From positions 558,001-622,000 of the forward strand of contig NZ_VWOX01000004.1 in assembly GCF_008629675.1 (NCBI RefSeq): DNA of 64,000 nt. The letters are read 5' to 3'. A model generated the notes under the pieces. That model was given only the letters and a program-made list of their open reading frames with translations, was not told the DNA's origin and made no database searches. Below are positions 1 through 64,000 of this stretch, piece by piece (positions within the stretch are counted from its first letter, which is position 1; every line of letters starts with the position of its first letter). A program made the position numbers and the translations under genes. This stretch comes from Roseiconus nitratireducens (lineage in GTDB: Bacteria; Planctomycetota; Planctomycetia; Pirellulales; Pirellulaceae).

Positions 1-314
1 GCCGGGTTTTCTGTGACCAGGCCTTCCAGTTGCAGGTACTTGAAAAACGTGCGGACGGCAACGACGCTCCGCGAAACCGAGGCGGGGGCCAATTGCTGCT
101 CGTTCAGAAACCCCATGAATTCGGTCAGGTCACCGACCCGGACCGCATCCAGCCGGCGGCGTCCCAGCCAATCCAGAAAACGCTGAAGATCCCGCCCGTA
201 GGCGGCCAGAGTGTTGGCCGCCAAGTGGCATTCGCCCCGCAGGTAGTCCAAAAAGTCGTTTCGGATCGAATCGACCGACTGCGTCGACTTTTCGGGCGGC
301 CCCGCCTGTTGCAT
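1..314 (-). CDS. xerD: Tyrosine recombinase XerC/XerD, N-terminal part (cut by window start)
   Basis: Read on the minus strand, this frame is open to the window edge and gives the N-terminal core-binding (SAM-like) domain of a XerC/XerD recombinase, which resolves chromosome dimers at dif with FtsK. About 104 residues are visible. Diagnostic stretches are FLDYLRGECHLAANTLAAY near residue 20 and VVAVRTFFKYLQLEGLVTEN near the edge, matching the helical DNA-clamp domain of XerD. The catalytic domain (R-H-R-Y) lies outside the window. ATG at 314 gives a normal Xer N-terminus, but the frame stays open upstream to about 447, so an earlier start is possible. It is divergent from galE. The Xer class is clear; the choice of XerD over XerC is tentative. 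Nothing here suggests a mobile-element integrase. Confidence 0.8.
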   Translation of the reverse strand, partial: MQQAGPPEKSTQSVDSIRNDFLDYLRGECHLAANTLAAYGRDLQRFLDWLGRRRLDAVRVGDLTEFMGFLNEQQLAPASVSRSVVAVRTFFKYLQLEGLVTENP

Positions 315-459
315 CAGTTGCAGTTTCGTACGACGCTTTGCCAACGTTTGCTCGATTCGGTCTGCTAAAGGTGGGGTGGTCAACGCCAAGTGCGACTTAG
401 AATCTTTCGGCGTTTGACCGTCAGTCAGTTTCCCGTCTTCCTCAGCTTTGATTGCCTCA

Positions 460-1446
460 ATGAATATTTTGGTCGTTGGTGGTGCCGGTTACATCGGTTC
501 TCATACCGTGCGAATGTTGCTTGATGCCGGCCACCAGGTGGTCGTCTATGACAACCTGTCACGGGGACACCGTGCCGCGGTGCCGGAGGGTCTGTTGGTC
601 GAGGGAGAATTGGCCGACCGCGAGAAGTTGGTGAGCGTCTTTCGCGAAAAGAAGATCGACGCGGTGATGCATTTTGCTGCCTTCGCCCTGGTCAACGAAT
701 CCGTCAACGACCCCTCACTGTATTACCGAAACAATGTGGTCGCCGCCGTCGAATTGCTCGATGCAATGCGGGAAGCCGGCGTGGATCGAATCGTGTTCAG
801 CAGCACCACTGCAACTTACGGCGAACCGGACACGATCCCGATCGCGGAAACCACGCCACAGCAGCCGATCAATCCCTACGGATTCACCAAGTTGGTTTTT
901 GAGCAGGCCTTGGCGGACTATTCGGCCGCCTACGGCATCGGCTACGCCGCACTCCGCTACTTCAACGCAGCCGGTGCCCACCCGGACGGATCGATCGGCG
1001 AGGATCACGACCCGGAATCGCATTTGATCCCGATCGTGTTGCAGGTCGCCCTGGGCCAACGCGAGTTCATCACGATCTACGGAGACGACTACCCGACGCC
1101 CGACGGAACCTGCATCCGCGATTACGTTCACGTTCAAGACCTGGCTTCGGCCCACCTGGCGGCCCTGGAGCGATTGGAACCGGGCAAGGGGCTTTGCGTG
1201 AACCTGGGAACCGGACGCGGGACCAGCGTGCGGGAAATCGTCAGAGCCTGCCGCGAGGTCAGCGGGCACCCGATCCCCGAAGTCATTGGGGAACGTCGGG
1301 CCGGTGACCCACCCGAACTGGTCGCCGATGCCAGCCTGGCCGAAAAGCTGCTCGGTTGGAAAACGCGTTACAACGATGTGAACGAAATCGTCGCGACCGC
1401 CTGGAAGTGGCATCAATCCCACCCGAACGGTTATTCAGACGCTTGA
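460..1446 (+). CDS. galE: UDP-glucose 4-epimerase
   Basis: Extended SDR-family epimerase interconverting UDP-glucose and UDP-galactose (Leloir pathway, supply of galactosyl donors for envelope glycans). It has 328 residues, close to the family norm of about 330-340. Visible motifs are the NAD-binding GGAGYIG at residues 7-13, a Ser/Thr-rich catalytic stretch SSTTATY (114-120), the Y-x3-K pair Y140/K144 within NPYGFTK, and the substrate-binding YFNAAGA (167-173). The frame is open from a TTG at 448, but ATG at 460 puts MNILVVGGAGYIG at the usual distance from the start, so I chose 460. It is transcribed away from the xerC/D gene, with about 145 bp between the two starts for both promoters. The next gene downstream is unrelated. 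Confidence 0.95.
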   Translation: MNILVVGGAGYIGSHTVRMLLDAGHQVVVYDNLSRGHRAAVPEGLLVEGELADREKLVSVFREKKIDAVMHFAAFALVNESVNDPSLYYRNNVVAAVELLDAMREAGVDRIVFSSTTATYGEPDTIPIAETTPQQPINPYGFTKLVFEQALADYSAAYGIGYAALRYFNAAGAHPDGSIGEDHDPESHLIPIVLQVALGQREFITIYGDDYPTPDGTCIRDYVHVQDLASAHLAALERLEPGKGLCVNLGTGRGTSVREIVRACREVSGHPIPEVIGERRAGDPPELVADASLAEKLLGWKTRYNDVNEIVATAWKWHQSHPNGYSDA

Positions 1447-1623
1447 ATTAGAATAATTTGGGCTCACCGCCCTGCTGCCAGGCGTTCCACAGCCAGTGCA
1501 CCACCCCGGCGATTCTCCGCGGAGTGGTTTCGGCATTGCCGGAGCCGTCTCCGGCAACGCCGAATCATCGATGGCCCGACTACTCCTGCCGGTACTCCTG
1601 CCAGCTCGCCCAGACTTTTCGTC

Positions 1624-3540
1624 ATGAATCTGCTCCGCATTACCCTGTTGCTGATCGGCTTCGGCGTCATCTCGCCGATCAATGCCCGTGCCGCCGAATT
1701 GGACCGTCGTCAACGAACGGTGCTTTCGACTATCAACTCCAGCATCGGGAAAGCGGCGCAGTCCTACTTCCAGGGCGACTATCAGGCATCGGGCCAGGAA
1801 CTGCGCAAGGCGATGACGCGCATCCAGATGGGCATCAAGGCCAACGGGCCTGAGTTCTACGACGCCCTTCCGCCGCTGATGCAGAAACTTTCCCTGGTCC
1901 ACATGAAGCTGGAACTGGAGGGTGTCGCGCTGCCGCCGTTGCGTTATCCCGAGCGGCCCGCCGGCGATTCGGCGATGACGGAATCCGCCCCCGGGGACAA
2001 CACCCCCACGACCAATGGCGAATCCCTGGTCAGTTTCACCCAAGACGTCGCCCCGATCCTGACAAGCAAGTGCGGACGGTGTCACGTCCAGGGCAGCCGC
2101 GGAGGATTCAATGCGGCCAGCTACGCGGCCTTGATGAAAGGGCCCCCGGAAGGCGTCGTCGTCTTCGCCGGGGATGCCACCGGCAGCCGGCTGGTCGAAA
2201 CGATTGAAAGCGGGGACATGCCACGTGGCGGCGGCACGGTGTCGCCGACAGAACTGCAAACGCTGAAAAGCTGGATCGTCCAGGGCGCGAAGTTCGACGG
2301 CCAGGATCCTTCGGCCCCGATCACCGCCGGCGCCCCGGCGACGAATGCTTCGCCAACCCCCGCCCCCATGATCACCCAATCCCGCGGCGACGAAACGGTC
2401 AGCTTTGTTTCCGACGTGGCTCCGCTGCTGGTCGAAAACTGCAGCGGCTGCCACATCGACGCCATGCAGGTCCGTGGCGGATTGCAGATGGACACCTTCA
2501 CGCGGCTGATGCGCGGCGGCGACAGCGGAGCAATCGTCACCCCGGGACGCGGCGAGGCCAGTTTGCTGGTCAAGAAACTGCGCGGCACCGCTGCCGACGG
2601 AGAACGGATGCCTGCCGGTGGACGGCCCGCTCTCAGCGAAGACGAAATCAAATTGATCTCCACCTGGATCGACGAGGGAGCCAGCATCGACGGCGACGCA
2701 ACGCGGCCGTTGACGGTGCTCAGCCGACTTGCCTGGGCGGAAAAAGCGTCCACCGAAGAACTCTCGACCAAACGAGCCGAATTGGCTGAATCTCATCTGC
2801 AACTCGCTAACACTCAAGGCCAACCGAGCGCGACGACGACCGACCATTTTCGCGTCACGGGCACCGGGTCCGAAGCCACCTTGGAACTGGTGGGTCGGTT
2901 GGCCGAGGAACAGTTGCAGTTCGCGACTTCGGTTGCTCGAGAACGGCCCAACGATCAACCGCAGGATTACTTCCGTGGCCGGGCGACCATCGTCGTGCTG
3001 CCACGCCGCTACGACTACAGCGAGTTCGCCAAGATGGTCGAACAACGCAGCCTTCCCTCCGACTGGACCTCGCACTGGCAGTTCGACGGCATTGACGCCT
3101 ACGTCGCGATGGTCGCAACCGAGCAGGACGATCCGGAAACGCTGCGGTCACGGTTGCTGGCCCCGGTCGTCAGCCTGGCAGTGGCAACCCACGGCACCGA
3201 CGTTCCCCGTTGGTTTGCCGAAGGCATCGGCGAAGCCATCGCGATGCAGCAAAACGCCAAGAGCCCGGCGGAGCAGGACCAAATGCGGACCCTGTTGCTG
3301 GAGGCGGCGTCGACAGTAAAAGATGCCAAGGCATTCCTTGACAACCGGCTGACTCCCGCCCAAGCGGACTCTTTCGGCGCCGGCGTCGCCATGTCCATGC
3401 TCAGCCGGAACCGTCGCAAAGCATTGGAATCTTGCCTGCGTGCCCTGGCCGACGGAAAACCTTTTGAGGCCGCCTTCGCCGAAGGCTTCGGGATGCCGCC
3501 GGAGGCGTACATCAACCAGTTCCTGCAGTACACCCGCTAG
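1624..3540 (+). CDS. Secreted di-haem planctomycete cytochrome with degenerate peptidase-like C-terminal domain
   Basis: 638 residues with a signal peptide (hydrophobic LLRITLLLIGFGV, likely cleavage after ARA near residue 23). Two planctomycete cytochrome-c-like domains (PSCyt1 type) follow, each with a CxxCH haem site: CGRCH at 150-154 and CSGCH at 273-277. Both are introduced by the F-x-x-DVAP(I/L)L phrase typical of that family. From about residue 375 the protein resembles the secreted peptidase-MA/DUF1570 type, with WFAEGIGEAIA near 535. The HExxH helix expected just upstream of this Glu-containing stretch is not present, so the domain is probably not an active zinc protease. A periplasmic or cell-surface redox or binding role is inferred. 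The stop codon TAG (3538-3540) is directly followed by a MITE-like repeat. Confidence 0.75.
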   Translation: MNLLRITLLLIGFGVISPINARAAELDRRQRTVLSTINSSIGKAAQSYFQGDYQASGQELRKAMTRIQMGIKANGPEFYDALPPLMQKLSLVHMKLELEGVALPPLRYPERPAGDSAMTESAPGDNTPTTNGESLVSFTQDVAPILTSKCGRCHVQGSRGGFNAASYAALMKGPPEGVVVFAGDATGSRLVETIESGDMPRGGGTVSPTELQTLKSWIVQGAKFDGQDPSAPITAGAPATNASPTPAPMITQSRGDETVSFVSDVAPLLVENCSGCHIDAMQVRGGLQMDTFTRLMRGGDSGAIVTPGRGEASLLVKKLRGTAADGERMPAGGRPALSEDEIKLISTWIDEGASIDGDATRPLTVLSRLAWAEKASTEELSTKRAELAESHLQLANTQGQPSATTTDHFRVTGTGSEATLELVGRLAEEQLQFATSVARERPNDQPQDYFRGRATIVVLPRRYDYSEFAKMVEQRSLPSDWTSHWQFDGIDAYVAMVATEQDDPETLRSRLLAPVVSLAVATHGTDVPRWFAEGIGEAIAMQQNAKSPAEQDQMRTLLLEAASTVKDAKAFLDNRLTPAQADSFGAGVAMSMLSRNRRKALESCLRALADGKPFEAAFAEGFGMPPEAYINQFLQYTR

Positions 3541-3661
3541 GCGGACGGCGCCACTTTGAATCAAAAACACCGTGATTTGCGGTGCAATGAGCGGCAAGGC
3601 GCCAGCCGCCGTTTGAGGCGCAGCTAACGCCACGCGGCTCACCCAAACTGGCGCTGTCCCG
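3541..3661 (-). repeat. MITE-like element, copy 1
   Basis: 121-bp non-coding palindromic element, one of five in this window. The left end reads GCGGACGGCGCCACTTT and the right end AAACTGGCGCTGTCCCG, which are near-perfect inverted repeats of each other. The inner part (GTGATTTGCGGTGCAATGAGC, then a block ending CGCGGCTCACCC) matches the other copies in reverse orientation. The element starts immediately after the TAG stop of the upstream gene. CTAG on the left and CCAG on the right are a possible decayed 4-bp target duplication. The rest of the 3541-3990 gap holds only the short palindrome at 3684-3710 and the leader of the DAHP synthase gene. Confidence 0.8.
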
Positions 3662-3683
3662 CCAGGCACTTCTTTGAAAACGA

Positions 3684-3710
3684 GTAGCTACGCTCGCCAG
3701 AGCGTGGCGT
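3684..3710. repeat. Short palindrome, copy A
   Basis: A self-complementary stretch built on ACGCTCGCCAGAGCGT. Its 24-nt core matches the reverse complement of 55252-55275 at 23 of 24 positions. Both copies lie a few tens of bases beyond a MITE-like element (copies 1 and 4), so the two repeats may travel or function together. It could form a hairpin in RNA. No T-run follows, so it is not a standard terminator. Confidence 0.6.
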
Positions 3711-3990
3711 ACCGGCGTCTGGCGACGGCAGCAACGGGATCACCGCAGCTTGCCCCTCGCTGCCCCCATTTTCGATGCACGCCATGTGCCCGGCTCCGAC
3801 GCGGCGAATCATTTGGGCGCGAACCCGACGTCTCGACAATGGTCCGTATTCATTTTGGCGAGATGGCGATCGGAACGACCGACATCGGCGTAGAAAGTGG
3901 TGCACCCGCTTGAAACTTGGGCCCGGAGCGCCAAACTCTCCCCAGCCACCCCCTCCCATCCTTTTCCTATCCTTTCAACCGGAATCATCC

Positions 3991-5001
3991 ATGATCGTGG
4001 TGATGGAGCAAAATGCGACCGAAGACCAGGTGAAATCGATCGCGTCTCGAATTGAAGCAATGGGCCTGAAAGCGACCGTGATCGTCGGCACCGAACGGAC
4101 CGTGATTGCGGCGATCGGCGAGAAGCGTGGCACGTTCAAGGATTCGATCGAAAGCTGTCCGGGGGTCTCCGAGGTCACGCCAATTTCGGCGCCCTACAAG
4201 ATGGCCAGCCGCGAGGTGCGGCCTGAGCCCAGCCTGATCCGGGTTCGCGATTTCGCCGCCGGAGCGGGACAGGTCGGGTATGTCGCGGGCCCCTGCAGCG
4301 TCGAAAGCGAAGAACAGTTGATGAGTTCCGCGCGGGCGGTCAAGGCGGCCGGCGCAACGGGGTTGCGGGGCGGAGCGTTCAAGCCACGCACCAGTCCGTA
4401 CAGCTTCCAGGGGATGAAGGAAGACGGCCTGAAACTGTTGTCGGCGGCCCGGGACGAAACGGGGCTGGCGGTTTTCACCGAGGTGATGGCCACCGAGGAC
4501 GTCGATCTGGTCGCCCGCTACGCCGACGTTTTGCAGGTCGGAGCCCGCAACATGCAAAACTACCGGCTGCTCGAAGCGGTCGGAAAAAGCGGCAAGCCGG
4601 TGCTGCTGAAACGTGGCGCGTCGGCGACGATGGACGAGTTCTTGCTGGCGGCCGAATACATCCTGAACGAAGGCAACGACCAGGTGATGCTGTGTGAACG
4701 TGGCATTCGCACGTTCGAGTCACACACGCGTTTCACCCTGCCGCTGGCCAGCGTCCCCTACCTGCATCGCCGGACGCACCTGCCGGTGATCATCGACCCC
4801 TCCCACGGCACCGGCCACACCTACATGGTTCACGATCTGGCCGTCGCCGCCGTTGCCGCCGGAGCCGACGGGTTGATCATCGAAGTCCACCCCGACCCCA
4901 GCAACGCGATGAGCGATGGGTACCAGTCGCAGACATTCGAGGCGTTTGCCGAAACGATGAAACGTTGCCGGAAAGTCCAAGCCGCGCTTGCCGAGGAGTG
5001 A
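3991..5001 (+). CDS. aroF: 3-deoxy-7-phosphoheptulonate (DAHP) synthase, AroF/AroG-beta type
   Basis: Condenses phosphoenolpyruvate with erythrose 4-phosphate, the first step of the shikimate pathway. It has 336 residues. Residues 1-70 form the ferredoxin-like N-terminal domain of the class Ibeta enzymes ([14 protein letters not shown]), which often carries feedback regulation. The barrel starts with GPCSVES (100-106) and [14 protein letters not shown] (128-141), with the IDPSHGTGH metal/substrate loop further on. The reading frame is open far upstream (from 3775), but residues before ATG 3991 show no family likeness, and 3991 gives the standard N-terminus. The gene ends in TGA at 4999-5001, four bases before the start of the following methyltransferase, so the two are probably co-transcribed. 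Confidence 0.93.
4993..4998 (+). promoter_or_regulatory. Ribosome binding site for the methyltransferase gene
   Basis: GAGGAG at the very end of the DAHP synthase frame, 7 nt before ATG 5006. It fixes the start of the next gene and rejects the upstream in-frame alternative at 4988, which would lie inside the aroF end. Confidence 0.6.
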
Positions 5002-5005
5002 ACCG

Positions 5006-6037
5006 ATGACGCTGACGCCAGAAGAAGCCGCGGCGCAGGGGGCGTCGATCCGGGCGGCCGGCGATCGGACCTTGCAACAGTACCACAACTGGATGCAGAC
5101 CAATGCAGCGTCGCACTTGATGCGAACGGCCCGCGAGGTCGGCATCACCGAACGCTTGCGAGAACGGCAACACACCCTGGACGAGCTGTGCCAGTCGCTT
5201 TCATTGGACCCTGACACGACCGCCCTGCTGCTGGACGCCTTGGTGGCGATCGGCTACGTCGAACAGTACCGAGAAGATTTCACGCTCGCCCGCGCCGGCC
5301 ATCTGCTGTGTCAGTACGACGACGACCTGGGCGACCAGAAGTGGAACACGCTGGCACAGCGGCTCCGCAAGGTGTCCGGTGCCTCTGAGGATGATGAAGA
5401 CGGCGCTATCGATGTTGAAGCGTATCGAGACCACCTGGCCGCAACCCAGTGGATCCATTCTTCGGCCGCGGTCCAAGCCGCGGAAATCCTGAACATTGGC
5501 GGCCAGGACGCCCCCGCCGGTCTGCGGATCCTGGACCTCGGCTGTGGTTCGGGTGTGTGGAGCTGCGCGATGGCGCACCAGGACGCCGAATCCACGGTGG
5601 TCGCGATCGATCAGGCGGGCCCCCTGCAAGCAGCCCGCACCACCGCCGATTCGATCGGGCTGGGCGACCGCTTCCAAACCATCGAAAGTGATCCGCGGTT
5701 GGCCACGCTGACCGAACAGGCGTTTGACCTGGTGATCATCGCACAGCAGCTGTCCGTGTGGGGCGACGAACAGGCGCTGGCCCTCCTTCGCAAAGCCGCC
5801 GGGGCGGTCAAGCCGGGTGGACGACTGGTGGCCCCCGACCTGTACGCAGGCCCCAGCCGGGCGGGACTGGATGAGGCCGCCGGCGCCCTGACCATTCACC
5901 TGCAGACCCCTGGCGGACGGGTCCGCGATCTTCGAGAAGCCCAGCAAATGTTCCAGCAGGCAGGCTTGCAATCCATCCAGTTCACTTTCCTGGCGGCCAG
6001 CCAGGAAGGACTGGGAATGGTCGTGGCCGAAAGATAG
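5006..6037 (+). CDS. SAM-dependent methyltransferase with winged-helix N-terminal region
   Basis: 343 residues. Residues 30-100 look like the winged-helix/dimerisation region of small-molecule O-methyltransferases (helical, with TAREVGITERL and LDALVAIGYVE). Residues 170-300 form a class-I SAM fold, with motif I as LDLGCGSGVWS (176-186), an acidic residue after strand 2 (VVAIDQAG), and a post-motif LVIIAQQLSVWGD. This architecture is typical of O-methyltransferases and C-methyltransferases acting on aromatic or polyketide-like substrates; the actual substrate cannot be told. The start was chosen from the GAGGAG site 7 nt upstream. Tight spacing to the DAHP synthase suggests one transcript, but a role in aromatic metabolism is only inference. 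Confidence 0.75.
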   Translation: MTLTPEEAAAQGASIRAAGDRTLQQYHNWMQTNAASHLMRTAREVGITERLRERQHTLDELCQSLSLDPDTTALLLDALVAIGYVEQYREDFTLARAGHLLCQYDDDLGDQKWNTLAQRLRKVSGASEDDEDGAIDVEAYRDHLAATQWIHSSAAVQAAEILNIGGQDAPAGLRILDLGCGSGVWSCAMAHQDAESTVVAIDQAGPLQAARTTADSIGLGDRFQTIESDPRLATLTEQAFDLVIIAQQLSVWGDEQALALLRKAAGAVKPGGRLVAPDLYAGPSRAGLDEAAGALTIHLQTPGGRVRDLREAQQMFQQAGLQSIQFTFLAASQEGLGMVVAER

Positions 6038-6144
6038 TCCGACTTTTTCGCAATCGTGGATTGACGAACCGCAGCCGCGATTTCTACCATGCTGGGCCAA
6101 AATAAACTCGTCAACACCTCCAGACAGACGTTCAACGAACAGCC

Positions 6145-6327
6145 ATGGCTGTACCAAAGCGAAAACACAGCAACAGTCGATCCGGCAAACGACGTAGCCA
6201 CGATCGCGTCAAGAAACGCCAGATCGGGTATTGCCCGCAGTGCAGCAGCTCCGTGCCGACCCACACGATTTGCCCTAAGTGCGGGCATTACATGGGACGC
6301 ACCGTTGTCGAACCTCGCGACGAGTAA
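6145..6327 (+). CDS. rpmF: 50S ribosomal protein L32
   Basis: 60 residues, the normal length for bL32. The basic N-terminus MAVPKRKHSNSRSGKRRSHD is characteristic. A zinc ribbon follows with all four cysteines present (C30, C33, C43, C46 in CPQC and CPKC), so this is the zinc-binding (C+) form. It lies just upstream of the fatty-acid synthesis genes, as in many bacteria, although plsX and fabH, which usually come between, are absent here. Confidence 0.95.
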   Translation: MAVPKRKHSNSRSGKRRSHDRVKKRQIGYCPQCSSSVPTHTICPKCGHYMGRTVVEPRDE

Positions 6328-6453
6328 TCGTTTCTCGATTCCTCTGTCCAACCTCTGCCGTGCATCCGCCGCGTGAGAGCCGCGTTCCCCGGGATTGCCC
6401 CGTGGAACCGGCGGTGACTACGCGGCGTTTTTATTTGGAGCGTTGCTGCCCCC

Positions 6454-7371
6454 ATGGACGTTAACTCCGTCGGAATCCTGTTTCCTGGCCAAGGTGCCCA
6501 AGCCGTCGGGATGGGACGGTGGCTATGCGAGACCTATCCGCTAGCGGCCGATCGATTTGCCCAAGCCGCGGACATTTTGGGTTACGACCTCCGCGAGTTG
6601 TGCGAGAAGGGCCCCGAAGAAAAACTGAACGCGACCGAGTTCAGCCAACCGGCGTTGTTCACCGTCGGGATAGCCGCGGCGGAAGTCCTGGCGGCCGAAT
6701 TCCCTGAACGCTTGCAGAATGTCACCGCGGCGGCGGGCCTGAGCCTGGGCGAGTACACCGCGGTCTGTTTCGCGGGTGGGCTTGATTTCCAGGACGCCCT
6801 GCGGCTGGTTCAGAAGCGTGGCCAGGCGATGCAAGCCGCCGCCGATGCGGTCCAAAGCGGCATGGCCAGTGTCTTGGGATTGGACCTGGAAACCTTGGAT
6901 AAGTTGTGCGGCCAGGCCCGGAACGACGACGTGCTCCGCCCGGCCAACCTGCTGTGCCCGGGCAACATCGCCGTGTCCGGTCACCTCACCGCCATCGATC
7001 GGCTGGAGAAAGCCGCTTTGGAAGCCGGTGCGATCAAGGTGGTTCGGCTGAACGTAGCCGGGGCTTTTCACACATCACTGATGCAGCCCGCGGTCGAAAC
7101 GCTGACGGCGGCCCTGAAAGAAATGCCACTCCGCCAGACACGAATTCCTGTCTACAGCAACGTTGACAGTGCCCCCCATCAATCGGCCGACGAAATCCGT
7201 GACCTGCTAAGCAAGCAAGTCACCCAACCGGTTCTCTGGGAAGCGTCCGTCCGCCGGATGATGCAAGACGGCGTGGAAGGTTTCCTGGAGGTCGGCACCG
7301 GGCGGGTGTTGCGAGGAACCCTGAAACGCATCGAACGAAAATTCCCCAGCGACGGTTTCGGCGACGAATAA
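6454..7371 (+). CDS. fabD: Malonyl-CoA:ACP transacylase
   Basis: Transfers malonyl groups from CoA to acyl carrier protein for fatty-acid elongation. 305 residues, as usual. The N-terminal FPGQGAQ motif (10-16) and the nucleophile elbow GLSLGEY with Ser97 are present. The usual His before the catalytic Ser (GHSLGE) is Leu here, a variant I know from plant, cyanobacterial and chlamydial FabD, so activity is not in doubt. The second catalytic residue is the His in AGAFHTSLM (around residue 205), and the C-terminal Gln-containing QVTQPVLWE is also present. It is followed by fabG after a 65-bp gap, consistent with an operon. Confidence 0.95.
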   Translation: MDVNSVGILFPGQGAQAVGMGRWLCETYPLAADRFAQAADILGYDLRELCEKGPEEKLNATEFSQPALFTVGIAAAEVLAAEFPERLQNVTAAAGLSLGEYTAVCFAGGLDFQDALRLVQKRGQAMQAAADAVQSGMASVLGLDLETLDKLCGQARNDDVLRPANLLCPGNIAVSGHLTAIDRLEKAALEAGAIKVVRLNVAGAFHTSLMQPAVETLTAALKEMPLRQTRIPVYSNVDSAPHQSADEIRDLLSKQVTQPVLWEASVRRMMQDGVEGFLEVGTGRVLRGTLKRIERKFPSDGFGDE

Positions 7372-7436
7372 GCGGCTCGTCCGCCCGAAACGTGTCCCGC
7401 ACCGAACCTGATCCCCTTTTTTCCCAAGCGAATCTC

Positions 7437-8195
7437 ATGGAATTGTCACTCAAAGCAGATCTGTCCGGCCAGGTTGCGATCGTCACCGGCGCGTCGCAGG
7501 GACTGGGCAAAGCCGTGGCGATCGGACTGGCGATCAATGGCGCCACGGTTGCTTGTCTGGCGCGCAACGAAGAGAAACTTGCGGCAACCGTTTCGGAGAT
7601 CGAAGCGGCGGGCGGCAAAGCCAAAGCCGTGGCCTGCGACGTGACCGACCGTCAAGCAGCCGACGCCGCCATCAAATCGGTGGCGGAAGATTTGGGCCGC
7701 CTGGATATCCTGGTCAACAACGCCGGAATCACCCGCGACAAGCTGATGCGGGGAATGAGTGACGAGGAATGGGACAGCGTGATCGCGACCAACCTGACCA
7801 GTTGCTTTGTCTGCTGCCGCGCCGCGGCCGGGATCATGCGAAAAAAGAAGTACGGCCGAATCATCAACATGGCCAGCATCTCGGGTCTGATCGGCAACCC
7901 CGGCCAGGCCAACTACTCGGCCAGCAAGGCGGGCATGATCGGGATGACGCGAACGATGAGCAAGGAGCTGGTCAGCCGCGGCGTGACGGTCAACGCGGTA
8001 GCGCCGGGATTCATCGCCAGCGACATGACCGACGCGATCCCCGCCGGAATTCTGGACGAGGTCAAGAAAGCGATCCCCGCCAAACGCGTGGGTGAACCCG
8101 AAGAGGTGGCGGCCGCCGTGCTGTTTCTGGCGTCCAAAGAAGCCGGGTACATCTCCGGCCAGGTCCTGGTGGTCGACGGCGGCATGACCGGCTAA
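7437..8195 (+). CDS. fabG: 3-oxoacyl-[ACP] reductase
   Basis: NADPH-dependent SDR that reduces beta-ketoacyl-ACP in type II fatty-acid synthesis. 252 residues. Visible motifs are the cofactor loop TGASQGLG (17-24), NNAG (94-97), and the catalytic tetrad N119, S147, Y160 and K164 (GQANYSASKAG). The C-terminal SGQVLVVDGGMTG is also typical. The frame is open from 7392, but ATG 7437 gives the standard N-terminus. It sits between fabD and acpP in the common gene order. Confidence 0.94.
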   Translation: MELSLKADLSGQVAIVTGASQGLGKAVAIGLAINGATVACLARNEEKLAATVSEIEAAGGKAKAVACDVTDRQAADAAIKSVAEDLGRLDILVNNAGITRDKLMRGMSDEEWDSVIATNLTSCFVCCRAAAGIMRKKKYGRIINMASISGLIGNPGQANYSASKAGMIGMTRTMSKELVSRGVTVNAVAPGFIASDMTDAIPAGILDEVKKAIPAKRVGEPEEVAAAVLFLASKEAGYISGQVLVVDGGMTG

Positions 8196-8240
8196 GTTGC
8201 CCCGCTTGCCGGCAGGCCTCAGAGAGTCGATTGCGGGATA

Positions 8241-8270
8241 TTGACGCCTTTTGCTTCTTTCCCCTATCTT
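8241..8270 (+). promoter_or_regulatory. Candidate sigma-70-like promoter for acpP
   Basis: In the 268-bp gap after fabG, TTGACG (8241-8246) is followed after 18 nt by TATCTT (8265-8270), a fair match to the -35/-10 consensus. A separate acpP promoter would fit the high ACP demand of cells. Assigned by eye only. Confidence 0.35.
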
Positions 8271-8463
8271 TTCGACGAATCGACGACGCGTCTCCGGGCT
8301 CTTGCTGGTGCGGGAATCGTTCGCGACCGGCGGATCCGGTCGGCGGAGGCTCTCCCGCAACCCAATTTGATTAGAAACCCTTGGCGTCTCGTTCCTCCCG
8401 ATCACGAGGGGCGTTTCGTTCCCTTGAACATCCCTTTGCAGAACAAACATTTGGAGATTGCTT

Positions 8464-8709
8464 ATGGCTACCGTCGAAGAACGCGTGGTCGATATCGTTG
8501 CTGAACAACTGGGTGTCGAAAAAGACAAAATCAGCCGCGAGACTTCTTTCGTAAACGACCTCGGTGCCGACTCGCTCGACACGGTGGAATTGGTCATGGA
8601 GCTCGAGGAGGAATTCAACATCAGCATTCCCGACGAAGCGGCCGAGAAGATTCAAAAAGTGGGTGAAGCGGTCGACTTCATCGAGAACGCCAAAGGCGAC
8701 GACGCCTAG
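8464..8709 (+). CDS. acpP: Acyl carrier protein
   Basis: 81-residue acidic carrier of fatty-acyl intermediates. The 4'-phosphopantetheine attachment site is Ser37 in [19 protein letters not shown]. Length and the acidic helix II are typical. ATG 8464 is preceded by GGAG (8453-8456) at 7-nt spacing, which supports this start over the in-frame TTG at 8458. It lies between fabG and fabF. Confidence 0.97.
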
Positions 8710-8825
8710 CATTGCCGATCGTTCGGTCAAGCCTGCACCGACGATGACGCTTTGCCGCCCGAGAACGGTTTGGCGCCGCAGGTCCGTCGACCGCGCGCCA
8801 GCTTTTGAGGGCGGTATTTTCTTGA

Positions 8826-10139
8826 ATGCACCGCCAAGGTTATGCGATGGTCGAAGGTTCCTCTGAGCAAAGCCATTCCCCCCAGAAAGTTCTCAAGGGT
8901 GATCGCCGTGTCGTGATCACCGGCATCGGCGCCGTGACCCCCTTGGCATTGAACGTGCCCCAAACCTGGGAACGGATGATTGCCGGAGAGAGCGGCATCC
9001 ATCCGATCACGACGCTGGACGCTTCCACCTACAAGGTTCATTTTGCCGGCGACATCCCCGGCTTTGACCTGGAGGGAATCGTCGACGCGCGCGAAGCGAA
9101 ACGGTTGGACCGTTTCACGCAATTCGCCGTTCATGCCGGGCAGCAGGCAATTGAGGACGCTGCGATCAACTTCGATACCGTGGACCGTTCTCGCTGTGGC
9201 GTGATCCTGGGTTCGGGCATTGGCGGATTGATGGAGATCGAGAACCAGATCGAGCGGATGCTGACCAAGGGGCCCGATCGAGTCAGCCCCTTCACCGTTC
9301 CCAAGATGATGGTCAATGCCGCCGGCGGGAACCTCTCGATCTCTTTCGGATTGAAAGGTCCCAACTATGCCGTCGCGACGGCTTGCGCCAGCGCAACCAA
9401 TGCGATGGGAGACGCCCTCCGCAGCATTCGCTTGAACGAAACGGATGTGGTCGTCACCGGCGGAAGTGAGGCGGCCATCACTCGGATGGGTCTGGCCGCA
9501 TTCCAAAACATGAAGGCCCTTTCGACCCGCAACGACGATCCTTCCCGCGCCAGCCGGCCGTTTGATGCCGGACGTGACGGATTCGTTCTGGGCGAAGGCG
9601 CCGGCGTTCTGGTTTTCGAAGAACTTGAACACGCCAAAGCACGGGGCGCGCGGATCTACGGAGAAGTCCTCGGCTACGGCACGACCAGCGATGCCGGCCA
9701 CATCACGGCGCCCGACCCGGGTGGCACCGGCGCGGCGGCAGCCATGGCCGCGGCCCTCCGCGATGCCGAAGTCGAACCCGGCGATGTCGATTACATCAAC
9801 GCCCACGGCACCAGCACTCCGCTCGGTGACAAAGCCGAAACGACGGCCATCAAACGGGTCTTTGGCGACGCCGCTTATCAAACCAGCGTCAGCAGCACCA
9901 AGTCGTCCCTGGGACACTCGCTGGGCGCCAGCGGCGGCATCGAAGCGGTGATTCTGTGCAAGGCCATCCAAGCGGCGATGATTCCGCCGACGATCAACTA
10001 CACCGATCCCGATCCGGCCTGCGACTTGGACTACACACCCAACGAAGCCAAGGCCAAAGACATTCGCGTTGCGATGAGCAACAGCTTCGGCTTCGGCGGA
10101 CACAATGCCTGCATCGTGTTCGGCAAATTCGATCATTGA
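8826..10139 (+). CDS. fabF: Beta-ketoacyl-ACP synthase II
   Basis: Elongating condensing enzyme of type II fatty-acid synthesis. With ATG 8826 it has 437 residues, about 20 more than usual; the in-frame ATG at 8847 gives 430 and may be the true start. The C-H-H triad is visible: C187 in TACASATNAMG, H327 in NAHGTSTP and H364 in KSSLGHSLGASG, with K359. The first conserved strand RRVVITGIGAVTP begins at residue 27. It ends the fab cluster; fabH and plsX are not in the window. Confidence 0.95.
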   Translation: MHRQGYAMVEGSSEQSHSPQKVLKGDRRVVITGIGAVTPLALNVPQTWERMIAGESGIHPITTLDASTYKVHFAGDIPGFDLEGIVDAREAKRLDRFTQFAVHAGQQAIEDAAINFDTVDRSRCGVILGSGIGGLMEIENQIERMLTKGPDRVSPFTVPKMMVNAAGGNLSISFGLKGPNYAVATACASATNAMGDALRSIRLNETDVVVTGGSEAAITRMGLAAFQNMKALSTRNDDPSRASRPFDAGRDGFVLGEGAGVLVFEELEHAKARGARIYGEVLGYGTTSDAGHITAPDPGGTGAAAAMAAALRDAEVEPGDVDYINAHGTSTPLGDKAETTAIKRVFGDAAYQTSVSSTKSSLGHSLGASGGIEAVILCKAIQAAMIPPTINYTDPDPACDLDYTPNEAKAKDIRVAMSNSFGFGGHNACIVFGKFDH

Positions 10140-10277
10140 TCTCTCCCCGCCGACCTGCTTGCGGCGACACAAGACCAGTCAAGCCGGCGCGCGCGGAGCA
10201 ATCCTCGGCGGGCCGAACATCGTTCGGCGGACACGATTTGTCGGACAGGATTCGGCGGGACTGGTAAGCTGAGACCT

Positions 10278-11171
10278 ATGTCGAATCGCTCCTCCGACCG
10301 CCGCACCACCGTCCCCGCCCGCGCCCCGTCACTTGACCGCGAAGAATACGTCGAACAGGCGCACCTCTTTGAACTGCTGCACGAGCGTGCCGGCGGCGAG
10401 TTTCCGATCCAGGATCTGCTCCTGCAACTCCGCCATGAAGTGCTGGCGACCACGAAGCTTCCGATGGCGATGGAGTACCTGCTGACCGAAGTCAAACATT
10501 CCGGATTGATCGGTCCGGCGATGCGGCGGTTGGCTCACTACTTCACACCGTTCCAAACTTACCTGGTCGAACAGAGCGAACTGGACACCGGCCGCTTCAT
10601 GATGAACACCGCGTTCCGTGTGATGGAGGCGGAAGCCCGGTACCGGATCGAGAATGCCACCCCCGCCGGTCTGTTCTTTTTCCAGTTCGAAGTGCTGTGT
10701 CGCAATCGGCTCAGCTACGACCGCGGGTTGACTGCCATCAGCGGCGATCCGATGTACGAAGCCGATTGGGCCAAATGGATTCTGATGCTGCGGGCCCAAA
10801 TCGGTCTGGTCGATTTCGCCGACCTGGTGTTCCTGGCCAGCGAGGATTACCGAGACAAAGTCCAAGCGGCCGGGGAAAGTCTGGAGGGCCGCGGGCCCTT
10901 CTTGTTTGGCGTGAAGGAGGGGCGGATCGCGTTTGCCAATCGCCAGAAAGATCCGCTGTATCTGTTTAGCGCTTTGCAGCGACACCTCGGTTACCCGGAA
11001 GTTCCCAAGCCGGATCCACCGGACGAAACGCTGGACCTGATTCCCCAAATGGCCCGCCGGCTGGAACGTCTGGAGGCCAGGATTCAACTGATGGAGGAGG
11101 AGCGTCGGGCGACGCTTGACATCACCAAGTTCTACGAGCAGAACAAGCACCGCCTGAAGTTTCCCGAATGA
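10278..11171 (+). CDS. Conserved hypothetical protein (planctomycete type) with C-terminal coiled coil
   Basis: 297 residues, soluble, no signal peptide or membrane segment. The body is mainly helical and rich in Leu, Arg and Phe (HYFTPFQTYLVEQSEL, RYRIENATPAGLFFFQFEVLCRN). The last 50 residues (QMARRLERLEARIQLMEEERR) show heptad spacing and should form a coiled coil, suggesting an oligomer or a partner protein. I do not recognise a catalytic motif. The gene stands alone between fabF and a convergent lipoprotein gene, whose stop lies 22 bp downstream. Confidence 0.6.
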   Translation: MSNRSSDRRTTVPARAPSLDREEYVEQAHLFELLHERAGGEFPIQDLLLQLRHEVLATTKLPMAMEYLLTEVKHSGLIGPAMRRLAHYFTPFQTYLVEQSELDTGRFMMNTAFRVMEAEARYRIENATPAGLFFFQFEVLCRNRLSYDRGLTAISGDPMYEADWAKWILMLRAQIGLVDFADLVFLASEDYRDKVQAAGESLEGRGPFLFGVKEGRIAFANRQKDPLYLFSALQRHLGYPEVPKPDPPDETLDLIPQMARRLERLEARIQLMEEERRATLDITKFYEQNKHRLKFPE

Positions 11172-11193
11172 TTCAACCGACGCGGCCCCCGGT

Positions 11194-12213
11194 TCACTCC
11201 CGAGTCAGGAACCAGCCTTCCGGCGGATCAGGCAGATCGAAGGCTTCGTGGTAGTCCCGCTGGGTGCGTTCGATCCAGATCAGCGTTTCCTTGTGCAGCG
11301 CTGACGGCTTCATCCGCACCGCCTTTCGCGCCAGTCGCTTCGCGGTGGAGAAGTCCTGACGTGCCGCCGCGGCGACCGCCAAGTTGTGAACCGCGACCGA
11401 TGAAAAGGGGTATCGCTGCTGGACTTCCTGCCAGGCTTCCTCGGCGGCCTGCCATCTCCCCGCCATCGCCAGTGCGTTTCCGCGGCGAATCGCCTTGGTG
11501 CCAGGCAACAGGTAAGGAATCTCCAACTGGACGCGTCCCCGACGCACCGAGGGAGTGATCAGCGGCAGGGTCTGCCGAACCACGGCCGCTTGCAACGCTT
11601 GCTCAGGATCCGACAACAGACCCAAGTCCGGATATCGCTCCAGAGCCGCCTGCAAATCGACCACGACCGGTCGTCCCGCTTCCGCCATGGCGTTCGCGGT
11701 GGCTGCGGTGGAGACCGGCGTCAGTCGCCAGGAGATGGAGATCCTTTGGCCGGCTTCCGGAATCTGACGCGGCCGCCGATCTGGGAGCACTTCGCCCCGC
11801 AGAATGAAGTCGATGTTTTGCCGCCGCGCCGCTTCGGCCAGCGCCAGATCGCTGGTGTCGTTCTGGTCATAGGAAACCAGTGCGATCGTTTGCTCCGGGG
11901 AGGATTGCAACGCCGACAGCACCTCCGGCCCGGACAGCAATTGGGTTTGCTGCCCAACGCCGGTGGGAGCGGACTGGACCAGTTGCTCGTGGATCGGATC
12001 GGTGACCGCTTTGGGACCGACCAGTTCCGGAACCAAAACAGATTTCCCGACGGTGGATTGCAGTTCGGCGGGTGACCACACATGGATCGGGACTCCCATC
12101 CGGCAACCACCCAACACCGTCAGACTCAGCGCCGTGAAACTCAGGGCGACGTTCCGCAGCAAGCGACGTTCGATCCGGTGGGGACAGGGTTGGCGACTCA
12201 TAACCGTTCGCAT
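11194..12213 (-). CDS. TPR-containing lipoprotein of unknown function
   Basis: 339 residues. A type-II signal peptide ends in the lipobox LGGC (Cys near residue 37), so the protein should be lipid-anchored. The middle (about 60-130) includes VPELVGPKAVTDPIHEQLVQ and LVSYDQNDTSDLALAEAARRQNIDFILRG, reminiscent of proteins that rebuild a fold from variable-activity elements; no enzyme motif is seen. Residues 250-315 hold two tetratricopeptide-like repeats (RRGNALAMAGRWQAAEEAWQ, AVHNLAVAAAARQDFSTAKR). The Met at 12201 is an alternative start. It follows hemH on the same strand after 52 bp. A role in envelope assembly or monitoring is conceivable but not shown. Confidence 0.6.
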   Translation of the reverse strand: MRTVMSRQPCPHRIERRLLRNVALSFTALSLTVLGGCRMGVPIHVWSPAELQSTVGKSVLVPELVGPKAVTDPIHEQLVQSAPTGVGQQTQLLSGPEVLSALQSSPEQTIALVSYDQNDTSDLALAEAARRQNIDFILRGEVLPDRRPRQIPEAGQRISISWRLTPVSTAATANAMAEAGRPVVVDLQAALERYPDLGLLSDPEQALQAAVVRQTLPLITPSVRRGRVQLEIPYLLPGTKAIRRGNALAMAGRWQAAEEAWQEVQQRYPFSSVAVHNLAVAAAARQDFSTAKRLARKAVRMKPSALHKETLIWIERTQRDYHEAFDLPDPPEGWFLTRE

Positions 12214-12265
12214 ACGCCATTCATCCCGACCGGGTCAAGACAAACGACGCCGACCTGTTCCGAGT

Positions 12266-13303
12266 TCAGGGTCGCGCCGCGGGCCGACGGGGCGTGTACT
12301 GGCAACAGTCGGCCGGACAGACGTCGTGCCATGGACCAAGATCGCCGACGAAATCCTTCGTCGATCGCTGCCCCAACCGTTCCTGAACCAACTTCCGAAT
12401 CATTGCAACGAACGAAGCGTTCGTTCCGGGTGTCGCCGCTCGACTCATCGCGATGCCGCGTTCGCGACAGAGCTTCGCGGCCTCGTCATCCAAATCGTAA
12501 ATCACCTCCATGTGATCACTCACAAACCCGATCGGAACGATGACCAACTGTTGAAGCTTATTGGCGTCATCCATGGCAGCGATTGTGTCGCACACGTCCG
12601 GTTCCAGCCAAGGTTGTTGCGGAGGTCCGCTGCGGCTCTGGTAGACCAAATCCCAGTTCGAGACACCGACGGAATCGGCCACCAGCCGACTGGCTTCGCG
12701 CAACTGTTTGACGTAGTCGCAGTGATCGGCCATCGACATCGGGATGCTGTGCGCCGTGAACAGCACCGTGACGGTCTCCGCCGACGCATCCAATTGATCG
12801 ATCGCGGAACGAACATGGCCGGACATGGTGTCAATGAAGTCCGGGTGGTTGAACCCCATCCTTAACTTTTCAACCACCGGAGCCCCACTCCCGACTTCTT
12901 CTTGGGCCGCGGCGATGTTCTCGCGGTATTGTCGGCATCCGCTATAGCAACTGAACATGCTGGTAAAGAATGCCAGGGACCGGCGGCAACCGTCCGCTTT
13001 CATTTGCTGCAGCGTCTCGGTCAACAACGGGTGCCAGTTGCGATTCCCCCAGTAGATCGGCAGCTCAATCTGATTGGCCTGAAAGTCCAATCGCAGAGCT
13101 TCCAGCAATTCGCGGTTCTGCTGATTGATCGGACTGACGCCGCCGAACTGCTGGTAGTGCTCGGCGACCTCCAGCATCCGTTCGCGGGGAACATTTTTTC
13201 CGCGAAGCACGTTCTCCAGAAAGGGCATCACGTCGTCGGGTCCTTCGGGACCGCCAAAGGAAACCAGCAAGAAGGAATCGTAAGAGAGTTCCGAATCGGT
13301 CAT
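12266..13303 (-). CDS. hemH: Ferrochelatase, possible [2Fe-2S] / coproporphyrin type
   Basis: Inserts Fe(II) into a porphyrin at the end of haem synthesis. 345 residues. The N-terminal LLVSFGGPEGPDDVMPFL is diagnostic. The metal-site His is H185 in LFTAHSIP, with the partner Glu in SDHMEVIYDLD (E266). C123 (SCYSGCRQYREN) together with C329, C333 and C334 at the C-terminus (HDVCPADCC) recalls the cluster-binding cysteines of actinobacterial and other Fe-S ferrochelatases, though the spacing is not identical. The sequence overall also resembles the coproporphyrin ferrochelatases (CpfC). The many c-type cytochromes nearby need haem. On the minus strand with the TPR lipoprotein downstream. Confidence 0.88.
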   Translation of the reverse strand: MTDSELSYDSFLLVSFGGPEGPDDVMPFLENVLRGKNVPRERMLEVAEHYQQFGGVSPINQQNRELLEALRLDFQANQIELPIYWGNRNWHPLLTETLQQMKADGCRRSLAFFTSMFSCYSGCRQYRENIAAAQEEVGSGAPVVEKLRMGFNHPDFIDTMSGHVRSAIDQLDASAETVTVLFTAHSIPMSMADHCDYVKQLREASRLVADSVGVSNWDLVYQSRSGPPQQPWLEPDVCDTIAAMDDANKLQQLVIVPIGFVSDHMEVIYDLDDEAAKLCRERGIAMSRAATPGTNASFVAMIRKLVQERLGQRSTKDFVGDLGPWHDVCPADCCQYTPRRPAARP

Positions 13304-13450
13304 GGACGCGGGGGGTGATTGGTGGAGTGGAGATGAAGGCGAGTGTGGGTTGGATAGTTTCCGCGATGGTCAAATCGGACGGAAGCGGGTTGTTGCAAAA
13401 CACTGGTTGGTTCGCTGCCTGCCGCCGCGACCACGACAGGATCGATCACT

Positions 13451-14470
13451 CTATCGGCTCCGCGTTGTCATCAGGGAATCAATCAGGGCTTCCAGCTTCT
13501 CGGGTCCACCACGAATCGATGCAAAGCGGTGTTCTTTCTTGGAATCCGGCATCCATTGCGTGTGCCCATCGGAATCCACCACAACGCGTCCGGGCTCGCT
13601 AAGCTTCCAATACTGCGAATCGGCGCCGCGGACCGCCAGCAACACGGCCGCCTGATCATGTGCCGGCTTGCCGTGATCGATCGCTCGCCCCTCCCGATAC
13701 GGACGCAGTTCAAAAGCGCGACGAACCGGATGGTTCGATTCCACCGTTTTCAAAGTCGCCCCGCACTGCAAGGCGGCGCCGACTTCAAATCCCTGCCACA
13801 GGATTTCTCCGGGCCAACCATGGGCAACGGCGACGGCGGCCGGCGGATCCAAAAGAATGTTGGTTTCCGGTTTGGGCGACCGAGGAAAATGGCCCCCCAT
13901 GATCACCGTGCGACTGACTTTTTGGCTGATCAGCTCGCGGCCCGTCAGCGAGCTGCTTTCATCGGCGTGTGATTCCAACAAGTCTTCCAGGTTGCTGAGC
14001 GCCCCCACGCTGCAGATCACGACCGATCCGTCCTCGGCCGCTGCCAGCGTCTGCCGATAGACCTGCAACGCATCGGGCAGCTGCTCATCGATCGGACTAT
14101 CGTGCGGGAACTCGTCATACAACGCGCGGGTGTAGCTGCTTGGCCGGTTCCAGGAGACCTTCGCGCCGTCTTTATCGGTCCCGATAGGCAAATCTGCCCG
14201 GCCATAGAAGGTGTTGATGACGTCACAGACTCCGCCGGAGACACCCGCGGGACACTTGCGATTAGTGACGACCGCCAAGATTTCGGCTTCACCGGCATCT
14301 GCCAGCGCGTGCAGCACCGCCAGGGCCCCCGCGTCATCACAATCACTTGCCATGTCGGTGTCAAAGATCACCTTGACCGGCGCATCCGCCTGGGCCTTCG
14401 CCTGCCCGGCAACCGCGACACAACCGATCAGAACCAAAGCCGTCAACCAACGCATCGACATCACCTTCAT
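13451..14470 (-). CDS. Secreted inosine-uridine-preferring nucleoside hydrolase family protein
   Basis: 339 residues with a signal peptide (MRWLTALVLIGCVAVAGQAKAQA). The Ca2+-binding N-terminal motif of the family is present as FDTDMASDCDDAGAL. Further conserved parts are ICSVGALSNLEDLL and VIMGGHFPRSPKPETNILLDPPAA, the last carrying the N-x-x-x-D type metal/ribose contacts. Members hydrolyse the N-glycosidic bond of ribonucleosides; planctomycetes have many secreted paralogues, some probably with other sugar substrates. GTG at 14473 is in frame, but ATG 14470 is preferred. It is divergent from the transporter gene, with about 215 bp between the starts. Confidence 0.8.
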   Translation of the reverse strand: MKVMSMRWLTALVLIGCVAVAGQAKAQADAPVKVIFDTDMASDCDDAGALAVLHALADAGEAEILAVVTNRKCPAGVSGGVCDVINTFYGRADLPIGTDKDGAKVSWNRPSSYTRALYDEFPHDSPIDEQLPDALQVYRQTLAAAEDGSVVICSVGALSNLEDLLESHADESSSLTGRELISQKVSRTVIMGGHFPRSPKPETNILLDPPAAVAVAHGWPGEILWQGFEVGAALQCGATLKTVESNHPVRRAFELRPYREGRAIDHGKPAHDQAAVLLAVRGADSQYWKLSEPGRVVVDSDGHTQWMPDSKKEHRFASIRGGPEKLEALIDSLMTTRSR

Positions 14471-14686
14471 CACCGAACGAAATCCTGTTTCCCCACAAGT
14501 GTAGTCGACTCAGGAATCCGGCTCAGCGTCGGGCGGCAACAGACAGCGACAGATTTGCCGACCGCGGTGATCATGTTTCGCGGGCATCGGAATTGATGGC
14601 CGCCCTGCGGCCACAGCTAGTCAGTCCGGACCGATCAATGGTACGGTAACGCACTCGACTTGTTTCCCGTAGCCAAAGGTCTCGTG

Positions 14687-16069
14687 ATGCTGTGCCTTGC
14701 CAGTTCCATCGACGCGGCGCCGATCGAACCCGCTTCGCCGGCGGTGATGTTACTGTTCGCGGCGTTGATGGTGGTGACGTACGTGGGAGTGGCGATTGAA
14801 CGATTCCACAAGACGGTGGCCGCACTTTGCGGCGCCGCGGTTCTGGTCGCGCTCAGCTTGCTACTCGGTCTGTTTCCCTACGGCCGCGTGTACGAATTCC
14901 TGAAAGAAGACCTCAACATCTTTGGCGTCATCATCGGGACCGGGATCCTGGTGGACGTGGTCGGTCGCAGCGGTCTTTTCCATTTCCTCTCGATGTGGGT
15001 GGTCCGCCTGACCGGCGGATCGGCATCTAAACTTTTCCTGACGTTGTGCGTGGTGACGTTTCTGTTCGTCGCCGTCCTGACCATCGTGCCGGCGATGCTG
15101 ATTCTTTCTTCGCTGGTGCTGGTGATTTGCCGATCGCTGGGATACAAGCCGACTCCCTTCCTGTTGACGGTGGCGATCTGCGCAAACAGCGGCGCGATTG
15201 CCACATTCGCCAGCGGACTTCCGAACATCATGATCGGAACCGCCGCCGGAATCCCTTACTCCCAATTCCTGCAAGTCAGCTTGCCCTGCGCGGTGATCAG
15301 CCTGCTGGTGGCCGTTGCCGCGTTGCGTTTCTTTTTTCGCAACGACTTGCCCTGGAAACAGACCGCCGAGCAACAGGCGGCATTGAAGGCTCAGATCGAA
15401 ACGTTTGATCCGTGGGCAATGGTCGAAGACAACCGCGTGTTGATGCGCAGCGGTGCGATCCTCATGCTGACGGTGATCGGTTTCGTGTTCGCGCAGCAGA
15501 TGGGTGTCGGGATGGACTTCATCGCGATGACCGGGGCGACGGCTGCCCTGCTGTTTGCCGGCAAAGGCGTCGAGGATGCGATCGCCAAAGTGAACTGGAC
15601 CGTGATCCTGTTCTTCATGGGACTGTTCATCATCATCGGATGCGTCAAGCAAAGCGGAGCGTTGGCTTGGGTAGCCGAACAGGTCGTGGAGCTTTCGGGC
15701 AATGAACTGACTCTGCTGATCCCGTTGTTGGGGACCTTCTCCGCGGTCGCCAGCAGCATCGTCGACAACATCCCGGTCGCCGCGACGTTGATTCCGATCG
15801 TCAACGACATTGCCGGAAGCGATGCGGTCCCGATCGAACCGTTGTGGTGGAGCCTGATTATTTGTTGCAACCTGGGCGGCAACGGGACCCCGATCGGTTC
15901 GATCTCCTGCGTGATTGCCATCTACGCATTGAAGAAGGAAGTCGGCGTGCACGTCGGCTGGGGAACGTTCCTAAAAATCGGAGGAACAATCATGATCGTG
16001 CAAGTGGCCGGCGCGATTCTCTACGTGCTCGCTTACTACGAAGCCGGTTGGATGCCAAACCTGCCGTGA
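14687..16069 (+). CDS. Ion transporter (IT) superfamily permease, ArsB/NhaD-like
   Basis: 460 residues with about 11-12 hydrophobic segments. The pattern fits the ArsB/NhaD/CitM ion-transporter superfamily: FGVIIGTGILVDVVGRSGLF, ICANSGAIATFASGLPNIMIG in the first half, and SSIVDNIPVAATLIPIV plus CCNLGGNGTPIGS in the second. These two half-repeats contain the unwound helix regions that bind substrate and cation. The substrate may be Na+ (NhaD-type antiport) or an oxyanion or carboxylate; the sequence alone does not decide. A TTG at 14660 is open in frame, but ATG 14687 starts the signal-anchor-like segment properly. Confidence 0.8.
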   Translation: MLCLASSIDAAPIEPASPAVMLLFAALMVVTYVGVAIERFHKTVAALCGAAVLVALSLLLGLFPYGRVYEFLKEDLNIFGVIIGTGILVDVVGRSGLFHFLSMWVVRLTGGSASKLFLTLCVVTFLFVAVLTIVPAMLILSSLVLVICRSLGYKPTPFLLTVAICANSGAIATFASGLPNIMIGTAAGIPYSQFLQVSLPCAVISLLVAVAALRFFFRNDLPWKQTAEQQAALKAQIETFDPWAMVEDNRVLMRSGAILMLTVIGFVFAQQMGVGMDFIAMTGATAALLFAGKGVEDAIAKVNWTVILFFMGLFIIIGCVKQSGALAWVAEQVVELSGNELTLLIPLLGTFSAVASSIVDNIPVAATLIPIVNDIAGSDAVPIEPLWWSLIICCNLGGNGTPIGSISCVIAIYALKKEVGVHVGWGTFLKIGGTIMIVQVAGAILYVLAYYEAGWMPNLP

Positions 16070-16173
16070 GACGCCGGCATTGGTAGGGCACTGGGCTTCG
16101 GTAAGCGCTGGTTTTTCGCAAGCACTGGTCTTCGACCGGAACCCCTCAAACGGCACCGGACCCGTTGACCGAA

Positions 16174-16509
16174 TCAGTTGTTGCTGAACCCGTAACCGAC
16201 GGCAATCTCGCGGCCCAGCGGGTTGCTTGAAAAGACTTCGTGGCACTGCGGACACAAGTCGAAAGATTCCGGCCCGTCGCCATCACGACCGTCGAAGTTC
16301 AAATCCAATTCTTCGTCAATCCCTTCCAGATCGGCATTCAGTTCCCGCTGCAGTTGATCATGCAACTCAGCCAATTGATCCAGTTCGTCGCTCGTTTGCG
16401 TCGCCGGTGTTTCCACGGTCACGGCACGAACCTCAATCTCAACGACGTACCTCGTTTCCGTCTCCGGATCGATGGTGCGTTTGCAACGATCACAGGTGTA
16501 GTGAATCAT
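16174..16509 (-). CDS. Small zinc-ribbon protein of unknown function
   Basis: 111 residues from ATG 16509 (the frame is open six codons further). Two CxxC pairs, C6/C9 (CDRC) and C86/C89 (CPQC), probably close one zinc site. Between them lies an acidic, helical insert (DELDQLAELHDQLQRELNADLEGIDEELDL). No function recognised. It converges with the upstream permease gene, and a 148-bp gap separates it from the methyltransferase gene on the same strand. Confidence 0.6.
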   Translation of the reverse strand: MIHYTCDRCKRTIDPETETRYVVEIEVRAVTVETPATQTSDELDQLAELHDQLQRELNADLEGIDEELDLNFDGRDGDGPESFDLCPQCHEVFSSNPLGREIAVGYGFSNN

Positions 16510-16657
16510 AGCGATTGTGACTCGCAAAGCGTTCGAAGAAAGCGGTTGCTCGAAAACGAGCCTTCCTAAGAAAAGAAAAGCAGCAAGACTCGCGCTTGGC
16601 CGCTAGTGACATCGTAATGGCGCCGCGGTGCCATCCGCAAGTTTTTTGTCATCCGGT

Positions 16658-17593
16658 TCAGTCGCCGTCGTTCGGCTGCGAATCAGCCGCCGAGGGATCC
16701 GATGACTTCTCCAGGGCCTGACCGGAATCCACTTTGGGAATCTGACCACGCCCCAAGCGGACTTCGACGAGCATGCCAGGCAAAAAGTCGTTCGGCAGAT
16801 CATCGAGCTTTCGATCATCCAGAACTTTCACCTGATAACCCAAGCTCTCAGCCTTCGAAAGTAAACGCGTGATGGCAGGTTTATGACCGTATGCTAACAA
16901 ACATCGACCACCGGGATTGAGATGCTTCGGCAATCCGGCCAAAAGAGAATCCATAAGGGCAAATCCAGGATCGTAAAACGCATGGTCGGCCGGTTGATCG
17001 ACCGTCCCATCTTCCCAGGGTGGGTTGCTGACAATCAGATCGAATCGCTCGTCGTCGCGGATCACCGAAAACGCGCCCGGTTGCTCGGGCCGGACCAGAC
17101 GCACTTCAAAGTCCGTGTCCAGATCCAGCATCGCCGCGTTGTACTTGGCGTTGGCAACGGCGGCCGGGTTGATGTCCGTCGCGACCACTTTCGTGGCACC
17201 GCCGGCCAGACAAGCCAGCGACACCAATCCCATCCCCGTACCAATTTCCATGACGGTTCGGCCATCGGCGATGTGATCGCCGGTGACCATTTTTCGCAAC
17301 GAAGCCGTATCGTCGGGTTCCCAGAACACACTTTTGAATTGCAGCAGCTCCTGATCGCTCAGTTCAGGAATCTGAATCGTCTGATACACCTCGTAGGAGT
17401 AATCCAGATCGGAACGACTGGCGGAGTAACAGCCGGGAAGAACCAGCAGCAACCACACCCACAGCCAACCGAAGCGCCGCGGCCTTACCCACTTGCTTCG
17501 AGACACAACCGCTGACGTGGCGAAAGAACCGCGATTGAAATGCAACGCAGCAGGCGAAGACGTGTTGGGCGTGTTCGGAAGTGTGCTCGACAT
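16658..17593 (-). CDS. HemK/PrmC-like SAM methyltransferase behind a lipoprotein-like signal
   Basis: 311 residues from ATG 17593. Residues 44-55 are a hydrophobic stretch ending in LPGC (C55), preceded by basic residues, which looks like a signal peptide II or a membrane anchor. From residue 85 it is a class-I methyltransferase: motif I EIGTGMG (116-122), an acidic motif II (ATDINP), and the amide/N-methyltransferase signature NPPW (190-193) known from HemK/PrmC, RsmC and TrmN6. The NPPW motif points to methylation of a planar nitrogen (Gln side chain or nucleobase). Why such an enzyme carries an export-like leader is unclear. Its start overlaps the stop of the upstream TerB-like gene by one base (TGATG), implying translational coupling. 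Confidence 0.7.
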   Translation of the reverse strand: MSSTLPNTPNTSSPAALHFNRGSFATSAVVSRSKWVRPRRFGWLWVWLLLVLPGCYSASRSDLDYSYEVYQTIQIPELSDQELLQFKSVFWEPDDTASLRKMVTGDHIADGRTVMEIGTGMGLVSLACLAGGATKVVATDINPAAVANAKYNAAMLDLDTDFEVRLVRPEQPGAFSVIRDDERFDLIVSNPPWEDGTVDQPADHAFYDPGFALMDSLLAGLPKHLNPGGRCLLAYGHKPAITRLLSKAESLGYQVKVLDDRKLDDLPNDFLPGMLVEVRLGRGQIPKVDSGQALEKSSDPSAADSQPNDGD

Positions 17594-18222
17594 CACAGGT
17601 TCTCCCATTCCAGTGCCGCATCGATGGCGTCCTGGTACTCGCGATCGGTCATTTCCAAGATGTCGCGCATCTCGGTCATCAATCGCGTCTGATGTTGCCC
17701 CATCGTTCCCTCAGCGGTTGCCGCCAGAAACATCGCCTGCAGCGCCGTCCGTCTTTGAGCAGTGTTCCAACGGCGAGACACGGTCAGCACATAGTTCTTT
17801 GCTCGAATCCGATTCTGTTGCGCAATCGAACACATCTCACCAAGTTCTTCCCGATCGATTCTGCGCCCGAACAGGTGACCGGAGATCGATTGCAAGGCAT
17901 CGATTTCGCGTTCACTGATTGTCCCGTCGGCAAGGACCACAAGCAAGGTCGCGCGAAACGCTTCGTCGTGAAACTGCTCCAGCTGAACCTGCTCATGCTG
18001 CTGTTGGTTCATCTCCAGAACGGAAACGTCCCATTTGTCGCGGCAGCCGCGACAGTCGACAAACATTTCGGCGGCGCCAACCGGCACCACCGGAATGAAA
18101 TACAGCGTCAAAAAAGGACGCCGCGACCGCAGGCGGTAGTCCTGCATTTCGCCGCAGGTGGGACAATAGAACTGCCCCGTGTCGCGTGTCCGCGTCAGGT
18201 TCATGGTGCCGATCAGAATCAT
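17593..18222 (-). CDS. Zinc-ribbon protein with TerB-like domain
   Basis: 209 residues. The N-terminus has two CxxC pairs, C20/C23 (CPTC) and C57/C60 (CRGC), around a hydrophobic stretch (FLTLYFIPVVPVG). This is like the planctomycete and bacteroidete family in which a zinc ribbon precedes a TerB domain. Residues 85-205 are all-helical with the acidic D-G-T-I-S-x-x-E loop (LADGTISEREIDALQSI) and a later ATAEGTM, the two conserved acidic turns of TerB-like domains. TerB is linked to membrane stress and tellurite resistance, but its molecular role is unsettled. The stop codon overlaps the start of the methyltransferase gene. It is divergent from fliW. Confidence 0.65.
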   Translation of the reverse strand: MILIGTMNLTRTRDTGQFYCPTCGEMQDYRLRSRRPFLTLYFIPVVPVGAAEMFVDCRGCRDKWDVSVLEMNQQQHEQVQLEQFHDEAFRATLLVVLADGTISEREIDALQSISGHLFGRRIDREELGEMCSIAQQNRIRAKNYVLTVSRRWNTAQRRTALQAMFLAATAEGTMGQHQTRLMTEMRDILEMTDREYQDAIDAALEWENL

Positions 18223-18333
18223 CTTTCGATTTCACGCCCTGGTTCTTGTCCGATTTTGTCGATTTCAACACCCGTAACGCCGATACCGAGTATGTAGGCA
18301 CATCCAGTTTCCTTGCGCGACCGAGCCATTGTG

Positions 18334-18828
18334 ATGCGGATCGACACTCAGCGTTTTGGCACCATAACCCTCGATCAAGATCAACTGTTCCTGTTCCCGG
18401 GCGGTTTGGTCGGGATGGAAACCCTGCGTGCCTGGGCACTGTTGCCGGATCCGGATAACGCCAGTGTCGCCTGGCTGCAAAGTGCCTCACGCGGCGACCG
18501 CGCCCTGCCGTTGATCAGTCCACGGGCATTCTTTGAAGGATACCGCGTCCAGGTGTCCCAGCGTGAACTTGCCGCACTGCACCTCAAACCGGGTGCCGAG
18601 TTATATGTGCTGACGACCATCGCCGGACACTCGGGGCAACTGACCACGAATCTGCGGTCGCCCATCGTGCTGAACCTGAACCGGCGACTGGGGTGCCAGG
18701 TGATCACGGAAAATGATCATCCGGTCCGGCACCCCCTCCGTTCGCTGACCGCCAAGCCGGCACGACCGGCCGCCGTCCCGACCTCGATCCTGTCGGCTTC
18801 GCAGCCGCCCATTCGCCGCGCGGCCTGA
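18334..18828 (+). CDS. fliW: Flagellar assembly factor
   Basis: 164 residues from ATG 18334. FliW binds CsrA and flagellin and thereby relieves CsrA repression of flagellin translation. Family features are the opening [36 protein letters not shown] in the middle, and [21 protein letters not shown] near the C-terminus. The last 30 residues (Pro/Ala/Arg-rich) extend beyond the usual domain. csrA follows on the same strand, as in many flagellated bacteria, but here an 846-bp gap containing a tandem repeat separates them. Confidence 0.92.
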
Positions 18829-18842
18829 TTCACCGCACCCGG

Positions 18843-19187
18843 GCTCTGTCCCCCCTCGCGGTGCTCTGTCCCCGTTGCAGTGCTCTCCCCGTCTCAGTGC
18901 TCTGTCCCCGTCGCAGTGCTCTGTCCCCGTCGCAGTGCTCTGTCCCCGTTGCGGTGCTCTGTCCCCATTGCAGTGCTCTGTCCCCGTCGCAGTGCTCTGT
19001 CCCCGTCGCAGTGCTCTGTCCCCGTCGCAGTGCTCTGTCCCCGTCGCAGTGCCCTGTCCCCGTCGCAGTGCTCTCGTCCCCGTTGCGGTGCTCTGTCCCC
19101 GTTGCGGTGCTCTGTCCCCGCCCGCGGTGCTCTGTCCCCGTTGCGGTGCTCCGTCCGCGGTGCTCTGTCCCCGTCCGCGGTGCTGGG
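18843..19187. repeat. 19-bp tandem repeat (about 18 copies) between fliW and csrA
   Basis: Unit CTCTGTCCCCGTCGCAGTG, with variants TTGCGGTG, TTGCAGTG and CCGCGGTG. Copies in the middle are identical; those at the right end are diverged and of 14-20 bp. Because 19 is not a multiple of three, all forward frames stay open, so the repeat-rich ORFs here (for example 18861-19289) are artefacts. The repeat fills most of the 18829-19674 gap; the remainder (19190-19674) is unremarkable and should contain the csrA promoter and leader. On the minus strand each unit carries GGGGACAGAG, so a minus transcript would contain many GGA motifs. Confidence 0.9.
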
Positions 19188-19674
19188 CTCGTCATGGTGC
19201 GGTTCGGCGTCCTGGCTTTGTCTGGCACTTGCCGGTGCCCGGATTTCCGACGTCTGGCACCGGCCGCGTCGTGGCTTGCGACTGGATAGAGAGGGCTTGG
19301 TCGTCCGCCCCGACCTCGTGCCCGCTCAGTCGCGATAGCGGTCCCGACGGTGTGCAGAATACCACCTCCAAATTGGGACGGTCCGTGCAACCCCGCCCTC
19401 GCGAGGAACCGGCACGATCGACATGCGCCGACTTCCGCAGATTGATATCAAATGATTTGCCCCCCCGGTCGATGAACAGGCTGTCAGGCGACCGTTACCG
19501 CAATGACGCGATGACGTCGCCCCGTCCCGACCATGCTTCCCAATTGTGTGGCATGCCCTCGCTTGAGGGTCGCCAGGCAATCGCTCGTTGGACAATTTGT
19601 CGCGAGATGGTCGGGCCACCGACGTGGATTCAATCTCTCCCAATTCCTTTCAATTTACTGACGTCGAGGCCAAC

Positions 19675-19899
19675 ATGCTGGTCCTATCCCGACACCGCGA
19701 CGAAAGCATCATGATCGGCGACGACGTCGTGGTCACGATCGTCGACATCCGTGGCGATAAAGTTCGTTTAGGCATTGATGCCCCCCAATCGATCCCGGTC
19801 CACCGCCAAGAGGTTTACGAAGCCATTCAGCGCGAAAACCGCCGAGCCTCTCAAACCAACGGCGCTGCGACCAAGGACGTCAAGCCGCCGCGCGAGTAG
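19675..19899 (+). CDS. csrA: Carbon storage regulator / translational repressor
   Basis: 74 residues. CsrA is a small dimeric RNA-binding protein that blocks translation by binding GGA motifs near ribosome sites. The N-terminus MLVLSRHRDESIMIGDDVVVTIVDIRGDKVRLGI is diagnostic, and the RNA-contacting R-x-E segment (VHRQEVYEAIQREN) is present. The frame is open upstream to 19588, but ATG 19675 gives the invariant MLVL start. It partners with FliW encoded upstream. Its last 49 bases overlap a possible convergent ORF. Confidence 0.95.
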   Translation: MLVLSRHRDESIMIGDDVVVTIVDIRGDKVRLGIDAPQSIPVHRQEVYEAIQRENRRASQTNGAATKDVKPPRE

Positions 19900-20201
19900 C
19901 CGGTCGGCGGGCTTGGCCGGATGCCGACCACCGATGCGTCAGCAAACTCCGATTCCCAAGCAGACTGTTCCAACTGCGACGGTTCGATGACCAGCGGTTT
20001 GACGGCAACCGGATGGACCACAAGCGGCACCCCGCCGGCAATCAATGCCTGCGCGGTCCCGACCTGTGAGTTACCGATCCGGTAACGTCGCGCCGTCTGC
20101 ACGGCTGATCGGACGTCTCCCGGCATGCGCTGGCGGATAGCGGGCACCGCGTCCATCCGTCGCGCCCTCGGTGCGCCACCCGCACATCGGACGGACGTCA
20201 A
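19851..20201 (-). CDS. Possible small hypothetical protein
   Basis: A 116-codon minus-strand frame in the 330-bp gap between csrA and the ACT-domain gene, overlapping the csrA 3' end by 49 bp. The codons from about 20123 onward favour G/C at third positions, as in neighbouring genes, and the product has sensible segments (IGNSQVGTAQALIAGGVPLVV). It would follow the ACT-domain gene by 29 bp on the same strand. The first 25 residues are Arg-rich and less convincing, so the internal Met at 20123 may be the start. No family recognised. It may be a chance frame. Confidence 0.35.
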   Translation of the reverse strand: MTSVRCAGGAPRARRMDAVPAIRQRMPGDVRSAVQTARRYRIGNSQVGTAQALIAGGVPLVVHPVAVKPLVIEPSQLEQSAWESEFADASVVGIRPSPPTGYSRGGLTSLVAAPLV

Positions 20202-20229
20202 TCGCTCCGCTGACCCAGATCGGTTTCGA

Positions 20230-20739
20230 TCACTGGTCGATGGTCGGATTGTCGTCCAAGTCGCCCTCGGTGATGATCGTGAAACCTTTTTCGACCAGGG
20301 TCTCCATCGCCATCTCGATGTTCTCCACCATGATCGCCACCGCGGGTTTCCCCAGCGGCCGGACGATCAGCGGATAGGTCTGGATGATATTCAGCTCCGC
20401 CTGGAGGAGTGCCGTGCAGACCCGCAGCAGCGGCTGTGGTCCTTCGGGCAGTTGCACACCAATCAGATCGGTCTCGATCAACGCCAGCCCGCTGCGTTCC
20501 AAAATCTCGCGTCCCCGTTCGGCATCGTTGACCAAGAATCGGACAAACGCGCACTCGGCGGCATCATTGATCGACAGCGCGCAGATGCGGATCCCGGTTC
20601 CTTCAAACCGCCGGACCACTTCCAAAAGTTGCCCAACGCGGTTTTCCAAAAAGATCGTGAATTGCCGAAGAGCGGGGAAGTTACGCCCACGCATCGTCTG
20701 GAATTTCGTTCCTGCTCCCGTCCCTTCGTCAGATTCCAT
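20230..20739 (-). CDS. ACT-domain regulatory protein
   Basis: 169 residues, or 154 from the Met at 20694 (MRGRNFPALRQF), which is the more likely start. Two ACT-like modules are seen: residues 20-85 (FTIFLENRVGQLLEVVRRFEGTGIRI), with the usual N-R-x-G-x-L turn, and a more diverged half to the end (AIMVENIEMAMETLVEKGFTII). The arrangement matches stand-alone tandem ACT proteins related to amino-acid-binding regulators. These typically bind amino acids at domain interfaces. No DNA-binding or catalytic region is attached. It is divergent from the thioesterase gene. Confidence 0.75.
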   Translation of the reverse strand: MESDEGTGAGTKFQTMRGRNFPALRQFTIFLENRVGQLLEVVRRFEGTGIRICALSINDAAECAFVRFLVNDAERGREILERSGLALIETDLIGVQLPEGPQPLLRVCTALLQAELNIIQTYPLIVRPLGKPAVAIMVENIEMAMETLVEKGFTIITEGDLDDNPTIDQ

Positions 20740-20862
20740 CGCAGCCTCGTCGTCGTTGCGGCCCGGAAATGCGGGTGGATCGATGCATTCCCGGCTAGGA
20801 AGTGTACGCTTTTCAGCCGAAGATGGTCAATTCAACACCCCCGCAACCCACCCGCGCGAGAC

Positions 20863-21300
20863 ATGACCCACGATTCGCTTCGGTTCTACACCCACGAATT
20901 TCGCGTTGCCTACCACCAGACCGACGGGCAACGCAGGGTCCATCACTCCAATTACCTGAACTACTTCGAAGACGCCCGCGTGGAAATGCTGCGGGCCGGC
21001 GGCGTTCAGTACAAGGACATCGAAGATTCGGGGTGTTTGCTGGTCGTGACAGAAATGAATGTCCGGTATTTCGCCGCCGCGGAGTTTGATGACTGGCTCC
21101 GGCTCGAAGTCGAACTGACCGAGATCCGCAAAGTCCGCCTGCGTCATCGGTACGAAGTGTTTCGCGACCAACTGCTGATCGCCAGCGCCGAATCCACGAT
21201 CGCCAGCGTCGGACGCGACGGTCGGCCGAAGAAACTGCCTCAAAAATTTCTCGATTACGCCCGGCTGGCTTGGCCCAGGGACCACCAAAAACCGACTTGA
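20863..21300 (+). CDS. Acyl-CoA thioesterase, 4HBT/YbgC type
   Basis: 145 residues with a hot-dog fold. The signature is FRVAYHQTDGQRRVHHSNY (about 14-32), matching the YbgC/FadM pattern Y-x-x-T-D-x-x-x-H-V-x-x-x-x-Y, with the catalytic Asp in TDG. Further conserved is LNYFEDARVEMLR. It hydrolyses acyl-CoA or 4-hydroxybenzoyl-CoA-type thioesters; the substrate is unknown. The frame is open far upstream, but ATG 20863 fits the family start. The 214-bp gap downstream shows nothing notable. Confidence 0.85.
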   Translation: MTHDSLRFYTHEFRVAYHQTDGQRRVHHSNYLNYFEDARVEMLRAGGVQYKDIEDSGCLLVVTEMNVRYFAAAEFDDWLRLEVELTEIRKVRLRHRYEVFRDQLLIASAESTIASVGRDGRPKKLPQKFLDYARLAWPRDHQKPT

Positions 21301-21514
21301 TTTCGGCCCGAGCTGGATTTCACCCTGCCCAGCGGCCAAATCGGCCACGGCCCGTTGCCATCTGCCCGCGATAGCCAGATTTCCCTGGCATATGCTGCGG
21401 GAATTCCTACAATAGACTGCGTCCCACCAGACGCCGGACGGTCGCGACAAGCTCGCCACCCCCTCCCTAGAACCGTCCAGCCCCACCCCACAACCCGCCA
21501 CCCTCGGTACATCT

Positions 21515-24052
21515 GTGTCCGAATCCGCGCTCGCGATTCTTCGTTGCATCACGCGCCCGTGGTGTCGCCTGAACCAGCTCCGTCCCGGATGGTGCTGTGC
21601 GCCGATGGTCGCGTGGATCGTGCTGATTGGCCCTCAGTACATGCTCTTTGCCGAAGACACGGAAACGCAATCTGCCGATTCGACGGCACAGGAAGATCAC
21701 ACGGCGTTGGCAACATGGCAGCAGACGGGTTTGCCGCTGATGCAAGCCTACTGCGTGGACTGCCACAACAAAGATTTCCAGGAAGGCGGACTGGACCTCA
21801 GCCCGTTTGAGACGCTGGACAATTTGAGTGCCGCGGAGGTGCAGCGGGTTCTGGAAATGGTGCAGTTCGGGGCGATGCCGCCGGCGGACTACGACACCCC
21901 CGAGATCGACGAGCGCAAGCAGCTGGTTTCGGCGTTGGAAGCCACGCTCTACACGTCGACCTGCGATGCCCGCCCGAAAGCTGGCAAAGTGACGGTGCGA
22001 CGACTCAACCGGGCCGAATACAACCACTCGATCCGCGACCTGTTTGGCTTGGACCTGCGTCCGGCCGACGCTTTCCCGTCGGACGAAGTCGGTGCCGGGT
22101 TTGATAACAACGGCGACGTGTTGTCGATGAGCCCGATGCTGATTGAAAAGTACATCGACGCCGCCGAAACGGTGTCCCGGCAAGTGCTGGTCGATCCGGA
22201 CGATTTGCCCGAGCTGTCTCGGGACGTGCCCGGTGACCAACTGCCGATCTTCGGCAAGCCCGCAATCGGGCGATTCGGCGGTCGTTTCCTGGCACCGGAA
22301 GAATTCGCGTGGTTGGACCTGGATGTCCCCTACGAAGGCGAGTATCGGATTTCGGTCCGCGGCGGAACGACATCGAAAGAACAACCTCCGATGCACGTCG
22401 CGATCTACGACGCACAAGGTGTGCTGAAGGCTTTTGATCAGCTTGACTATTACGGCGGCGGTGGCAGTTCCGACTCCTGCCGCGAAACGATTGAATTGAC
22501 CCAGGGATCGCACCGCTTGTACTTCGTCCCCACCGACGCCGAAGCGGATCTGAAAGTCGGTGAGACGAAGTTCCAGCAGTTGGACGCGTTGACCGACGAA
22601 ATCGTCAAAGAGACCAAAGCGGGTCTGGGTAAAGTCAACAAGCCGGACGACCAAATCCGCTGGCAAGATCACCCCTACATGTTTCGTTCGCTGCAAGTCA
22701 GCGGCCCACGCAAGCACCCGGCTTCCGCTTACCCGCCTGCCCAATTCCAGATCTGCCCGCACACACCGCCGCGGCGCGACGACCGCTACCAGGAGGTTGC
22801 CGAAACCGCAGCCAAGAACCTGACGCCGCTGATGCGTCGCGTCTTCCGCAGTCCGGTCAGCGACCAGGACGTGGAACCCTACGCCGCGTTGGTCCAGCAA
22901 GCGACCAAAGAAGGCAAATCGTTTCATCGTGGGATGCAGATCGCGGTCTCCGCGTTGCTGGTCAGCCCCCGGTTTCTGTTTCGTGTTGAAACACCACCGT
23001 CGGACACCGAGCCGAACGAGTTTGGTGACGTCCCCCTGACGCCCCACCAACTTGCGACACGTCTGTCTTACTTTCTGTGGAGCAGCACGCCCGACGAAAC
23101 GCTGCTGAAACTTGCCGATGATGATCAGCTCTCCGTCGAACAATTGGGGCGACAGGTCGATCGGATGCTTAAGGATCCGAAAGCCGACGCATTGGCTAGC
23201 GAGTTTGCTTCGCAGTGGCTGGGGCTCCGCAACCTGACTCAACACGAGGCGGATCAAGAACGTTTCCCGTCCTTTGATGACGAATTGAAATCATCGATGG
23301 CCCGCGAAACGCGAACGTTTTTCCTGCACGTGTTGCGAAACAATTTGCCGGTCAGCGAATTCTTGACGGCCGATTATTCATTTCTCGACCAGCGACTGGC
23401 CGAGCACTACGGTGTCAATTATCAGGGAGAAGGCTTTGAAAAGGTCTCTCTCAGCACGACGCCTCGTCGCGGGCTGTTGGCCCACGCCAGCATCTTGACG
23501 TTGACCAGCACGCCGACGCGAACGAGTCCCGTTTTGCGTGGCAAATGGATTCTGGAAAACGTGCTGGGGATCAAACCGCCGGATCCTCCGGCCGGTGTTC
23601 CCGATCTGGACGAAACCGCGGCGGCCGATGACAACGCGACGCTGCGGGAACAACTGGAACTGCACCGCCAATCGTCGACCTGCGCCTCTTGTCACCGGGT
23701 CATGGACCAACTCGGTTTCGGCCTGGACGACTTCGACGCGGTGGGAATGTTCCGCACCAAGGACGCCGGCAAGCCGATCGACGCCAGTGGGGCGTTGCCC
23801 GACGGACGCTCCTTCAATGGCGGCGCCGAGCTGGGCAAGATGCTCGGCGAAACCGAAACCGACGCGTTGGCCAGGACGTTGGTCAAACGGATGTTGACGT
23901 TTGCGTTGGGGCGAGAGTTGACCCCCGACGACCGCTGCACCGTCGATGAAATCGTCGCCAAGGGCAAACAAAACGAATATCGCCTGGCGGACATCGTCAG
24001 CGACATCGCCACCTGTCGCCAATTTCGACTTCAAACCATCACCACCCCGTAG
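21515..24052 (+). CDS. Planctomycete cytochrome / DUF1592 family protein (PSCyt1-DUF1587-DUF1595-DUF1592-DUF1588-DUF1585)
   Basis: About 845 residues with an export signal (GTG 21515; ATG 21605 is an alternative). A haem-c domain with CVDCH (80-84) opens the protein. DUF1587 follows (VRRLNRAEYNHSIRDLFGLDL), then a carbohydrate-binding-like region, DUF1595, DUF1592 (TPHQLATRLSYFLWSSTPD), DUF1588 with RTSPVLRGKWILENVLG and a second haem site CASCH, and finally DUF1585 (LVKRMLTFALGRELTPDD). This exact architecture is typical of Planctomycetota and Verrucomicrobiota. The function is unproven; an exported redox enzyme is likely. It ends 9 bp before the DUF1552 gene, its constant partner. Confidence 0.9.
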   Translation: MSESALAILRCITRPWCRLNQLRPGWCCAPMVAWIVLIGPQYMLFAEDTETQSADSTAQEDHTALATWQQTGLPLMQAYCVDCHNKDFQEGGLDLSPFETLDNLSAAEVQRVLEMVQFGAMPPADYDTPEIDERKQLVSALEATLYTSTCDARPKAGKVTVRRLNRAEYNHSIRDLFGLDLRPADAFPSDEVGAGFDNNGDVLSMSPMLIEKYIDAAETVSRQVLVDPDDLPELSRDVPGDQLPIFGKPAIGRFGGRFLAPEEFAWLDLDVPYEGEYRISVRGGTTSKEQPPMHVAIYDAQGVLKAFDQLDYYGGGGSSDSCRETIELTQGSHRLYFVPTDAEADLKVGETKFQQLDALTDEIVKETKAGLGKVNKPDDQIRWQDHPYMFRSLQVSGPRKHPASAYPPAQFQICPHTPPRRDDRYQEVAETAAKNLTPLMRRVFRSPVSDQDVEPYAALVQQATKEGKSFHRGMQIAVSALLVSPRFLFRVETPPSDTEPNEFGDVPLTPHQLATRLSYFLWSSTPDETLLKLADDDQLSVEQLGRQVDRMLKDPKADALASEFASQWLGLRNLTQHEADQERFPSFDDELKSSMARETRTFFLHVLRNNLPVSEFLTADYSFLDQRLAEHYGVNYQGEGFEKVSLSTTPRRGLLAHASILTLTSTPTRTSPVLRGKWILENVLGIKPPDPPAGVPDLDETAAADDNATLREQLELHRQSSTCASCHRVMDQLGFGLDDFDAVGMFRTKDAGKPIDASGALPDGRSFNGGAELGKMLGETETDALARTLVKRMLTFALGRELTPDDRCTVDEIVAKGKQNEYRLADIVSDIATCRQFRLQTITTP

Positions 24053-24061
24053 GAACGAACG

Positions 24062-25402
24062 ATGAATCTGAACGACTTGACGCTCGACCGACGAACGATC
24101 CTGCGTGGCGTTTCCGCTGCTCTCGGTTTGCCCCTGCTGGAAGCCATGACTCCCATGGCCCGAAGTGCCTTCGCATCGGCTGACGCGGTCAAACGACCGG
24201 TCCGAATGGCGTGCGTCTTCGTGCCCAACGGCGTGATCGTGCCCAAATGGAGACCGACCGGCAGCGAACGCGATTGGCAACTCTCCGAAACGCTTCAGCC
24301 GTTGTCACCGGTCAAGGAAAAGGTCAACGTGATCTCAAACCTGACGCTGGACAACGGTCGCGGTTACAAAGACGGCGCGGGTGACCACGCCCGCTGCGGC
24401 GCCACGTTCCTGACCGCCGCACGACCGCTGAAGACCAGCAGCAACATTCGCTTGGGGGTGTCGGTCGACCAGGTTGCGGCTTCGCAATTGGCCGGCCAGA
24501 CCCGTCTGCCGTCGATCGAGCTGGGACTGCTGGGAAGCCGCAACGCGGGCAGTTGCGATTCCGGATACAGCTGCGCCTACAGCAGCAACATTTCCTGGCG
24601 AAACGAAACGCAGCCGATGCCCAAGGAAACGGTTCCGCGACTGGCCTTCGAACGGATGTTCGGCGGCGAGAACGCCGCGGCCCGACGTGAGACCAACCGA
24701 ACGCGTCAAAGCATCCTGGATGTGGTCCGCGGCGACGCCCAACGCTTGATGAAACAGCTTGGCAAGAATGACCGTCGCAAGATGGACGAATACTTCACGG
24801 GCGTTCGGGAAATTGAAAGCCGCATCGAACGGATCGAACAGGAAGACGCCACGGCGATGCCCGACCTGGATGTCCCCTACGGCCGCGTCGAGGCATTCCG
24901 CGAACACGCGCGATTGATGTTTGACCTGATGGTCGTCGGGTTCCAAACCGACACCACCCGCGTCGCCACGCTGATGCTTGACAACGCCGGCGGCAACCGA
25001 CGCTACACCGAGATTGGAATCAAGGACAGCCACCACGGGATGAGTCACCACCGTGACAAACCCGAACTGGTCGGCAACCTGCAAAAAATCGACCGCTACT
25101 TGGTGGAACAGTTTTCGTATTTCCTGCAAAAGCTGGACGCGACCGAAGACGCCGGCGGTTCTTTGCTGGATCAATCGATGGTCCTCTATGGCAGCGGGAT
25201 CAGTGACGGAAACCGTCACCGGCACGAAGATCTGCCCATCGTGCTTGCCGGGAGTGCCAGCGGCCAAATCGAGACCGGACGATTCATCGACGCCGGGGAT
25301 GAATGCCCCATGGCGAACCTGTTCCTGAGCATGTTGGACTTGATGGGGACTCCTGCCGAATCGATCGGCGACAGCTCTGGACGGCTGGACAAGCTGGCCT
25401 GA
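24062..25402 (+). CDS. DUF1552 family protein
   Basis: 446 residues. A Tat-like signal (DRRTILRGVSAALGLPLLEAM) indicates export of a folded protein. Conserved DUF1552 phrases are FVPNGVIVPKW, LDNGRGYKDGAGDHARCGATFLT and SSNIRLGVSVDQVAA. It is a relative of DUF1501 and the alkaline-phosphatase-like fold. It follows the DUF1592 gene at 9 bp, so the two form an operon and probably a complex in the cell envelope. The reaction is unknown. Confidence 0.88.
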   Translation: MNLNDLTLDRRTILRGVSAALGLPLLEAMTPMARSAFASADAVKRPVRMACVFVPNGVIVPKWRPTGSERDWQLSETLQPLSPVKEKVNVISNLTLDNGRGYKDGAGDHARCGATFLTAARPLKTSSNIRLGVSVDQVAASQLAGQTRLPSIELGLLGSRNAGSCDSGYSCAYSSNISWRNETQPMPKETVPRLAFERMFGGENAAARRETNRTRQSILDVVRGDAQRLMKQLGKNDRRKMDEYFTGVREIESRIERIEQEDATAMPDLDVPYGRVEAFREHARLMFDLMVVGFQTDTTRVATLMLDNAGGNRRYTEIGIKDSHHGMSHHRDKPELVGNLQKIDRYLVEQFSYFLQKLDATEDAGGSLLDQSMVLYGSGISDGNRHRHEDLPIVLAGSASGQIETGRFIDAGDECPMANLFLSMLDLMGTPAESIGDSSGRLDKLA

Positions 25403-25547
25403 ATCGGCGGGCGACAGCGCAGATTTGCGGATACCTGGTCCATCCGTCTTCGCGCGTGACGAAGACCGCGTGGTCGTCACCGCCTGCCGGTCCCAGCCTC
25501 TACAATCGCGGACTTGCCGGCACCCTCCCGACACCGCGAGACTCCCC

Positions 25548-27077
25548 ATGAAGCCCTCCCTGTTGTGCCTTGTCGCGTCGCTCTGGTTCGCCTCCCTGGC
25601 TGACGCCGCACGCCCGATCAATGTGATCCTGATCTTTGCCGATGACCTGGGATACGGGGACGTGGCGTGCTTCCATCCGGAAGGGCCATTCAAGACGCCC
25701 CGACTGGATCGGATGGCCGCCGAAGGCGCCAAACTGACCAGCTTCTACGTCCCCACGCCGTACTGTGCCCCGTCGCGCGGCACGATCTTGACCGGTCGGT
25801 ATCCGTTTCGGCACAGCGTCGTCCGCAACCCTTCACCCGATTCGGGTGCGTCCAATTTCGGTCTCCCGCAGGAGGAGGTCACGTTGGCGGAACTGCTTCG
25901 TCCGAACGGATATGCAACCGCCGCCTACGGCAAATGGCACTTGGGACACCGACCGAAATGGCTGCCTCGCACGCAGGGCTTTGATGAGTATTACGGCATC
26001 CTGTACTCCAACGACATGTACCCGGTGCAGTTGGTGGAAAACGAGTCGGTCGTCGAATACCCGGTCGTTCAGGCTTCGTTGACTGACCGCTACACCGATC
26101 GCGCTTTGGACTTCATCCAGCGGAATCGCGACCGACCCTTCTTCCTGTACCTGCCGCACGCGATGCCGCATAAACCGTTGGCGGTGAGTGACAACTACTA
26201 CACTCCGCAAACACGGGACGATTTGTACGCGGATGTCATCTCGGAACTCGATGCGTCCATCGGAAGGATCCTGGACAAACTGCAACAACTGTCCTTGGAC
26301 GAACAGACGCTGGTGATCTTCACCTCCGACAACGGCCCCTGGTACGGCGGATCGACCGGTGGGTTGCGGGGCATGAAGGGTCGGACGTGGGAAGGCGGGA
26401 TCCGCGTCCCCATGATTGCCCGGCTACCCGGGGTGATCCCCGCCGGAATCGAAAGCGACCAGATCGCCGGCACCATCGATCTGCTACCGACTATCTGCAA
26501 ACTGGTCGGAGTGGAACCGCCGCAGGACCGAGTCATCGACGGACGCGACATCACCAATCTGCTGTGCCAGAAGAATAGCCCCAGTCCCCACGAAGCGATC
26601 TTTTCCATGCAGGGAAAGCAGCTGGCCACGATCCGGTCGGGAAAGTGGAAGCTGCACGTTCGCAATCCCGGTCCGCCACGATTCCATCAGCTGACCGACG
26701 CCCAGCTTGCATCCTGGATTGATCCGCGGGCGCCCGATGGCGTCACCATTCTGGCTCCCTACGAACAAGCCCAACCCACCCAACATCCGGGTCTGATCTC
26801 GGGCGCGGATCCCAAAGCCATGATGCTGTTTGACTTGGAACACGACCCGGGAGAACAGAGGGACGTGGCGGATGAGAATCCCGACGTGGTGAAGCGTCTC
26901 CGACAGCAGTTCGAGAAGGTCGCGTCGGAAGTTCCCGATTATCCCGATCCCGAATCGGACTACCTGTTCGCCCCGCCCGCCCCCGGCCAGGGCCGCCAGC
27001 TGATGCGTTTGATCGGCGGTGAGCTTCGCTACGATCGCGTTCCCGCGTCGCAACAGCACCTGTTGAAAAAACCCTGA
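25548..27077 (+). CDS. Type I sulfatase (arylsulfatase family), secreted
   Basis: 509 residues with a signal peptide (LCLVASLWFASLADA). The formylglycine motif C-x-P-S-R is C73-A-P-S-R77, followed by GTILTGRYP. Metal-binding residues appear in FADDLGYGD (D32, D33) and TSDNGPWYGG. The KWHLG motif is GKWHLGHRP. These are the hallmarks of S1-family sulfatases, which remove sulfate esters from glycans. The frame is open from 25425, but ATG 25548 begins the signal peptide. It is downstream of the DUF1592/DUF1552 pair by 145 bp. Substrate unknown; in planctomycetes, sulfated marine polysaccharides are likely. Confidence 0.9.
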   Translation: MKPSLLCLVASLWFASLADAARPINVILIFADDLGYGDVACFHPEGPFKTPRLDRMAAEGAKLTSFYVPTPYCAPSRGTILTGRYPFRHSVVRNPSPDSGASNFGLPQEEVTLAELLRPNGYATAAYGKWHLGHRPKWLPRTQGFDEYYGILYSNDMYPVQLVENESVVEYPVVQASLTDRYTDRALDFIQRNRDRPFFLYLPHAMPHKPLAVSDNYYTPQTRDDLYADVISELDASIGRILDKLQQLSLDEQTLVIFTSDNGPWYGGSTGGLRGMKGRTWEGGIRVPMIARLPGVIPAGIESDQIAGTIDLLPTICKLVGVEPPQDRVIDGRDITNLLCQKNSPSPHEAIFSMQGKQLATIRSGKWKLHVRNPGPPRFHQLTDAQLASWIDPRAPDGVTILAPYEQAQPTQHPGLISGADPKAMMLFDLEHDPGEQRDVADENPDVVKRLRQQFEKVASEVPDYPDPESDYLFAPPAPGQGRQLMRLIGGELRYDRVPASQQHLLKKP

Positions 27078-27379
27078 TGGCTCGTCGAACTGCCGGGACT
27101 CCGCTCGGGCGGGTGAAGCCTCGTCCCGCCGGCCTGTACGTCAAAATGATGTCGCGAACGTCATCACCCTGATCACAGGCGGCATCGGCCGGGGGGAAGT
27201 CCTGAAAAGCTTGCAAAATTTTTTTGCCCACGTGTTTCACGCGGTTTTCACGGATCCTTGAAGCGGCGAACGCCAAAAGAGGCATGGCCGATGCAACTCT
27301 TTGCAGCGTGCGGGAGATGCACCAGACACTCTCCCAACGGAACAATCCATGACGCCTCCAACTCGGAAGGACCAAACCC
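27078..27379. other. Intergenic stretch without a recognised gene
   Basis: 302 bp. A GGCGGG ... CCCGCC inverted repeat lies near 27108-27140 without a T-run, so it is at best a weak terminator for the sulfatase gene. The remainder precedes the small secreted protein gene and presumably holds its promoter. No ORF or RNA was recognised. Confidence 0.5.
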
Positions 27380-27712
27380 ATGAAACGCTTTCTCAAGTAC
27401 CTTGCCATTCCCCTGTTCGCCTTCGCCCTGGTGTTCGTCACTGGTGACCGAAACGCCAACGCTGGCGGCTTCAGTTTGAGAATTGGGGGATTCGGAAACC
27501 CGTACTACTCCCGCGGGTTTTCCATCGGCAACAACTATTACCCGCGGACCTACCGCTCCTATCGGTACGGTGGTGCTTATCGTCACTCGTATCGGCCCCA
27601 CTACGACTATCATCCGCCGTCCGTCTACCGACACGGGAACCACTACGATTACGTGCCGGGACATTACGACTTTCATCAGGGTGGACATCACGGCCACCAC
27701 GGACATCACTAG
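27380..27712 (+). CDS. Small secreted Tyr/His/Gly-rich protein
   Basis: 110 residues. A clear signal peptide (FLKYLAIPLFAFALVFVTGDRNANA) precedes a low-complexity mature part rich in Tyr, Arg, Gly and Pro. It ends in a His-rich tail (HQGGHHGHHGHH) that could bind metal. Such short Y/H-rich exported proteins recur in planctomycetes; their role is unknown, with cell-surface or metal-binding functions possible. No cysteines in the mature part. Confidence 0.7.
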   Translation: MKRFLKYLAIPLFAFALVFVTGDRNANAGGFSLRIGGFGNPYYSRGFSIGNNYYPRTYRSYRYGGAYRHSYRPHYDYHPPSVYRHGNHYDYVPGHYDFHQGGHHGHHGHH

Positions 27713-27804
27713 GCCTGGCCTGAAACGTCCAAAAGACCTCGTCGCAGCCGTCGCCAAGCGCCGGCTGCGTGCGCGTTCGAAGCCGTGGCGAGGGTGTCGA
27801 TTGA

Positions 27805-27932
27805 CTGGACAGCACCACTTCGGGAGAGCCGCGTGGCGTTAGACGCGGGTTCTCTCGCGTCAATCGGCGGCGAGCGCCTTGCCGCTCACAGCACTGCAAA
27901 TCGCAGTCTTCTTGATTGAAAACGCTGCCCCG
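27805..27932 (+). repeat. MITE-like element, copy 2
   Basis: 128 bp from CTGGACAGCACCACTT to GAAAACGCTGCCCCG, with internal GAGCCGCGTGGCG and CCTTGCCGCTCA blocks shared with the other copies. The right end stops directly at the TAG stop codon (CTA at 27933-27935) of the minus-strand propeller gene. Flanks are TTGA and CTAG, so no target duplication is retained. Confidence 0.8.
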
Positions 27933-30900
27933 CTAGCGCAACGTCTTCAGATACGCCACCAGATCACGAACCTCCTGGGCTGACAACACGTCGGTCATCG
28001 TGGGCATCAGCGAGACCTTACGCTCCGCCACCTCTTCGATCTGATCGGTTGGAATCTGGATCTCCGTTCCGTCCTGTGTCAGCAACATCGTCGATTCATC
28101 GGTTTCCGAAACGATCACCCCCTGAGCCACCGAGCCGTCGGCCAGCAGCAATGTTTGCGTGTTGTACTTGGGCTCGATATCTGCACTGGGCAAGACGATA
28201 GCGCGCAGCAAGTGGTCTGCGTCCCGCTGCCTCGCGATCTTGGTCAATTCCGGCCCGATCTCACTGCCTTCTTTCCCGACTCGGTGACAACGGACGCACT
28301 GGGCACGGACGTCGGTGCGGAACATCTGCTCTCCGCGCCCAGCGTCGCCTCCGTCCCGGGCGAAATGAAACGGAATCAGATTGGCCGACTCGACGGTCTG
28401 CAACTCGGGTAGCTGCTGAACCGCATTCCAGCGATCTTCCACCATCGGGTTTTCGGCGGCCCGACTTTGCAACGCTTGCCAGACGTCCAAACGCAAACCG
28501 TTTGGCAACTTGCCGGTCAGAAAGTCCTTCGCCAAATCGTTGATCGCCGCATCGGCTTTGGCGGTCCCCAATTCCGCCAGCCCAGAAACGCACGCCTGGC
28601 GAACCGCCAGACTCTTGGCTTTCAATTGTTGTTCGATCACCGCGCCGGCGCGTTCCGGCGAGACCTGAACGAGTAATCCGATCGCACGACTGGCAATCGC
28701 CGGCGACGGATCCTCAGCAAGCTCTTGCAGCAGCTCCGCCGCTCCGGAACCGGCCTCGGCCAGAGTCTGCATCGCTTCCATTCGCAAATCGTCAGGAAGA
28801 GACCGGTCGGTGGCCATCGCTCCGAGGGCTTCGCTGGACAAATCGATCTTGAGCTGCCGCGACGCCTGGACCGCGGCGATCCGCAGGGGAGTGTCACTGT
28901 CGGTGACCAGTCGGGCCAACAAAGTCGCGCAGGCATCGCGATCGATCTCACGTCCAGGCTCGTAGGCCCTGCGGCGACCGTCAACTCGATCCAACAGAGG
29001 AGGATCCATCCACTGGCCGAGTGCCTGACAGGCGTTGCGTCGCATCGCGATCGATCGACCAGCGTCGGCAGCAAACGCCATGACCGCTGCGGCTCGCGCC
29101 GAAGATCCCAAGCGAAAATTCGCGTTGATGCTGCGGAGAACCATCGGGGTTGGCCGAGATTGCGTTGCGTTCAAGGTGGATGCGAGCGCGCCCATCGCCT
29201 GTGGAATCGAGCGGTCGTCGTGAATCGCACGCGCCGCTTCGGTGGCGATATGGTCCGAGGGGTCATCCAAAAACGCCGCGATGAGCGGACTTTCCTGACG
29301 GCGTAGTGCCAATGTTGCGCACAGACGTCGACTCTCCGAATGGCTTTCCGCTTGGTCGGCCAAGGTTTGCGCGTCGCTGCAGGCCGCCAATCCCGTCACC
29401 AGGGCGTGTCGCAAGTAGTGCTGATGCTCCTCCAAAGAATCCGACTGCCGCAGCAGGACTTCGGTCGCATTGCCGCTGGGTTGGCGTCCCAACGCCAGCG
29501 CCGCGTGAATCCGCACGTGCGGGTGTTCGTCATGAAGCAACGGAATCAGGACTTCCGGATCACTCTCGTTGATCTCTCCCAACGTCTTGGCCGTCTGGGC
29601 CCGGATGATCCAGTCCGGATCGTTCAGATAATCATTCAAGCCACTCGGATCGACCCCGCCGGAGCGTGACAACTGTCCGAGGCCCCAGATCGCATGCAGA
29701 CGGGCGAGTTGGAGCGCCTCAGGATCGGCCGCGACAGCTTGCAACAGGTCACCGCGCTCGCGTCGCACCAAAGCGAATTGGGCCCGCAGGCGGACCCGTT
29801 GATCGACGTTTGCCAGTAGCCGGACAAGGTCTTCCGCCGTCAGCGTGTCCAATCCCGATGAAAGCAGGGCGAGAGCAGATTCGCGATCGTTCCTGTCCTG
29901 CTCCGACAAGGCGGAGGGCGGGACGTCAATCCGAATCACGCTTCCGGATTGGTTCAACGGATACCCGCCTCCCCAATCGACTCCGTACAGACCGCCGTCG
30001 GGACCGAACGCGATTCCCACGATCGGGTCGCCGCTACCGATCACGTGCGAGTCAACCATTTGAAAGGAATCGCCGTCGACCTGCGTTCGAAACGCGTACT
30101 GCGAACCGTTGGGCGCGCCAGTCAGAAAGAAGTAGTCACGGTACGCTGACGAAAGCGCCGCCCCCGGGTTGAATTTGAATCCGGCTGGACCGTCGTAGTA
30201 GTGACGGATCGGCGGGATCAGATAGGCGGGATGATCTTCCCCCGCGAGTTCCCACAGCTTTTCATCGGTCCAGGGATTGTATTGATCCCCGCGATACTGG
30301 TAATTGCATCGCCAACCGGCATCCATTGCGTCGACGATCCAAACGAAACGCTCTTGTTCCTTGGGCTGATCCGCATCGTTGTCGACGCCAAAGAGATTCC
30401 CGTATTGGTCGAACGCGACTTCCTGCACATTCCGCAGACCGTGCGCAAAGACCTCGAAATCAGACCCATCCGGGTTGCACCGCAGGACGCCGCCCTGGTT
30501 TGGAAAGTCGAACACGCGACCATCGTCCGCCGTGACGTGAATCCCCTTGTCACCGATGGACCAATAAACCTTTCCGTCGGGGCCGACCGTCAATCCATGC
30601 ATGTCGTGTCCCGCGTACGCGATGTGCAATCCGAATCCGGTCGCCATCACTTGCCGCTCATCGGCCACGCCATCACCGTCGGTATCGGTCAATTTCCAAA
30701 CATCCGGAGCGATCGTTGCCCAAACCGATCCGTCCCAGTGCATCACTCCAGCGGCGATTCCAGTGACTTCGCTTTGAAACCCTTCGGCAAACAGGTTGAT
30801 AGCGTCCGCCCGACCGTCGGCGTCCTGATCGACCAGGCGGTGGATGCGTTCACTGATCACGGTCAAATCACGCCAGTCATGCTGCCCATCCTGATTCACA

Positions 30901-31307
30901 TCTTGCACATGTTCCGCCTGGCGTTCCTGGTCCCCACCGACCGCCAGGACGCGATGCAAGAATTCGCGTTTGGCCTCCACACTGTTCAGGCCGACGTCAT
31001 CGGGAATCCAATCCTTGTGCATCCGAATATCCAGATCCTGGATCTTTCGGCGCTGCGTCTGGGTCACGTACACGTCACCGTTATCAGCCACGCTGATGGC
31101 GACGGGATCGGGGACGTTGATTGCTCCGCTCCAACGCTCGTATTTCAACGGCACCCGCCCGCCCCGCCCAGGATCAAGGACCGGCTCCGGATCTGCCGGT
31201 GATGGATCTGCCGGTGACTGGGCACAGGCGGTCACCGCGATGGGAGGACTGGACAACACTCCGACAAGCAGCAGCCGGAACAGGAAGGACAAACGGAAGT
31301 TGGACAT
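27933..31307 (-). CDS. PVC-type membrane-bound dehydrogenase: beta-propeller, HEAT repeats, haem c
   Basis: 1124 residues. A signal peptide ends in VTAC (C28), a possible lipobox. Residues 45-470 form a glucose/sorbosone-dehydrogenase-like beta-propeller (GLTVGPDGKVYWSIGDKG, GIAFGPDGGLYGVDWGGG). It has two Ca2+-loop-like insertions (DVNQDGQHDW, DTDGDGVADE). Residues 490-960 are HEAT repeats (VLIPLLHDEHPHVRIHAALAL). The C-terminus is a cytochrome-c domain with CVRCH at 1004-1008 and a distal Met in SLMPTMTDVL. This is the widespread planctomycete/verrucomicrobial architecture; oxidation of a sugar or alcohol with electron transfer to haem is inferred. It faces MITE copy 2 at its stop codon. 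Confidence 0.85.
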   Translation of the reverse strand: MSNFRLSFLFRLLLVGVLSSPPIAVTACAQSPADPSPADPEPVLDPGRGGRVPLKYERWSGAINVPDPVAISVADNGDVYVTQTQRRKIQDLDIRMHKDWIPDDVGLNSVEAKREFLHRVLAVGGDQERQAEHVQDVNQDGQHDWRDLTVISERIHRLVDQDADGRADAINLFAEGFQSEVTGIAAGVMHWDGSVWATIAPDVWKLTDTDGDGVADERQVMATGFGLHIAYAGHDMHGLTVGPDGKVYWSIGDKGIHVTADDGRVFDFPNQGGVLRCNPDGSDFEVFAHGLRNVQEVAFDQYGNLFGVDNDADQPKEQERFVWIVDAMDAGWRCNYQYRGDQYNPWTDEKLWELAGEDHPAYLIPPIRHYYDGPAGFKFNPGAALSSAYRDYFFLTGAPNGSQYAFRTQVDGDSFQMVDSHVIGSGDPIVGIAFGPDGGLYGVDWGGGYPLNQSGSVIRIDVPPSALSEQDRNDRESALALLSSGLDTLTAEDLVRLLANVDQRVRLRAQFALVRRERGDLLQAVAADPEALQLARLHAIWGLGQLSRSGGVDPSGLNDYLNDPDWIIRAQTAKTLGEINESDPEVLIPLLHDEHPHVRIHAALALGRQPSGNATEVLLRQSDSLEEHQHYLRHALVTGLAACSDAQTLADQAESHSESRRLCATLALRRQESPLIAAFLDDPSDHIATEAARAIHDDRSIPQAMGALASTLNATQSRPTPMVLRSINANFRLGSSARAAAVMAFAADAGRSIAMRRNACQALGQWMDPPLLDRVDGRRRAYEPGREIDRDACATLLARLVTDSDTPLRIAAVQASRQLKIDLSSEALGAMATDRSLPDDLRMEAMQTLAEAGSGAAELLQELAEDPSPAIASRAIGLLVQVSPERAGAVIEQQLKAKSLAVRQACVSGLAELGTAKADAAINDLAKDFLTGKLPNGLRLDVWQALQSRAAENPMVEDRWNAVQQLPELQTVESANLIPFHFARDGGDAGRGEQMFRTDVRAQCVRCHRVGKEGSEIGPELTKIARQRDADHLLRAIVLPSADIEPKYNTQTLLLADGSVAQGVIVSETDESTMLLTQDGTEIQIPTDQIEEVAERKVSLMPTMTDVLSAQEVRDLVAYLKTLR

Positions 31308-31479
31308 CGAAGTTGCGACCGGGGCGTCGAATGATTCAAAGGGGAGAAACCCCGCTAGTTTAGCATGCGTCCCCTGATCGCACGATCACCACTTCGCCCA
31401 TGCGTGCCGCCAGCGAACGAGTGAAACAAATGGCGTCGATCGCAATGGCCCAAACAACGCCTGGTCGAGTTCGGACCGG

Positions 31480-33081
31480 CTACGGCATTGGCCTTCGCCA
31501 ACGAACATCTTGCAACCACTCGGGTTTCTGCCGGGTCTCCTCCATGGCCGTGCTTTGGTCAAAGTGCGGGTTCTTCTGGGGGACCTCGCAACCGACTTGA
31601 TCCATCCAATCCCGCACCTGCTGCCGCAGCTTGGCCACACGCTGCGGCTGCTCGGAGGACAGATCCTGCTGCTCGCCGGGATCCGCCCGCAGATCATACA
31701 ACTCGGCTCGATATCCGGGTCGGTAGCGATGACCGTCGTCAACGCGGTCCCCGAAGAACTCGATCAATTTGTACTTGCCAACGCGTATGGAAACGCTGGG
31801 CGTCAATCCCCAGCGAAGATCATAGAACGGGTAGTATTGAAACAGCGGACGCTGGGCGAAATCCATGTCCCCCTGGTCGCTCAGCAACGGCATCAGGCTT
31901 CGGCCGTCCAGCGGGTGATCTCGCGGCGCCGTTGCCCCGGCGACTTCAAAACAGGTTGGCAAGACATCGATCACGTGGACGGGCGCCCGCACCACGGTGC
32001 CGGGTTTGATTCGACCTGGCCAACGCACAATCATCGGGACTCGGACGCCGCCTTCGTAGATCGACCCTTTACCGGCCCGCAGCGGAGCATTGTCGTACTC
32101 GCGCACTTCCACCGGAAAGATCGGACTCTCCGGATTCGGTGACGCAACGGATTTAAAATCCAGCTTCTCGTCGATGCCGCCATTGTCGCTCATAAAAATC
32201 ACGAGCGTGTCGTCCGCGATTCCCAACCGATCCAGCCGATCCATCACACGACCAACGCTGCGGTCGATGCACTCCAGCCCCGCCAAATAAACGGCACGGT
32301 TGGGCCCCACGTCTCCGTAACCCCGGTCACGGTACTTTTGCGTTAACGCGTCGGGCGCCACCACCACGCCGTGGATCATGTGGTGCGAGAGAAAACAAAA
32401 CCAGGGCCGGTCACGGTGTTTCTCGATGAAGGCAAGCGTTTGATCGGTCAATTGCGAGACACCGCGGTCGGCACCCGGCTGAAAATGTCGATCGGACAGC
32501 AGCGGTGGCGCGAAATCAAATCCGTACTCCCCCGCAGCTTCAGGATGCAGACCACGGTAGTTGCCGTCTTGATTGGACGTCAGGTGCCACTTCCCAAAGA
32601 TCGCCGTCGCGTATCCCGCCAAGCGAAGACCCTTGGCCAATGTGAACGTCTGCCGCGAGTAATTCTCCAGGAACATCGGTTCGGTCATTCGCGCTCTCGG
32701 ATACCCGTACCAACTGAGCACATGCCACAAGCCGTGCCGGGCGGTGTACTGACCGGTTAACAAACTGGCTCGCGTCGGTGTGCACTGGCTGGTGACGTAG
32801 GCATCCGTAAAACGGGCCCCCTGCTCCGCGAGCCGATCCAGGTGGGGCGTGGGCACGATCTTGCCTCCGTAGCAACCGAGGGTCGGCCAGCCCTGATCAT
32901 CCGTCAAGATCAACAGAATGTTCGGACGTCCGGGCGGACTGGCGACCAACGAGGATCCGCACAGCCACTGCGTCATGACGCCGATGGCAAACAGCAGGAC
33001 CGAAGTCGCCACGCTGCAAGGAAGAGGACAACCGATCAGCCGGCGGCGATCAGATTGTGTCACGGTGAAGACGGATGACAT
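31480..33081 (-). CDS. Type I sulfatase, secreted
   Basis: 533 residues from ATG 33081; the frame is open far upstream, but those residues are unrelated. A signal-like hydrophobic stretch (CSVATSVLLFAIGVMTQWLCG) precedes NILLILTDDQGWPTLGCYG. The formylglycine motif is C100-T-P-T-R104, then ASLLTGQY. KWHL and SDNGG with an insertion before [21 protein letters not shown] are as expected for arylsulfatase A-like enzymes. Divergent from the RraA-like gene, with 240 bp between the starts that may hold a shared regulatory region. Confidence 0.9.
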   Translation of the reverse strand: MSSVFTVTQSDRRRLIGCPLPCSVATSVLLFAIGVMTQWLCGSSLVASPPGRPNILLILTDDQGWPTLGCYGGKIVPTPHLDRLAEQGARFTDAYVTSQCTPTRASLLTGQYTARHGLWHVLSWYGYPRARMTEPMFLENYSRQTFTLAKGLRLAGYATAIFGKWHLTSNQDGNYRGLHPEAAGEYGFDFAPPLLSDRHFQPGADRGVSQLTDQTLAFIEKHRDRPWFCFLSHHMIHGVVVAPDALTQKYRDRGYGDVGPNRAVYLAGLECIDRSVGRVMDRLDRLGIADDTLVIFMSDNGGIDEKLDFKSVASPNPESPIFPVEVREYDNAPLRAGKGSIYEGGVRVPMIVRWPGRIKPGTVVRAPVHVIDVLPTCFEVAGATAPRDHPLDGRSLMPLLSDQGDMDFAQRPLFQYYPFYDLRWGLTPSVSIRVGKYKLIEFFGDRVDDGHRYRPGYRAELYDLRADPGEQQDLSSEQPQRVAKLRQQVRDWMDQVGCEVPQKNPHFDQSTAMEETRQKPEWLQDVRWRRPMP

Positions 33082-33321
33082 GAGAAAGTACAACCGGGTT
33101 GATTGGAACGTCCATCTCGATGGAAGCGTGTGCCCGCGGCCGCGCGACCGACGATGCATCCACCCAATCACCAGCAACGCACCGCCCAAGTCAGCCCAGC
33201 AAGCGGGATGCTTGCGGGGGCATTTGGCGACACCTACCATGTTACGCGATGAGGCATCCGTCGTTCGTCGGAGGTGTTCAGTTCTCTGGGATGGCAGCGA
33301 CACAACGTGAGGAATGGCGAG

Positions 33322-34095
33322 ATGAGCGAGACGAGCGGGAAAGAGTCGGCTGCCTTGACGCACGCAGAACTGTTGCAACTGAAACGCTGGAACACACCGA
33401 CCATCTACAACGGTTGGGAACAAATCACCCATCGTGATCCCGCTGCCGATGCCTTCAACCTGGAAGAAACACGCGACTTCATGCCGCAAATGGGGCCGAT
33501 GGTCGGCTACGCCGTGACGGTGGTCATTGCTCCCAGTGACAAGCGGCACCGAGAAGCCAATCCCCAGGCATGGGAGGAATACCGACAGTATCTCGCGGAC
33601 GTCTCCGGCCCCAAAATCGTCTGCGTCCAAGACCTCGACAAGCCCCAGGTCATCGGCTCATTCTGGGGCGAGGTCAACAGCAACGCGCATCGGGCGCTCG
33701 GCTGCGTTGGCACCATCGTGGACGGCGGCATTCGTGACGTGGACGAGATGACGAACGCGGGCTTCAAGGCACTTGCACGGCGTCTGTGTGTGGGCCACGC
33801 GCACTCCCATCCGGTGCGGTGGAATTGCCCAGTCGAGGTTTTCGGCCGATCGGTTTCCCCCGGCGATTTGATCCACGCGGACAAACATGGTTTCCTGGTG
33901 ATTGAACGCGAGGAACAGGCGGGACTGCTGGAAGCCGCCCGATTCATGGACACCAATGAGTGCCAAACCGTCATTGCGGCGGCACGGAACTCGGCCGGAC
34001 AATCCTCCGACGATCTCCTGAAGGCGTTGAACGATGCCGGTCGCCGTTTCAAAGAAAATGCGCGCCAGAAGTTCGCGCGAGACGGTGAGTGGTGA
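33322..34095 (+). CDS. RraA-like / HMG aldolase family protein
   Basis: 257 residues. Conserved family elements are SNAHRALGCVGTIVDGGIRDVDEM, with R138 and D139 expected at the active site, and PGDLIHADKHGFLVI. The family includes 4-hydroxy-4-methyl-2-oxoglutarate/oxaloacetate aldolases and regulators of RNase E; outside enterobacteria an aldolase or decarboxylase role is more likely. The long N-terminal part (SETSGKESAALTHAELLQLKRWNTPTIYNGW) fits the sub-group used in sugar-acid catabolism gene clusters. The sialidase-like gene follows after 41 bp, so the two are probably co-transcribed and may act on one glycan breakdown product. Confidence 0.75.
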   Translation: MSETSGKESAALTHAELLQLKRWNTPTIYNGWEQITHRDPAADAFNLEETRDFMPQMGPMVGYAVTVVIAPSDKRHREANPQAWEEYRQYLADVSGPKIVCVQDLDKPQVIGSFWGEVNSNAHRALGCVGTIVDGGIRDVDEMTNAGFKALARRLCVGHAHSHPVRWNCPVEVFGRSVSPGDLIHADKHGFLVIEREEQAGLLEAARFMDTNECQTVIAAARNSAGQSSDDLLKALNDAGRRFKENARQKFARDGEW

Positions 34096-34136
34096 AACGC
34101 GGTGCAATTCCCTTCATCTTCCAATGGGCCTCTCCC

Positions 34137-35264
34137 ATGAAAACCTTGCTGGTAACCATCTTGCTTCTTTGCCTTTCGACAGGCGCCCTCTCCGCAGCGG
34201 ACACCGGCGACGTGACGGACGTGCGGGAGATCGACCGTCTGCCGCCCAACAGCATTTACAACAAGATCTGGGAACCGCACCTCGCCCGTTGGAAGGACAA
34301 TCATCTGGTCTGCTGTTACGGCCTGAATTTGGACGGCAAGTCGGACATGGGGGATATCGTGTGCTCGGTCTCGCGAGACGGCGGCAAGACATGGACGCCC
34401 CGTCGGATGGTGTTCGATCACGCGAACCGCAACGGCACTCGTCAATTTGCCTACAACAATTCGGTGCTGTTCCATCCCCCGGGACAAGACGTCATCTGGC
34501 TGTTTTGCATGCGTGCGCCGATGCACTACCGTGACAGCGAAAACGCCGATCTGGTTGCCGCCTACACCGTCGATGGTGGACTGTCCTGGCAGCACGTCGA
34601 ACTGTCGTTGGGGTATCAGGGACCCCTGATCATCGTGGCGGGAATCGAGACCGTCATGCGCAACGGTGTTCCGCACTACCTGTTGCCGGCCCACCGCAAC
34701 ACCTTGCGGCGCGACCGCCACGGCGACCGCCGGCAATTTGTCCTCGAAAGCAACAGCCTGCTGCGGTGGGACATGGCGGACTATGTCGACTACCCGGAAA
34801 ACACGCCGGTGTTTCTGCACGAAGGCAAGATCGCACGTTCGGACACCGGGGACGGGCTGAAGATCGTCATGCGCACCGCCGGAATGGCGAAAGAGCGTCC
34901 GCTTGACCCGCCGGTCGCGTGGTCGTCCCTCAGCACCGATGGCGGCAAGAGCTGGTCAACCGCGAAGCCGGAACCCGATCTCCCCAACTACCGAGCCAAA
35001 AGTTTCTTCGGTGTCGATTCCAACGGACAGCACCTCTACGTCTACAACGACAGTGCGGAGCGCCGTGGGCTGTGGTACAAGACCAAGCAAGAAGGCCAGC
35101 CATGGTCGCAGCCGCAGCGTTTCTACCACGACAACAATCGCAACAGTTATCCCACGTTGGTCGAAGCCAGTCCCGGTCAGTGGCTGGCCGTCTGGGACAG
35201 CTCCAACGATCCCGGCCACACTCGAACCTCCATTCGCTTCGGCCGCCTGCAAGTTGGCGACTGA
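34137..35264 (+). CDS. Secreted BNR/Asp-box sialidase-like protein
   Basis: 375 residues with a signal peptide (TLLVTILLLCLSTGALSA). Three BNR/Asp-box turns are visible: SRDGGKTW, TVDGGLSW and STDGGKSW, marking a six-bladed propeller of the exo-alpha-sialidase superfamily. In planctomycetes this family is broad; not all members cleave sialic acid, and the Arg triad cannot be assigned by eye. Upstream in the same unit is the RraA-like gene. Downstream is a palindromic repeat. Confidence 0.75.
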   Translation: MKTLLVTILLLCLSTGALSAADTGDVTDVREIDRLPPNSIYNKIWEPHLARWKDNHLVCCYGLNLDGKSDMGDIVCSVSRDGGKTWTPRRMVFDHANRNGTRQFAYNNSVLFHPPGQDVIWLFCMRAPMHYRDSENADLVAAYTVDGGLSWQHVELSLGYQGPLIIVAGIETVMRNGVPHYLLPAHRNTLRRDRHGDRRQFVLESNSLLRWDMADYVDYPENTPVFLHEGKIARSDTGDGLKIVMRTAGMAKERPLDPPVAWSSLSTDGGKSWSTAKPEPDLPNYRAKSFFGVDSNGQHLYVYNDSAERRGLWYKTKQEGQPWSQPQRFYHDNNRNSYPTLVEASPGQWLAVWDSSNDPGHTRTSIRFGRLQVGD

Positions 35265-35289
35265 CTGATTGCTCTTGTTAAGACGCTAA

Positions 35290-35377
35290 GCCACCGAGTT
35301 CACAGAGAGCACCGAGAGAGGAGTAGCAGCCGAAGCAACCGAACGGCTTACTCCGTGAACTAGACTTCCTCGGTGGC
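35290..35377. repeat. Palindromic intergenic element
   Basis: GCCACCGAG (35290-35298) pairs with CTCGGTGGC (35369-35377), and TTCAC (35299-35303) with GTGAA (35355-35359). The inner part is purine-rich (CACAGAGAGCACCGAGAG). It lies between the convergent stops of the sialidase-like and dimethylformamidase-like genes, so it may act as a bidirectional terminator or be a mobile palindrome. This kind of 'accgag...cacagag' repeat is common in several bacterial genomes. Confidence 0.65.
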
Positions 35378-35468
35378 AAAGGCTTGACGCAAGCGCCAGC
35401 CAAGCCTGGAAACTCGTCGCTCAAAACCGTTCGCTCTCCCCGAAAAACGCGCGGACGCGTTGTCGAAA

Positions 35469-37016
35469 TCATTGGCTGCCGATGGCGCGTCGCAGCAGGT
35501 TGTGCGTGATCCGCTGCACGCGGTCATCCGGGCCATGGGGCCGACTCCAGTGTGACCAGGGCAACCAGTGGCCGGGCGGGCTGGCCAAGTCCTGGCACCA
35601 CCAGATCGTTGATGCGTTGAAGACAAAGTTGTTCTTCGGGCCCGGATAGATCGTCGCGGTCCACTGTTGCGGGTTGGTCCCTCCCTGCAACGCTGTCCCC
35701 TCGGCGACGACCTCCAAGCCGGGCAGATCGCTTGGCGGATCCCCGTGGTATTCCCAACCGACCAATCCCGGGATCGCGTCCCCGCGTTTCATTCCCGTCC
35801 CTTCGAACATCCAATGTTCCGGACGGGCGCAGACCCAATCGCCGCCGCCGTTGACGGGATCCACATTCCTCGCCCCGATCAAGTAGCCTTCGTCCGGGCC
35901 CCGATGGGGAAACGGTCCATGTTCGCGTTCGCGTTGTTCCGCCCAACGATGGTCACCTCCGTAAGGGCCTCCACGGAATAAGATTCGGTGATCGCGGCCG
36001 TCAAAGCCTTTCCGGTAGGGGCTGACCCAGCACACCGAATTGCCAGACAGAAACAACAGATTCACCCCGGCATCACGAATTTGCTGAACACTCTGGAATT
36101 GCCGAATGTCCCAATATTCGTCATGCCCATTGCTGATGAACACCTTGCATTTGGACGCGCGATCCGGAGTCAGCATGTCGCTGTTGGAACAATACGTGAC
36201 ATCGTAACCGTGTTGTTCCAACCAGTACCCCAGCGGGAATTCAAAGCACAACCATTCTCCGGAACCGAACGTCTGCGGGTTCTCAAAAATCTGGGGATAC
36301 AGTCCGTAGGGCCGATCAAAACTGACGTCCGCCCAGGGCCCCTGGTTGCCCTTAGGGTGCGTGTACACAGAATCTCCATCGGGCCATTGGTTGTAAGCTT
36401 GCCACGTGTTGTCGGAGCATTGCAGGAGGATGTCGGCAGGTCGGTCGTCGCGGACGATGAACACCACATAGTTCTGCCAGTATCCAAATCCGCTGGCATC
36501 CGACGTTGTCGTTAAACGCCCGAGGTAGACGCCACTTGGCCAGTCGTCGGGAATCGTCAGGGTGACCGCCGGGTCCCAGCGGCATTCTCGCAGCTGCCGC
36601 TCGCCGCGCGACGGAACTTCTTGCGTCCGTCCCTGAAACGGTCCCAGTTGGACCATCCGCCGGGCCCCACGTCCTCCGTAGTATCCGCTGCGAAAGATTT
36701 CGATGATGAATTCCTGCGGCGGATCGGTGGACACCATGATGTCGATCGACTCGCCGGCCCGAACGCTCTGACGCGAACAGTAGCCTTCGATCGCCGACGA
36801 ACGCACACCGCCGGGGCGATCGGCGCGAACGCGCGTCAGTTGCCAATCGGTCGCGCCGGCCTTGGCGTTCTCATCGCGAATCAAGGACGACGCAGTTTCA
36901 GATGCGGGGTTAGCAACGGTGTCGCTCGACACGGAGACGGCCGCGGCGGCGGATGTGGCTGCGGCGCACTGCAGAGCTTGACGTCGCGAAATCTGGCGGT
37001 CGGATTTTGCATTCAT
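35469..37016 (-). CDS. N,N-dimethylformamidase large-subunit-like protein, Tat-exported
   Basis: 515 residues from ATG 37016. A Tat-like leader (SDRQISRRQALQCAAATSAAAAV) precedes an Ig-like domain (about 90-210: GESIDIMVSTDPPQEFIIEIFRSGYYGGRGAR) and a class-I glutamine amidotransferase-like body (GHDEYWDIRQFQSVQQIRDAG). This is the arrangement of the DMFA2-type domain of dimethylformamidase. In planctomycetes such proteins lack a small subunit nearby and probably cleave other amides, perhaps N-acyl groups of amino sugars. It is divergent from the Gfo/Idh gene. Confidence 0.75.
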   Translation of the reverse strand: MNAKSDRQISRRQALQCAAATSAAAAVSVSSDTVANPASETASSLIRDENAKAGATDWQLTRVRADRPGGVRSSAIEGYCSRQSVRAGESIDIMVSTDPPQEFIIEIFRSGYYGGRGARRMVQLGPFQGRTQEVPSRGERQLRECRWDPAVTLTIPDDWPSGVYLGRLTTTSDASGFGYWQNYVVFIVRDDRPADILLQCSDNTWQAYNQWPDGDSVYTHPKGNQGPWADVSFDRPYGLYPQIFENPQTFGSGEWLCFEFPLGYWLEQHGYDVTYCSNSDMLTPDRASKCKVFISNGHDEYWDIRQFQSVQQIRDAGVNLLFLSGNSVCWVSPYRKGFDGRDHRILFRGGPYGGDHRWAEQREREHGPFPHRGPDEGYLIGARNVDPVNGGGDWVCARPEHWMFEGTGMKRGDAIPGLVGWEYHGDPPSDLPGLEVVAEGTALQGGTNPQQWTATIYPGPKNNFVFNASTIWWCQDLASPPGHWLPWSHWSRPHGPDDRVQRITHNLLRRAIGSQ

Positions 37017-37300
37017 GGCATTGTCAGCCGGAGAACGATTGACACTCGGCTCTGCGCAGATTTCGGAGCTGGCGGAGCGAAGTGATTGCGAAATGGGAAG
37101 GTCCAGTTTAGCCGGATTGATGTCGTGGCCTGGGTCGGCCAGCCGCGGTTCCGCCCCAGTAGCCAATCGGCAGACGCCTACCCTTTCGCGCTGACAGGTG
37201 ACTCACGACCGCCACGGCTTCCCGAGCGGCCGCTCACACGGTGATATACTCGCAGGCTGAAGCTCTCCCCTTCCTCCCTCATCAGCTCACCGGACACCTC

Positions 37301-38686
37301 ATGAATCGGCACATCCCGACCACCGAAACAAGACGCGAATTCCTGAAGACGACGGCACCCGCCGCGGCCGGAGGAACCTTCGGACTGGCAGGCGCCCTCT
37401 CCGGCGCGATCCATGCTCAATCGCCGACCGTTCATGCGCGAGGGTCCGAGGAACCGATCAAATTGGCATTGATCGGATGCGGCAATCGCGGAACCGGCGC
37501 CGTGGCCCAGGCATTGAGCACCGAAGGCCCGGTGCAGTTGTATGCGGTCGCGGACGCCTTTGAGGACCGGATGCAATCGAGCTTGAAAAGTTTGCAACGG
37601 GGCATGGAGAAGAAATACGATCGGGAGTCAACCCAGCCGCTGGCCGACCGCATCAACGTTCCCCCGGAGCGACAATTCGTCGGACTGGATGCCTACCGCA
37701 AAGCGATTGACAGTGGTGTGGACGTGGCGATCATCGCAGCCCCGCCCGGTTTTCGACCACAGCATTTTCAATACGCCGTCGATTCCGGAAAGCACGTCTT
37801 CATGGAGAAGCCGGTGGCGACCGATCCCCACGGTGTCCTGCAGGTCATCGAGGTGGCAGCGAAGGCGAAGCAGAAAAACCTGAAGGTCGGCGTCGGCTTG
37901 CAACGCCATCACCAGGCTTCCTACCTTGAAGCGCTTCGCCGCGTGCGCGAAGGTCAAATTGGAGAGATCGTCACGATGCGTTGCTTCTGGAATACGGGAC
38001 GACCCGCCAAGACCCCCGTCGCCCGGGAACAGTCCGTCAGTGAATTGCAACACCAGGTTCGCAACTGGTACTTTTTTGACTGGCTGAGTGGGGACCACAT
38101 CTGTGAGCAGCACATCCACAACTTGGACGTTTGCAACTGGTTCAAGGGCGATTATCCCATCGAAGCAGAAGGCATGGGCGGCCGACAGGTGCGAACCGGC
38201 AAAGAGTACGGAAACATCTTTGATCACCACGCGGTGATCTTTACTTACCCGGACGGGACGAAGCTGCAAAGCTACTGTCGACAAATCCCCGGTTGCAAAA
38301 ACCGTGTCAGCGAAACCATCGAATCGACGAAAGGACGCGCCGAGCTGGGCAGCGTCCGTTGTGAGATCCTGGTGGGAGAGGACTCGAAGTGGGAATCTTC
38401 GCGCGGCGAAAAGTCACCATACCAGGTCGAACAAGACGACTTGTTTCAAGCGATTCGACACGACCTCCCCTACAACGAAGCGGAAGCGGCGGCGCGGAGC
38501 ACGATGACCGCGATTCTGGGACGCTTCGCCACGTATTCCGGGAAGATCATCCGCCTGGACGACGCCTTGGCATCGGCGGTCCGCTTGACGACCGATGCGG
38601 AAAACTGGAACGGCGACGCCCCGCTGCAACCGGAACCGGACGGCGGCTACCCGATCCCGGTTCCGGGAGTCACGAAAGTGCTCTAA
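37301..38686 (+). CDS. Gfo/Idh/MocA-family oxidoreductase, Tat-exported
   Basis: 461 residues. A Tat motif (ETRREFLKTTAPAAAGG) directs export of the folded, cofactor-loaded enzyme. The Rossmann dinucleotide motif is ALIGCGNRGTGA, and the family's catalytic EKP appears in FMEKPVATDPHG. Members oxidise or epimerise sugars with NAD(P). The substrate is unknown; in this region, release of a modified monosaccharide from a polysaccharide is plausible. It ends 7 bp from the stop of the convergent sulfatase gene. Confidence 0.85.
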   Translation: MNRHIPTTETRREFLKTTAPAAAGGTFGLAGALSGAIHAQSPTVHARGSEEPIKLALIGCGNRGTGAVAQALSTEGPVQLYAVADAFEDRMQSSLKSLQRGMEKKYDRESTQPLADRINVPPERQFVGLDAYRKAIDSGVDVAIIAAPPGFRPQHFQYAVDSGKHVFMEKPVATDPHGVLQVIEVAAKAKQKNLKVGVGLQRHHQASYLEALRRVREGQIGEIVTMRCFWNTGRPAKTPVAREQSVSELQHQVRNWYFFDWLSGDHICEQHIHNLDVCNWFKGDYPIEAEGMGGRQVRTGKEYGNIFDHHAVIFTYPDGTKLQSYCRQIPGCKNRVSETIESTKGRAELGSVRCEILVGEDSKWESSRGEKSPYQVEQDDLFQAIRHDLPYNEAEAAARSTMTAILGRFATYSGKIIRLDDALASAVRLTTDAENWNGDAPLQPEPDGGYPIPVPGVTKVL

Positions 38687-38693
38687 ACGCGCC

Positions 38694-40229
38694 CTACGGT
38701 GATTGGGCCGGCAGCCGTCCCCGCGGTTGCCAGTCCGGATGCGACACATGGGCACGGTCCATCATTGCCTGCATCCGCTCAACCTGGTCGGGATGCTGAT
38801 CGGAGACGTCTTGGGTCTCACCCAGATCTTCGCTCAGGTCATACAGAGCGGTGTCTCCCGTTCCCCAGGGTTGACGGATTGCTTTCCAATTCCCTGACCG
38901 GACCGCCTGTTTGCCGCCCTGCTCATAGAACTCCCAGTACAGAAACTCGTGCTCTTTCTGCTGGTCCGGATGACCGCTGAGCGTCGGCAAAAAACTGATC
39001 GAGTCGACATTGTCGGGACACTTGACGCCAGCCAGGTCCGCGGCGGTCGCCATCAGGTCGCCAAAGTATCCGACGTGATCGGAGGTGGTACCGGAGGGCG
39101 TCTTGGCAGGCCAACGCACGATCATCGGCACACGGATGCCGCCCTCGTACAGGTCCCGCTTCATCCCGCGCAAGGGACCGGCGGGATCGAACCGTTCGGT
39201 ATCATGCCCACCTTCGTCATGGGGACCGTTGTCGCTGGAAAACATCACGACCGTGTTCTGGTCAATGTTTAGCTGGGCCAGCAAATCCAAGATCTTTCCA
39301 ACATCCGCATCCATTCGCGACACCATCGCGGCTTGGCCTTTGTCGGGGTCCGGCCAGGGACGATCGGCGTACGGTCCGTAGTCGGGCACCTCTTGGCCAT
39401 TGCCGGTGGCCCGCGTGCCTTCGTTGTTGGCGTGCGGAATTGTCAGCGCCAGATAAAGAAAGAACGGAGGCGAATCCTCCTTCGCGTTCTCTCGGATGAA
39501 GTCCAGCGCTTGCCCAGCAATCAAATCATGGCTGTATTCCTGACGCTTGGTCGCCCAGCCCCCGGTAAATCCGCCGTAGGTTCGGTCCATGCGTTGGACC
39601 TCGTTTGCCAGCGGAACGCGGGTTTCATTGCGCCACAGAAACTCGGGATAGTAGTTGTGCGCGTGGACCTGGTTGAGATAGCCGTAAAAGAAATCGAACC
39701 CTTGGCGTCGCGGCAACCCGGATCGCCCGCCGGGTGCTTCGTCACCCAGGCCCCACTTGCCGCACAGGCCGGTGGTGTAACCGGCGGATTTCAGCAGTTC
39801 CGCAACGGTGAAGTCCTGCTCGCGAAGTGATTGAATGGACATGTCCGGCCCACCGGCATTGCCCCGCACGTGCGTGTGGCCCATGTGCTGTCCGGTCATC
39901 AACACGCTGCGAGAAGGCGCGCACACGGTGTTACCCGCGTAGAAATCGGTAAACCGCATTCCTTCGGCTGCCATCTGATCCAACCGAGGCGTTTGAATCA
40001 GTTCCTGTCCATAGCATCCCAGATCCCCGTAGCCCAGATCATCGGCAAGGATAAAGATCAGGTTGGGACGATTACTCGTCGCGGCACTCAACGAGTCCGC
40101 CGGCAGCACGGCCGCCAAGAGCAGGGTCAGCCAACCGACGGCCAACCCGAAACACGGGGGACACAGCAAGAATCGACGGCAAGTGACCAAGTCCACAGCA
40201 CGCACCGACATGTCGAATCGTTGAATCAT
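38694..40229 (-). CDS. Type I sulfatase, secreted
   Basis: 511 residues from ATG 40229; ATG 40211 is also possible. The hydrophobic signal ([24 protein letters not shown]) is followed by [19 protein letters not shown]. The formylglycine motif is C103-A-P-S-R107. KWGLG replaces the usual KWHLG, and [13 protein letters not shown] carries the C-terminal metal ligands. The sequence resembles the secreted planctomycete arylsulfatases with the long [18 protein letters not shown] loop. The 40230-40760 gap separates it from the divergent fusion gene. Confidence 0.9.
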
Positions 40230-40760
40230 ATCGAAACCAGTTCGTTTGAGATGAGAAGGAGGGCCGTTCGCATCCACCCGGCCATGACCGTCACCCAGAC
40301 AGACTTTGTCAATGACAATCAAGAAGGCCGGTCGAAGGCCAGAACATTAATTTCTTAGCAGCAAGGAATCGAAACCGGCCCCGACCACGGTCCATCCAGA
40401 CCACATCATACGTCAAATCCTCTCGCAAGCAGCAGTTCACCAGTGGTGATCCAGATCCACCAACACACGGCACGATCAACGCCGCCTGGCCGCAGTCCGG
40501 AGCCATGCGGTCACGGTCAAATCAGCAGCCCTTCCGGGTGCCGCAACCCCATTCGGAATACAATGTTTTGCCCCAGTCGGCCGGCGGCATTTTGTCGGTC
40601 TGTCCCGCGACCGCTATGCTACGCTGTGACCTCGCCGAATCCGCTGGCGGCATTGGGCGAGTCAGAGTTATTGCGCGACGGATCGTCCTCCCGCGAAGTC
40701 CGTTTGCACGCTCCCGCCATCGGCCGCGCCCCCGTCCTTTTCTGCCAACCGGAAAATTTG
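40230..40760. other. 531-bp divergent intergenic region
   Basis: Lies between the starts of a minus-strand sulfatase and the plus-strand esterase/GH43 fusion. No convincing gene, RNA or repeat was found. An AT-richer patch near 40345-40365 (ACATTAATTTCTTAG) could carry a promoter. The plus-strand frame that extends the downstream gene to 40443 shows no family-like sequence. Confidence 0.5.
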
Positions 40761-42827
40761 ATGCAGAGATTCCTGCTACCCTTGTTGATGATCTTGATGA
40801 CATCGCCGGCGACATTCGCACAACCAGACGATGTCGCGAGGCGGCCCCGCATCTCCTTCGCCGAAGTCCTGCGACGGGAGGATTCCGACGGCGACGGCAA
40901 AGTGAATCGGAGCGAATTCAAGGGGCCGCCGCGATTGTTTGACCGACTGGATACCAACGGAGACGGCGAAATCACGAAAGTCGATTTTCCGAACATCCCT
41001 CAGCAGCGACGCGACCGCCGTGAGGGCGGTGGTGCGGCCCCGGACGATCTGGTCATCCATCGCGATGTCGTGTTCGGAAAAGGCGGTGGACGAGATCTGA
41101 CGATGCACGTGGTGTTGCCGAAAGAGCCATCCGCGTCCGCACGTCCAGCCTTTGTCTGGATTCACGGAGGAGGCTGGCAGGGGGGAACCAAGGAGGGTGG
41201 AATCCGGCAAGTCACCCCCTTGGTACGCAACGGATTTGTCGGCGCAACAATCGAATACCGCCTGACCGGCGAAGCCGCTTTTCCGGCGCAGATCGAAGAC
41301 TGCAAGTGCGCAATTCGATACCTTCGCGCCCACGCGGACCAGTACAACCTGGATCCCGAGCGAATTGCCGTCGGTGGCAGTTCGGCCGGAGGGCATCTCG
41401 CCGCCTTGATGGGGACGTCGGGTGGCGTGAAAGAGTTGGAGGGAGAGGGCGGCTGGCCCGACCAATCCAGTCGCGTGCAGACAGTGCTGGATCTGTATGG
41501 CCCAACGGACTTCAAGCGGTTCGTTTCGACCAAAGGATACGAGGGGCACAATCGCGACCAATCTCCTGAATCCAAACTTCTCGGTGGCGGTGAAGTGCTC
41601 TCGAATCCGGATGGGATCGCGCGAGTGAATCCGATCACCTACATCGACAAAGATGATCCTCCCTTTTTGATCATCCACGGTGACAGCGATCCCACCGTAC
41701 CGGCAAACCAAAGCCAAACGTTGCACGAGGCACTGGTTGCCGCGGGAGTCTCTAGCACACTGCACATCATCGAAGGGGCAAAACATGGCGGCCCGCAGTT
41801 TTCTTCGCCCGAGGTCTCTGGGATGAAGACCCGGTTTCTGAGCCGATTGCTTTCCGACGACAAGGATCCGCCGGCCCCCGCGGCGGCGGATGGCGTTGAC
41901 TCAGCGGACAGACCCGACACGGCGGACAAAGTAGCAAATGCTGGCGACAAGGTTTCCGCCGGCGGGCCGATGACGCCTCGAATCAGCGGGCCGTGGATCA
42001 AGTTGGTCGGACAACCGCCGCTGGAAAAGTGGGCAACCGAAGACGCCGAACCTGTCGACTTCACCGTGTACCAGGCGGACGACGGCCGGTGGCAGTTGAT
42101 CTCCTGCATCCGAAAGACCGCCCATCCGGGAAACCACCGCCTGCTTTATCGATGGTCCAGTCCGGAACTCGATCGTGAAGGCTGGGATCCCGAAGGCATT
42201 TTCCTGTCCTCGAAGCCAGAATGGGATCACAACGAAGGCACCGTGCAAGCGCCTTTTCATGTCAGGGACAATGGCAACCATTACCTGTTCTACAACAGCC
42301 GCGGCGGTCACCTGATGAAAAGCAAGGACGGGATCAACTACGCCCCGGTGGGAAACCAAGCCGTCTTTCCAATGGGGCGAGACGTCTGCATCCTGGACGA
42401 TCGCGAGCAATCCGGCAAATGGATCGCGTACTACACGTCACCGGAGAAAGGAATCAACCCAGCCACCAACGACCACACCATCCGCGCACGCACCGCAAAG
42501 TACTTGGAAGGGCCCTGGAGCGAAGACGCAACCGAGATTCCGCCGATCACTTCCCCGCCATCGGGATACAAATTCGTCTACGCCGAAAGCCCGCTCGTTG
42601 TCAAACGCGGCGATCACTACTATCGGTTCGAGCAACTGGACGTGTTCCGATCGGCCGATCCGCTAAAATGGGATGGTCCACCGATCGCTCGCCTCGCGCC
42701 GCGCGATCCCCTCAAACGACTCGCCCCCGAAATCGCCACCCGCGACGGCCAGGACTACCTGATCGCCTACCAGTGGCGAGGCAAGGATCCCCGCGGAATC
42801 TACATGGCCCCGCTGGACTGGGACTGA
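40761..42827 (+). CDS. EF-hand / alpha-beta esterase / GH43-like three-part fusion, secreted
   Basis: 688 residues with a signal peptide (FLLPLLMILMTSPATFA). Two EF-hand loops follow: DSDGDGKVNRSE (41-52) and DTNGDGEITKVD (64-75). Residues 95-385 form an esterase/lipase of the BD-FAE type: oxyanion HGGGW (135-139), nucleophile S208 in GGSSAGG, acid in HGDSDPTVP, and His in EGAKHGG. After an Ala/Asp-rich linker (about 395-415), residues 425-688 resemble a five-bladed GH43/GH32-type glycosidase (NEGTVQAPFHVRDNGNHYLFY). The combination would de-acylate and cleave one decorated polysaccharide. ATG 40761 starts the signal peptide. Confidence 0.78.
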   Translation: MQRFLLPLLMILMTSPATFAQPDDVARRPRISFAEVLRREDSDGDGKVNRSEFKGPPRLFDRLDTNGDGEITKVDFPNIPQQRRDRREGGGAAPDDLVIHRDVVFGKGGGRDLTMHVVLPKEPSASARPAFVWIHGGGWQGGTKEGGIRQVTPLVRNGFVGATIEYRLTGEAAFPAQIEDCKCAIRYLRAHADQYNLDPERIAVGGSSAGGHLAALMGTSGGVKELEGEGGWPDQSSRVQTVLDLYGPTDFKRFVSTKGYEGHNRDQSPESKLLGGGEVLSNPDGIARVNPITYIDKDDPPFLIIHGDSDPTVPANQSQTLHEALVAAGVSSTLHIIEGAKHGGPQFSSPEVSGMKTRFLSRLLSDDKDPPAPAAADGVDSADRPDTADKVANAGDKVSAGGPMTPRISGPWIKLVGQPPLEKWATEDAEPVDFTVYQADDGRWQLISCIRKTAHPGNHRLLYRWSSPELDREGWDPEGIFLSSKPEWDHNEGTVQAPFHVRDNGNHYLFYNSRGGHLMKSKDGINYAPVGNQAVFPMGRDVCILDDREQSGKWIAYYTSPEKGINPATNDHTIRARTAKYLEGPWSEDATEIPPITSPPSGYKFVYAESPLVVKRGDHYYRFEQLDVFRSADPLKWDGPPIARLAPRDPLKRLAPEIATRDGQDYLIAYQWRGKDPRGIYMAPLDWD

Positions 42828-43016
42828 AACGCGACGGTACCCCCGCCTTGAAGCCTTCGGTCGAAGACTTTCGTTTCGGCATCCTTGCTTCGCTCGCTTG
42901 CCCACCAAACGTGCACGAACCCTGGTGATGATCGATCACGCACCGCTGCACGAATTTTTCCGCTTGATCGCGTTTGAACCAAATCTTCCCTCCCCCATCG
43001 CAAGTCCTCACCGCCG

Positions 43017-44174
43017 ATGAACCGTTGTTGCCTCTCTGTTCTCGCATCGTTGGCAAGCCTTCTCTTGCTGCCGACATTCGCACCTGCCGACGACCCCAAA
43101 GCGTTCCTGAAACCACCCGTCGTGCTGCCAGCGGGCAAGCCGTTGCATGCGACCGACAATCGTGCGTTTCAGGGGATCCCCAGCTTGGCAATCGCTCCCA
43201 ACGGAAGGCTGTGGGCAACGTGGTACGCGGGAAAGACGCCCGCCGAAGATCACAACAACTACGTCGTCCTGAGTACCAGCGGCGACGGCGGTGAGACATG
43301 GAGCGAAGTCTTGATCGTCGACCCGGACGAAGGCGGTCCGGTTCGTGCCTACGACCCTGAGTTGTGGATGGCTCCGGACGGGCAACTCCGATTGGCGTGG
43401 GCTCAGGCCATCGGGCACGAAGGAACGATCGCTGGCGTGTGGTTCTTGACGATCTCGAACCCGGATCAGCCGACGCCCAAATACGATCCACCAAAACGGA
43501 TCACCGACGGCATCATGATGTGCAAGCCCCTGGTGCTGTCCTCCGGTGAGTGGGTCTTGCCGGCGTCCACTTGGCGTCAAACGGATAACAGCGCCCGGGT
43601 GGTCGTTTCGGAGGACGAAGGCCAAACCTGGTCACGACGCGGCGGCTGCAACGTTCCCAAAGAAGATCGCGCCTTTGACGAACACATGTTGATCGAACGC
43701 CAAGACGGGAAACTGTGGTTGCTGGCGCGAACCAAGTACGGGATCGGCGAGAGCGTCTCAAGCGACGGTGGCAAAACGTGGCCAGAGCTGACTCCATCAG
43801 CAATCGCGCATCCCAGCGCCAGATTCTTCATTCGCAGGCTTCAATCCGGCAACCTGCTGCTGGTCAAACACGGCCCCATCGACCAGCGGATCGGACGTTC
43901 CCACCTGACTGCGTTCCTGTCCGAGGACGATGGAAAAACATGGACCGGTGGCCTGCTGTTGGATGAACGGAAATCGGTGTCTTATCCCGATGGCCAACAA
44001 GACGCCGCGGGCACGATTCGAATCATCTATGACTTTGATCGAACCGGCGACCGCCACATCCTGATGGCCGCCTTCCGAGAAGAAGATGTCGCGGCGGGAA
44101 AGATTGTCAGCGAGGAGGGCAAGCTGAGGCAACTTGTCAGTGATGCGTCGAGCGAATCGGGTGGGAACGAATGA
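43017..44174 (+). CDS. Secreted BNR/Asp-box sialidase-like protein
   Basis: 385 residues with a signal peptide (LSVLASLASLLLLPTFAPA). Four Asp-box turns are visible: SGDGGETW, SEDEGQTW, SSDGGKTW and SEDDGKTW, as in six-bladed exo-alpha-sialidases. Near the N-terminus FQGIPSLAIAPNGRLWATWY is typical. Sialic acid is not the only possible substrate for this planctomycete group. The TGA stop overlaps the ATG of the fused TctC-TctB gene (ATGA at 44171-44174), so the transporter is likely translated with it. Confidence 0.78.
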   Translation: MNRCCLSVLASLASLLLLPTFAPADDPKAFLKPPVVLPAGKPLHATDNRAFQGIPSLAIAPNGRLWATWYAGKTPAEDHNNYVVLSTSGDGGETWSEVLIVDPDEGGPVRAYDPELWMAPDGQLRLAWAQAIGHEGTIAGVWFLTISNPDQPTPKYDPPKRITDGIMMCKPLVLSSGEWVLPASTWRQTDNSARVVVSEDEGQTWSRRGGCNVPKEDRAFDEHMLIERQDGKLWLLARTKYGIGESVSSDGGKTWPELTPSAIAHPSARFFIRRLQSGNLLLVKHGPIDQRIGRSHLTAFLSEDDGKTWTGGLLLDERKSVSYPDGQQDAAGTIRIIYDFDRTGDRHILMAAFREEDVAAGKIVSEEGKLRQLVSDASSESGGNE

Positions 44175-45502
44175 GCCCGCGCGTTCGGCCAGCTGTTTGG
44201 CTGGCTGTTTGCTTGTCTGTGGTCGGATGTCGTCACGGCGATCAATGGCCGAATCGGCCGATCACCTTGGTCTGTCCCTGGTCGGCGGGTGGAGGTACCG
44301 ATCGGGTTTCGCGTCAAATCGCCGTCCAATTGGAAGCTGAACTGGGGGTTCCGGTCAACGTCGTCAACGCGACCGGCGGCGGTGGAGTGACGGGACACAC
44401 TCGCGGTGCGACGGCTCGCCCCGATGGCTACACGCTGACGATGGCCACGGTCGAATTGAACATGCTGCACTGGCGGGGGCTGTGCCCGATCACGCCGGAC
44501 AGCTATCGGCCGCTGGCCATGCTCAACCAAGACAGCGCCGCGATCTTTGTGCGTTCCGATGCGCCCTGGAATTCCATCCTGGACCTCCAACAAGCCTTGC
44601 GAGATGCGAAAGCCCCCCTTCCGGTTTCCGGGTCGGCCATCGGCAGCATTTGGCATCTGGCCTTCGTCGGCTGGCTGCTGGACCAGGACGTGCCGACCGG
44701 TTCGGCGAATTGGATCTCGATCAACGGTTCGGCGCCGTCGCTTCAGGAGTTGCTGGCCGGAGGAGTGGAGGTCGTCTGCTGTTCGATTCCTGAAGCGGGA
44801 GCGTTGCTGACCGCCGGCGAGGTACGTTGTCTGGGAGTGATGAGTGACCAGCGATGCCCCGCGGCCCCGGACGTCCCTACCTTTCATGAACAGAAGATCG
44901 CGTGGTCGATGGGCGGCTGGCGAGGCCTGGTGTACCCACGGGGTGTCCCTGAATCGCGCGCACGGAAAATGGAAACGGCCCTGTTGAACGTTGCCGGCAG
45001 CGAACAGTTTGCAAGCTTCATGGAAACGGCCGGCTTTCACCTCGATGTCGCCGACGGAGCATCCTTTGGAGAGTTTCTCTCCCAGGCAGACCAGGCGTTT
45101 GGAGACATCCTGGCACAACCCGCGATGCAGCAGCGCCAGTCGGCACCCGTTGGTCGCTATTTTGTCCCTGGCTTGCTCGCGATCGTTGCGACAATCGTCG
45201 GCGGTATCGGATTGGTGTCCAACCGCGGATCAAGAACGACCCGCCGGGAGGACGAATCCGAATCATCGATCGACGTTCGCCTGCTGATCGGGTTTGTGGT
45301 GTTGATCGCTCTGTTCATTGCCTGCTGCGAAACGGTCGGCTATTTGACGGCGTCAGCCGCACTGCTGTTGTCCCTGCTGTTGATGTTGCGCGTCCGTGTG
45401 TTGATCGCTGCGTTGATTGTGCTGGTCACGGTCCCCAGCTTGTATCAGGTGTTTGCGAGGGCACTGGGCGTCCCTCTGCCCTGGGGATGGTTTGGATGGT
45501 GA
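44171..45502 (+). CDS. Fused TctC-TctB of a tripartite tricarboxylate-type transporter
   Basis: 443 residues. The leader ends in VVGC (C20), a lipobox. Residues 25-320 are a TctC-type periplasmic binding protein: WPNRPITLVCPWSAGGGTDRVSRQIA is the family's P-x-x-x-G-G-x-x-D signature, followed by VVNATGGGGVTGHTRGA. From about residue 330 the chain is hydrophobic, with about four membrane spans (FVPGLLAIVATIVGGIG, LLIGFVVLIALFIACC, and two more). This is the size and pattern of TctB. Normally TctC, TctB and TctA are three separate proteins. Here the receptor would be tethered to the membrane subunit. It overlaps the sialidase-like gene and ends 1 nt before tctA. Confidence 0.82.
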   Translation: MSPRVRPAVWLAVCLSVVGCRHGDQWPNRPITLVCPWSAGGGTDRVSRQIAVQLEAELGVPVNVVNATGGGGVTGHTRGATARPDGYTLTMATVELNMLHWRGLCPITPDSYRPLAMLNQDSAAIFVRSDAPWNSILDLQQALRDAKAPLPVSGSAIGSIWHLAFVGWLLDQDVPTGSANWISINGSAPSLQELLAGGVEVVCCSIPEAGALLTAGEVRCLGVMSDQRCPAAPDVPTFHEQKIAWSMGGWRGLVYPRGVPESRARKMETALLNVAGSEQFASFMETAGFHLDVADGASFGEFLSQADQAFGDILAQPAMQQRQSAPVGRYFVPGLLAIVATIVGGIGLVSNRGSRTTRREDESESSIDVRLLIGFVVLIALFIACCETVGYLTASAALLLSLLLMLRVRVLIAALIVLVTVPSLYQVFARALGVPLPWGWFGW

Positions 45503-45503
45503 G

Positions 45504-47024
45504 ATGAACGATGCACTGATGCAAGCGATGGACGACGTGTTCGGTCGCCCCGAGGTGTGGCTGATAATCCTGGCATCGGCGTGCTACGGGATCTTCGTCG
45601 GTGCGATTCCGGGGCTCACGGCCACGATGGCGGTCGCACTGTTCGTGCCGATCGCGTACTGGCTCGATCCCGTCTCCGCGATTGCCGCGATTGTGACCAT
45701 GGTCGCGTGCGCGATCTTCGCGGGCGATTTGCCGACGGTGTTTTTGCGGATCCCGGGAACTCCCGCCTCGGCGGCCTACGCCGATGAAGCGTACTCGCTG
45801 GCTCGAAAAGGAGAAGCTCAGCGATTGCTCGGTGTCGCGCTGACCTGCAGCGTCACGGGCGGCGTTCTCGGCGCACTGGTGCTGATGCTGCTCGGCAGCC
45901 AACTCGCCAAGATCGCTCGCTGGTTTTCCGTCACGGAGTACTTTTGGCTGTACCTGATCGGACTTTGCTGCGCCGTGCTGGTCGCTCCGGGTGGGGCCAG
46001 ATGGAAAGCGATGCTAAGCCTGATTCTGGGTCTGCTGCTGGCGACGGTCGGCCTGGGCGCCGCTCACATGGAACCACGATTCACCTTCGGCATCGCATCG
46101 CTGTATCAGGGAATCTCGTTCATCCCAGCTATGATCGGGCTGTTCGGTCTTTCGGAAGTTTTTTCCAACCTGTCATCGACTGCGCTGCAGCAAAAAGGCA
46201 CTCACCACATCGGCTCGAATTCACTTGCCACGACCATCCGACAAGCCGGCTCGGACTGGTGCTCGCGGATGACCAACCGCAAGACCGGAACGACGCGTTC
46301 AGGTTTACTGGGCGTGCTGATCGGAATGCTTCCCGGCGCCGGAGCCGACATCGCGGCGTGGGTCGCCTTCGCCGCGGCAAAGCGGGGAACCGAGAAAGAG
46401 ACGGATCAGGATCTGGTTGACTCGATTGGCGATGCAACCACCGCCAATAGTGCGGCACTCGCTGGAGGCTGGATCCCCGCGTTGGTCTTTGGGATCCCGG
46501 GCGATTCCGTGACGGCGATCGTCATCGGGGTGCTGCTGATGAAAAACGTCACACCCGGACCAGCGATCTTTGAAAACCAGGCATCGCTGGTTTACAGCAT
46601 CTACCTCGTCTTCCTGCTCGCCAATCTGGTGATGTTGCCGATCGGTTTGCTGGCCATTCGGGTGGGCGGGCGTGTCGTTCGGATTCCGAAGCGAATCCTG
46701 CTTCCACTGATCGTGTTGTTTTGCATCACGGGATCCTACGCGCTCAACGGCAGCCTGTTTGACGTGGCGACCATGCTCGCAATGGGGTTGATCGGCTATG
46801 GACTCAGCCGCCACGGTTTTCCACTGGGTCCGGTCGTGCTGGGGCTGGTGCTCGGCGGCCCTTTGGAGGAGCGATTGATTCAATCCCTGACCGCCGCGGC
46901 CGGCAACCCGCTGGGTCTGGTGGACCGGCCGCTTGCCATCGTTCTGGCCTGCATTGCGGCGTGCGTCATCCTTGGCATCCTTCGCACTTCAATCCGCGAA
47001 AGCCATTCGACGCCTGCCAATTGA
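45504..47024 (+). CDS. tctA: TctA, large membrane subunit of the TTT transporter
   Basis: 506 residues with about 12 membrane spans. Diagnostic segments are GAIPGLTATMAVALFVPIAYWL, AIFAGDLPTVFLRIPGTPASAAYADEAY and GMLPGAGADIAAW, plus NSAALAGGWIPALVFGIPGDSVTAIVIG. The paired G-x-x-P-G motifs are the family's inverted-repeat hallmarks. The frame is open from 45417, but ATG 45504, one base after the TctC-TctB stop, starts the canonical N-terminus. Together the two genes should make a Na+- or H+-driven importer for a carboxylated solute. The gene order suggests a uronic or sialic-acid-like product. Confidence 0.88.
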   Translation: MNDALMQAMDDVFGRPEVWLIILASACYGIFVGAIPGLTATMAVALFVPIAYWLDPVSAIAAIVTMVACAIFAGDLPTVFLRIPGTPASAAYADEAYSLARKGEAQRLLGVALTCSVTGGVLGALVLMLLGSQLAKIARWFSVTEYFWLYLIGLCCAVLVAPGGARWKAMLSLILGLLLATVGLGAAHMEPRFTFGIASLYQGISFIPAMIGLFGLSEVFSNLSSTALQQKGTHHIGSNSLATTIRQAGSDWCSRMTNRKTGTTRSGLLGVLIGMLPGAGADIAAWVAFAAAKRGTEKETDQDLVDSIGDATTANSAALAGGWIPALVFGIPGDSVTAIVIGVLLMKNVTPGPAIFENQASLVYSIYLVFLLANLVMLPIGLLAIRVGGRVVRIPKRILLPLIVLFCITGSYALNGSLFDVATMLAMGLIGYGLSRHGFPLGPVVLGLVLGGPLEERLIQSLTAAAGNPLGLVDRPLAIVLACIAACVILGILRTSIRESHSTPAN

Positions 47025-47128
47025 TCGGGTACCTCTCCATTTCCGCGCCGCCGGATTTTCTCCACCACTCGCGACACGCCGACGGCTACCTGGACAGCCA
47101 GCCAGAATACGTGACCAGGTTTCGCCAC

Positions 47129-47283
47129 TTCACCCTCCCGCTTGCGGGAGGGTCGGAGGCGAGGAACGAGACTCCGGGGAGGGTAGAACCGGAAGCGAAT
47201 GTCAACAACGCATGGCTCAGCAACAACCCTCCCCGCGTCGTCGCGGGGCTCCTCCGCGACCCTCCCGCTCGCGGGAGGGTGAA
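47129..47283. repeat. 155-bp inverted-repeat element
   Basis: Ends TTCACCCTCCCGC (47129) and GCGGGAGGGTGAA (to 47283). The terminal 27 bases are inverted repeats at 25 of 27 positions, each itself a small hairpin (CCCTCCCGC/GCGGGAGGG). An inner pair CGGGGAGGGT/ACCCTCCCCG adds to a cruciform. It sits in the 349-bp gap between the convergent tctA and glycosidase genes, so it may stop transcription on both strands. It resembles the 'cgggagggtgaa' repeats frequent in planctomycete genomes. No transposase is present; the rest of the gap is unremarkable. Confidence 0.75.
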
Positions 47284-47373
47284 CCAGAGAACGCCTGACA
47301 TTGATCGCTGGATGGACCTCTGCGGAATCGCCCCACAAATGCAGAGCAGCGATCCACTCGCCGGTTGTCCGCG

Positions 47374-50052
47374 CTACCGCAACACCACATACATCGCGTT
47401 TCGGGGCATCGTGATGGTCAACCGACCTGCGTCTTGCGACACGTCAATGTCCTGCACCTCCATTCCGTTGGCATCAAGCAGGATTGCCGTGTCAAGCGTC
47501 GAGTTCTCCACGGAGATTTCCAGTTGCGTGTCCTCTAGATTCCAAGGGCTGCTTCCGAGGTTCGTAATCCGTCGCGCGTCCTCTCCGGCCGTGCCGGTCG
47601 TCCATCCGTAAGGCCTTGCCGTGGTGCCGATCTGAAGTAATACCTTGCCTGAGGTTGCGAGCGGCTGATCGTCCATGGAGACAGCCAGTACCGATGCGTA
47701 TTCGTTTTGGCTGTTCAACGTGATCGTGTTCAGTCGAATGACGCCGGCCGACTTCAGGTCTCCCGTGGCTCCTTGGGCCTTGGGCGAATTCAACGTGCAG
47801 ATGCCGCCTCCATAATCCCACACCAGTTGCCCCGTCACGCTGCGGACCGTTTGTGTCTCCGGATGAATCAAAGACTGCAAATCAGCCAATTCGGTCTCAC
47901 CTTCGCGAAACTCCACCTCGACCGGCCCCGCCAAGTAAGCCAGCGGAGTGATGGTGCCCTGCCTGGCGGCTTCGGCTTCCGATGCCGGAGGCTTGGAATC
48001 GCGATTGGGATCAAACCCGGATTCTTCTGGTAGCAGTGGGGCCTTGCGAGACCACACCTCTTGCAACTCGCGACGTTCGACCACCACCGGCGCCCCCTGC
48101 CGAACATCACCGCGGCGAAACATCAATGCCGCGGCCGGGAACATGCCGATCTGCGCCGGTGTCGACAATTGCCACTTGCCCATCGGCGGGCCGAACACGA
48201 TGTCGTCCGTCGCGAACCAATACAGAATGTCAAAGCCGGTCAGCGAACCATACGCGGCCACCAGAAACGGTCCTTCGGTTTGATAGCGGAGCGGTGGAAC
48301 CCAGGCACTTTCCGAGATGATCATCGGGTGCCCGGCAACCTGCCGCAGGGCCAGCGGGAAAGCCCACGGTTGTTTCAGCGCCGACCGGCTGGAGAACTCA
48401 TCGCCCTGACTGATCAAGTAGCCGGAACGTCGTTTGTCGGTCGGGTTCACGTGACTTCCGCCGTTGTAATAGCGGTTCACCCCGATCACATCGTTGGCGG
48501 TGTAGGAGAACCGCTCGGCGTCGTACAGTTTTGTCGCACTGGCCGTTCGCCAATTGCCCGCGTTGACGAGCCCCGTATAGCCGAGATCGTCTCTTAGGAA
48601 GCGTGCGATCTCCGAATTGAAGTCATGCATCAACCGAGTGTAAAACTCCAGTTGATCGTTCAGTCGATGTCCCAGCGGCCCCCGCTGAATCTGGGTCAGG
48701 TGATAGATCGTGTGAGGCATCACGAGGTCATTGCTAAAATCATCGCCCTCGTTATCAGCTCGCCCGCCCCACGCCTGGACCGCTTTTTGCAGCGATCCAT
48801 ACTTCCCACGCAACCACTTCGCGAAACGGCGCCCAAGCTCTTTACGTTGCTCGCCTTGAATCGATTGCTCCGTCCAGAACAGCAAGCTGTCTTCGTTCTG
48901 GATCTGGAAGATCGCGACGGCGGGATCTTCCGCTAACGGAATGCCTGTGTGCGGGTTCTTGCGGGTCATCAGTTGCCGCAACCATCCCTTGTACGCGTCC
49001 TGAAGTTTCTCGTCAAAGAAAATCAATCCGGTCAGATTCTCACCGCCGGCATCCTTCAGCCCCCATGCCGGATTCGCTTTGACACTGACCGCCCAATACG
49101 GCGACAAAGTGACGTAGATGCCTTGTTTCTTCATGGCCGCAACCAGTCGCCACGCCGCATCAATATCCTTCTGATTGACGTCCGTCAATTTCGAGTCGTT
49201 GCCGGGTGCCAGGTGCCCGTGATGCCGGACCATGTTGACGCCGCGCTTTGCCAGCCACTTTGCGTGCTCGTCCAGGATGGCCAGGTCATCGCGGTATTGA
49301 ACGCTGGTGTTGACCGCCCAAAATCGTAACGGCCGCCCTGCCCCGTCGACGAAGTCGGCGCCGTCGTTGGAACGGGCGACGCGGCCGTGTTTTCCCGCCG
49401 GTTTTTCGTTCAACTCGCTGAGATCCAGCAAGGCCTCGGATGAGAAACGATCGCGGTCGGGCTCGAACGCCCAGGTGCCCGCGTCAGCACGTCCGGTCTT
49501 CTCCCCTGGCTTTCGATTGCCTTGCGGCAGAAACGGTTCGGGACTGAGCACAAAACAGTCCAAACCACCGTGCCGGTTGTTGCGGCTCTCAAAACGGAAT
49601 TCGATCGTGTTGGCCCCCTGCTTCAGCCTGACCGGATCGGCTTTGACCCAGGCGACGAATCGCAAGTCTGGTTTGCCATCGCTGGCGAGATTGATCTGCT
49701 GCTGACTTTTCGCAAACGACACGCTTCGCCAGTCGCCTCCGTTGATTCGCACAGCCATTGCCGCCCCGACTGGATTCGCCCGTAACCAGAATTCATAGTC
49801 CCCTGCCGTATCCGCCTGAACATCAAATCGCGCGACGGGCATGTCTCCGCTGCCGAAATGCGACAGCCACTCCCCGCCGGACAGTTCTCCCTTCTTCACC
49901 GAGTCGTACCATCCGTGACGCTTCATCGAATGGTCCACCGCGTCCTCGCCTTCGACCCAAATGAAATCTTCCCCGCGGGCCGAAGACAGACTGGTGAATA
50001 TCAAGACCAAACAAGCAACGGAGAGGGAGATTGAACGCACGGCAGATTTCAT
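47374..50052 (-). CDS. Clan GH-A glycoside hydrolase with N-terminal carbohydrate-binding region
   Basis: 892 residues from ATG 50052; the upstream-open frame is not convincing. Signal peptide to about residue 27 (SVACLVLIFTSLSSARG). Residues 30-170 look like a CBM-type beta-sandwich (FIWVEGEDAVDHSMKRHGWYD, YEFWLRANPVGA). A (beta/alpha)8 barrel spans about 235-620 (FWAVNTSVQYRD, GVNMVRHHGHLAP), with the acid/base pair N386-E387 in FQIQNEDS and the nucleophile E581 in MIISESAW. These are the positions expected for clan GH-A (GH5/GH42/GH50-like). The C-terminal part is beta-rich. Target inferred to be a polysaccharide; the family was not fixed. Confidence 0.72.
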   Translation of the reverse strand: MKSAVRSISLSVACLVLIFTSLSSARGEDFIWVEGEDAVDHSMKRHGWYDSVKKGELSGGEWLSHFGSGDMPVARFDVQADTAGDYEFWLRANPVGAAMAVRINGGDWRSVSFAKSQQQINLASDGKPDLRFVAWVKADPVRLKQGANTIEFRFESRNNRHGGLDCFVLSPEPFLPQGNRKPGEKTGRADAGTWAFEPDRDRFSSEALLDLSELNEKPAGKHGRVARSNDGADFVDGAGRPLRFWAVNTSVQYRDDLAILDEHAKWLAKRGVNMVRHHGHLAPGNDSKLTDVNQKDIDAAWRLVAAMKKQGIYVTLSPYWAVSVKANPAWGLKDAGGENLTGLIFFDEKLQDAYKGWLRQLMTRKNPHTGIPLAEDPAVAIFQIQNEDSLLFWTEQSIQGEQRKELGRRFAKWLRGKYGSLQKAVQAWGGRADNEGDDFSNDLVMPHTIYHLTQIQRGPLGHRLNDQLEFYTRLMHDFNSEIARFLRDDLGYTGLVNAGNWRTASATKLYDAERFSYTANDVIGVNRYYNGGSHVNPTDKRRSGYLISQGDEFSSRSALKQPWAFPLALRQVAGHPMIISESAWVPPLRYQTEGPFLVAAYGSLTGFDILYWFATDDIVFGPPMGKWQLSTPAQIGMFPAAALMFRRGDVRQGAPVVVERRELQEVWSRKAPLLPEESGFDPNRDSKPPASEAEAARQGTITPLAYLAGPVEVEFREGETELADLQSLIHPETQTVRSVTGQLVWDYGGGICTLNSPKAQGATGDLKSAGVIRLNTITLNSQNEYASVLAVSMDDQPLATSGKVLLQIGTTARPYGWTTGTAGEDARRITNLGSSPWNLEDTQLEISVENSTLDTAILLDANGMEVQDIDVSQDAGRLTITMPRNAMYVVLR

Positions 50053-50321
50053 CGGGTCGACGGAACGAAGTTGGAAGCGGCCAAAACTCGCAGAGGCGGG
50101 CAAAACTCCCAGAGGCCGCCAAAACTCGCAGCGAGCCTCGGTCGCCGCCGGCCTCTGGATGGGAGAATCGACTATCATCAGTCGCTCCTCGGTCGTCTGC
50201 AACCAAACTGCCTCGCACCGCCAACGTTTTCCCCCGATTCCCCCATCTCGCTCCAATGCTTTCTCCCAATCTTTCACCCCGCCGCGACAGGTGTTGCGGC
50301 GTTGAGTGGGTCGCCGAAAGG

Positions 50322-51800
50322 ATGTCTCGTGTTTGGCTGTGCCTGTTGACGTTGCTGGGCGCATCGGCCGGCATTGCCGCCGAACCGTCATCACCGCCCA
50401 ATGTGGTCTTTTTTTTGGTCGACGACCTGGGATACATGGACGTCGGGTTCAACAACCCCGAAACGTTTTATGAAACTCCCAACCTGGACCGACTGGCAGA
50501 CGCTTCGACCGTGTTCACCAACGGCTACGCGGCCAACCCGGTCTGCTCGCCGACTCGCTACAGCATCATGACGGGGCGCTATCCCAGCCGAGTCGATGCA
50601 ACAAACTTTTTCGCCGGCAAACGGTCGGGACGATTTCTCCCCGCCCCGTTGAACGATCGCATGCCGTTGGAAGAGATGACCTTGGCGGAAGCATTCAAAC
50701 AGCATGGCTACCACACCATGTTTGCGGGCAAGTGGCACTTGGGGCCCACCGAAGAATTCTGGCCAACCAAGCAGGGCTTTGACGAGAACCATGGCGGCTT
50801 CAGCCGGGGTGGGCCGTACGGTGGCAAGAGATATTTTTCTCCCTACGGCAATCCGCGACTGGATGACGGCCCCGAGGGGGAACACCTGCCGGCCCGATTG
50901 GCCAAAGAAACCGCGTCGTTCATCCGGCGTCACCAAGAAGAACCGTTCTTCGCCTACCTGGCGTTTTACAGCGTCCACACACCCCTGATGGCGCCCAAGA
51001 CCCTGGTCGACAAGTACGTTGCGAAAGCAGCCCGACTGGGACTGGATGACCAGCCGGCATTCGGTGACGAGGAACAGGTGTGGCCCGACGCGTCGAAGCC
51101 ACGTCGCGTCCGACAATTGCAGGCGCACGCAACTTACGCCGCGATGGTCGAATCGATGGACGCGGCCGTCGGCAACGTCCTGAACACCTTGGACGAATTG
51201 GGGCTTTCCGACAACACGATTGTTTGCATGACCAGCGACAACGGCGGGCTGTCCACCTCGGAAGGCTCGCCGACCAGCAACCTGCCACTTCGCGGCGGAA
51301 AGGGGTGGGTCTACGAAGGCGGAATTCGCGAAGCCTTTCTGATTCGCGCCCCGATGGTGAAGAACGCTCCCGGCAAGTGCGACGTGCCGGTGGTCAGTAC
51401 GGATTTCTACCCCACGTTGCTTGACCTGGCCGGCTTCCCCGCATTGCCCCAACAGCACCTGGACGGTGTTTCGCTGGCCCCTTTGCTTCGCGGACAACCG
51501 ACGATTCCTCGCGAGGCGATCTTCTGGCACTACCCCCACTACAGCAATCAAGGCGGCTTTCCTGGCGGAGCGATCCGTTTGGGGGACTGGAAACTGGTGG
51601 AACGCTACGAAGACGGCCGCGTGCACCTGTACAACCTGAAAAGCGACATCGGCGAACACACCGATGTCGCTGAACAACACCCGGGACGGGTGACTCAAAT
51701 GAGACAGCGTCTGCACCGCTGGTACGACACGGTCGATGCAAAATTCCTGCAACCCAAGGACGGCACCGACCATCCCTGGCGGCCTCAGCCGGCCAATTAG
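50322..51800 (+). CDS. Type I sulfatase, secreted
   Basis: 492 residues from ATG 50322. Signal peptide (VWLCLLTLLGASAGIAA), then NVVFFLVDDLGYMDVGFNNP. The formylglycine motif is C75-S-P-T-R79 followed by YSIMTGRYPSR. GKWHLGPTEEFWPTKQGFDENHGG and TSDNGGLSTSEGSPTSNLPLRGGKG complete the active site. The HYPHYSNQGG segment near the C-terminus is seen in N-acetylgalactosamine- and glucosamine-type sulfatases, a tentative hint at substrate. It is divergent from the glycosidase gene (270 bp between starts), which suggests joint regulation. Confidence 0.9.
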   Translation: MSRVWLCLLTLLGASAGIAAEPSSPPNVVFFLVDDLGYMDVGFNNPETFYETPNLDRLADASTVFTNGYAANPVCSPTRYSIMTGRYPSRVDATNFFAGKRSGRFLPAPLNDRMPLEEMTLAEAFKQHGYHTMFAGKWHLGPTEEFWPTKQGFDENHGGFSRGGPYGGKRYFSPYGNPRLDDGPEGEHLPARLAKETASFIRRHQEEPFFAYLAFYSVHTPLMAPKTLVDKYVAKAARLGLDDQPAFGDEEQVWPDASKPRRVRQLQAHATYAAMVESMDAAVGNVLNTLDELGLSDNTIVCMTSDNGGLSTSEGSPTSNLPLRGGKGWVYEGGIREAFLIRAPMVKNAPGKCDVPVVSTDFYPTLLDLAGFPALPQQHLDGVSLAPLLRGQPTIPREAIFWHYPHYSNQGGFPGGAIRLGDWKLVERYEDGRVHLYNLKSDIGEHTDVAEQHPGRVTQMRQRLHRWYDTVDAKFLQPKDGTDHPWRPQPAN

Positions 51801-51828
51801 AACCCGCTGAAATGTTCTTCCGGGGTGA

Positions 51829-51860
51829 ACCCTGACGCGCCCGCCAGGGTCTCCTTTTTA
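51829..51860 (+). terminator. Rho-independent terminator after the sulfatase gene
   Basis: ACCCTG (51829-51834) and CAGGGT (51845-51850) form a stem around a GC-rich loop, followed by CTCCTTTTTAG. It lies 28 bp after the sulfatase stop and 30 bp before the SUI1-family gene. Confidence 0.65.
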
Positions 51861-51889
51861 GTTTTCTTGGACACATCTGGACCGATTCG

Positions 51890-52273
51890 ATGACTCGCTT
51901 GTTTGCCGGCACACCGTTTGACATTCCGCCGGAATGCGAAGACTGCGGTAAACCGGAATCTGAATGCACGTGCACGCCTGAAGAGAAAGCTCAGGCACGG
52001 GCACGTCGGCAGCGTGAAGCGGATCGTTTGCCACCGGAGAAGCAGACGGCCCGCATCAGCGTGCAAAAGCGGAAGGGAGGTCGCAAGGCGACGGTGGTCG
52101 AAGGGCTGACCGACAAGGCGAATGACCTGCCCCAACTGTTGGCCGACCTGCAGTCGGTGTGCGGAACCGGTGGGACCGTCAAAGCCAAGGAAGACGTGAT
52201 TGAGCTGCAGGGTGATCATTGCGAAACGGTTCGCAAAAAACTTGCCGAAATCGGCTTCCGCACCAAACCCTGA
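51890..52273 (+). CDS. SUI1/eIF1-like translation initiation factor (YciH family)
   Basis: 127 residues. Residues 50-125 are the SUI1 domain (GGRKATVVEGLTDKAND, TGGTVKAKEDVIELQGDHCETVRKKLAEIGF), a relative of eIF1 that monitors initiation. An N-terminal four-cysteine cluster (C16, C19, C26, C28) could form a small zinc knuckle, an addition seen in planctomycete members of the family. It is followed after 14 bp by a methyltransferase gene. A terminator lies just upstream, so it begins a new unit. Confidence 0.85.
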   Translation: MTRLFAGTPFDIPPECEDCGKPESECTCTPEEKAQARARRQREADRLPPEKQTARISVQKRKGGRKATVVEGLTDKANDLPQLLADLQSVCGTGGTVKAKEDVIELQGDHCETVRKKLAEIGFRTKP

Positions 52274-52287
52274 TCGCAAGCCTTGCC

Positions 52288-53019
52288 ATGACGACGCCGC
52301 TGGAACAGAAATCATCGACCGATCAGATTCGCGAACGGTTTGACGGGTATGTCGAAAAGTTCTCGACGTTGGAGACCGGCCAAACGACCACCATCGACGC
52401 CCCGCTGGCGATGGATCTGATCACTCGCGCCGCGGTTGCCAGCACCTTTTCGATCCGGCGCGTCCTGGACATCGGCTGCGGTGCCGGCAACAACACGCTG
52501 AAACTGCATCGCTTGCTCCGTCGCCCGTTCCACGCGGACCTGCTGGATTTGAGCCGTCCCATGCTGGACCGCGCCGCGCTCCGGGCGAGCGAATCCGGAT
52601 TGACCGAGATCTCACGTTGGCACGGTGATTTCCGAACCGCCGATCTGCCGGAGGAGTCGTACGATGTCGTCTTGGCAGCGGCCGTTTTGCACCACCTTCG
52701 CGATGACGCCGATTGGCAGTCCGCCTTCGGCAAAGTGTTTCGGTTGCTCGCCCCCGGCGGCAGCTTTTGGATCACCGACCTGGTCGCCCACGAGGGCGCC
52801 GCGGTGCAAGGAATCATGTGGCAACGCTACGGAGAGTATCTCACCGGATTGGGCGGCGAAGCCTATCGCGATCAAGTCTTTGACTACATCGACAAGGAAG
52901 ATTCCCCGCGGTCGGTGACGTACCAGTTGCAACTGCTGCGGGAGGTCGGGTTCGAGCAGGTCGATCTGCTTCACAAGAATTCTTGCTTTGCCGCTTTCGG
53001 AGCCGTCAAACCAAAGTGA
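52288..53019 (+). CDS. Class I SAM-dependent methyltransferase
   Basis: 243 residues from ATG 52288. Motif I is VLDIGCGAGN (59-68), the acidic end of strand 2 is DLLDLSRPML, and motif post-I includes YDVVLAAAVLHHLRDD. The layout is like the CmoA and UbiE-type small-molecule or tRNA-modifying methyltransferases, but neither is confirmed. It follows the SUI1-family gene by 14 bp, so the two are probably one operon, perhaps linked to translation. Confidence 0.72.
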   Translation: MTTPLEQKSSTDQIRERFDGYVEKFSTLETGQTTTIDAPLAMDLITRAAVASTFSIRRVLDIGCGAGNNTLKLHRLLRRPFHADLLDLSRPMLDRAALRASESGLTEISRWHGDFRTADLPEESYDVVLAAAVLHHLRDDADWQSAFGKVFRLLAPGGSFWITDLVAHEGAAVQGIMWQRYGEYLTGLGGEAYRDQVFDYIDKEDSPRSVTYQLQLLREVGFEQVDLLHKNSCFAAFGAVKPK

Positions 53020-53090
53020 CCCCAAGCATTGGGCGTTCATTGGCTTCGTTTGTTGGATCTGGTCGGCGTTTCAATGCGACCTCGGACTAC

Positions 53091-53221
53091 CTGGACAGCA
53101 CCACTTCGGGTGAGCCGCGTGGCACTCGGCGCGGGTTTTCTCGCCTCAACCGGCGGCTAACGCCTTGCCGCTCATTGCACTGCAAATCACGGTGTTTTTG
53201 ATTGAAAGCGGCGCTGTCTTG
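53091..53221 (+). repeat. MITE-like element, copy 3
   Basis: 131 bp from CTGGACAGCACCACTT to AAAGCGGCGCTGTCTTG. It is bracketed by the same tetramer CTAC (53087-53090 and 53222-53225), a perfect 4-bp target duplication. The right CTAC includes the TAG stop codon of the minus-strand sulfatase. The best-preserved full-length copy in the window. Confidence 0.85.
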
Positions 53222-54907
53222 CTACTGCGCTTTCAAATAATCGACGTGGTAGTCGTCCGGCAGCGGCGTGACCTGATTGGTCCGGGCCCAATCGTCCCAC
53301 GCTGCTGACAGAGACCGCACGATTTCCGTGTTCGTCTTTGCCAGATCCTTGGATTCGATCGGGTCGGTCATCAGGTCGTAAAGTTCCCAGGGTTCGTCTC
53401 GGAGTGCCACCAGCTTCCAGCGGCCTCGGCGGACGCCGCGGTTCCCTTCATGCTCCAAAAAAATCGTCCGCGGAACGGCCGGCTCGCGGTTCAATTCCGA
53501 AACGAAACTTGCCCCCGCCAGCGGAAACTCTGATTCTGACCGTCGGGACACGTCGATTCCGGCAGCGTCCAACAACGTCGGGACGATGTCGATCAAGTGC
53601 GCAGGGGCGTGAACCAGGCTCCCCTGTGATGCCCGAAGCCCCGCTGGCCAGTGCACAATGCAGGGAGTCAACACGCCGCCCTGATGGCAAAAGTGCTTGT
53701 ACAGCCGAAACGGAGTGTTGCAGGCGTTCGCCCATCCCGACCCCAGACTATGAAACGTTCCGGCGGTCCCCATGCGATCCAATTCCTCACCGCGATGAAG
53801 AATGTTTTGGTTGCTGCTCTTGATATCGAAGCCGTGTGGATCCCATTCGGCGCAGGCGCCGTTGTCCGATAGAAAGATGACCAACGTGTTGTCCAACTCG
53901 CCGGCCTGGCGAAGATTGCCAATGACTTGCCCCACGCCCCAGTCCAAACGGTGCACCATGGCGGCATAGATCGCCATCCGGCGAGCCAAGTCCTGACGAC
54001 GGTCGGGATCCAAGTCATCCCATGGGGGATTCGTTCCCGAACGCGTCTGGCCATAGTTCCAATAATGCGATCGTGAAGAAAGATCCGTGTCGTCGGGAAC
54101 GATCCCCAGCCGTTTCATCCTTGCCAGCCGTTCGCGACGGATCACGTCCCAACCCACGTGATAGCGACCGGCATATCGCGAGATGTCCTCGCGGCGTGCT
54201 TGCAACGGAAAGTGCGGCGCGTTGTAGGCAAGGTACAAAAACCACGGGCGTTCCGCAGTCGTTCGCGCTGCTGCCAAGAACTGTTGCGCCCGCTCGGTCA
54301 GTGCATCGGTTCCATAGAAGGACCGCGCGTCGTTTGTTTCGACTTGCGGCAACCCGGCAGGCGGAGATCTTTCCGAATCGGCCGGAATCGACAGATAATG
54401 GTCGGGATCCCAAAACGTTTTGGCGCTCACCAACGTGCCATAGAAACGTTCGAAACCGTGACGCGTCGGATCGTCAGTTCCCAGGTGCCACTTCCCCGAC
54501 AGAAAACAACGATAGCCTGCTCCACTGAACCTGTCCGCCACCGTCTTCGCCGCCGGATCGATTCGACCACGGTACCCAGGCCGGCCGATATCCTGGGTCA
54601 TGTGCCCGAGTCCAACGCGATGGGGATACTGACCGGTCAACAGACTTGCCCGCGAGGGACAGCATCGCGCCGTCGTGTAGAACTGTGTCAGCCGGATGCC
54701 GCCGGCCGCCAAGGCATCCAGGTTTGGAGTTTCGATTTCGCCTCCGTAGCATCCCAGGTCACTGTAGCCCAGGTCGTCGGCGACGATCAGCAGGACGTTG
54801 GGTGGCGCCCCCTCGTCGGCTCGGGAGCACGCGGCAACCATCGCGGACAAGATCCAGCCGAGTTGGAAAAGGAGGCGGCGATGGAAGAATGCGAATCGTT
54901 GCGTCAT
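53222..54907 (-). CDS. Type I sulfatase, possibly lipid-anchored
   Basis: 561 residues from ATG 54907; the frame is open 20 codons further. The leader ends VAAC (C27), a reasonable lipobox, so the enzyme may be membrane-anchored. NVLLIVADDLGYSDLGCYG follows. The formylglycine motif is C82-C-P-S-R86, then ASLLTGQYPHRVG. GKWHLGTDDPTRHGFERFYG and SDNGACAEWDPHG are the usual ligand-bearing regions. The length and AEWDPHG stretch fit the long arylsulfatase A type common in planctomycetes. Its stop is at the edge of MITE copy 3. Confidence 0.9.
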   Translation of the reverse strand: MTQRFAFFHRRLLFQLGWILSAMVAACSRADEGAPPNVLLIVADDLGYSDLGCYGGEIETPNLDALAAGGIRLTQFYTTARCCPSRASLLTGQYPHRVGLGHMTQDIGRPGYRGRIDPAAKTVADRFSGAGYRCFLSGKWHLGTDDPTRHGFERFYGTLVSAKTFWDPDHYLSIPADSERSPPAGLPQVETNDARSFYGTDALTERAQQFLAAARTTAERPWFLYLAYNAPHFPLQARREDISRYAGRYHVGWDVIRRERLARMKRLGIVPDDTDLSSRSHYWNYGQTRSGTNPPWDDLDPDRRQDLARRMAIYAAMVHRLDWGVGQVIGNLRQAGELDNTLVIFLSDNGACAEWDPHGFDIKSSNQNILHRGEELDRMGTAGTFHSLGSGWANACNTPFRLYKHFCHQGGVLTPCIVHWPAGLRASQGSLVHAPAHLIDIVPTLLDAAGIDVSRRSESEFPLAGASFVSELNREPAVPRTIFLEHEGNRGVRRGRWKLVALRDEPWELYDLMTDPIESKDLAKTNTEIVRSLSAAWDDWARTNQVTPLPDDYHVDYLKAQ

Positions 54908-55090
54908 GGCTGAGTTCAGCGAGCGGAAGAACAGAATCGAGATTCGGTGACAGCGGGGCCTCGGCATCGGCTTTCCCGTCGACGGAACGATCTGGCAGCC
55001 CGAAGAATTCGGCAGCCTGAACGATTCGGCAGCATGGAACGCGAATGGTTACACTGTCTGGACGGTGTCCCTTTTCAGCGGACAGCCTAT

Positions 55091-55221
55091 CTGGTTGGCA
55101 CTCCTTTTGAATACAGACACCGTGATTTGCAGTGCAGTGAGCGGCAAGAAGCTCGCGGCCGATTGACGCAAAAAAACCAGTGGCGAACGCCACGCGGCTG
55201 ACACAAAGTGGCGCTGTTCAG
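55091..55221 (-). repeat. MITE-like element, copy 4 (diverged)
   Basis: 131 bp in the 448-bp gap between two divergent sulfatase genes. The right end AAAGTGGCGCTGTTCAG is good; the left (CTGGTTGGCACTCCTTTTGAATA) is decayed. The internal ACCGTGATTTGCAGTGCAGTGAGCGGCAAG is close to copies 1 and 3. No flanking duplication is visible, and this is the only copy not at a stop codon. The rest of the gap holds the short palindrome at 55252-55275. Confidence 0.7.
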
Positions 55222-55251
55222 TGTCGCTGTTCAGTGGCCGAACCACATTCT

Positions 55252-55275
55252 CCACGCTCTGGCGAGCGTGGCTAC
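55252..55275. repeat. Short palindrome, copy B
   Basis: Built on ACGCTCTGGCGAGCGT, the reverse complement of the core at 3684-3710 with one mismatch in 24 bases. It lies 31 bp beyond MITE copy 4 and 80 bp upstream of the next sulfatase start. Confidence 0.6.
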
Positions 55276-55355
55276 TTTAGAATCCGACTTCCGCTGGCGA
55301 GAGACAGCGGAGTTCCCACCAATGTTCCCCATCCTCAATCTTCCAACCTTCCGTG

Positions 55356-57221
55356 ATGAAATACGTTTTGCTGCTCGCTTGCCTGGCCGCTTCGTCAATT
55401 CCGGCGTCGGCCGCCGACAACCAACGCCCCAACATCCTGTGGCTGTTTGCCGAAGACACGTCTCCGTGGATGGGTTGCTACGGCGACCCGATCAACCGCG
55501 GTCACACGCCCAATATTGATTCCCTGGCGGATCGTGGCGTGCGGTTTTCCCGCGCCTACGTCCCGGCCCCGGTCTGTTCCGCTTGTCGTTCGGCATTGAT
55601 GGGGGGCCAGAACCAGATCCGCTTCAATGCCCACGAACATCGTTCCAGTCGCGGCCCCGCCAAGTTGTCTCTTCCCGATGGAATGAAACTTTTGCCACAA
55701 CTTGTCAAGGAAAGCGGGTACTTCACGTTCAATCTTGGGAAGACCGATTACAACTTCGTCTGGGATGAACCCGCCACCTACTCCCTGATGCGCAAGAATC
55801 GCGCCGACATTCCCTGGGAAGATCTAAAAGACAATCAACCGTTCTTCGGGCAGATCCAAACGGCCGGCGGCAAGAACAACACCACAAAATTTCCCCAGGA
55901 TCGCAAGGTCGACCCGTCGACGGTCACCGTCCCGCCCGACTATCCACAGAACCAGATTTACCGCGAGGTCGTCGCGCAACACTACGACGCGATACGGAAA
56001 GACGACGACTTCATCGGCGAGGTTCTGGCGGGACTGGACGAAGCCGGGCTTCGTGACAACACGATCGTCGTGTACTTCAGCGATCACGGCGCCAACAACC
56101 TGGTGCGTCACAAACAAATGCCAACCGAGGGCGGCCTGCACGTGCCGTTCATCATCGCGGGCCCCGCGCCCTACGTCCCGTCTCCGTCGGTGCGCGATGA
56201 CCTGGTGAACCTGCTGGATCTTTCCGCGACGACGCTCGCGTGGGCCGGCGTGGACCAGCCGGAATGGTACGAAGGGCAAAACCTGTTCGATGAGATTGTG
56301 GTGCCGCGGATCTACGTGGCAGCGGCCAAAGATCGGTTGGACCACACCATCGATCGTGTCCGCAGTCTGCGAACGGACCGCTTTCGGTACACCCGCAACT
56401 ACAAAACCGATCGGATCTTTCTGCAGCCCCAGTACCGTGATGATCGACCGTTCGTGCAAAACCTCCATCAGCTGTACCGATCCGGCGAGCTCTCTCCCAC
56501 GTTGACGGAAATCTATTTCGGCGAACGTCCGGCCGAAGAGTTCTACGATGTGCAACAGGATCCGAGCCAGGTCCACAATCTGATCGATGACGAAGCGTAC
56601 GCCGATCAGGTCCAGCGACATCGAGAATTGTTGGACCAGTGGCTGGCCAAGGGGGATGACGGGATCGGCGAGGAGTCTCGAGAAGAACTGGCCTACCAGG
56701 CGATGGATCACAAGTGGGGACAAGCGGTCAACCCGGAATACGAACTTGTTCGCGAGGACCACGATGGAGACGGACTTTCGGACAAATGGGAAACGATCAA
56801 TGATCGCGACCCGGATGACGGGAAACTTCTGTTCCAATTCGACTGCGGCGGCTGGCAGACCGAAGGTTGGACCGCGACGGATCCGGACGTCGGGAATATT
56901 GCCGGACGACTCGGATTCCTGGACTTTCCGTTGCCCGGGGGCGAAGCGATGATCGCCAGGAACGGGCTAAAGCTCTCGCCCGAACAGAATGACGGTCAGC
57001 TGCTCGTGCGTCTGCAGGCTCCGCCATCGACGAAGATCACCCTGCTAGCGGCGGCGGTCGATGAAACGTTGCAACCGATCGGATCGGCGACCACCGAATC
57101 CGACGATTGGCAAACCGTTGCGATCCCAATGCACCCGGCCAAGCCGATCGCTGAAATCCGGCTGCAATTGCGGGGCAAGCCAGACTCTATCGTCCAGATC
57201 GATTCGATCCACATCGAGTAG
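55356..57221 (+). CDS. Type I sulfatase with C-x-A-x-R motif and C-terminal extension, secreted
   Basis: 621 residues from ATG 55356 (a GTG three bases earlier is in frame). Signal peptide (YVLLLACLAASSIPASA), then NILWLFAEDTSPWMGCYGD. The formylglycine motif is C74-S-A-C-R78, with Ala in place of the usual Pro; C-x-A-x-R is a known minor variant of type I sulfatases. FNLGKTDYNF stands where KWHLG is expected, and FSDHGANNLVRHKQ carries the other ligands. A C-terminal Ca2+ loop-like stretch (REDHDGDGLSDKWE, about residue 475) leads to a beta-rich tail. The heparan- or exo-sulfatase-like type is possible. Confidence 0.85.
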   Translation: MKYVLLLACLAASSIPASAADNQRPNILWLFAEDTSPWMGCYGDPINRGHTPNIDSLADRGVRFSRAYVPAPVCSACRSALMGGQNQIRFNAHEHRSSRGPAKLSLPDGMKLLPQLVKESGYFTFNLGKTDYNFVWDEPATYSLMRKNRADIPWEDLKDNQPFFGQIQTAGGKNNTTKFPQDRKVDPSTVTVPPDYPQNQIYREVVAQHYDAIRKDDDFIGEVLAGLDEAGLRDNTIVVYFSDHGANNLVRHKQMPTEGGLHVPFIIAGPAPYVPSPSVRDDLVNLLDLSATTLAWAGVDQPEWYEGQNLFDEIVVPRIYVAAAKDRLDHTIDRVRSLRTDRFRYTRNYKTDRIFLQPQYRDDRPFVQNLHQLYRSGELSPTLTEIYFGERPAEEFYDVQQDPSQVHNLIDDEAYADQVQRHRELLDQWLAKGDDGIGEESREELAYQAMDHKWGQAVNPEYELVREDHDGDGLSDKWETINDRDPDDGKLLFQFDCGGWQTEGWTATDPDVGNIAGRLGFLDFPLPGGEAMIARNGLKLSPEQNDGQLLVRLQAPPSTKITLLAAAVDETLQPIGSATTESDDWQTVAIPMHPAKPIAEIRLQLRGKPDSIVQIDSIHIE

Positions 57222-57348
57222 CGGTGCCCGCCGGGGACCACGAATTGGACGTTGCGTCGCCCCGCGACTGAGAGATTCAGGCTGGGCGATGCGTGTGGCC
57301 CGCCCATGATGCCGCATTGCGGTCGGTGCCACATTGCGGTCAATGCCG

Positions 57349-57798
57349 CTACAGCAGGCAGTCGTTGCAGCGGCCACGCAACAGAATTTCCGTGATCTCG
57401 CCCACGCGGGAACTATTTCGCAAGCTTCCGGCGGTCAGCCGCACATCGCCCAGACAACGGACCGCGCCACAGTCGACACACAAGAAATGTGGATGGGCGC
57501 TTTGGTCGTCGGCCCCCGGACGAATCGCCTCGAATCGCCAAACGTGGTCGCCCAACTCGGTCCGCCGCAGCAAACCGGACTCGGCCAAGTCGTTCAAGTT
57601 GCGAAACACCGTCGCCTGGTCGATCCCGGAATCAGCCAAGGATTCGGCAACCGTGGCGTGCGTCAACGGCGATGACGACTGCCGCAACAATCGCAGCGTG
57701 GCGACGCGAGCGGGTGTTGCGCGCAGCCCCGATCGGCGAATGTCGTCACGCACTTCCTCCAGCGAAAGTGCCGCATCTCGTTTCGGTTCAGCGTCCAT
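57349..57798 (-). CDS. zur: Fur-family metal regulator, probably Zur
   Basis: 149 residues. The N-terminal winged helix (VRDDIRRSGLRATPARVATLRLL, then DQATVFRNLNDLAESGLLRR with the recognition helix) is followed by a dimerisation domain with H102 and H104 (HPHF), structural zinc cysteines C107/C110 (CVDC), and C144/C147 (CNDC). Fur, Zur and PerR cannot be separated by these residues alone. The choice of Zur rests on the divergent ZIP-type zinc transporter and the palindrome between them. With excess metal it should repress the transporter and itself. Confidence 0.75.
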   Translation of the reverse strand: MDAEPKRDAALSLEEVRDDIRRSGLRATPARVATLRLLRQSSSPLTHATVAESLADSGIDQATVFRNLNDLAESGLLRRTELGDHVWRFEAIRPGADDQSAHPHFLCVDCGAVRCLGDVRLTAGSLRNSSRVGEITEILLRGRCNDCLL

Positions 57799-57834
57799 GA
57801 ATCCAAATCACCTCATGATTCGCCGGGCAAAGGA

Positions 57835-57889
57835 GTGGTTCCCGGGGACAGGGTACCCGCTGACAGTGGTTCCCCGGCACAGCGTACCC
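57835..57889. repeat. Direct repeat of a 24-bp motif, period 31 bp
   Basis: GTGGTTCCCGGGGACAGGG-TACCC starting at 57835 is repeated, with a few differences, as GTGGTTCCCCGGCACAGCG-TACCC starting at 57866. The GGGGACAG core recurs in the tandem repeat near csrA (minus strand). It lies in the promoter region of the Fur-family regulator gene. Confidence 0.5.
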
Positions 57890-57892
57890 TAA

Positions 57893-57913
57893 TGCAATTG
57901 ATTTGCAAGTGCA
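57893..57913. promoter_or_regulatory. Candidate Zur operator
   Basis: A perfect-armed palindrome TGCANTTG-N5-CAANTGCA between the divergent Fur-family regulator and ZIP-type transporter, 95 bp upstream of the regulator's ATG and 78 bp upstream of the transporter's. Size and symmetry suit a Fur/Zur dimer. It is inferred from position; no binding evidence exists. Confidence 0.5.
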
Positions 57914-57990
57914 TCGCTGTTACCCGTAGCCAACCGCCCCGGGATCGCGTACCATCTGCCGGCCCTTAACATTCCCTTTGCAATCTGCTG

Positions 57991-59049
57991 ATGTCTCCCG
58001 GCTCTCTCCTATTTGTCTATTGCGTCTTTATCTTTGCGGCCTCCAATGCCGGCGGACGCCTTTCCGATTTGATCCGGATGACGCACCTGCGGACTCAGCT
58101 GTTGATGAGCGGCGTGGCCGGATTGATGCTGGGAATTGCCATGCTGCATCTGCTGCCGCACGCCGGCGAAATCTTGCAGTCATCGACCAAGACCGGAGCC
58201 GGATCCCTGTTGGGACTGATCGCAATGTTCTTGCTGATCCGATTGTTCCACACCCATGACCACAGCGGATCCGTGGCACGACCGGCCGTCACCGACGCCG
58301 TCTCCGAAGATGGACTTCCGTCGGGCGCTGACGATCGCCAAGATCACTCATCGCACCACGACCATGATCACGACCATGCTCATGACCATGACCATGACCA
58401 CGACGGACACGGCCATCATGATCATGATCACCACGCGCACGCCCACCTGCATTCGCGGATCGGCAACGCAGGACATTCGCATGACCACACGCCGACCGGA
58501 CGAAGGTTCGGATGGGCGGGCGTTTTCTTCGGCCTGACCCTGCATACGTTGATCGACGGCGTCGCGTTGGCCAGCAGCGTGATCGCCGATGCCTCGCACG
58601 GTAGCTCCCTGGGACTTGCCGGAATCGGAACGTTCCTGGTGATTGTGCTCCACATCCCGCTGGATTCATTCGCCATCACGTCGGTAATGAGCCGTCAAGG
58701 TTGGTCCTCACAGGCCCAGCGGACCGCCAGCCTGCTGTTTTCGCTGGCCTGTCCGATCGGCGCGGCCTGCTTTTACTTGGGCGTGACGCGACTGATTCAG
58801 GGAACTGAAATCCTGGGCTGGGGCCTGGCGATCTCCGCAGGCTTCTTTATCTGCATCGCCCTGGCGGACCTGCTTCCCGAAGTCGCGTTTCACGATCACG
58901 ACCGCGGAAAACTGACCGCCGCCCTGCTGTTCGGCGTGGCCATCGCGGTCACCATCGAGAACCTGCCGGGGCACAATCACGACCACGGGTCGGGAGAATC
59001 GAGTCCTGGCGAACACGGCGCTTCGGAACCGCACATCCATCAGTTCTAG
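57991..59049 (+). CDS. ZIP-family metal (zinc) transporter with His-rich loop
   Basis: 352 residues, about eight membrane spans. A long His/Asp loop (119-166, with repeated HDHDHDH) separates the third and fourth spans, as in ZIP proteins. The metal-site motif HTLIDG (185-190) lies in the fourth span, with LHIPLDSFAI in the fifth. ZIP transporters import Zn2+ or other divalent metals into the cytoplasm. It is divergent from the Fur-family gene, and the operator-like palindrome lies in its promoter region. The stop codon TAG is part of the flank of MITE copy 5. Confidence 0.88.
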   Translation: MSPGSLLFVYCVFIFAASNAGGRLSDLIRMTHLRTQLLMSGVAGLMLGIAMLHLLPHAGEILQSSTKTGAGSLLGLIAMFLLIRLFHTHDHSGSVARPAVTDAVSEDGLPSGADDRQDHSSHHDHDHDHAHDHDHDHDGHGHHDHDHHAHAHLHSRIGNAGHSHDHTPTGRRFGWAGVFFGLTLHTLIDGVALASSVIADASHGSSLGLAGIGTFLVIVLHIPLDSFAITSVMSRQGWSSQAQRTASLLFSLACPIGAACFYLGVTRLIQGTEILGWGLAISAGFFICIALADLLPEVAFHDHDRGKLTAALLFGVAIAVTIENLPGHNHDHGSGESSPGEHGASEPHIHQF

Positions 59050-59132
59050 CTGCACAGCGCCACTTTGGGTGAGCCGCGTGGCGCTCATTGCACTGCAGAT
59101 CATGGTGTTTGATTGAAAGTGGCGCTGTCCAG
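59050..59132 (+). repeat. MITE-like element, copy 5 (internally deleted)
   Basis: 83 bp from CTGCACAGCGCCACTTT to AAAGTGGCGCTGTCCAG, with the central part of copies 2 and 3 missing (GCGTGGCG joined directly to CTCATTGCACTGC). The flanks are both CTAG (59046-59049 and 59133-59136), a perfect 4-bp duplication. The left CTAG contains the TAG stop of the ZIP-type transporter gene. This is the clearest evidence that these are transposed elements. Confidence 0.88.
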
Positions 59133-59461
59133 CTAGGCTCTGACTGAAAATCAGCTGCGATGGCCACTTGCTCGACGTGCTTGATGCGCAACCCGGAATC
59201 CAATCGGCAAGCAACGAATCGCGACGCGAGCTGGCACATCAATTGCCCCAGTGTTCTCTTCCCGGCTGTTCTGCATGCGGCACAGCAGCCTTGAGCCGCG
59301 GCGTGATTTGTCCGTGATCAGGCTGCGCGACGGCCGACCAGGCACCAACTCCGGCCCCAGCGTCTCCGGCGTTCGAATCGACGGCCGAAGCGTTGCGTGC
59401 CGTCAATGGCCGCAGCAGCCCCGGCTCACCCATTCCACCGCCCGATCCGTGGAGCGAAACG
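59133..59461. other. Intergenic stretch without a recognised gene
   Basis: 329 bp between MITE copy 5 and the BON-domain gene. No gene, RNA or repeat recognised; the frame of the BON gene extends to 59393 but without family-like sequence. It presumably holds the promoter of the BON gene. Confidence 0.5.
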
Positions 59462-61117
59462 ATGACCGCCACACCGATCTCCAGAATCCGAAAAGCCAGA
59501 ATCCGAGAATCCACGTCACGAAACCGGTCCCGAGCGCTTCAACGATCATCATCCGTTTGCTGGCGAGCGGTCACCTTGGTCGTCGGTTTGTTCCTGTTCA
59601 GTTTTACGCCCGCCTGGAATGAGTCCCCGTGGCATGGGAAACCACTGGCCGCCCAAGACACGCCGCCTGCGAACCAACCTGCTGAAAGTGAAGCAAGCGG
59701 TGAAGAAACGATACCCGACGCGGAGATTGCGATGGCCGTCGACGGCGAACTGTGGGGCGCCAAAGGGGTCAACGCAAACCGGATTGACGTGTCGGTGGAA
59801 CGCGGCGTGGTGACGTTGGACGGAACGGTCAAGACGATCCTGGCGAAGGACCGTGCGAGCCGGATCGCTGGGATGATCAAAGGCGTCCGGTCCATCATCG
59901 ACCGCCTGGATGTCCAGCCCACGATTCGGACCGATGGAGAAATCCGCTCGGACGTGATTGCCGCACTTGAAAGTGACCCAGCAACCGATGACTGGGAATT
60001 CGAGATCGCGGTTGACGACGCAGTGGTGACCCTGGGCGGCGATGCGGATTCCCACGCCCAGCAGTCTCTGGCAACCAAAATCATCAAGGGCGTCCGCGGC
60101 GTCAAAGAGATCAAAAATGAGACCGACATCCGTTACGAAGACGACCGCTCCGATGCCGAAATACGTACCGAGATTCAGCACCGATTGCGTTGGGACGCAC
60201 GCTTGGACGACGAACAGCTTTCAGTGGAGGTCGACAACGGGGAAGTCACGCTTTCGGGCATCATTGGCAGCCGCTACGAAAAGACGCTCGCCCGCGACGA
60301 CGCTTGGGTGAGTGGCGTTCGCTCCGTGCAGACGGACGAGTTGGAAGTCCAGTGGTGGGCGCGAGACAAGCTGCTGAGAAAACAGCAGGGCGAGACCGTA
60401 TTGTCCAATGCCGCGATCAGCGAGGCCGTCCGAGACACGTTTCAATACGACCCCCGCGTCAACGCGTTCAACTTGACAGCGATCTGCCAGAACGGCACCG
60501 TCACCTTGATCGGAAATGTCGACAACCTGAAAGCCAAGCGGGCCGCAGCCCAAAACGCTATCAACACCACCGGCGTTTGGCGAGTGAAGAACTACCTGAA
60601 GGTCAGGCCAAAAGAAGCACGGACCGCCGAGCAAATCGTCCGGGACGTCCGAATGGCGCTCATCCGCGACCCTGTCGTGGACCGTTTCGACATCGAAATC
60701 GAATCCAACGACGGAACGGTGTATCTGTACGGCAGCGTGGACTCCTACTTTCAAAAAGCTGAAGCGGAGGACATCGTCGCCAAGGTCAACGGCGTCACGG
60801 ACGTGGCCAACCACCTGACCGTTTCCTACGACCAGCCGAGCTTCCGCTTCGGCTATGACTGGGACGCGACCCGGTACAACTACAACTTCGACTACGCCAA
60901 GACTCGGCAAAAATCAGATCGCGAAATTGAGGACGACGTCCGCACCCAGCTTCGCTGGTCACCCTTTGTCGATGAACAACAGGTAGCCGTTTCCGTCGAA
61001 GATGGATTGGCGACCCTGACCGGAACGGTTGATAGCCAGATCGAACGGAGCGACGCCGCGGAAAACGCGATCGAAGGCGGAGCGGTGCAGGTTCGCAATC
61101 GGCTGACCGTGAAATGA
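59462..61117 (+). CDS. Exported protein with six BON domains
   Basis: 551 residues from ATG 59462 (the open frame begins 69 bp earlier). A basic stretch and a hydrophobic segment (AVTLVVGLFLFSFTPAW) suggest export or an N-terminal anchor. Six BON domains follow at about 80-145, 148-215, 220-290, 310-378, 383-448 and 480-551. Each has the I-x-x-x-V ... V-x-x-G-x-V-x-L-x-G pattern (VERGVVTLDGTV, VDDAVVTLGGD, VDNGEVTLSGI, CQNGTVTLIGN, SNDGTVYLYGS, VEDGLATLTGT). Two or three BON domains are usual; six is a lot. BON domains bind phospholipid and stabilise membranes (OsmY, DolP). The stop is 20 bp from the convergent hydrolase gene. Confidence 0.85.
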   Translation: MTATPISRIRKARIRESTSRNRSRALQRSSSVCWRAVTLVVGLFLFSFTPAWNESPWHGKPLAAQDTPPANQPAESEASGEETIPDAEIAMAVDGELWGAKGVNANRIDVSVERGVVTLDGTVKTILAKDRASRIAGMIKGVRSIIDRLDVQPTIRTDGEIRSDVIAALESDPATDDWEFEIAVDDAVVTLGGDADSHAQQSLATKIIKGVRGVKEIKNETDIRYEDDRSDAEIRTEIQHRLRWDARLDDEQLSVEVDNGEVTLSGIIGSRYEKTLARDDAWVSGVRSVQTDELEVQWWARDKLLRKQQGETVLSNAAISEAVRDTFQYDPRVNAFNLTAICQNGTVTLIGNVDNLKAKRAAAQNAINTTGVWRVKNYLKVRPKEARTAEQIVRDVRMALIRDPVVDRFDIEIESNDGTVYLYGSVDSYFQKAEAEDIVAKVNGVTDVANHLTVSYDQPSFRFGYDWDATRYNYNFDYAKTRQKSDREIEDDVRTQLRWSPFVDEQQVAVSVEDGLATLTGTVDSQIERSDAAENAIEGGAVQVRNRLTVK

Positions 61118-61136
61118 TGAGGAAGTGAGGGGAGAG

Positions 61137-62810
61137 TCATCCATTGCCGTCGTCCGGTTCGTCCACCGGTCCGTTCATCAACTCGAGTAACCGGTGGCGA
61201 TGCTCTTCGCTCCAATCGTCCGGACGGGTCACCGCGATCCACGCATCCAGGTAGCTCTTTGGTGAATAGTTGTGCCCGTATCCGATCGGCACACTGGTCG
61301 CCATCGGCAGGTCGAATGCAACTTGAAGAAATGTCACCAGCGGGTACCAGGTCAAATGCGGTGAAACATCCGGCCCTCGTTCTCCAACAAGCCATTCCGG
61401 CTTGCGTCTCCAAAGGTCCGGAGAGAAAAACACCATCGGATCGCTGGCGTATTGAATGTAGACGCTTCGAATGGAGCCCCAACGTTTTCCGGTATCCAGC
61501 ATGTTTTCCTGAGAAGTGAATCTAAGCAACGCCCCATCTTCGTAGCGCGGCAGCCATGCCGGAGAGTCCTCGTTGCGGGCCTGGACGACGGCGGACCATT
61601 GAGAACTGGGAAATGGTGGCCCGCTCCAGACGGCCCCTTGGATCGGATCTTCGAAAATGGTGTACAGGTTTGCCGAAACCTCCGACCCCAGCGATCCTAA
61701 GCTCAGACCGTGCAGGTAAAGCCTGGGACGGTTGTCTTTCGGCAGGGTTTTCCAGTAATCGTAGATCTCATCGAACAGGCATCGGGCCGAGCGGACCGAC
61801 CGCGTGGGGTCGACCAGGATGGTTAACCAGCTGGGCATGTAGGAATACTGCGTGCATACGATGGCGGTATCTCCGCGGTGCAGGTATTCCACGGTGTCAA
61901 CCGCCCCGGGATCCAACCAACCGGTACCGGTCGGTGTGGCTACGATCAAGACGGATCGATCAAAGGCGTTCACCCGTTTTAGTTCCTGCAGCGCCAAACG
62001 AGCACGTTCTTCCGGTGTGGATCGTGATCGCATGCCGACGTAGACCCGAATGGGCGAAACCCCGGATCCGTCCCAAAACTCTTCGATCCCCTGCTCGGTT
62101 GGCCCCTCCAGCAGGAACTTCTTCCCCTGACGACCAATCGATTGCCATGACACCAATGACTGGCTGCTGCCGCAGGCCATGGGATCGGCCGGCTTTTCCC
62201 ATCCCTCTTCAATCAATTCGTCGGCACGTAGCGAGGCAGCGTCCGCGATCTTCAATAGGAATCTGGCAACGACGCCGTTGACGACGAACAGCGTCCCCAG
62301 TCCGACGATAACGACCCCCAGGCTCACGGCGACGCGGCGGGGAAGAAACCAATTCAGCTTTTCCGACATCCAAACACAAAAGCTGACGAATGTCCGCCCG
62401 ACGGTGATGAGCAAAACGCCGAACACGACCGCAAGAACAGCGGTTCGGATCGGATAGGCGGACTGCAACGGAGGCATGTCCATCAACTCTCGGATCGAAT
62501 TTTGCCAGTAGGTCATGTGCCACAGGCAAACGACAAAGATGATTGCTACCAGAACGACCGTGACGCGTTTGGCGTAGAATTCCAGCTTGCGTCGGGGCGC
62601 CGGCAATTCGAAAAACAAATAGGCGATGACCAGCAAGACGCCCACCCCATATCCAAATGCGAGCGCGAATCCCGACAGCAGCCCTTGAACCATGATGTTC
62701 CGGGGCAACAGCGATGGCGTGACCGAAGCAGCGAAGAAAAGCGCCGCGGTGATTAGACCGATAAATGAGAACCGCCCCAGGTACTGCTGAATGCGATTTG
62801 GCAATGCCAC
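61137..62810 (-). CDS. Membrane alpha/beta hydrolase (Abhydrolase_9 type)
   Basis: 557 residues. The first 190 residues hold about five membrane spans (FIGLITAALFFAASVTPSLLP, FALAFGYGVGVLLVIAYLFFEL and others), matching the N-terminal part of the PF15420/PF10081 pair. The rest is an alpha/beta hydrolase domain with nucleophile S370 in HGLSLGS and the family phrase SWQSIGRQGKKFL. GTG 62810 was chosen because no ATG precedes it before an in-frame stop. The substrate is unknown; lipid or ester turnover at the inner membrane is a guess. Confidence 0.8.
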   Translation of the reverse strand: MALPNRIQQYLGRFSFIGLITAALFFAASVTPSLLPRNIMVQGLLSGFALAFGYGVGVLLVIAYLFFELPAPRRKLEFYAKRVTVVLVAIIFVVCLWHMTYWQNSIRELMDMPPLQSAYPIRTAVLAVVFGVLLITVGRTFVSFCVWMSEKLNWFLPRRVAVSLGVVIVGLGTLFVVNGVVARFLLKIADAASLRADELIEEGWEKPADPMACGSSQSLVSWQSIGRQGKKFLLEGPTEQGIEEFWDGSGVSPIRVYVGMRSRSTPEERARLALQELKRVNAFDRSVLIVATPTGTGWLDPGAVDTVEYLHRGDTAIVCTQYSYMPSWLTILVDPTRSVRSARCLFDEIYDYWKTLPKDNRPRLYLHGLSLGSLGSEVSANLYTIFEDPIQGAVWSGPPFPSSQWSAVVQARNEDSPAWLPRYEDGALLRFTSQENMLDTGKRWGSIRSVYIQYASDPMVFFSPDLWRRKPEWLVGERGPDVSPHLTWYPLVTFLQVAFDLPMATSVPIGYGHNYSPKSYLDAWIAVTRPDDWSEEHRHRLLELMNGPVDEPDDGNG

Positions 62811-62822
62811 CCGAATGCTCCC

Positions 62823-62864
62823 TTTGTCTCGTCGCGATGCCGGCTTGTCTCGTCGCGATGCCGG
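62823..62864. repeat. 21-bp tandem duplication
   Basis: Two identical copies of TTGTCTCGTCGCGATGCCGG-C in the gap between the hydrolase and DUF1501 genes, in the hydrolase leader. Read in the hydrolase frame it would encode a repeated Pro-Ala-Ser-Arg-Arg-Asp-Lys, but a stop upstream and the lack of a start make translation unlikely. Confidence 0.6.
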
Positions 62865-62956
62865 CCACTTTTGATGCCGAACCCACTGTCATTCCGAGCC
62901 GATTCGAATCAACCGCGATCCCGTTCGCACGACGAGCCCGCTCGGCAAAACCGCGA

Positions 62957-64000
62957 TCATGCCAGTATCGGATGCAGGATTTCGCCGTGCACATCCGTCA
63001 GGCGAAATCGCCGACCCTGGTATCGATAGGTCAGCCGTTCGTGATCGATGCCCAACAAATGCAGCAGCGTGGCTTGGAAGTCGTGCACGCCCACACCGTC
63101 TCGGGCAACGCTGAACCCGAACTCATCGGATTCACCGTACGTCATTCCCGGCTGGATTCCTCCGCCGGCCATCCAGATCGTGAACACGTACGGATGGTGG
63201 TCGCGCCCCCAACGCTTCGTGTCTTCGATGCTTCCTTGCAAGAACGGAGTGCGTCCGAACTCGCCACCCCAGATGACCAACGTGTCCTCCAACAGTCCTC
63301 GCTGTCGGAGGTCCTTGACCAGGGCGGCCGAAGGAGCATCGGTGTCTCGGCACTGGATCTCCAACTGACTGTTCAAATTGCGATGCTGGTCCCAACCGGC
63401 GTGCATCAACTGAATGAAACGCGTGCCCCGCTCGGCCAACCGCCGCGCGATCAGGCAGTTGTATGCATACGATCCCTTCCTGGTAACGTCGGGACCGTAC
63501 ATCTTCAGCGTCGCTTCGGTCTCGTCGGACAGGTCCGTCAATTCCGGAACCGAAGCTTGCATCCGGTAGGCCATTTCATATTGCCGAATTCGCGTGGCGA
63601 TCTCCGGGTCTCCCACCACATCCAGGCGATTCTGGTTCAGAGCCGCCAGATCACTCAACATCCCACGCCGCCGCTGGCGGTCGATCCCAGGCGGGTCGGA
63701 AAGGTACAGAACCGGATCACCGCTTCCGCGAAACTTAACGCCCTGATGGACCGTCGGAAGAAAACCACTGCCCCAGTAGTAGTCGTAGAAAATCTGCCCG
63801 CACGACGCTTCTTTATCGCGTGATGTCATTGCAACAAATGCGGGCAATTCCTCGGTTTCGCTCCCCAACCCGTAGCTGAGCCAGGAACCGATGCTGGGAC
63901 GCCCGGGGCGTTCGTCGCCGGTCAGGAAGAACGTGATGGCCGGAGCGTGATTGACTTGCGTGGTGTGCATCGATTTGATGAAGCACAACTGGTCGGCGAT
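62957..64000 (-). CDS. DUF1501 family protein, C-terminal part (start beyond window)
   Basis: 348 residues are visible; the frame runs on past base 64000, so the Tat signal and N-terminus are missing. DUF1501 hallmarks are HAPAITFFLTGDERPGRPSIGSWLSYGLG, MYGPDVTRKGSYAYNCLIARRLAERGTRFIQL, EFGRTP and HHPYVFTIWMAGGG, ending with a LLGIDHERLTYRYQGR segment. The family is an exported alkaline-phosphatase-like protein usually paired with a DUF1553/DUF1549 haem protein, which would lie upstream on the minus strand outside the window. The function is unknown. Confidence 0.88.
   Translation of the reverse strand: MADQLCFIKSMHTTQVNHAPAITFFLTGDERPGRPSIGSWLSYGLGSETEELPAFVAMTSRDKEASCGQIFYDYYWGSGFLPTVHQGVKFRGSGDPVLYLSDPPGIDRQRRRGMLSDLAALNQNRLDVVGDPEIATRIRQYEMAYRMQASVPELTDLSDETEATLKMYGPDVTRKGSYAYNCLIARRLAERGTRFIQLMHAGWDQHRNLNSQLEIQCRDTDAPSAALVKDLRQRGLLEDTLVIWGGEFGRTPFLQGSIEDTKRWGRDHHPYVFTIWMAGGGIQPGMTYGESDEFGFSVARDGVGVHDFQATLLHLLGIDHERLTYRYQGRRFRLTDVHGEILHPILA

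Follow-up and report, generated by a model that had tools for sequence, protein, structure and literature searches.

Short inverted-repeat elements at stop codons in a planctomycete genome appear to be MITEs of an IS701-family transposon that targets CTAG-like tetramers

Why should short, non-coding repeats lie exactly against the stop codons of neighboring genes? The question is raised by a 64,000-nucleotide stretch of the Roseiconus nitratireducens genome (contig NZ_VWOX01000004.1, positions 558,001 to 622,000; hereafter the window), in which an earlier note, made from the sequence alone, described five MITE-like elements with common terminal inverted repeats. All five elements are real and lie where the note had placed them, as seen by an end-pattern search and an alignment (table 1). 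The 17-bp end pattern (up to three mismatches) gave eight matches in the window compared with 0.18 expected, located at the ends of the five elements; two ends, the right one of copy 2 and the left one of copy 4, exceed three mismatches and are visible only in the alignment. Reading the flanks of copies 1, 3, and 5 confirmed the tetramers given for them (CTAG/CCAG, CTAC/CTAC, and CTAG/CTAG). The duplicated tetramer had also been said to hold the TAG stop codon of the adjacent gene in four of the five copies; copies 1, 2, 3, and 5 do abut a TAG, but a perfect duplication persists only in copies 3 and 5. Gene calls came from a simple caller based on codon usage, for which the window served as training sequence. 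Copy 3 is 91% identical to the consensus used.

Table 1. Elements of the repeat family in the window, the genes that adjoin them, and an end sequence next to copy 5.
Feature	Position	Strand	Description
MITE copy 1	3541..3661	-	121 bp; left CTAG 3537-3540, right CCAG 3662-3665
MITE copy 2	27805..27932	+	128 bp; left TTGA, right CTAG 27933-27936
MITE copy 3	53091..53221	+	131 bp; CTAC 53087-53090 / 53222-53225, perfect duplication
MITE copy 4	55091..55221	-	Decayed; flanks CTAT/TGTC; away from stop codons
MITE copy 5	59050..59132	+	83 bp, internal deletion; CTAG 59046-59049 / 59133-59136, perfect duplication
GCTCTGACTGAAA	59137..59149	+	Abuts the right duplication of copy 5; read from the sequence, family ends compared
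Host gene, copy 1	1624..3540	+	TAG stop is the left CTAG of copy 1 (gene caller)
Host gene, copy 2	27933..31154	-	TAG stop is the right CTAG of copy 2 (gene caller)
Host gene, copy 3	53222..54850	-	TAG stop within the right CTAC of copy 3 (gene caller)
Host gene, copy 5	57991..59049	+	TAG stop is the left CTAG of copy 5 (gene caller)

Across the 8.2-Mb draft genome (93% complete, with the window in contig 53), an internal 19-mer (up to three mismatches) had 160 matches compared with two for the reversed control, and the whole-genome search for the ends, as proposed in the earlier note, gave 155 matches to a 13-bp end core (up to one mismatch) compared with 20 for the reversed control. At least 47 matches to the 131-bp consensus were obtained when 40 of the 247 first-look candidates were scored. 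Among the matches listed there were 145 merged spots, and 92 further regions were fetched to collect copies. A total of 252 distinct hmm hits were found, many of them reverse-strand echoes, and 81 elements with both ends at no more than 5/17 mismatches and with enough flank were tested; window copies 2, 4, and 5 are absent from these 81. The elements show the properties of MITEs in that they are short (131-bp consensus), lack coding capacity, are present in many copies, share their terminal inverted repeats with eight IS701-type elements, all from outside the window's genome (see below), and carry a target duplication of 4 bp, the same length as in the IS701-type elements.

The left and right tetramers were identical in 16 of the 81 elements compared with 4.7 after permutation, and none of 10,000 permutations reached 16. 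The identical pairs were CTAG (five elements), CTAA (three), TTAG and CTAC (two each), and CTGG, TTAA, CCAG, and CGAA (one each). Because CTAG is palindromic, copies flanked by CTAG/CTAG would look the same whether the tetramer is duplicated or belongs to a longer inverted repeat; when these pairs were excluded, 11 of 76 elements had identical tetramers compared with 3.6 after permutation (p=0.0004). Paired elements at other loci had identical tetramers in 35 of 63 cases, in a set that was mostly fetched with a CTAG-containing pattern; one pair in the other-loci set (L339) arose by chance from sequences within an autonomous element. Judging from these comparisons, the 4-bp target duplication is genuine and lies outside the inverted repeat, with a perfect duplication retained in only the 16 copies.

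Among the 81 elements, 23 have a facing gene whose stop codon falls exactly on the element boundary, in one case on both sides, resulting in 24 gene ends at distance zero. The boundary stop was TAG in 16 elements and TAA in seven. The 55 facing gene ends away from distance zero are spread from -8 to +347 bp (10 at 1-24 bp, 22 at 25-100 bp, 22 farther away, and one 8 bp inside the element), and 19 of the 81 copies have no facing gene end within 400 bp. None of the 81 elements lies inside a called gene, and a single gene end extends into one, a result that holds partly by construction because an insertion breaks the reading frame. The earlier note had named copies without 4-bp duplications and at random distances from stop codons as evidence against its proposal; the tabulation of flanks that it suggested points the other way, with 16 identical pairs where 4.7 were expected and 24 gene ends at distance zero.

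The note had further proposed a target centered on TA that is most available at stop codons. The CTAG-like duplications and the 23 boundaries at stops bear out a target of this kind at stop codons, but the statement on availability was too strong: among 130 CTAG sites outside the elements in the fetched regions, 21 coincide with stops, compared with 69 in intergenic DNA and 40 within called genes. CTAG is rare, with 17 occurrences in the window compared with 39 expected. In a control restricted to sites outside gene interiors, stops made up 21 of 90 CTAG, 16 of 175 CTAA/TTAG, 24 of 279 CTAC/GTAG, and none of 957 CTGG/CCAG sites. The number of stop insertions expected was 9.2 if targets follow the intact duplications (23 observed, p=2.5e-5) and 18.9 if every target was CTAG (p=0.17). 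Target supply accounts for two fifths to four fifths of the observed number, and under the all-CTAG assumption chance covers the remainder. Since supply predicts 9 to 19, much of the coincidence with stops would come from a CTAG-like target combined with the loss of gene-breaking insertions. Five of the 16 intact duplications are at stops, but the five CTAG/CTAG copies are not among them, a finding that speaks against a strong stop preference. With a caller trained on the window's genome only, 8 of 67 ends that were not CTAG-selected and 17 of 151 that were CTAG-selected coincided with a stop outside the window's genome, as did 1 of 13 testable ends of autonomous elements.

A transposase with the same ends, which the earlier note had expected elsewhere and had suggested searching for at full length, was found in a congener and in seven other genera. 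In the congener (G002), a 28-bp inverted repeat, CTAGCTGGACAGCGCCACTTCGTGGCTT, flanks a PF13546 transposase, and the left CTAG of the element is the TAG stop of a neighboring reading frame (L303 5-484, also found by the gene caller). A search with the first transposase frame gave matches in 47 of 396 genomes of the order. All eight distinct elements that were fetched at 50% or higher transposase identity carry [CT]TGGACAGC[GC]CCA ends (one G387 end is one base off); they come from eight genera in three families, are 1632-1785 bp long, and have CTAG, CTAA, or TTAG flanks that are identical on both sides in six of the eight. A pair of such ends was present in none of the 22 loci fetched at 46% identity or lower, several of which carry different ends next to CTAG, CTAA, or TTAG. 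G374 contains a 48% transposase fragment with an end approximately 33 bp away. In one element (L338), frame A covers positions 1-152 of the NF033540 (IS701) profile with 142.8 bits and frame B positions 152-362 with 143.8 bits, each half alone falling below the whole-protein cut-off of 150, and both halves score above the cut-off of PF13546 (DDE_5). By eye, frame A contains the first D (DET/DES) and frame B the other D together with the E. Frame B extends as far as the E region in seven elements, and there this region has the form R-(3)-E-(6)-K and lacks the Y of YREK (AFGRWKVEACFREAK and kin). The element ends, likewise compared by eye, do not match the printed IS701 end consensus ---YACT-Y--YR.

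PF13546 has no match in the window's genome (the 93%-complete draft) or in G013, G044, G047, and G057, and one weak match in G029; the ends are present in all six of these genomes and in 14 of 60 relatives overall. With no IS701 transposase detected in the window's genome its copies look like orphans, and the ends in six genomes with no or only a weak PF13546 match suggest that orphan MITE sets are common. The idea of a transposase acting in trans thus stands as far as a partner sharing the ends and the 4-bp duplication is concerned, and its action in trans would follow from these shared features. Among six viral-contig hits and neighboring convergent ends no more than 6 kb apart in the loci examined, no full-length element was found besides the candidate L209 (2985 bp), the only convergent pair between 409 bp and 6 kb, which was rejected as a chance pair with its ends within phage-like coding sequence. 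None of the PF01609 transposases fetched (30 of 47 matches, L306-L335) is enclosed by good ends; the matches are scattered and have 3-5/16 mismatches. One of these transposases carries instead the ends of the second family described below.

A single uninterrupted transposase frame is usual for the IS701 family and was found in none of the eight autonomous elements: all of them show a shift of the transposase into the -1 frame at one common position. Seven of the eight have 7-8 consecutive A there, preceded by CG or CGT, and the G002 copy reads CGAATAAAAC. Random decay would hardly strike one site in eight genera, and the change is therefore read as probably a programmed -1 frameshift, based on an alignment that consists of the eight frame-split elements only. 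One or two stop codons occur in the transposase matches of G226, G171, G224, and G387; in G226, G171, and apparently G387 they precede a conserved start near MSLQDI, whereas in G224 the stop comes directly behind the A run. The second frame of the G128 copy is further interrupted. Both ribosomal and transcriptional slippage are described at A runs in the available sections of one source (PMC3711429), and either may operate here, both being compatible with these sequences. In the open-access papers searched, which exclude ISfinder, no report of a frameshifted IS701 element, of IS701 MITEs at stop codons, or of this repeat family was found.

Could the repeats belong to another class of mobile element? 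If only TA were duplicated and CTAG belonged to the inverted repeat, as in IS630-like elements, the copies flanked by CTAG/CTAG would look the same, since the palindrome fits both readings. The probability of this arrangement is close to nil given that the CTAA, TTAG, CTAC, CTGG, and CCAG pairs are all direct, that inverted tetramer identity is at the permuted level (4 compared with 3.8, with no 5- or 6-bp identity in the 81 elements), and that the partner transposase is of the IS701 and not the IS630 type. REP- or REPIN-like palindromes, mobilized by a transposase of the tyrosine type (RAYT, HUH), would share the small size, the palindromic structure, the flanking TAG, and the high copy number. 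This origin is extremely improbable and largely refuted by the direct 4-bp duplications with non-palindromic tetramers and by the autonomous DDE element with the same ends; to our knowledge, GTAG-tagged REPs make no target duplication.

An element of the IS701 type might nevertheless supply the stop itself, its CTAG end truncating genes that were entered near their 3' end as with GTAG REPs, and the spike at distance zero would then look identical. Orthologues in 13 congeners were compared for two genes. The copy-1 gene has the same final residue in all 13 congeners, apart from one orthologue that extends by a single residue, and no element end lies nearby; the stop tetramers are CTAG in four, CTAA in one, TTAG in one, and ATAG, GTAG, GTAA, GTGA, or CTGA in the others. 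For the copy-5 gene, seven of 13 orthologues run 4-39 residues further, as truncation would have it, but six end at the same place or 0-8 residues short of it and the closest orthologue (G008) ends in CTAG. The stop codon of the copy-1 gene is, by this comparison, older than the insertion and represents the single clear case. A stop supplied by the element is considered quite unlikely. Similarly small is the probability that the elements are selected terminators or RNA-stabilizing hairpins that spread for their function at gene ends, where many copies lie. The folds are strong (-78.8 kcal/mol and z -8.4 for the family consensus, z -14.2 for an element of another genome, z -2.4 to -5.0 for four window copies), but a strong fold is expected of inverted repeats, and the pairs are not kept beyond the level of shuffles, which points to neutral decay at a mean column identity of 0.90: the fraction of paired cells kept was 0.868 both across 72 aligned copies and in shuffles, double changes numbered 22 compared with 21.6, and RNAalifold retained three pairs. 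Terminator-like sites in 52900-59400 numbered eight compared with 6.1 (sd 3.0) in shuffled sequence, Rfam at gathering thresholds gave no match in the window, and the copies without a nearby facing gene end add to the evidence that leaves the earlier suggestion of downstream hairpins as terminators unsupported.

The reading as IS701-type MITEs extends to other genomes, in which the ends appear conserved while the cores are often, but not always, unrelated. The 65 paired elements from other loci and the consensus of the window's genome formed 17 blastn clusters, one of which is the L339 chance pair, and the consensus joins its cluster through L143 and L192 (76-84% over 63-67 bp). By eye, the core in the window's genome is unlike the interior of the autonomous copies seen, so that an origin by simple internal deletion is no more than a possibility. 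An exact search of named genomes gave at least 114 stretches; among the 80 listed, the assignments are Pirellulales, Pirellulaceae, or other Planctomycetota, with one bin named 'bacterium'. One listed stretch is in Kuenenia, a planctomycete outside the Pirellulales, perhaps through a binning error.

A second family uses the same tetramer. The tetramer is directly followed by GCTCTGTCTGAAA (up to 4/13 mismatches) in 18 of 162 flanks compared with 0-1 at eleven other offsets. In G002, an IS5-like PF01609 element whose inverted repeat is CTAGGCTCTGTTTGAAAAC has GCTCTGTCTGAAA as its end. The GCTCTGACTGAAA sequence next to copy 5 is likely a remnant end of this IS5-like, CTAG-targeting family. Both families land side by side, perhaps since each insertion doubles the target.

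Overall, there is little doubt in our view that the repeats are MITEs of an IS701-family element that targets a CTAG-like tetramer, tolerated at stop sites, with the autonomous element undetected in this genome. Non-coding DNA with IS701-family terminal inverted repeats would be moved in trans by a DDE transposase, as the shared ends and duplications suggest, and insertion at CTAG, CTAA, or TTAG, less often CTAC, CTGG, or CCAG, leaves the 4-bp duplication that is read in the flanks. An insertion at a stop would recreate the stop on the gene side and leave the protein unchanged, and insertions within genes would be lost by selection. CTAG, CTAA, and TTAG are depleted in genes yet often hold TAG or TAA stops, so that a good share of the harmless targets would be stops. 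In the window's genome, with no autonomous element detected, the copies are decaying, and autonomous relatives would make their transposase via a -1 frameshift at the conserved A run. A broader reading is possible, though doubtful: an IS701 clade of this planctomycete order with a frameshift-controlled transposase would favor gene ends beyond the tetramer supply, MITEs with exchangeable cores would use stops as havens, and an unrelated IS5-like family would share the tetramer and stack alongside.

The family would offer a clean example of a transposon that spares the host by virtue of its target sequence, a rare tetramer able to contain a stop codon. The analysis offers a likely transposase for a repeat that many planctomycete genomes share and leads to the prediction of a programmed frameshift in IS701, an IS family for which none was found described in the open-access papers searched. 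Gene-end annotation in such genomes should take these elements into account.

Parts of this picture are already known from the available sections of three sources, namely a MITE with CTAG/YTAA duplications (PMC3189936), REPs that supply TAG stops (PMC3733652), and the 4-bp duplications of IS701 (PMC2266710). The elements have in common with the IS701 family, as described in the sections at hand, the DDE transposase, the 4-bp duplications, the motif lacking the Y of YREK, and the NF033540/PF13546 assignment (PMC2266710). They differ in length (1632-1785 bp compared with a typical 1400-1550 bp), in their [CT]TGGACAGC[GC]CCA... ends compared with a printed consensus that the paper itself does not extend to the whole family, and in the conserved -1 change that splits the transposase, whereas the IS4 family, out of which IS701 was split, has the absence of a frameshift as a hallmark (PMC2266710). 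Two Geobacillus IS701 elements have duplications of 4-9 bp in the portion of their description available (PMC8024623), so that 4 bp is usual and not universal. MITEPsy1 of Pseudomonas syringae is similar in being a non-coding element of 100 nt with 18-bp ends and a 4-bp CTAG or YTAA duplication that is likewise thought to be mobilized by the transposase of another element; it differs in its ends, which resemble ISPsy2 (listed as IS5?), in two of six copies interrupting loci, and in the absence of a stop-codon association from the text examined (PMC3189936). The GTAG-tagged REPs, reported in Planctomycetes too, are likewise palindromic and place a TAG at the gene junction, but in the sections available they rely on an HUH tyrosine transposase and the repeat supplies the stop (PMC3733652).

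The CTAG target of the MITEs is common to them and to an IS5-like family (PF01609 transposase) with the inverted repeat CTAGGCTCTGTTTGAAAAC, and an end of this second family adjoins the MITE, stacked side by side, in 18 of the 162 MITE flanks. Tandem arrays in which a MITE together with its flank forms the repeat unit are listed in the table.

The IS701 transposase of the eight autonomous elements with MITE-like ends (L336-L343, from G002, G405, G374, G128, G226, G171, G224, and G387) carries a conserved -1 frame change, with a run of 7-8 A at the site in all but one of them (7/8). At the G128 element (L339), a CTAA is common to it and an apparent adjoining IS701 element outside positions 1296-3080; this neighbor looks like an IS701 element with a different end type (TACTAC...).

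Beside the decayed MITE copy 4, window positions 55248-55275 hold a palindromic repeat that differs from GTAGCYACGCTCTGGCGAGCGTGGCTAC by three mismatches, and similar palindromes occur in MITE cores of the congener G002 and of G013. In window positions 55212-55236, a short direct duplication (cgctgttcagtg twice) comes after the right end of copy 4.

Coordinates of tandem arrays and transposase-type elements at the fetched loci
Feature	Locus and positions	Details
Tandem array, MITE plus flank as unit	L295:1406-2414	304-bp unit, 3.3 copies
Tandem array, MITE plus flank as unit	L053:1350-1750	156-bp unit, 2.6 copies
IS701-type element of G128	L339:1296-3080	
IS5-like element	L334:1043-1986	inverted repeat CTAGGCTCTGTTTGAAAAC
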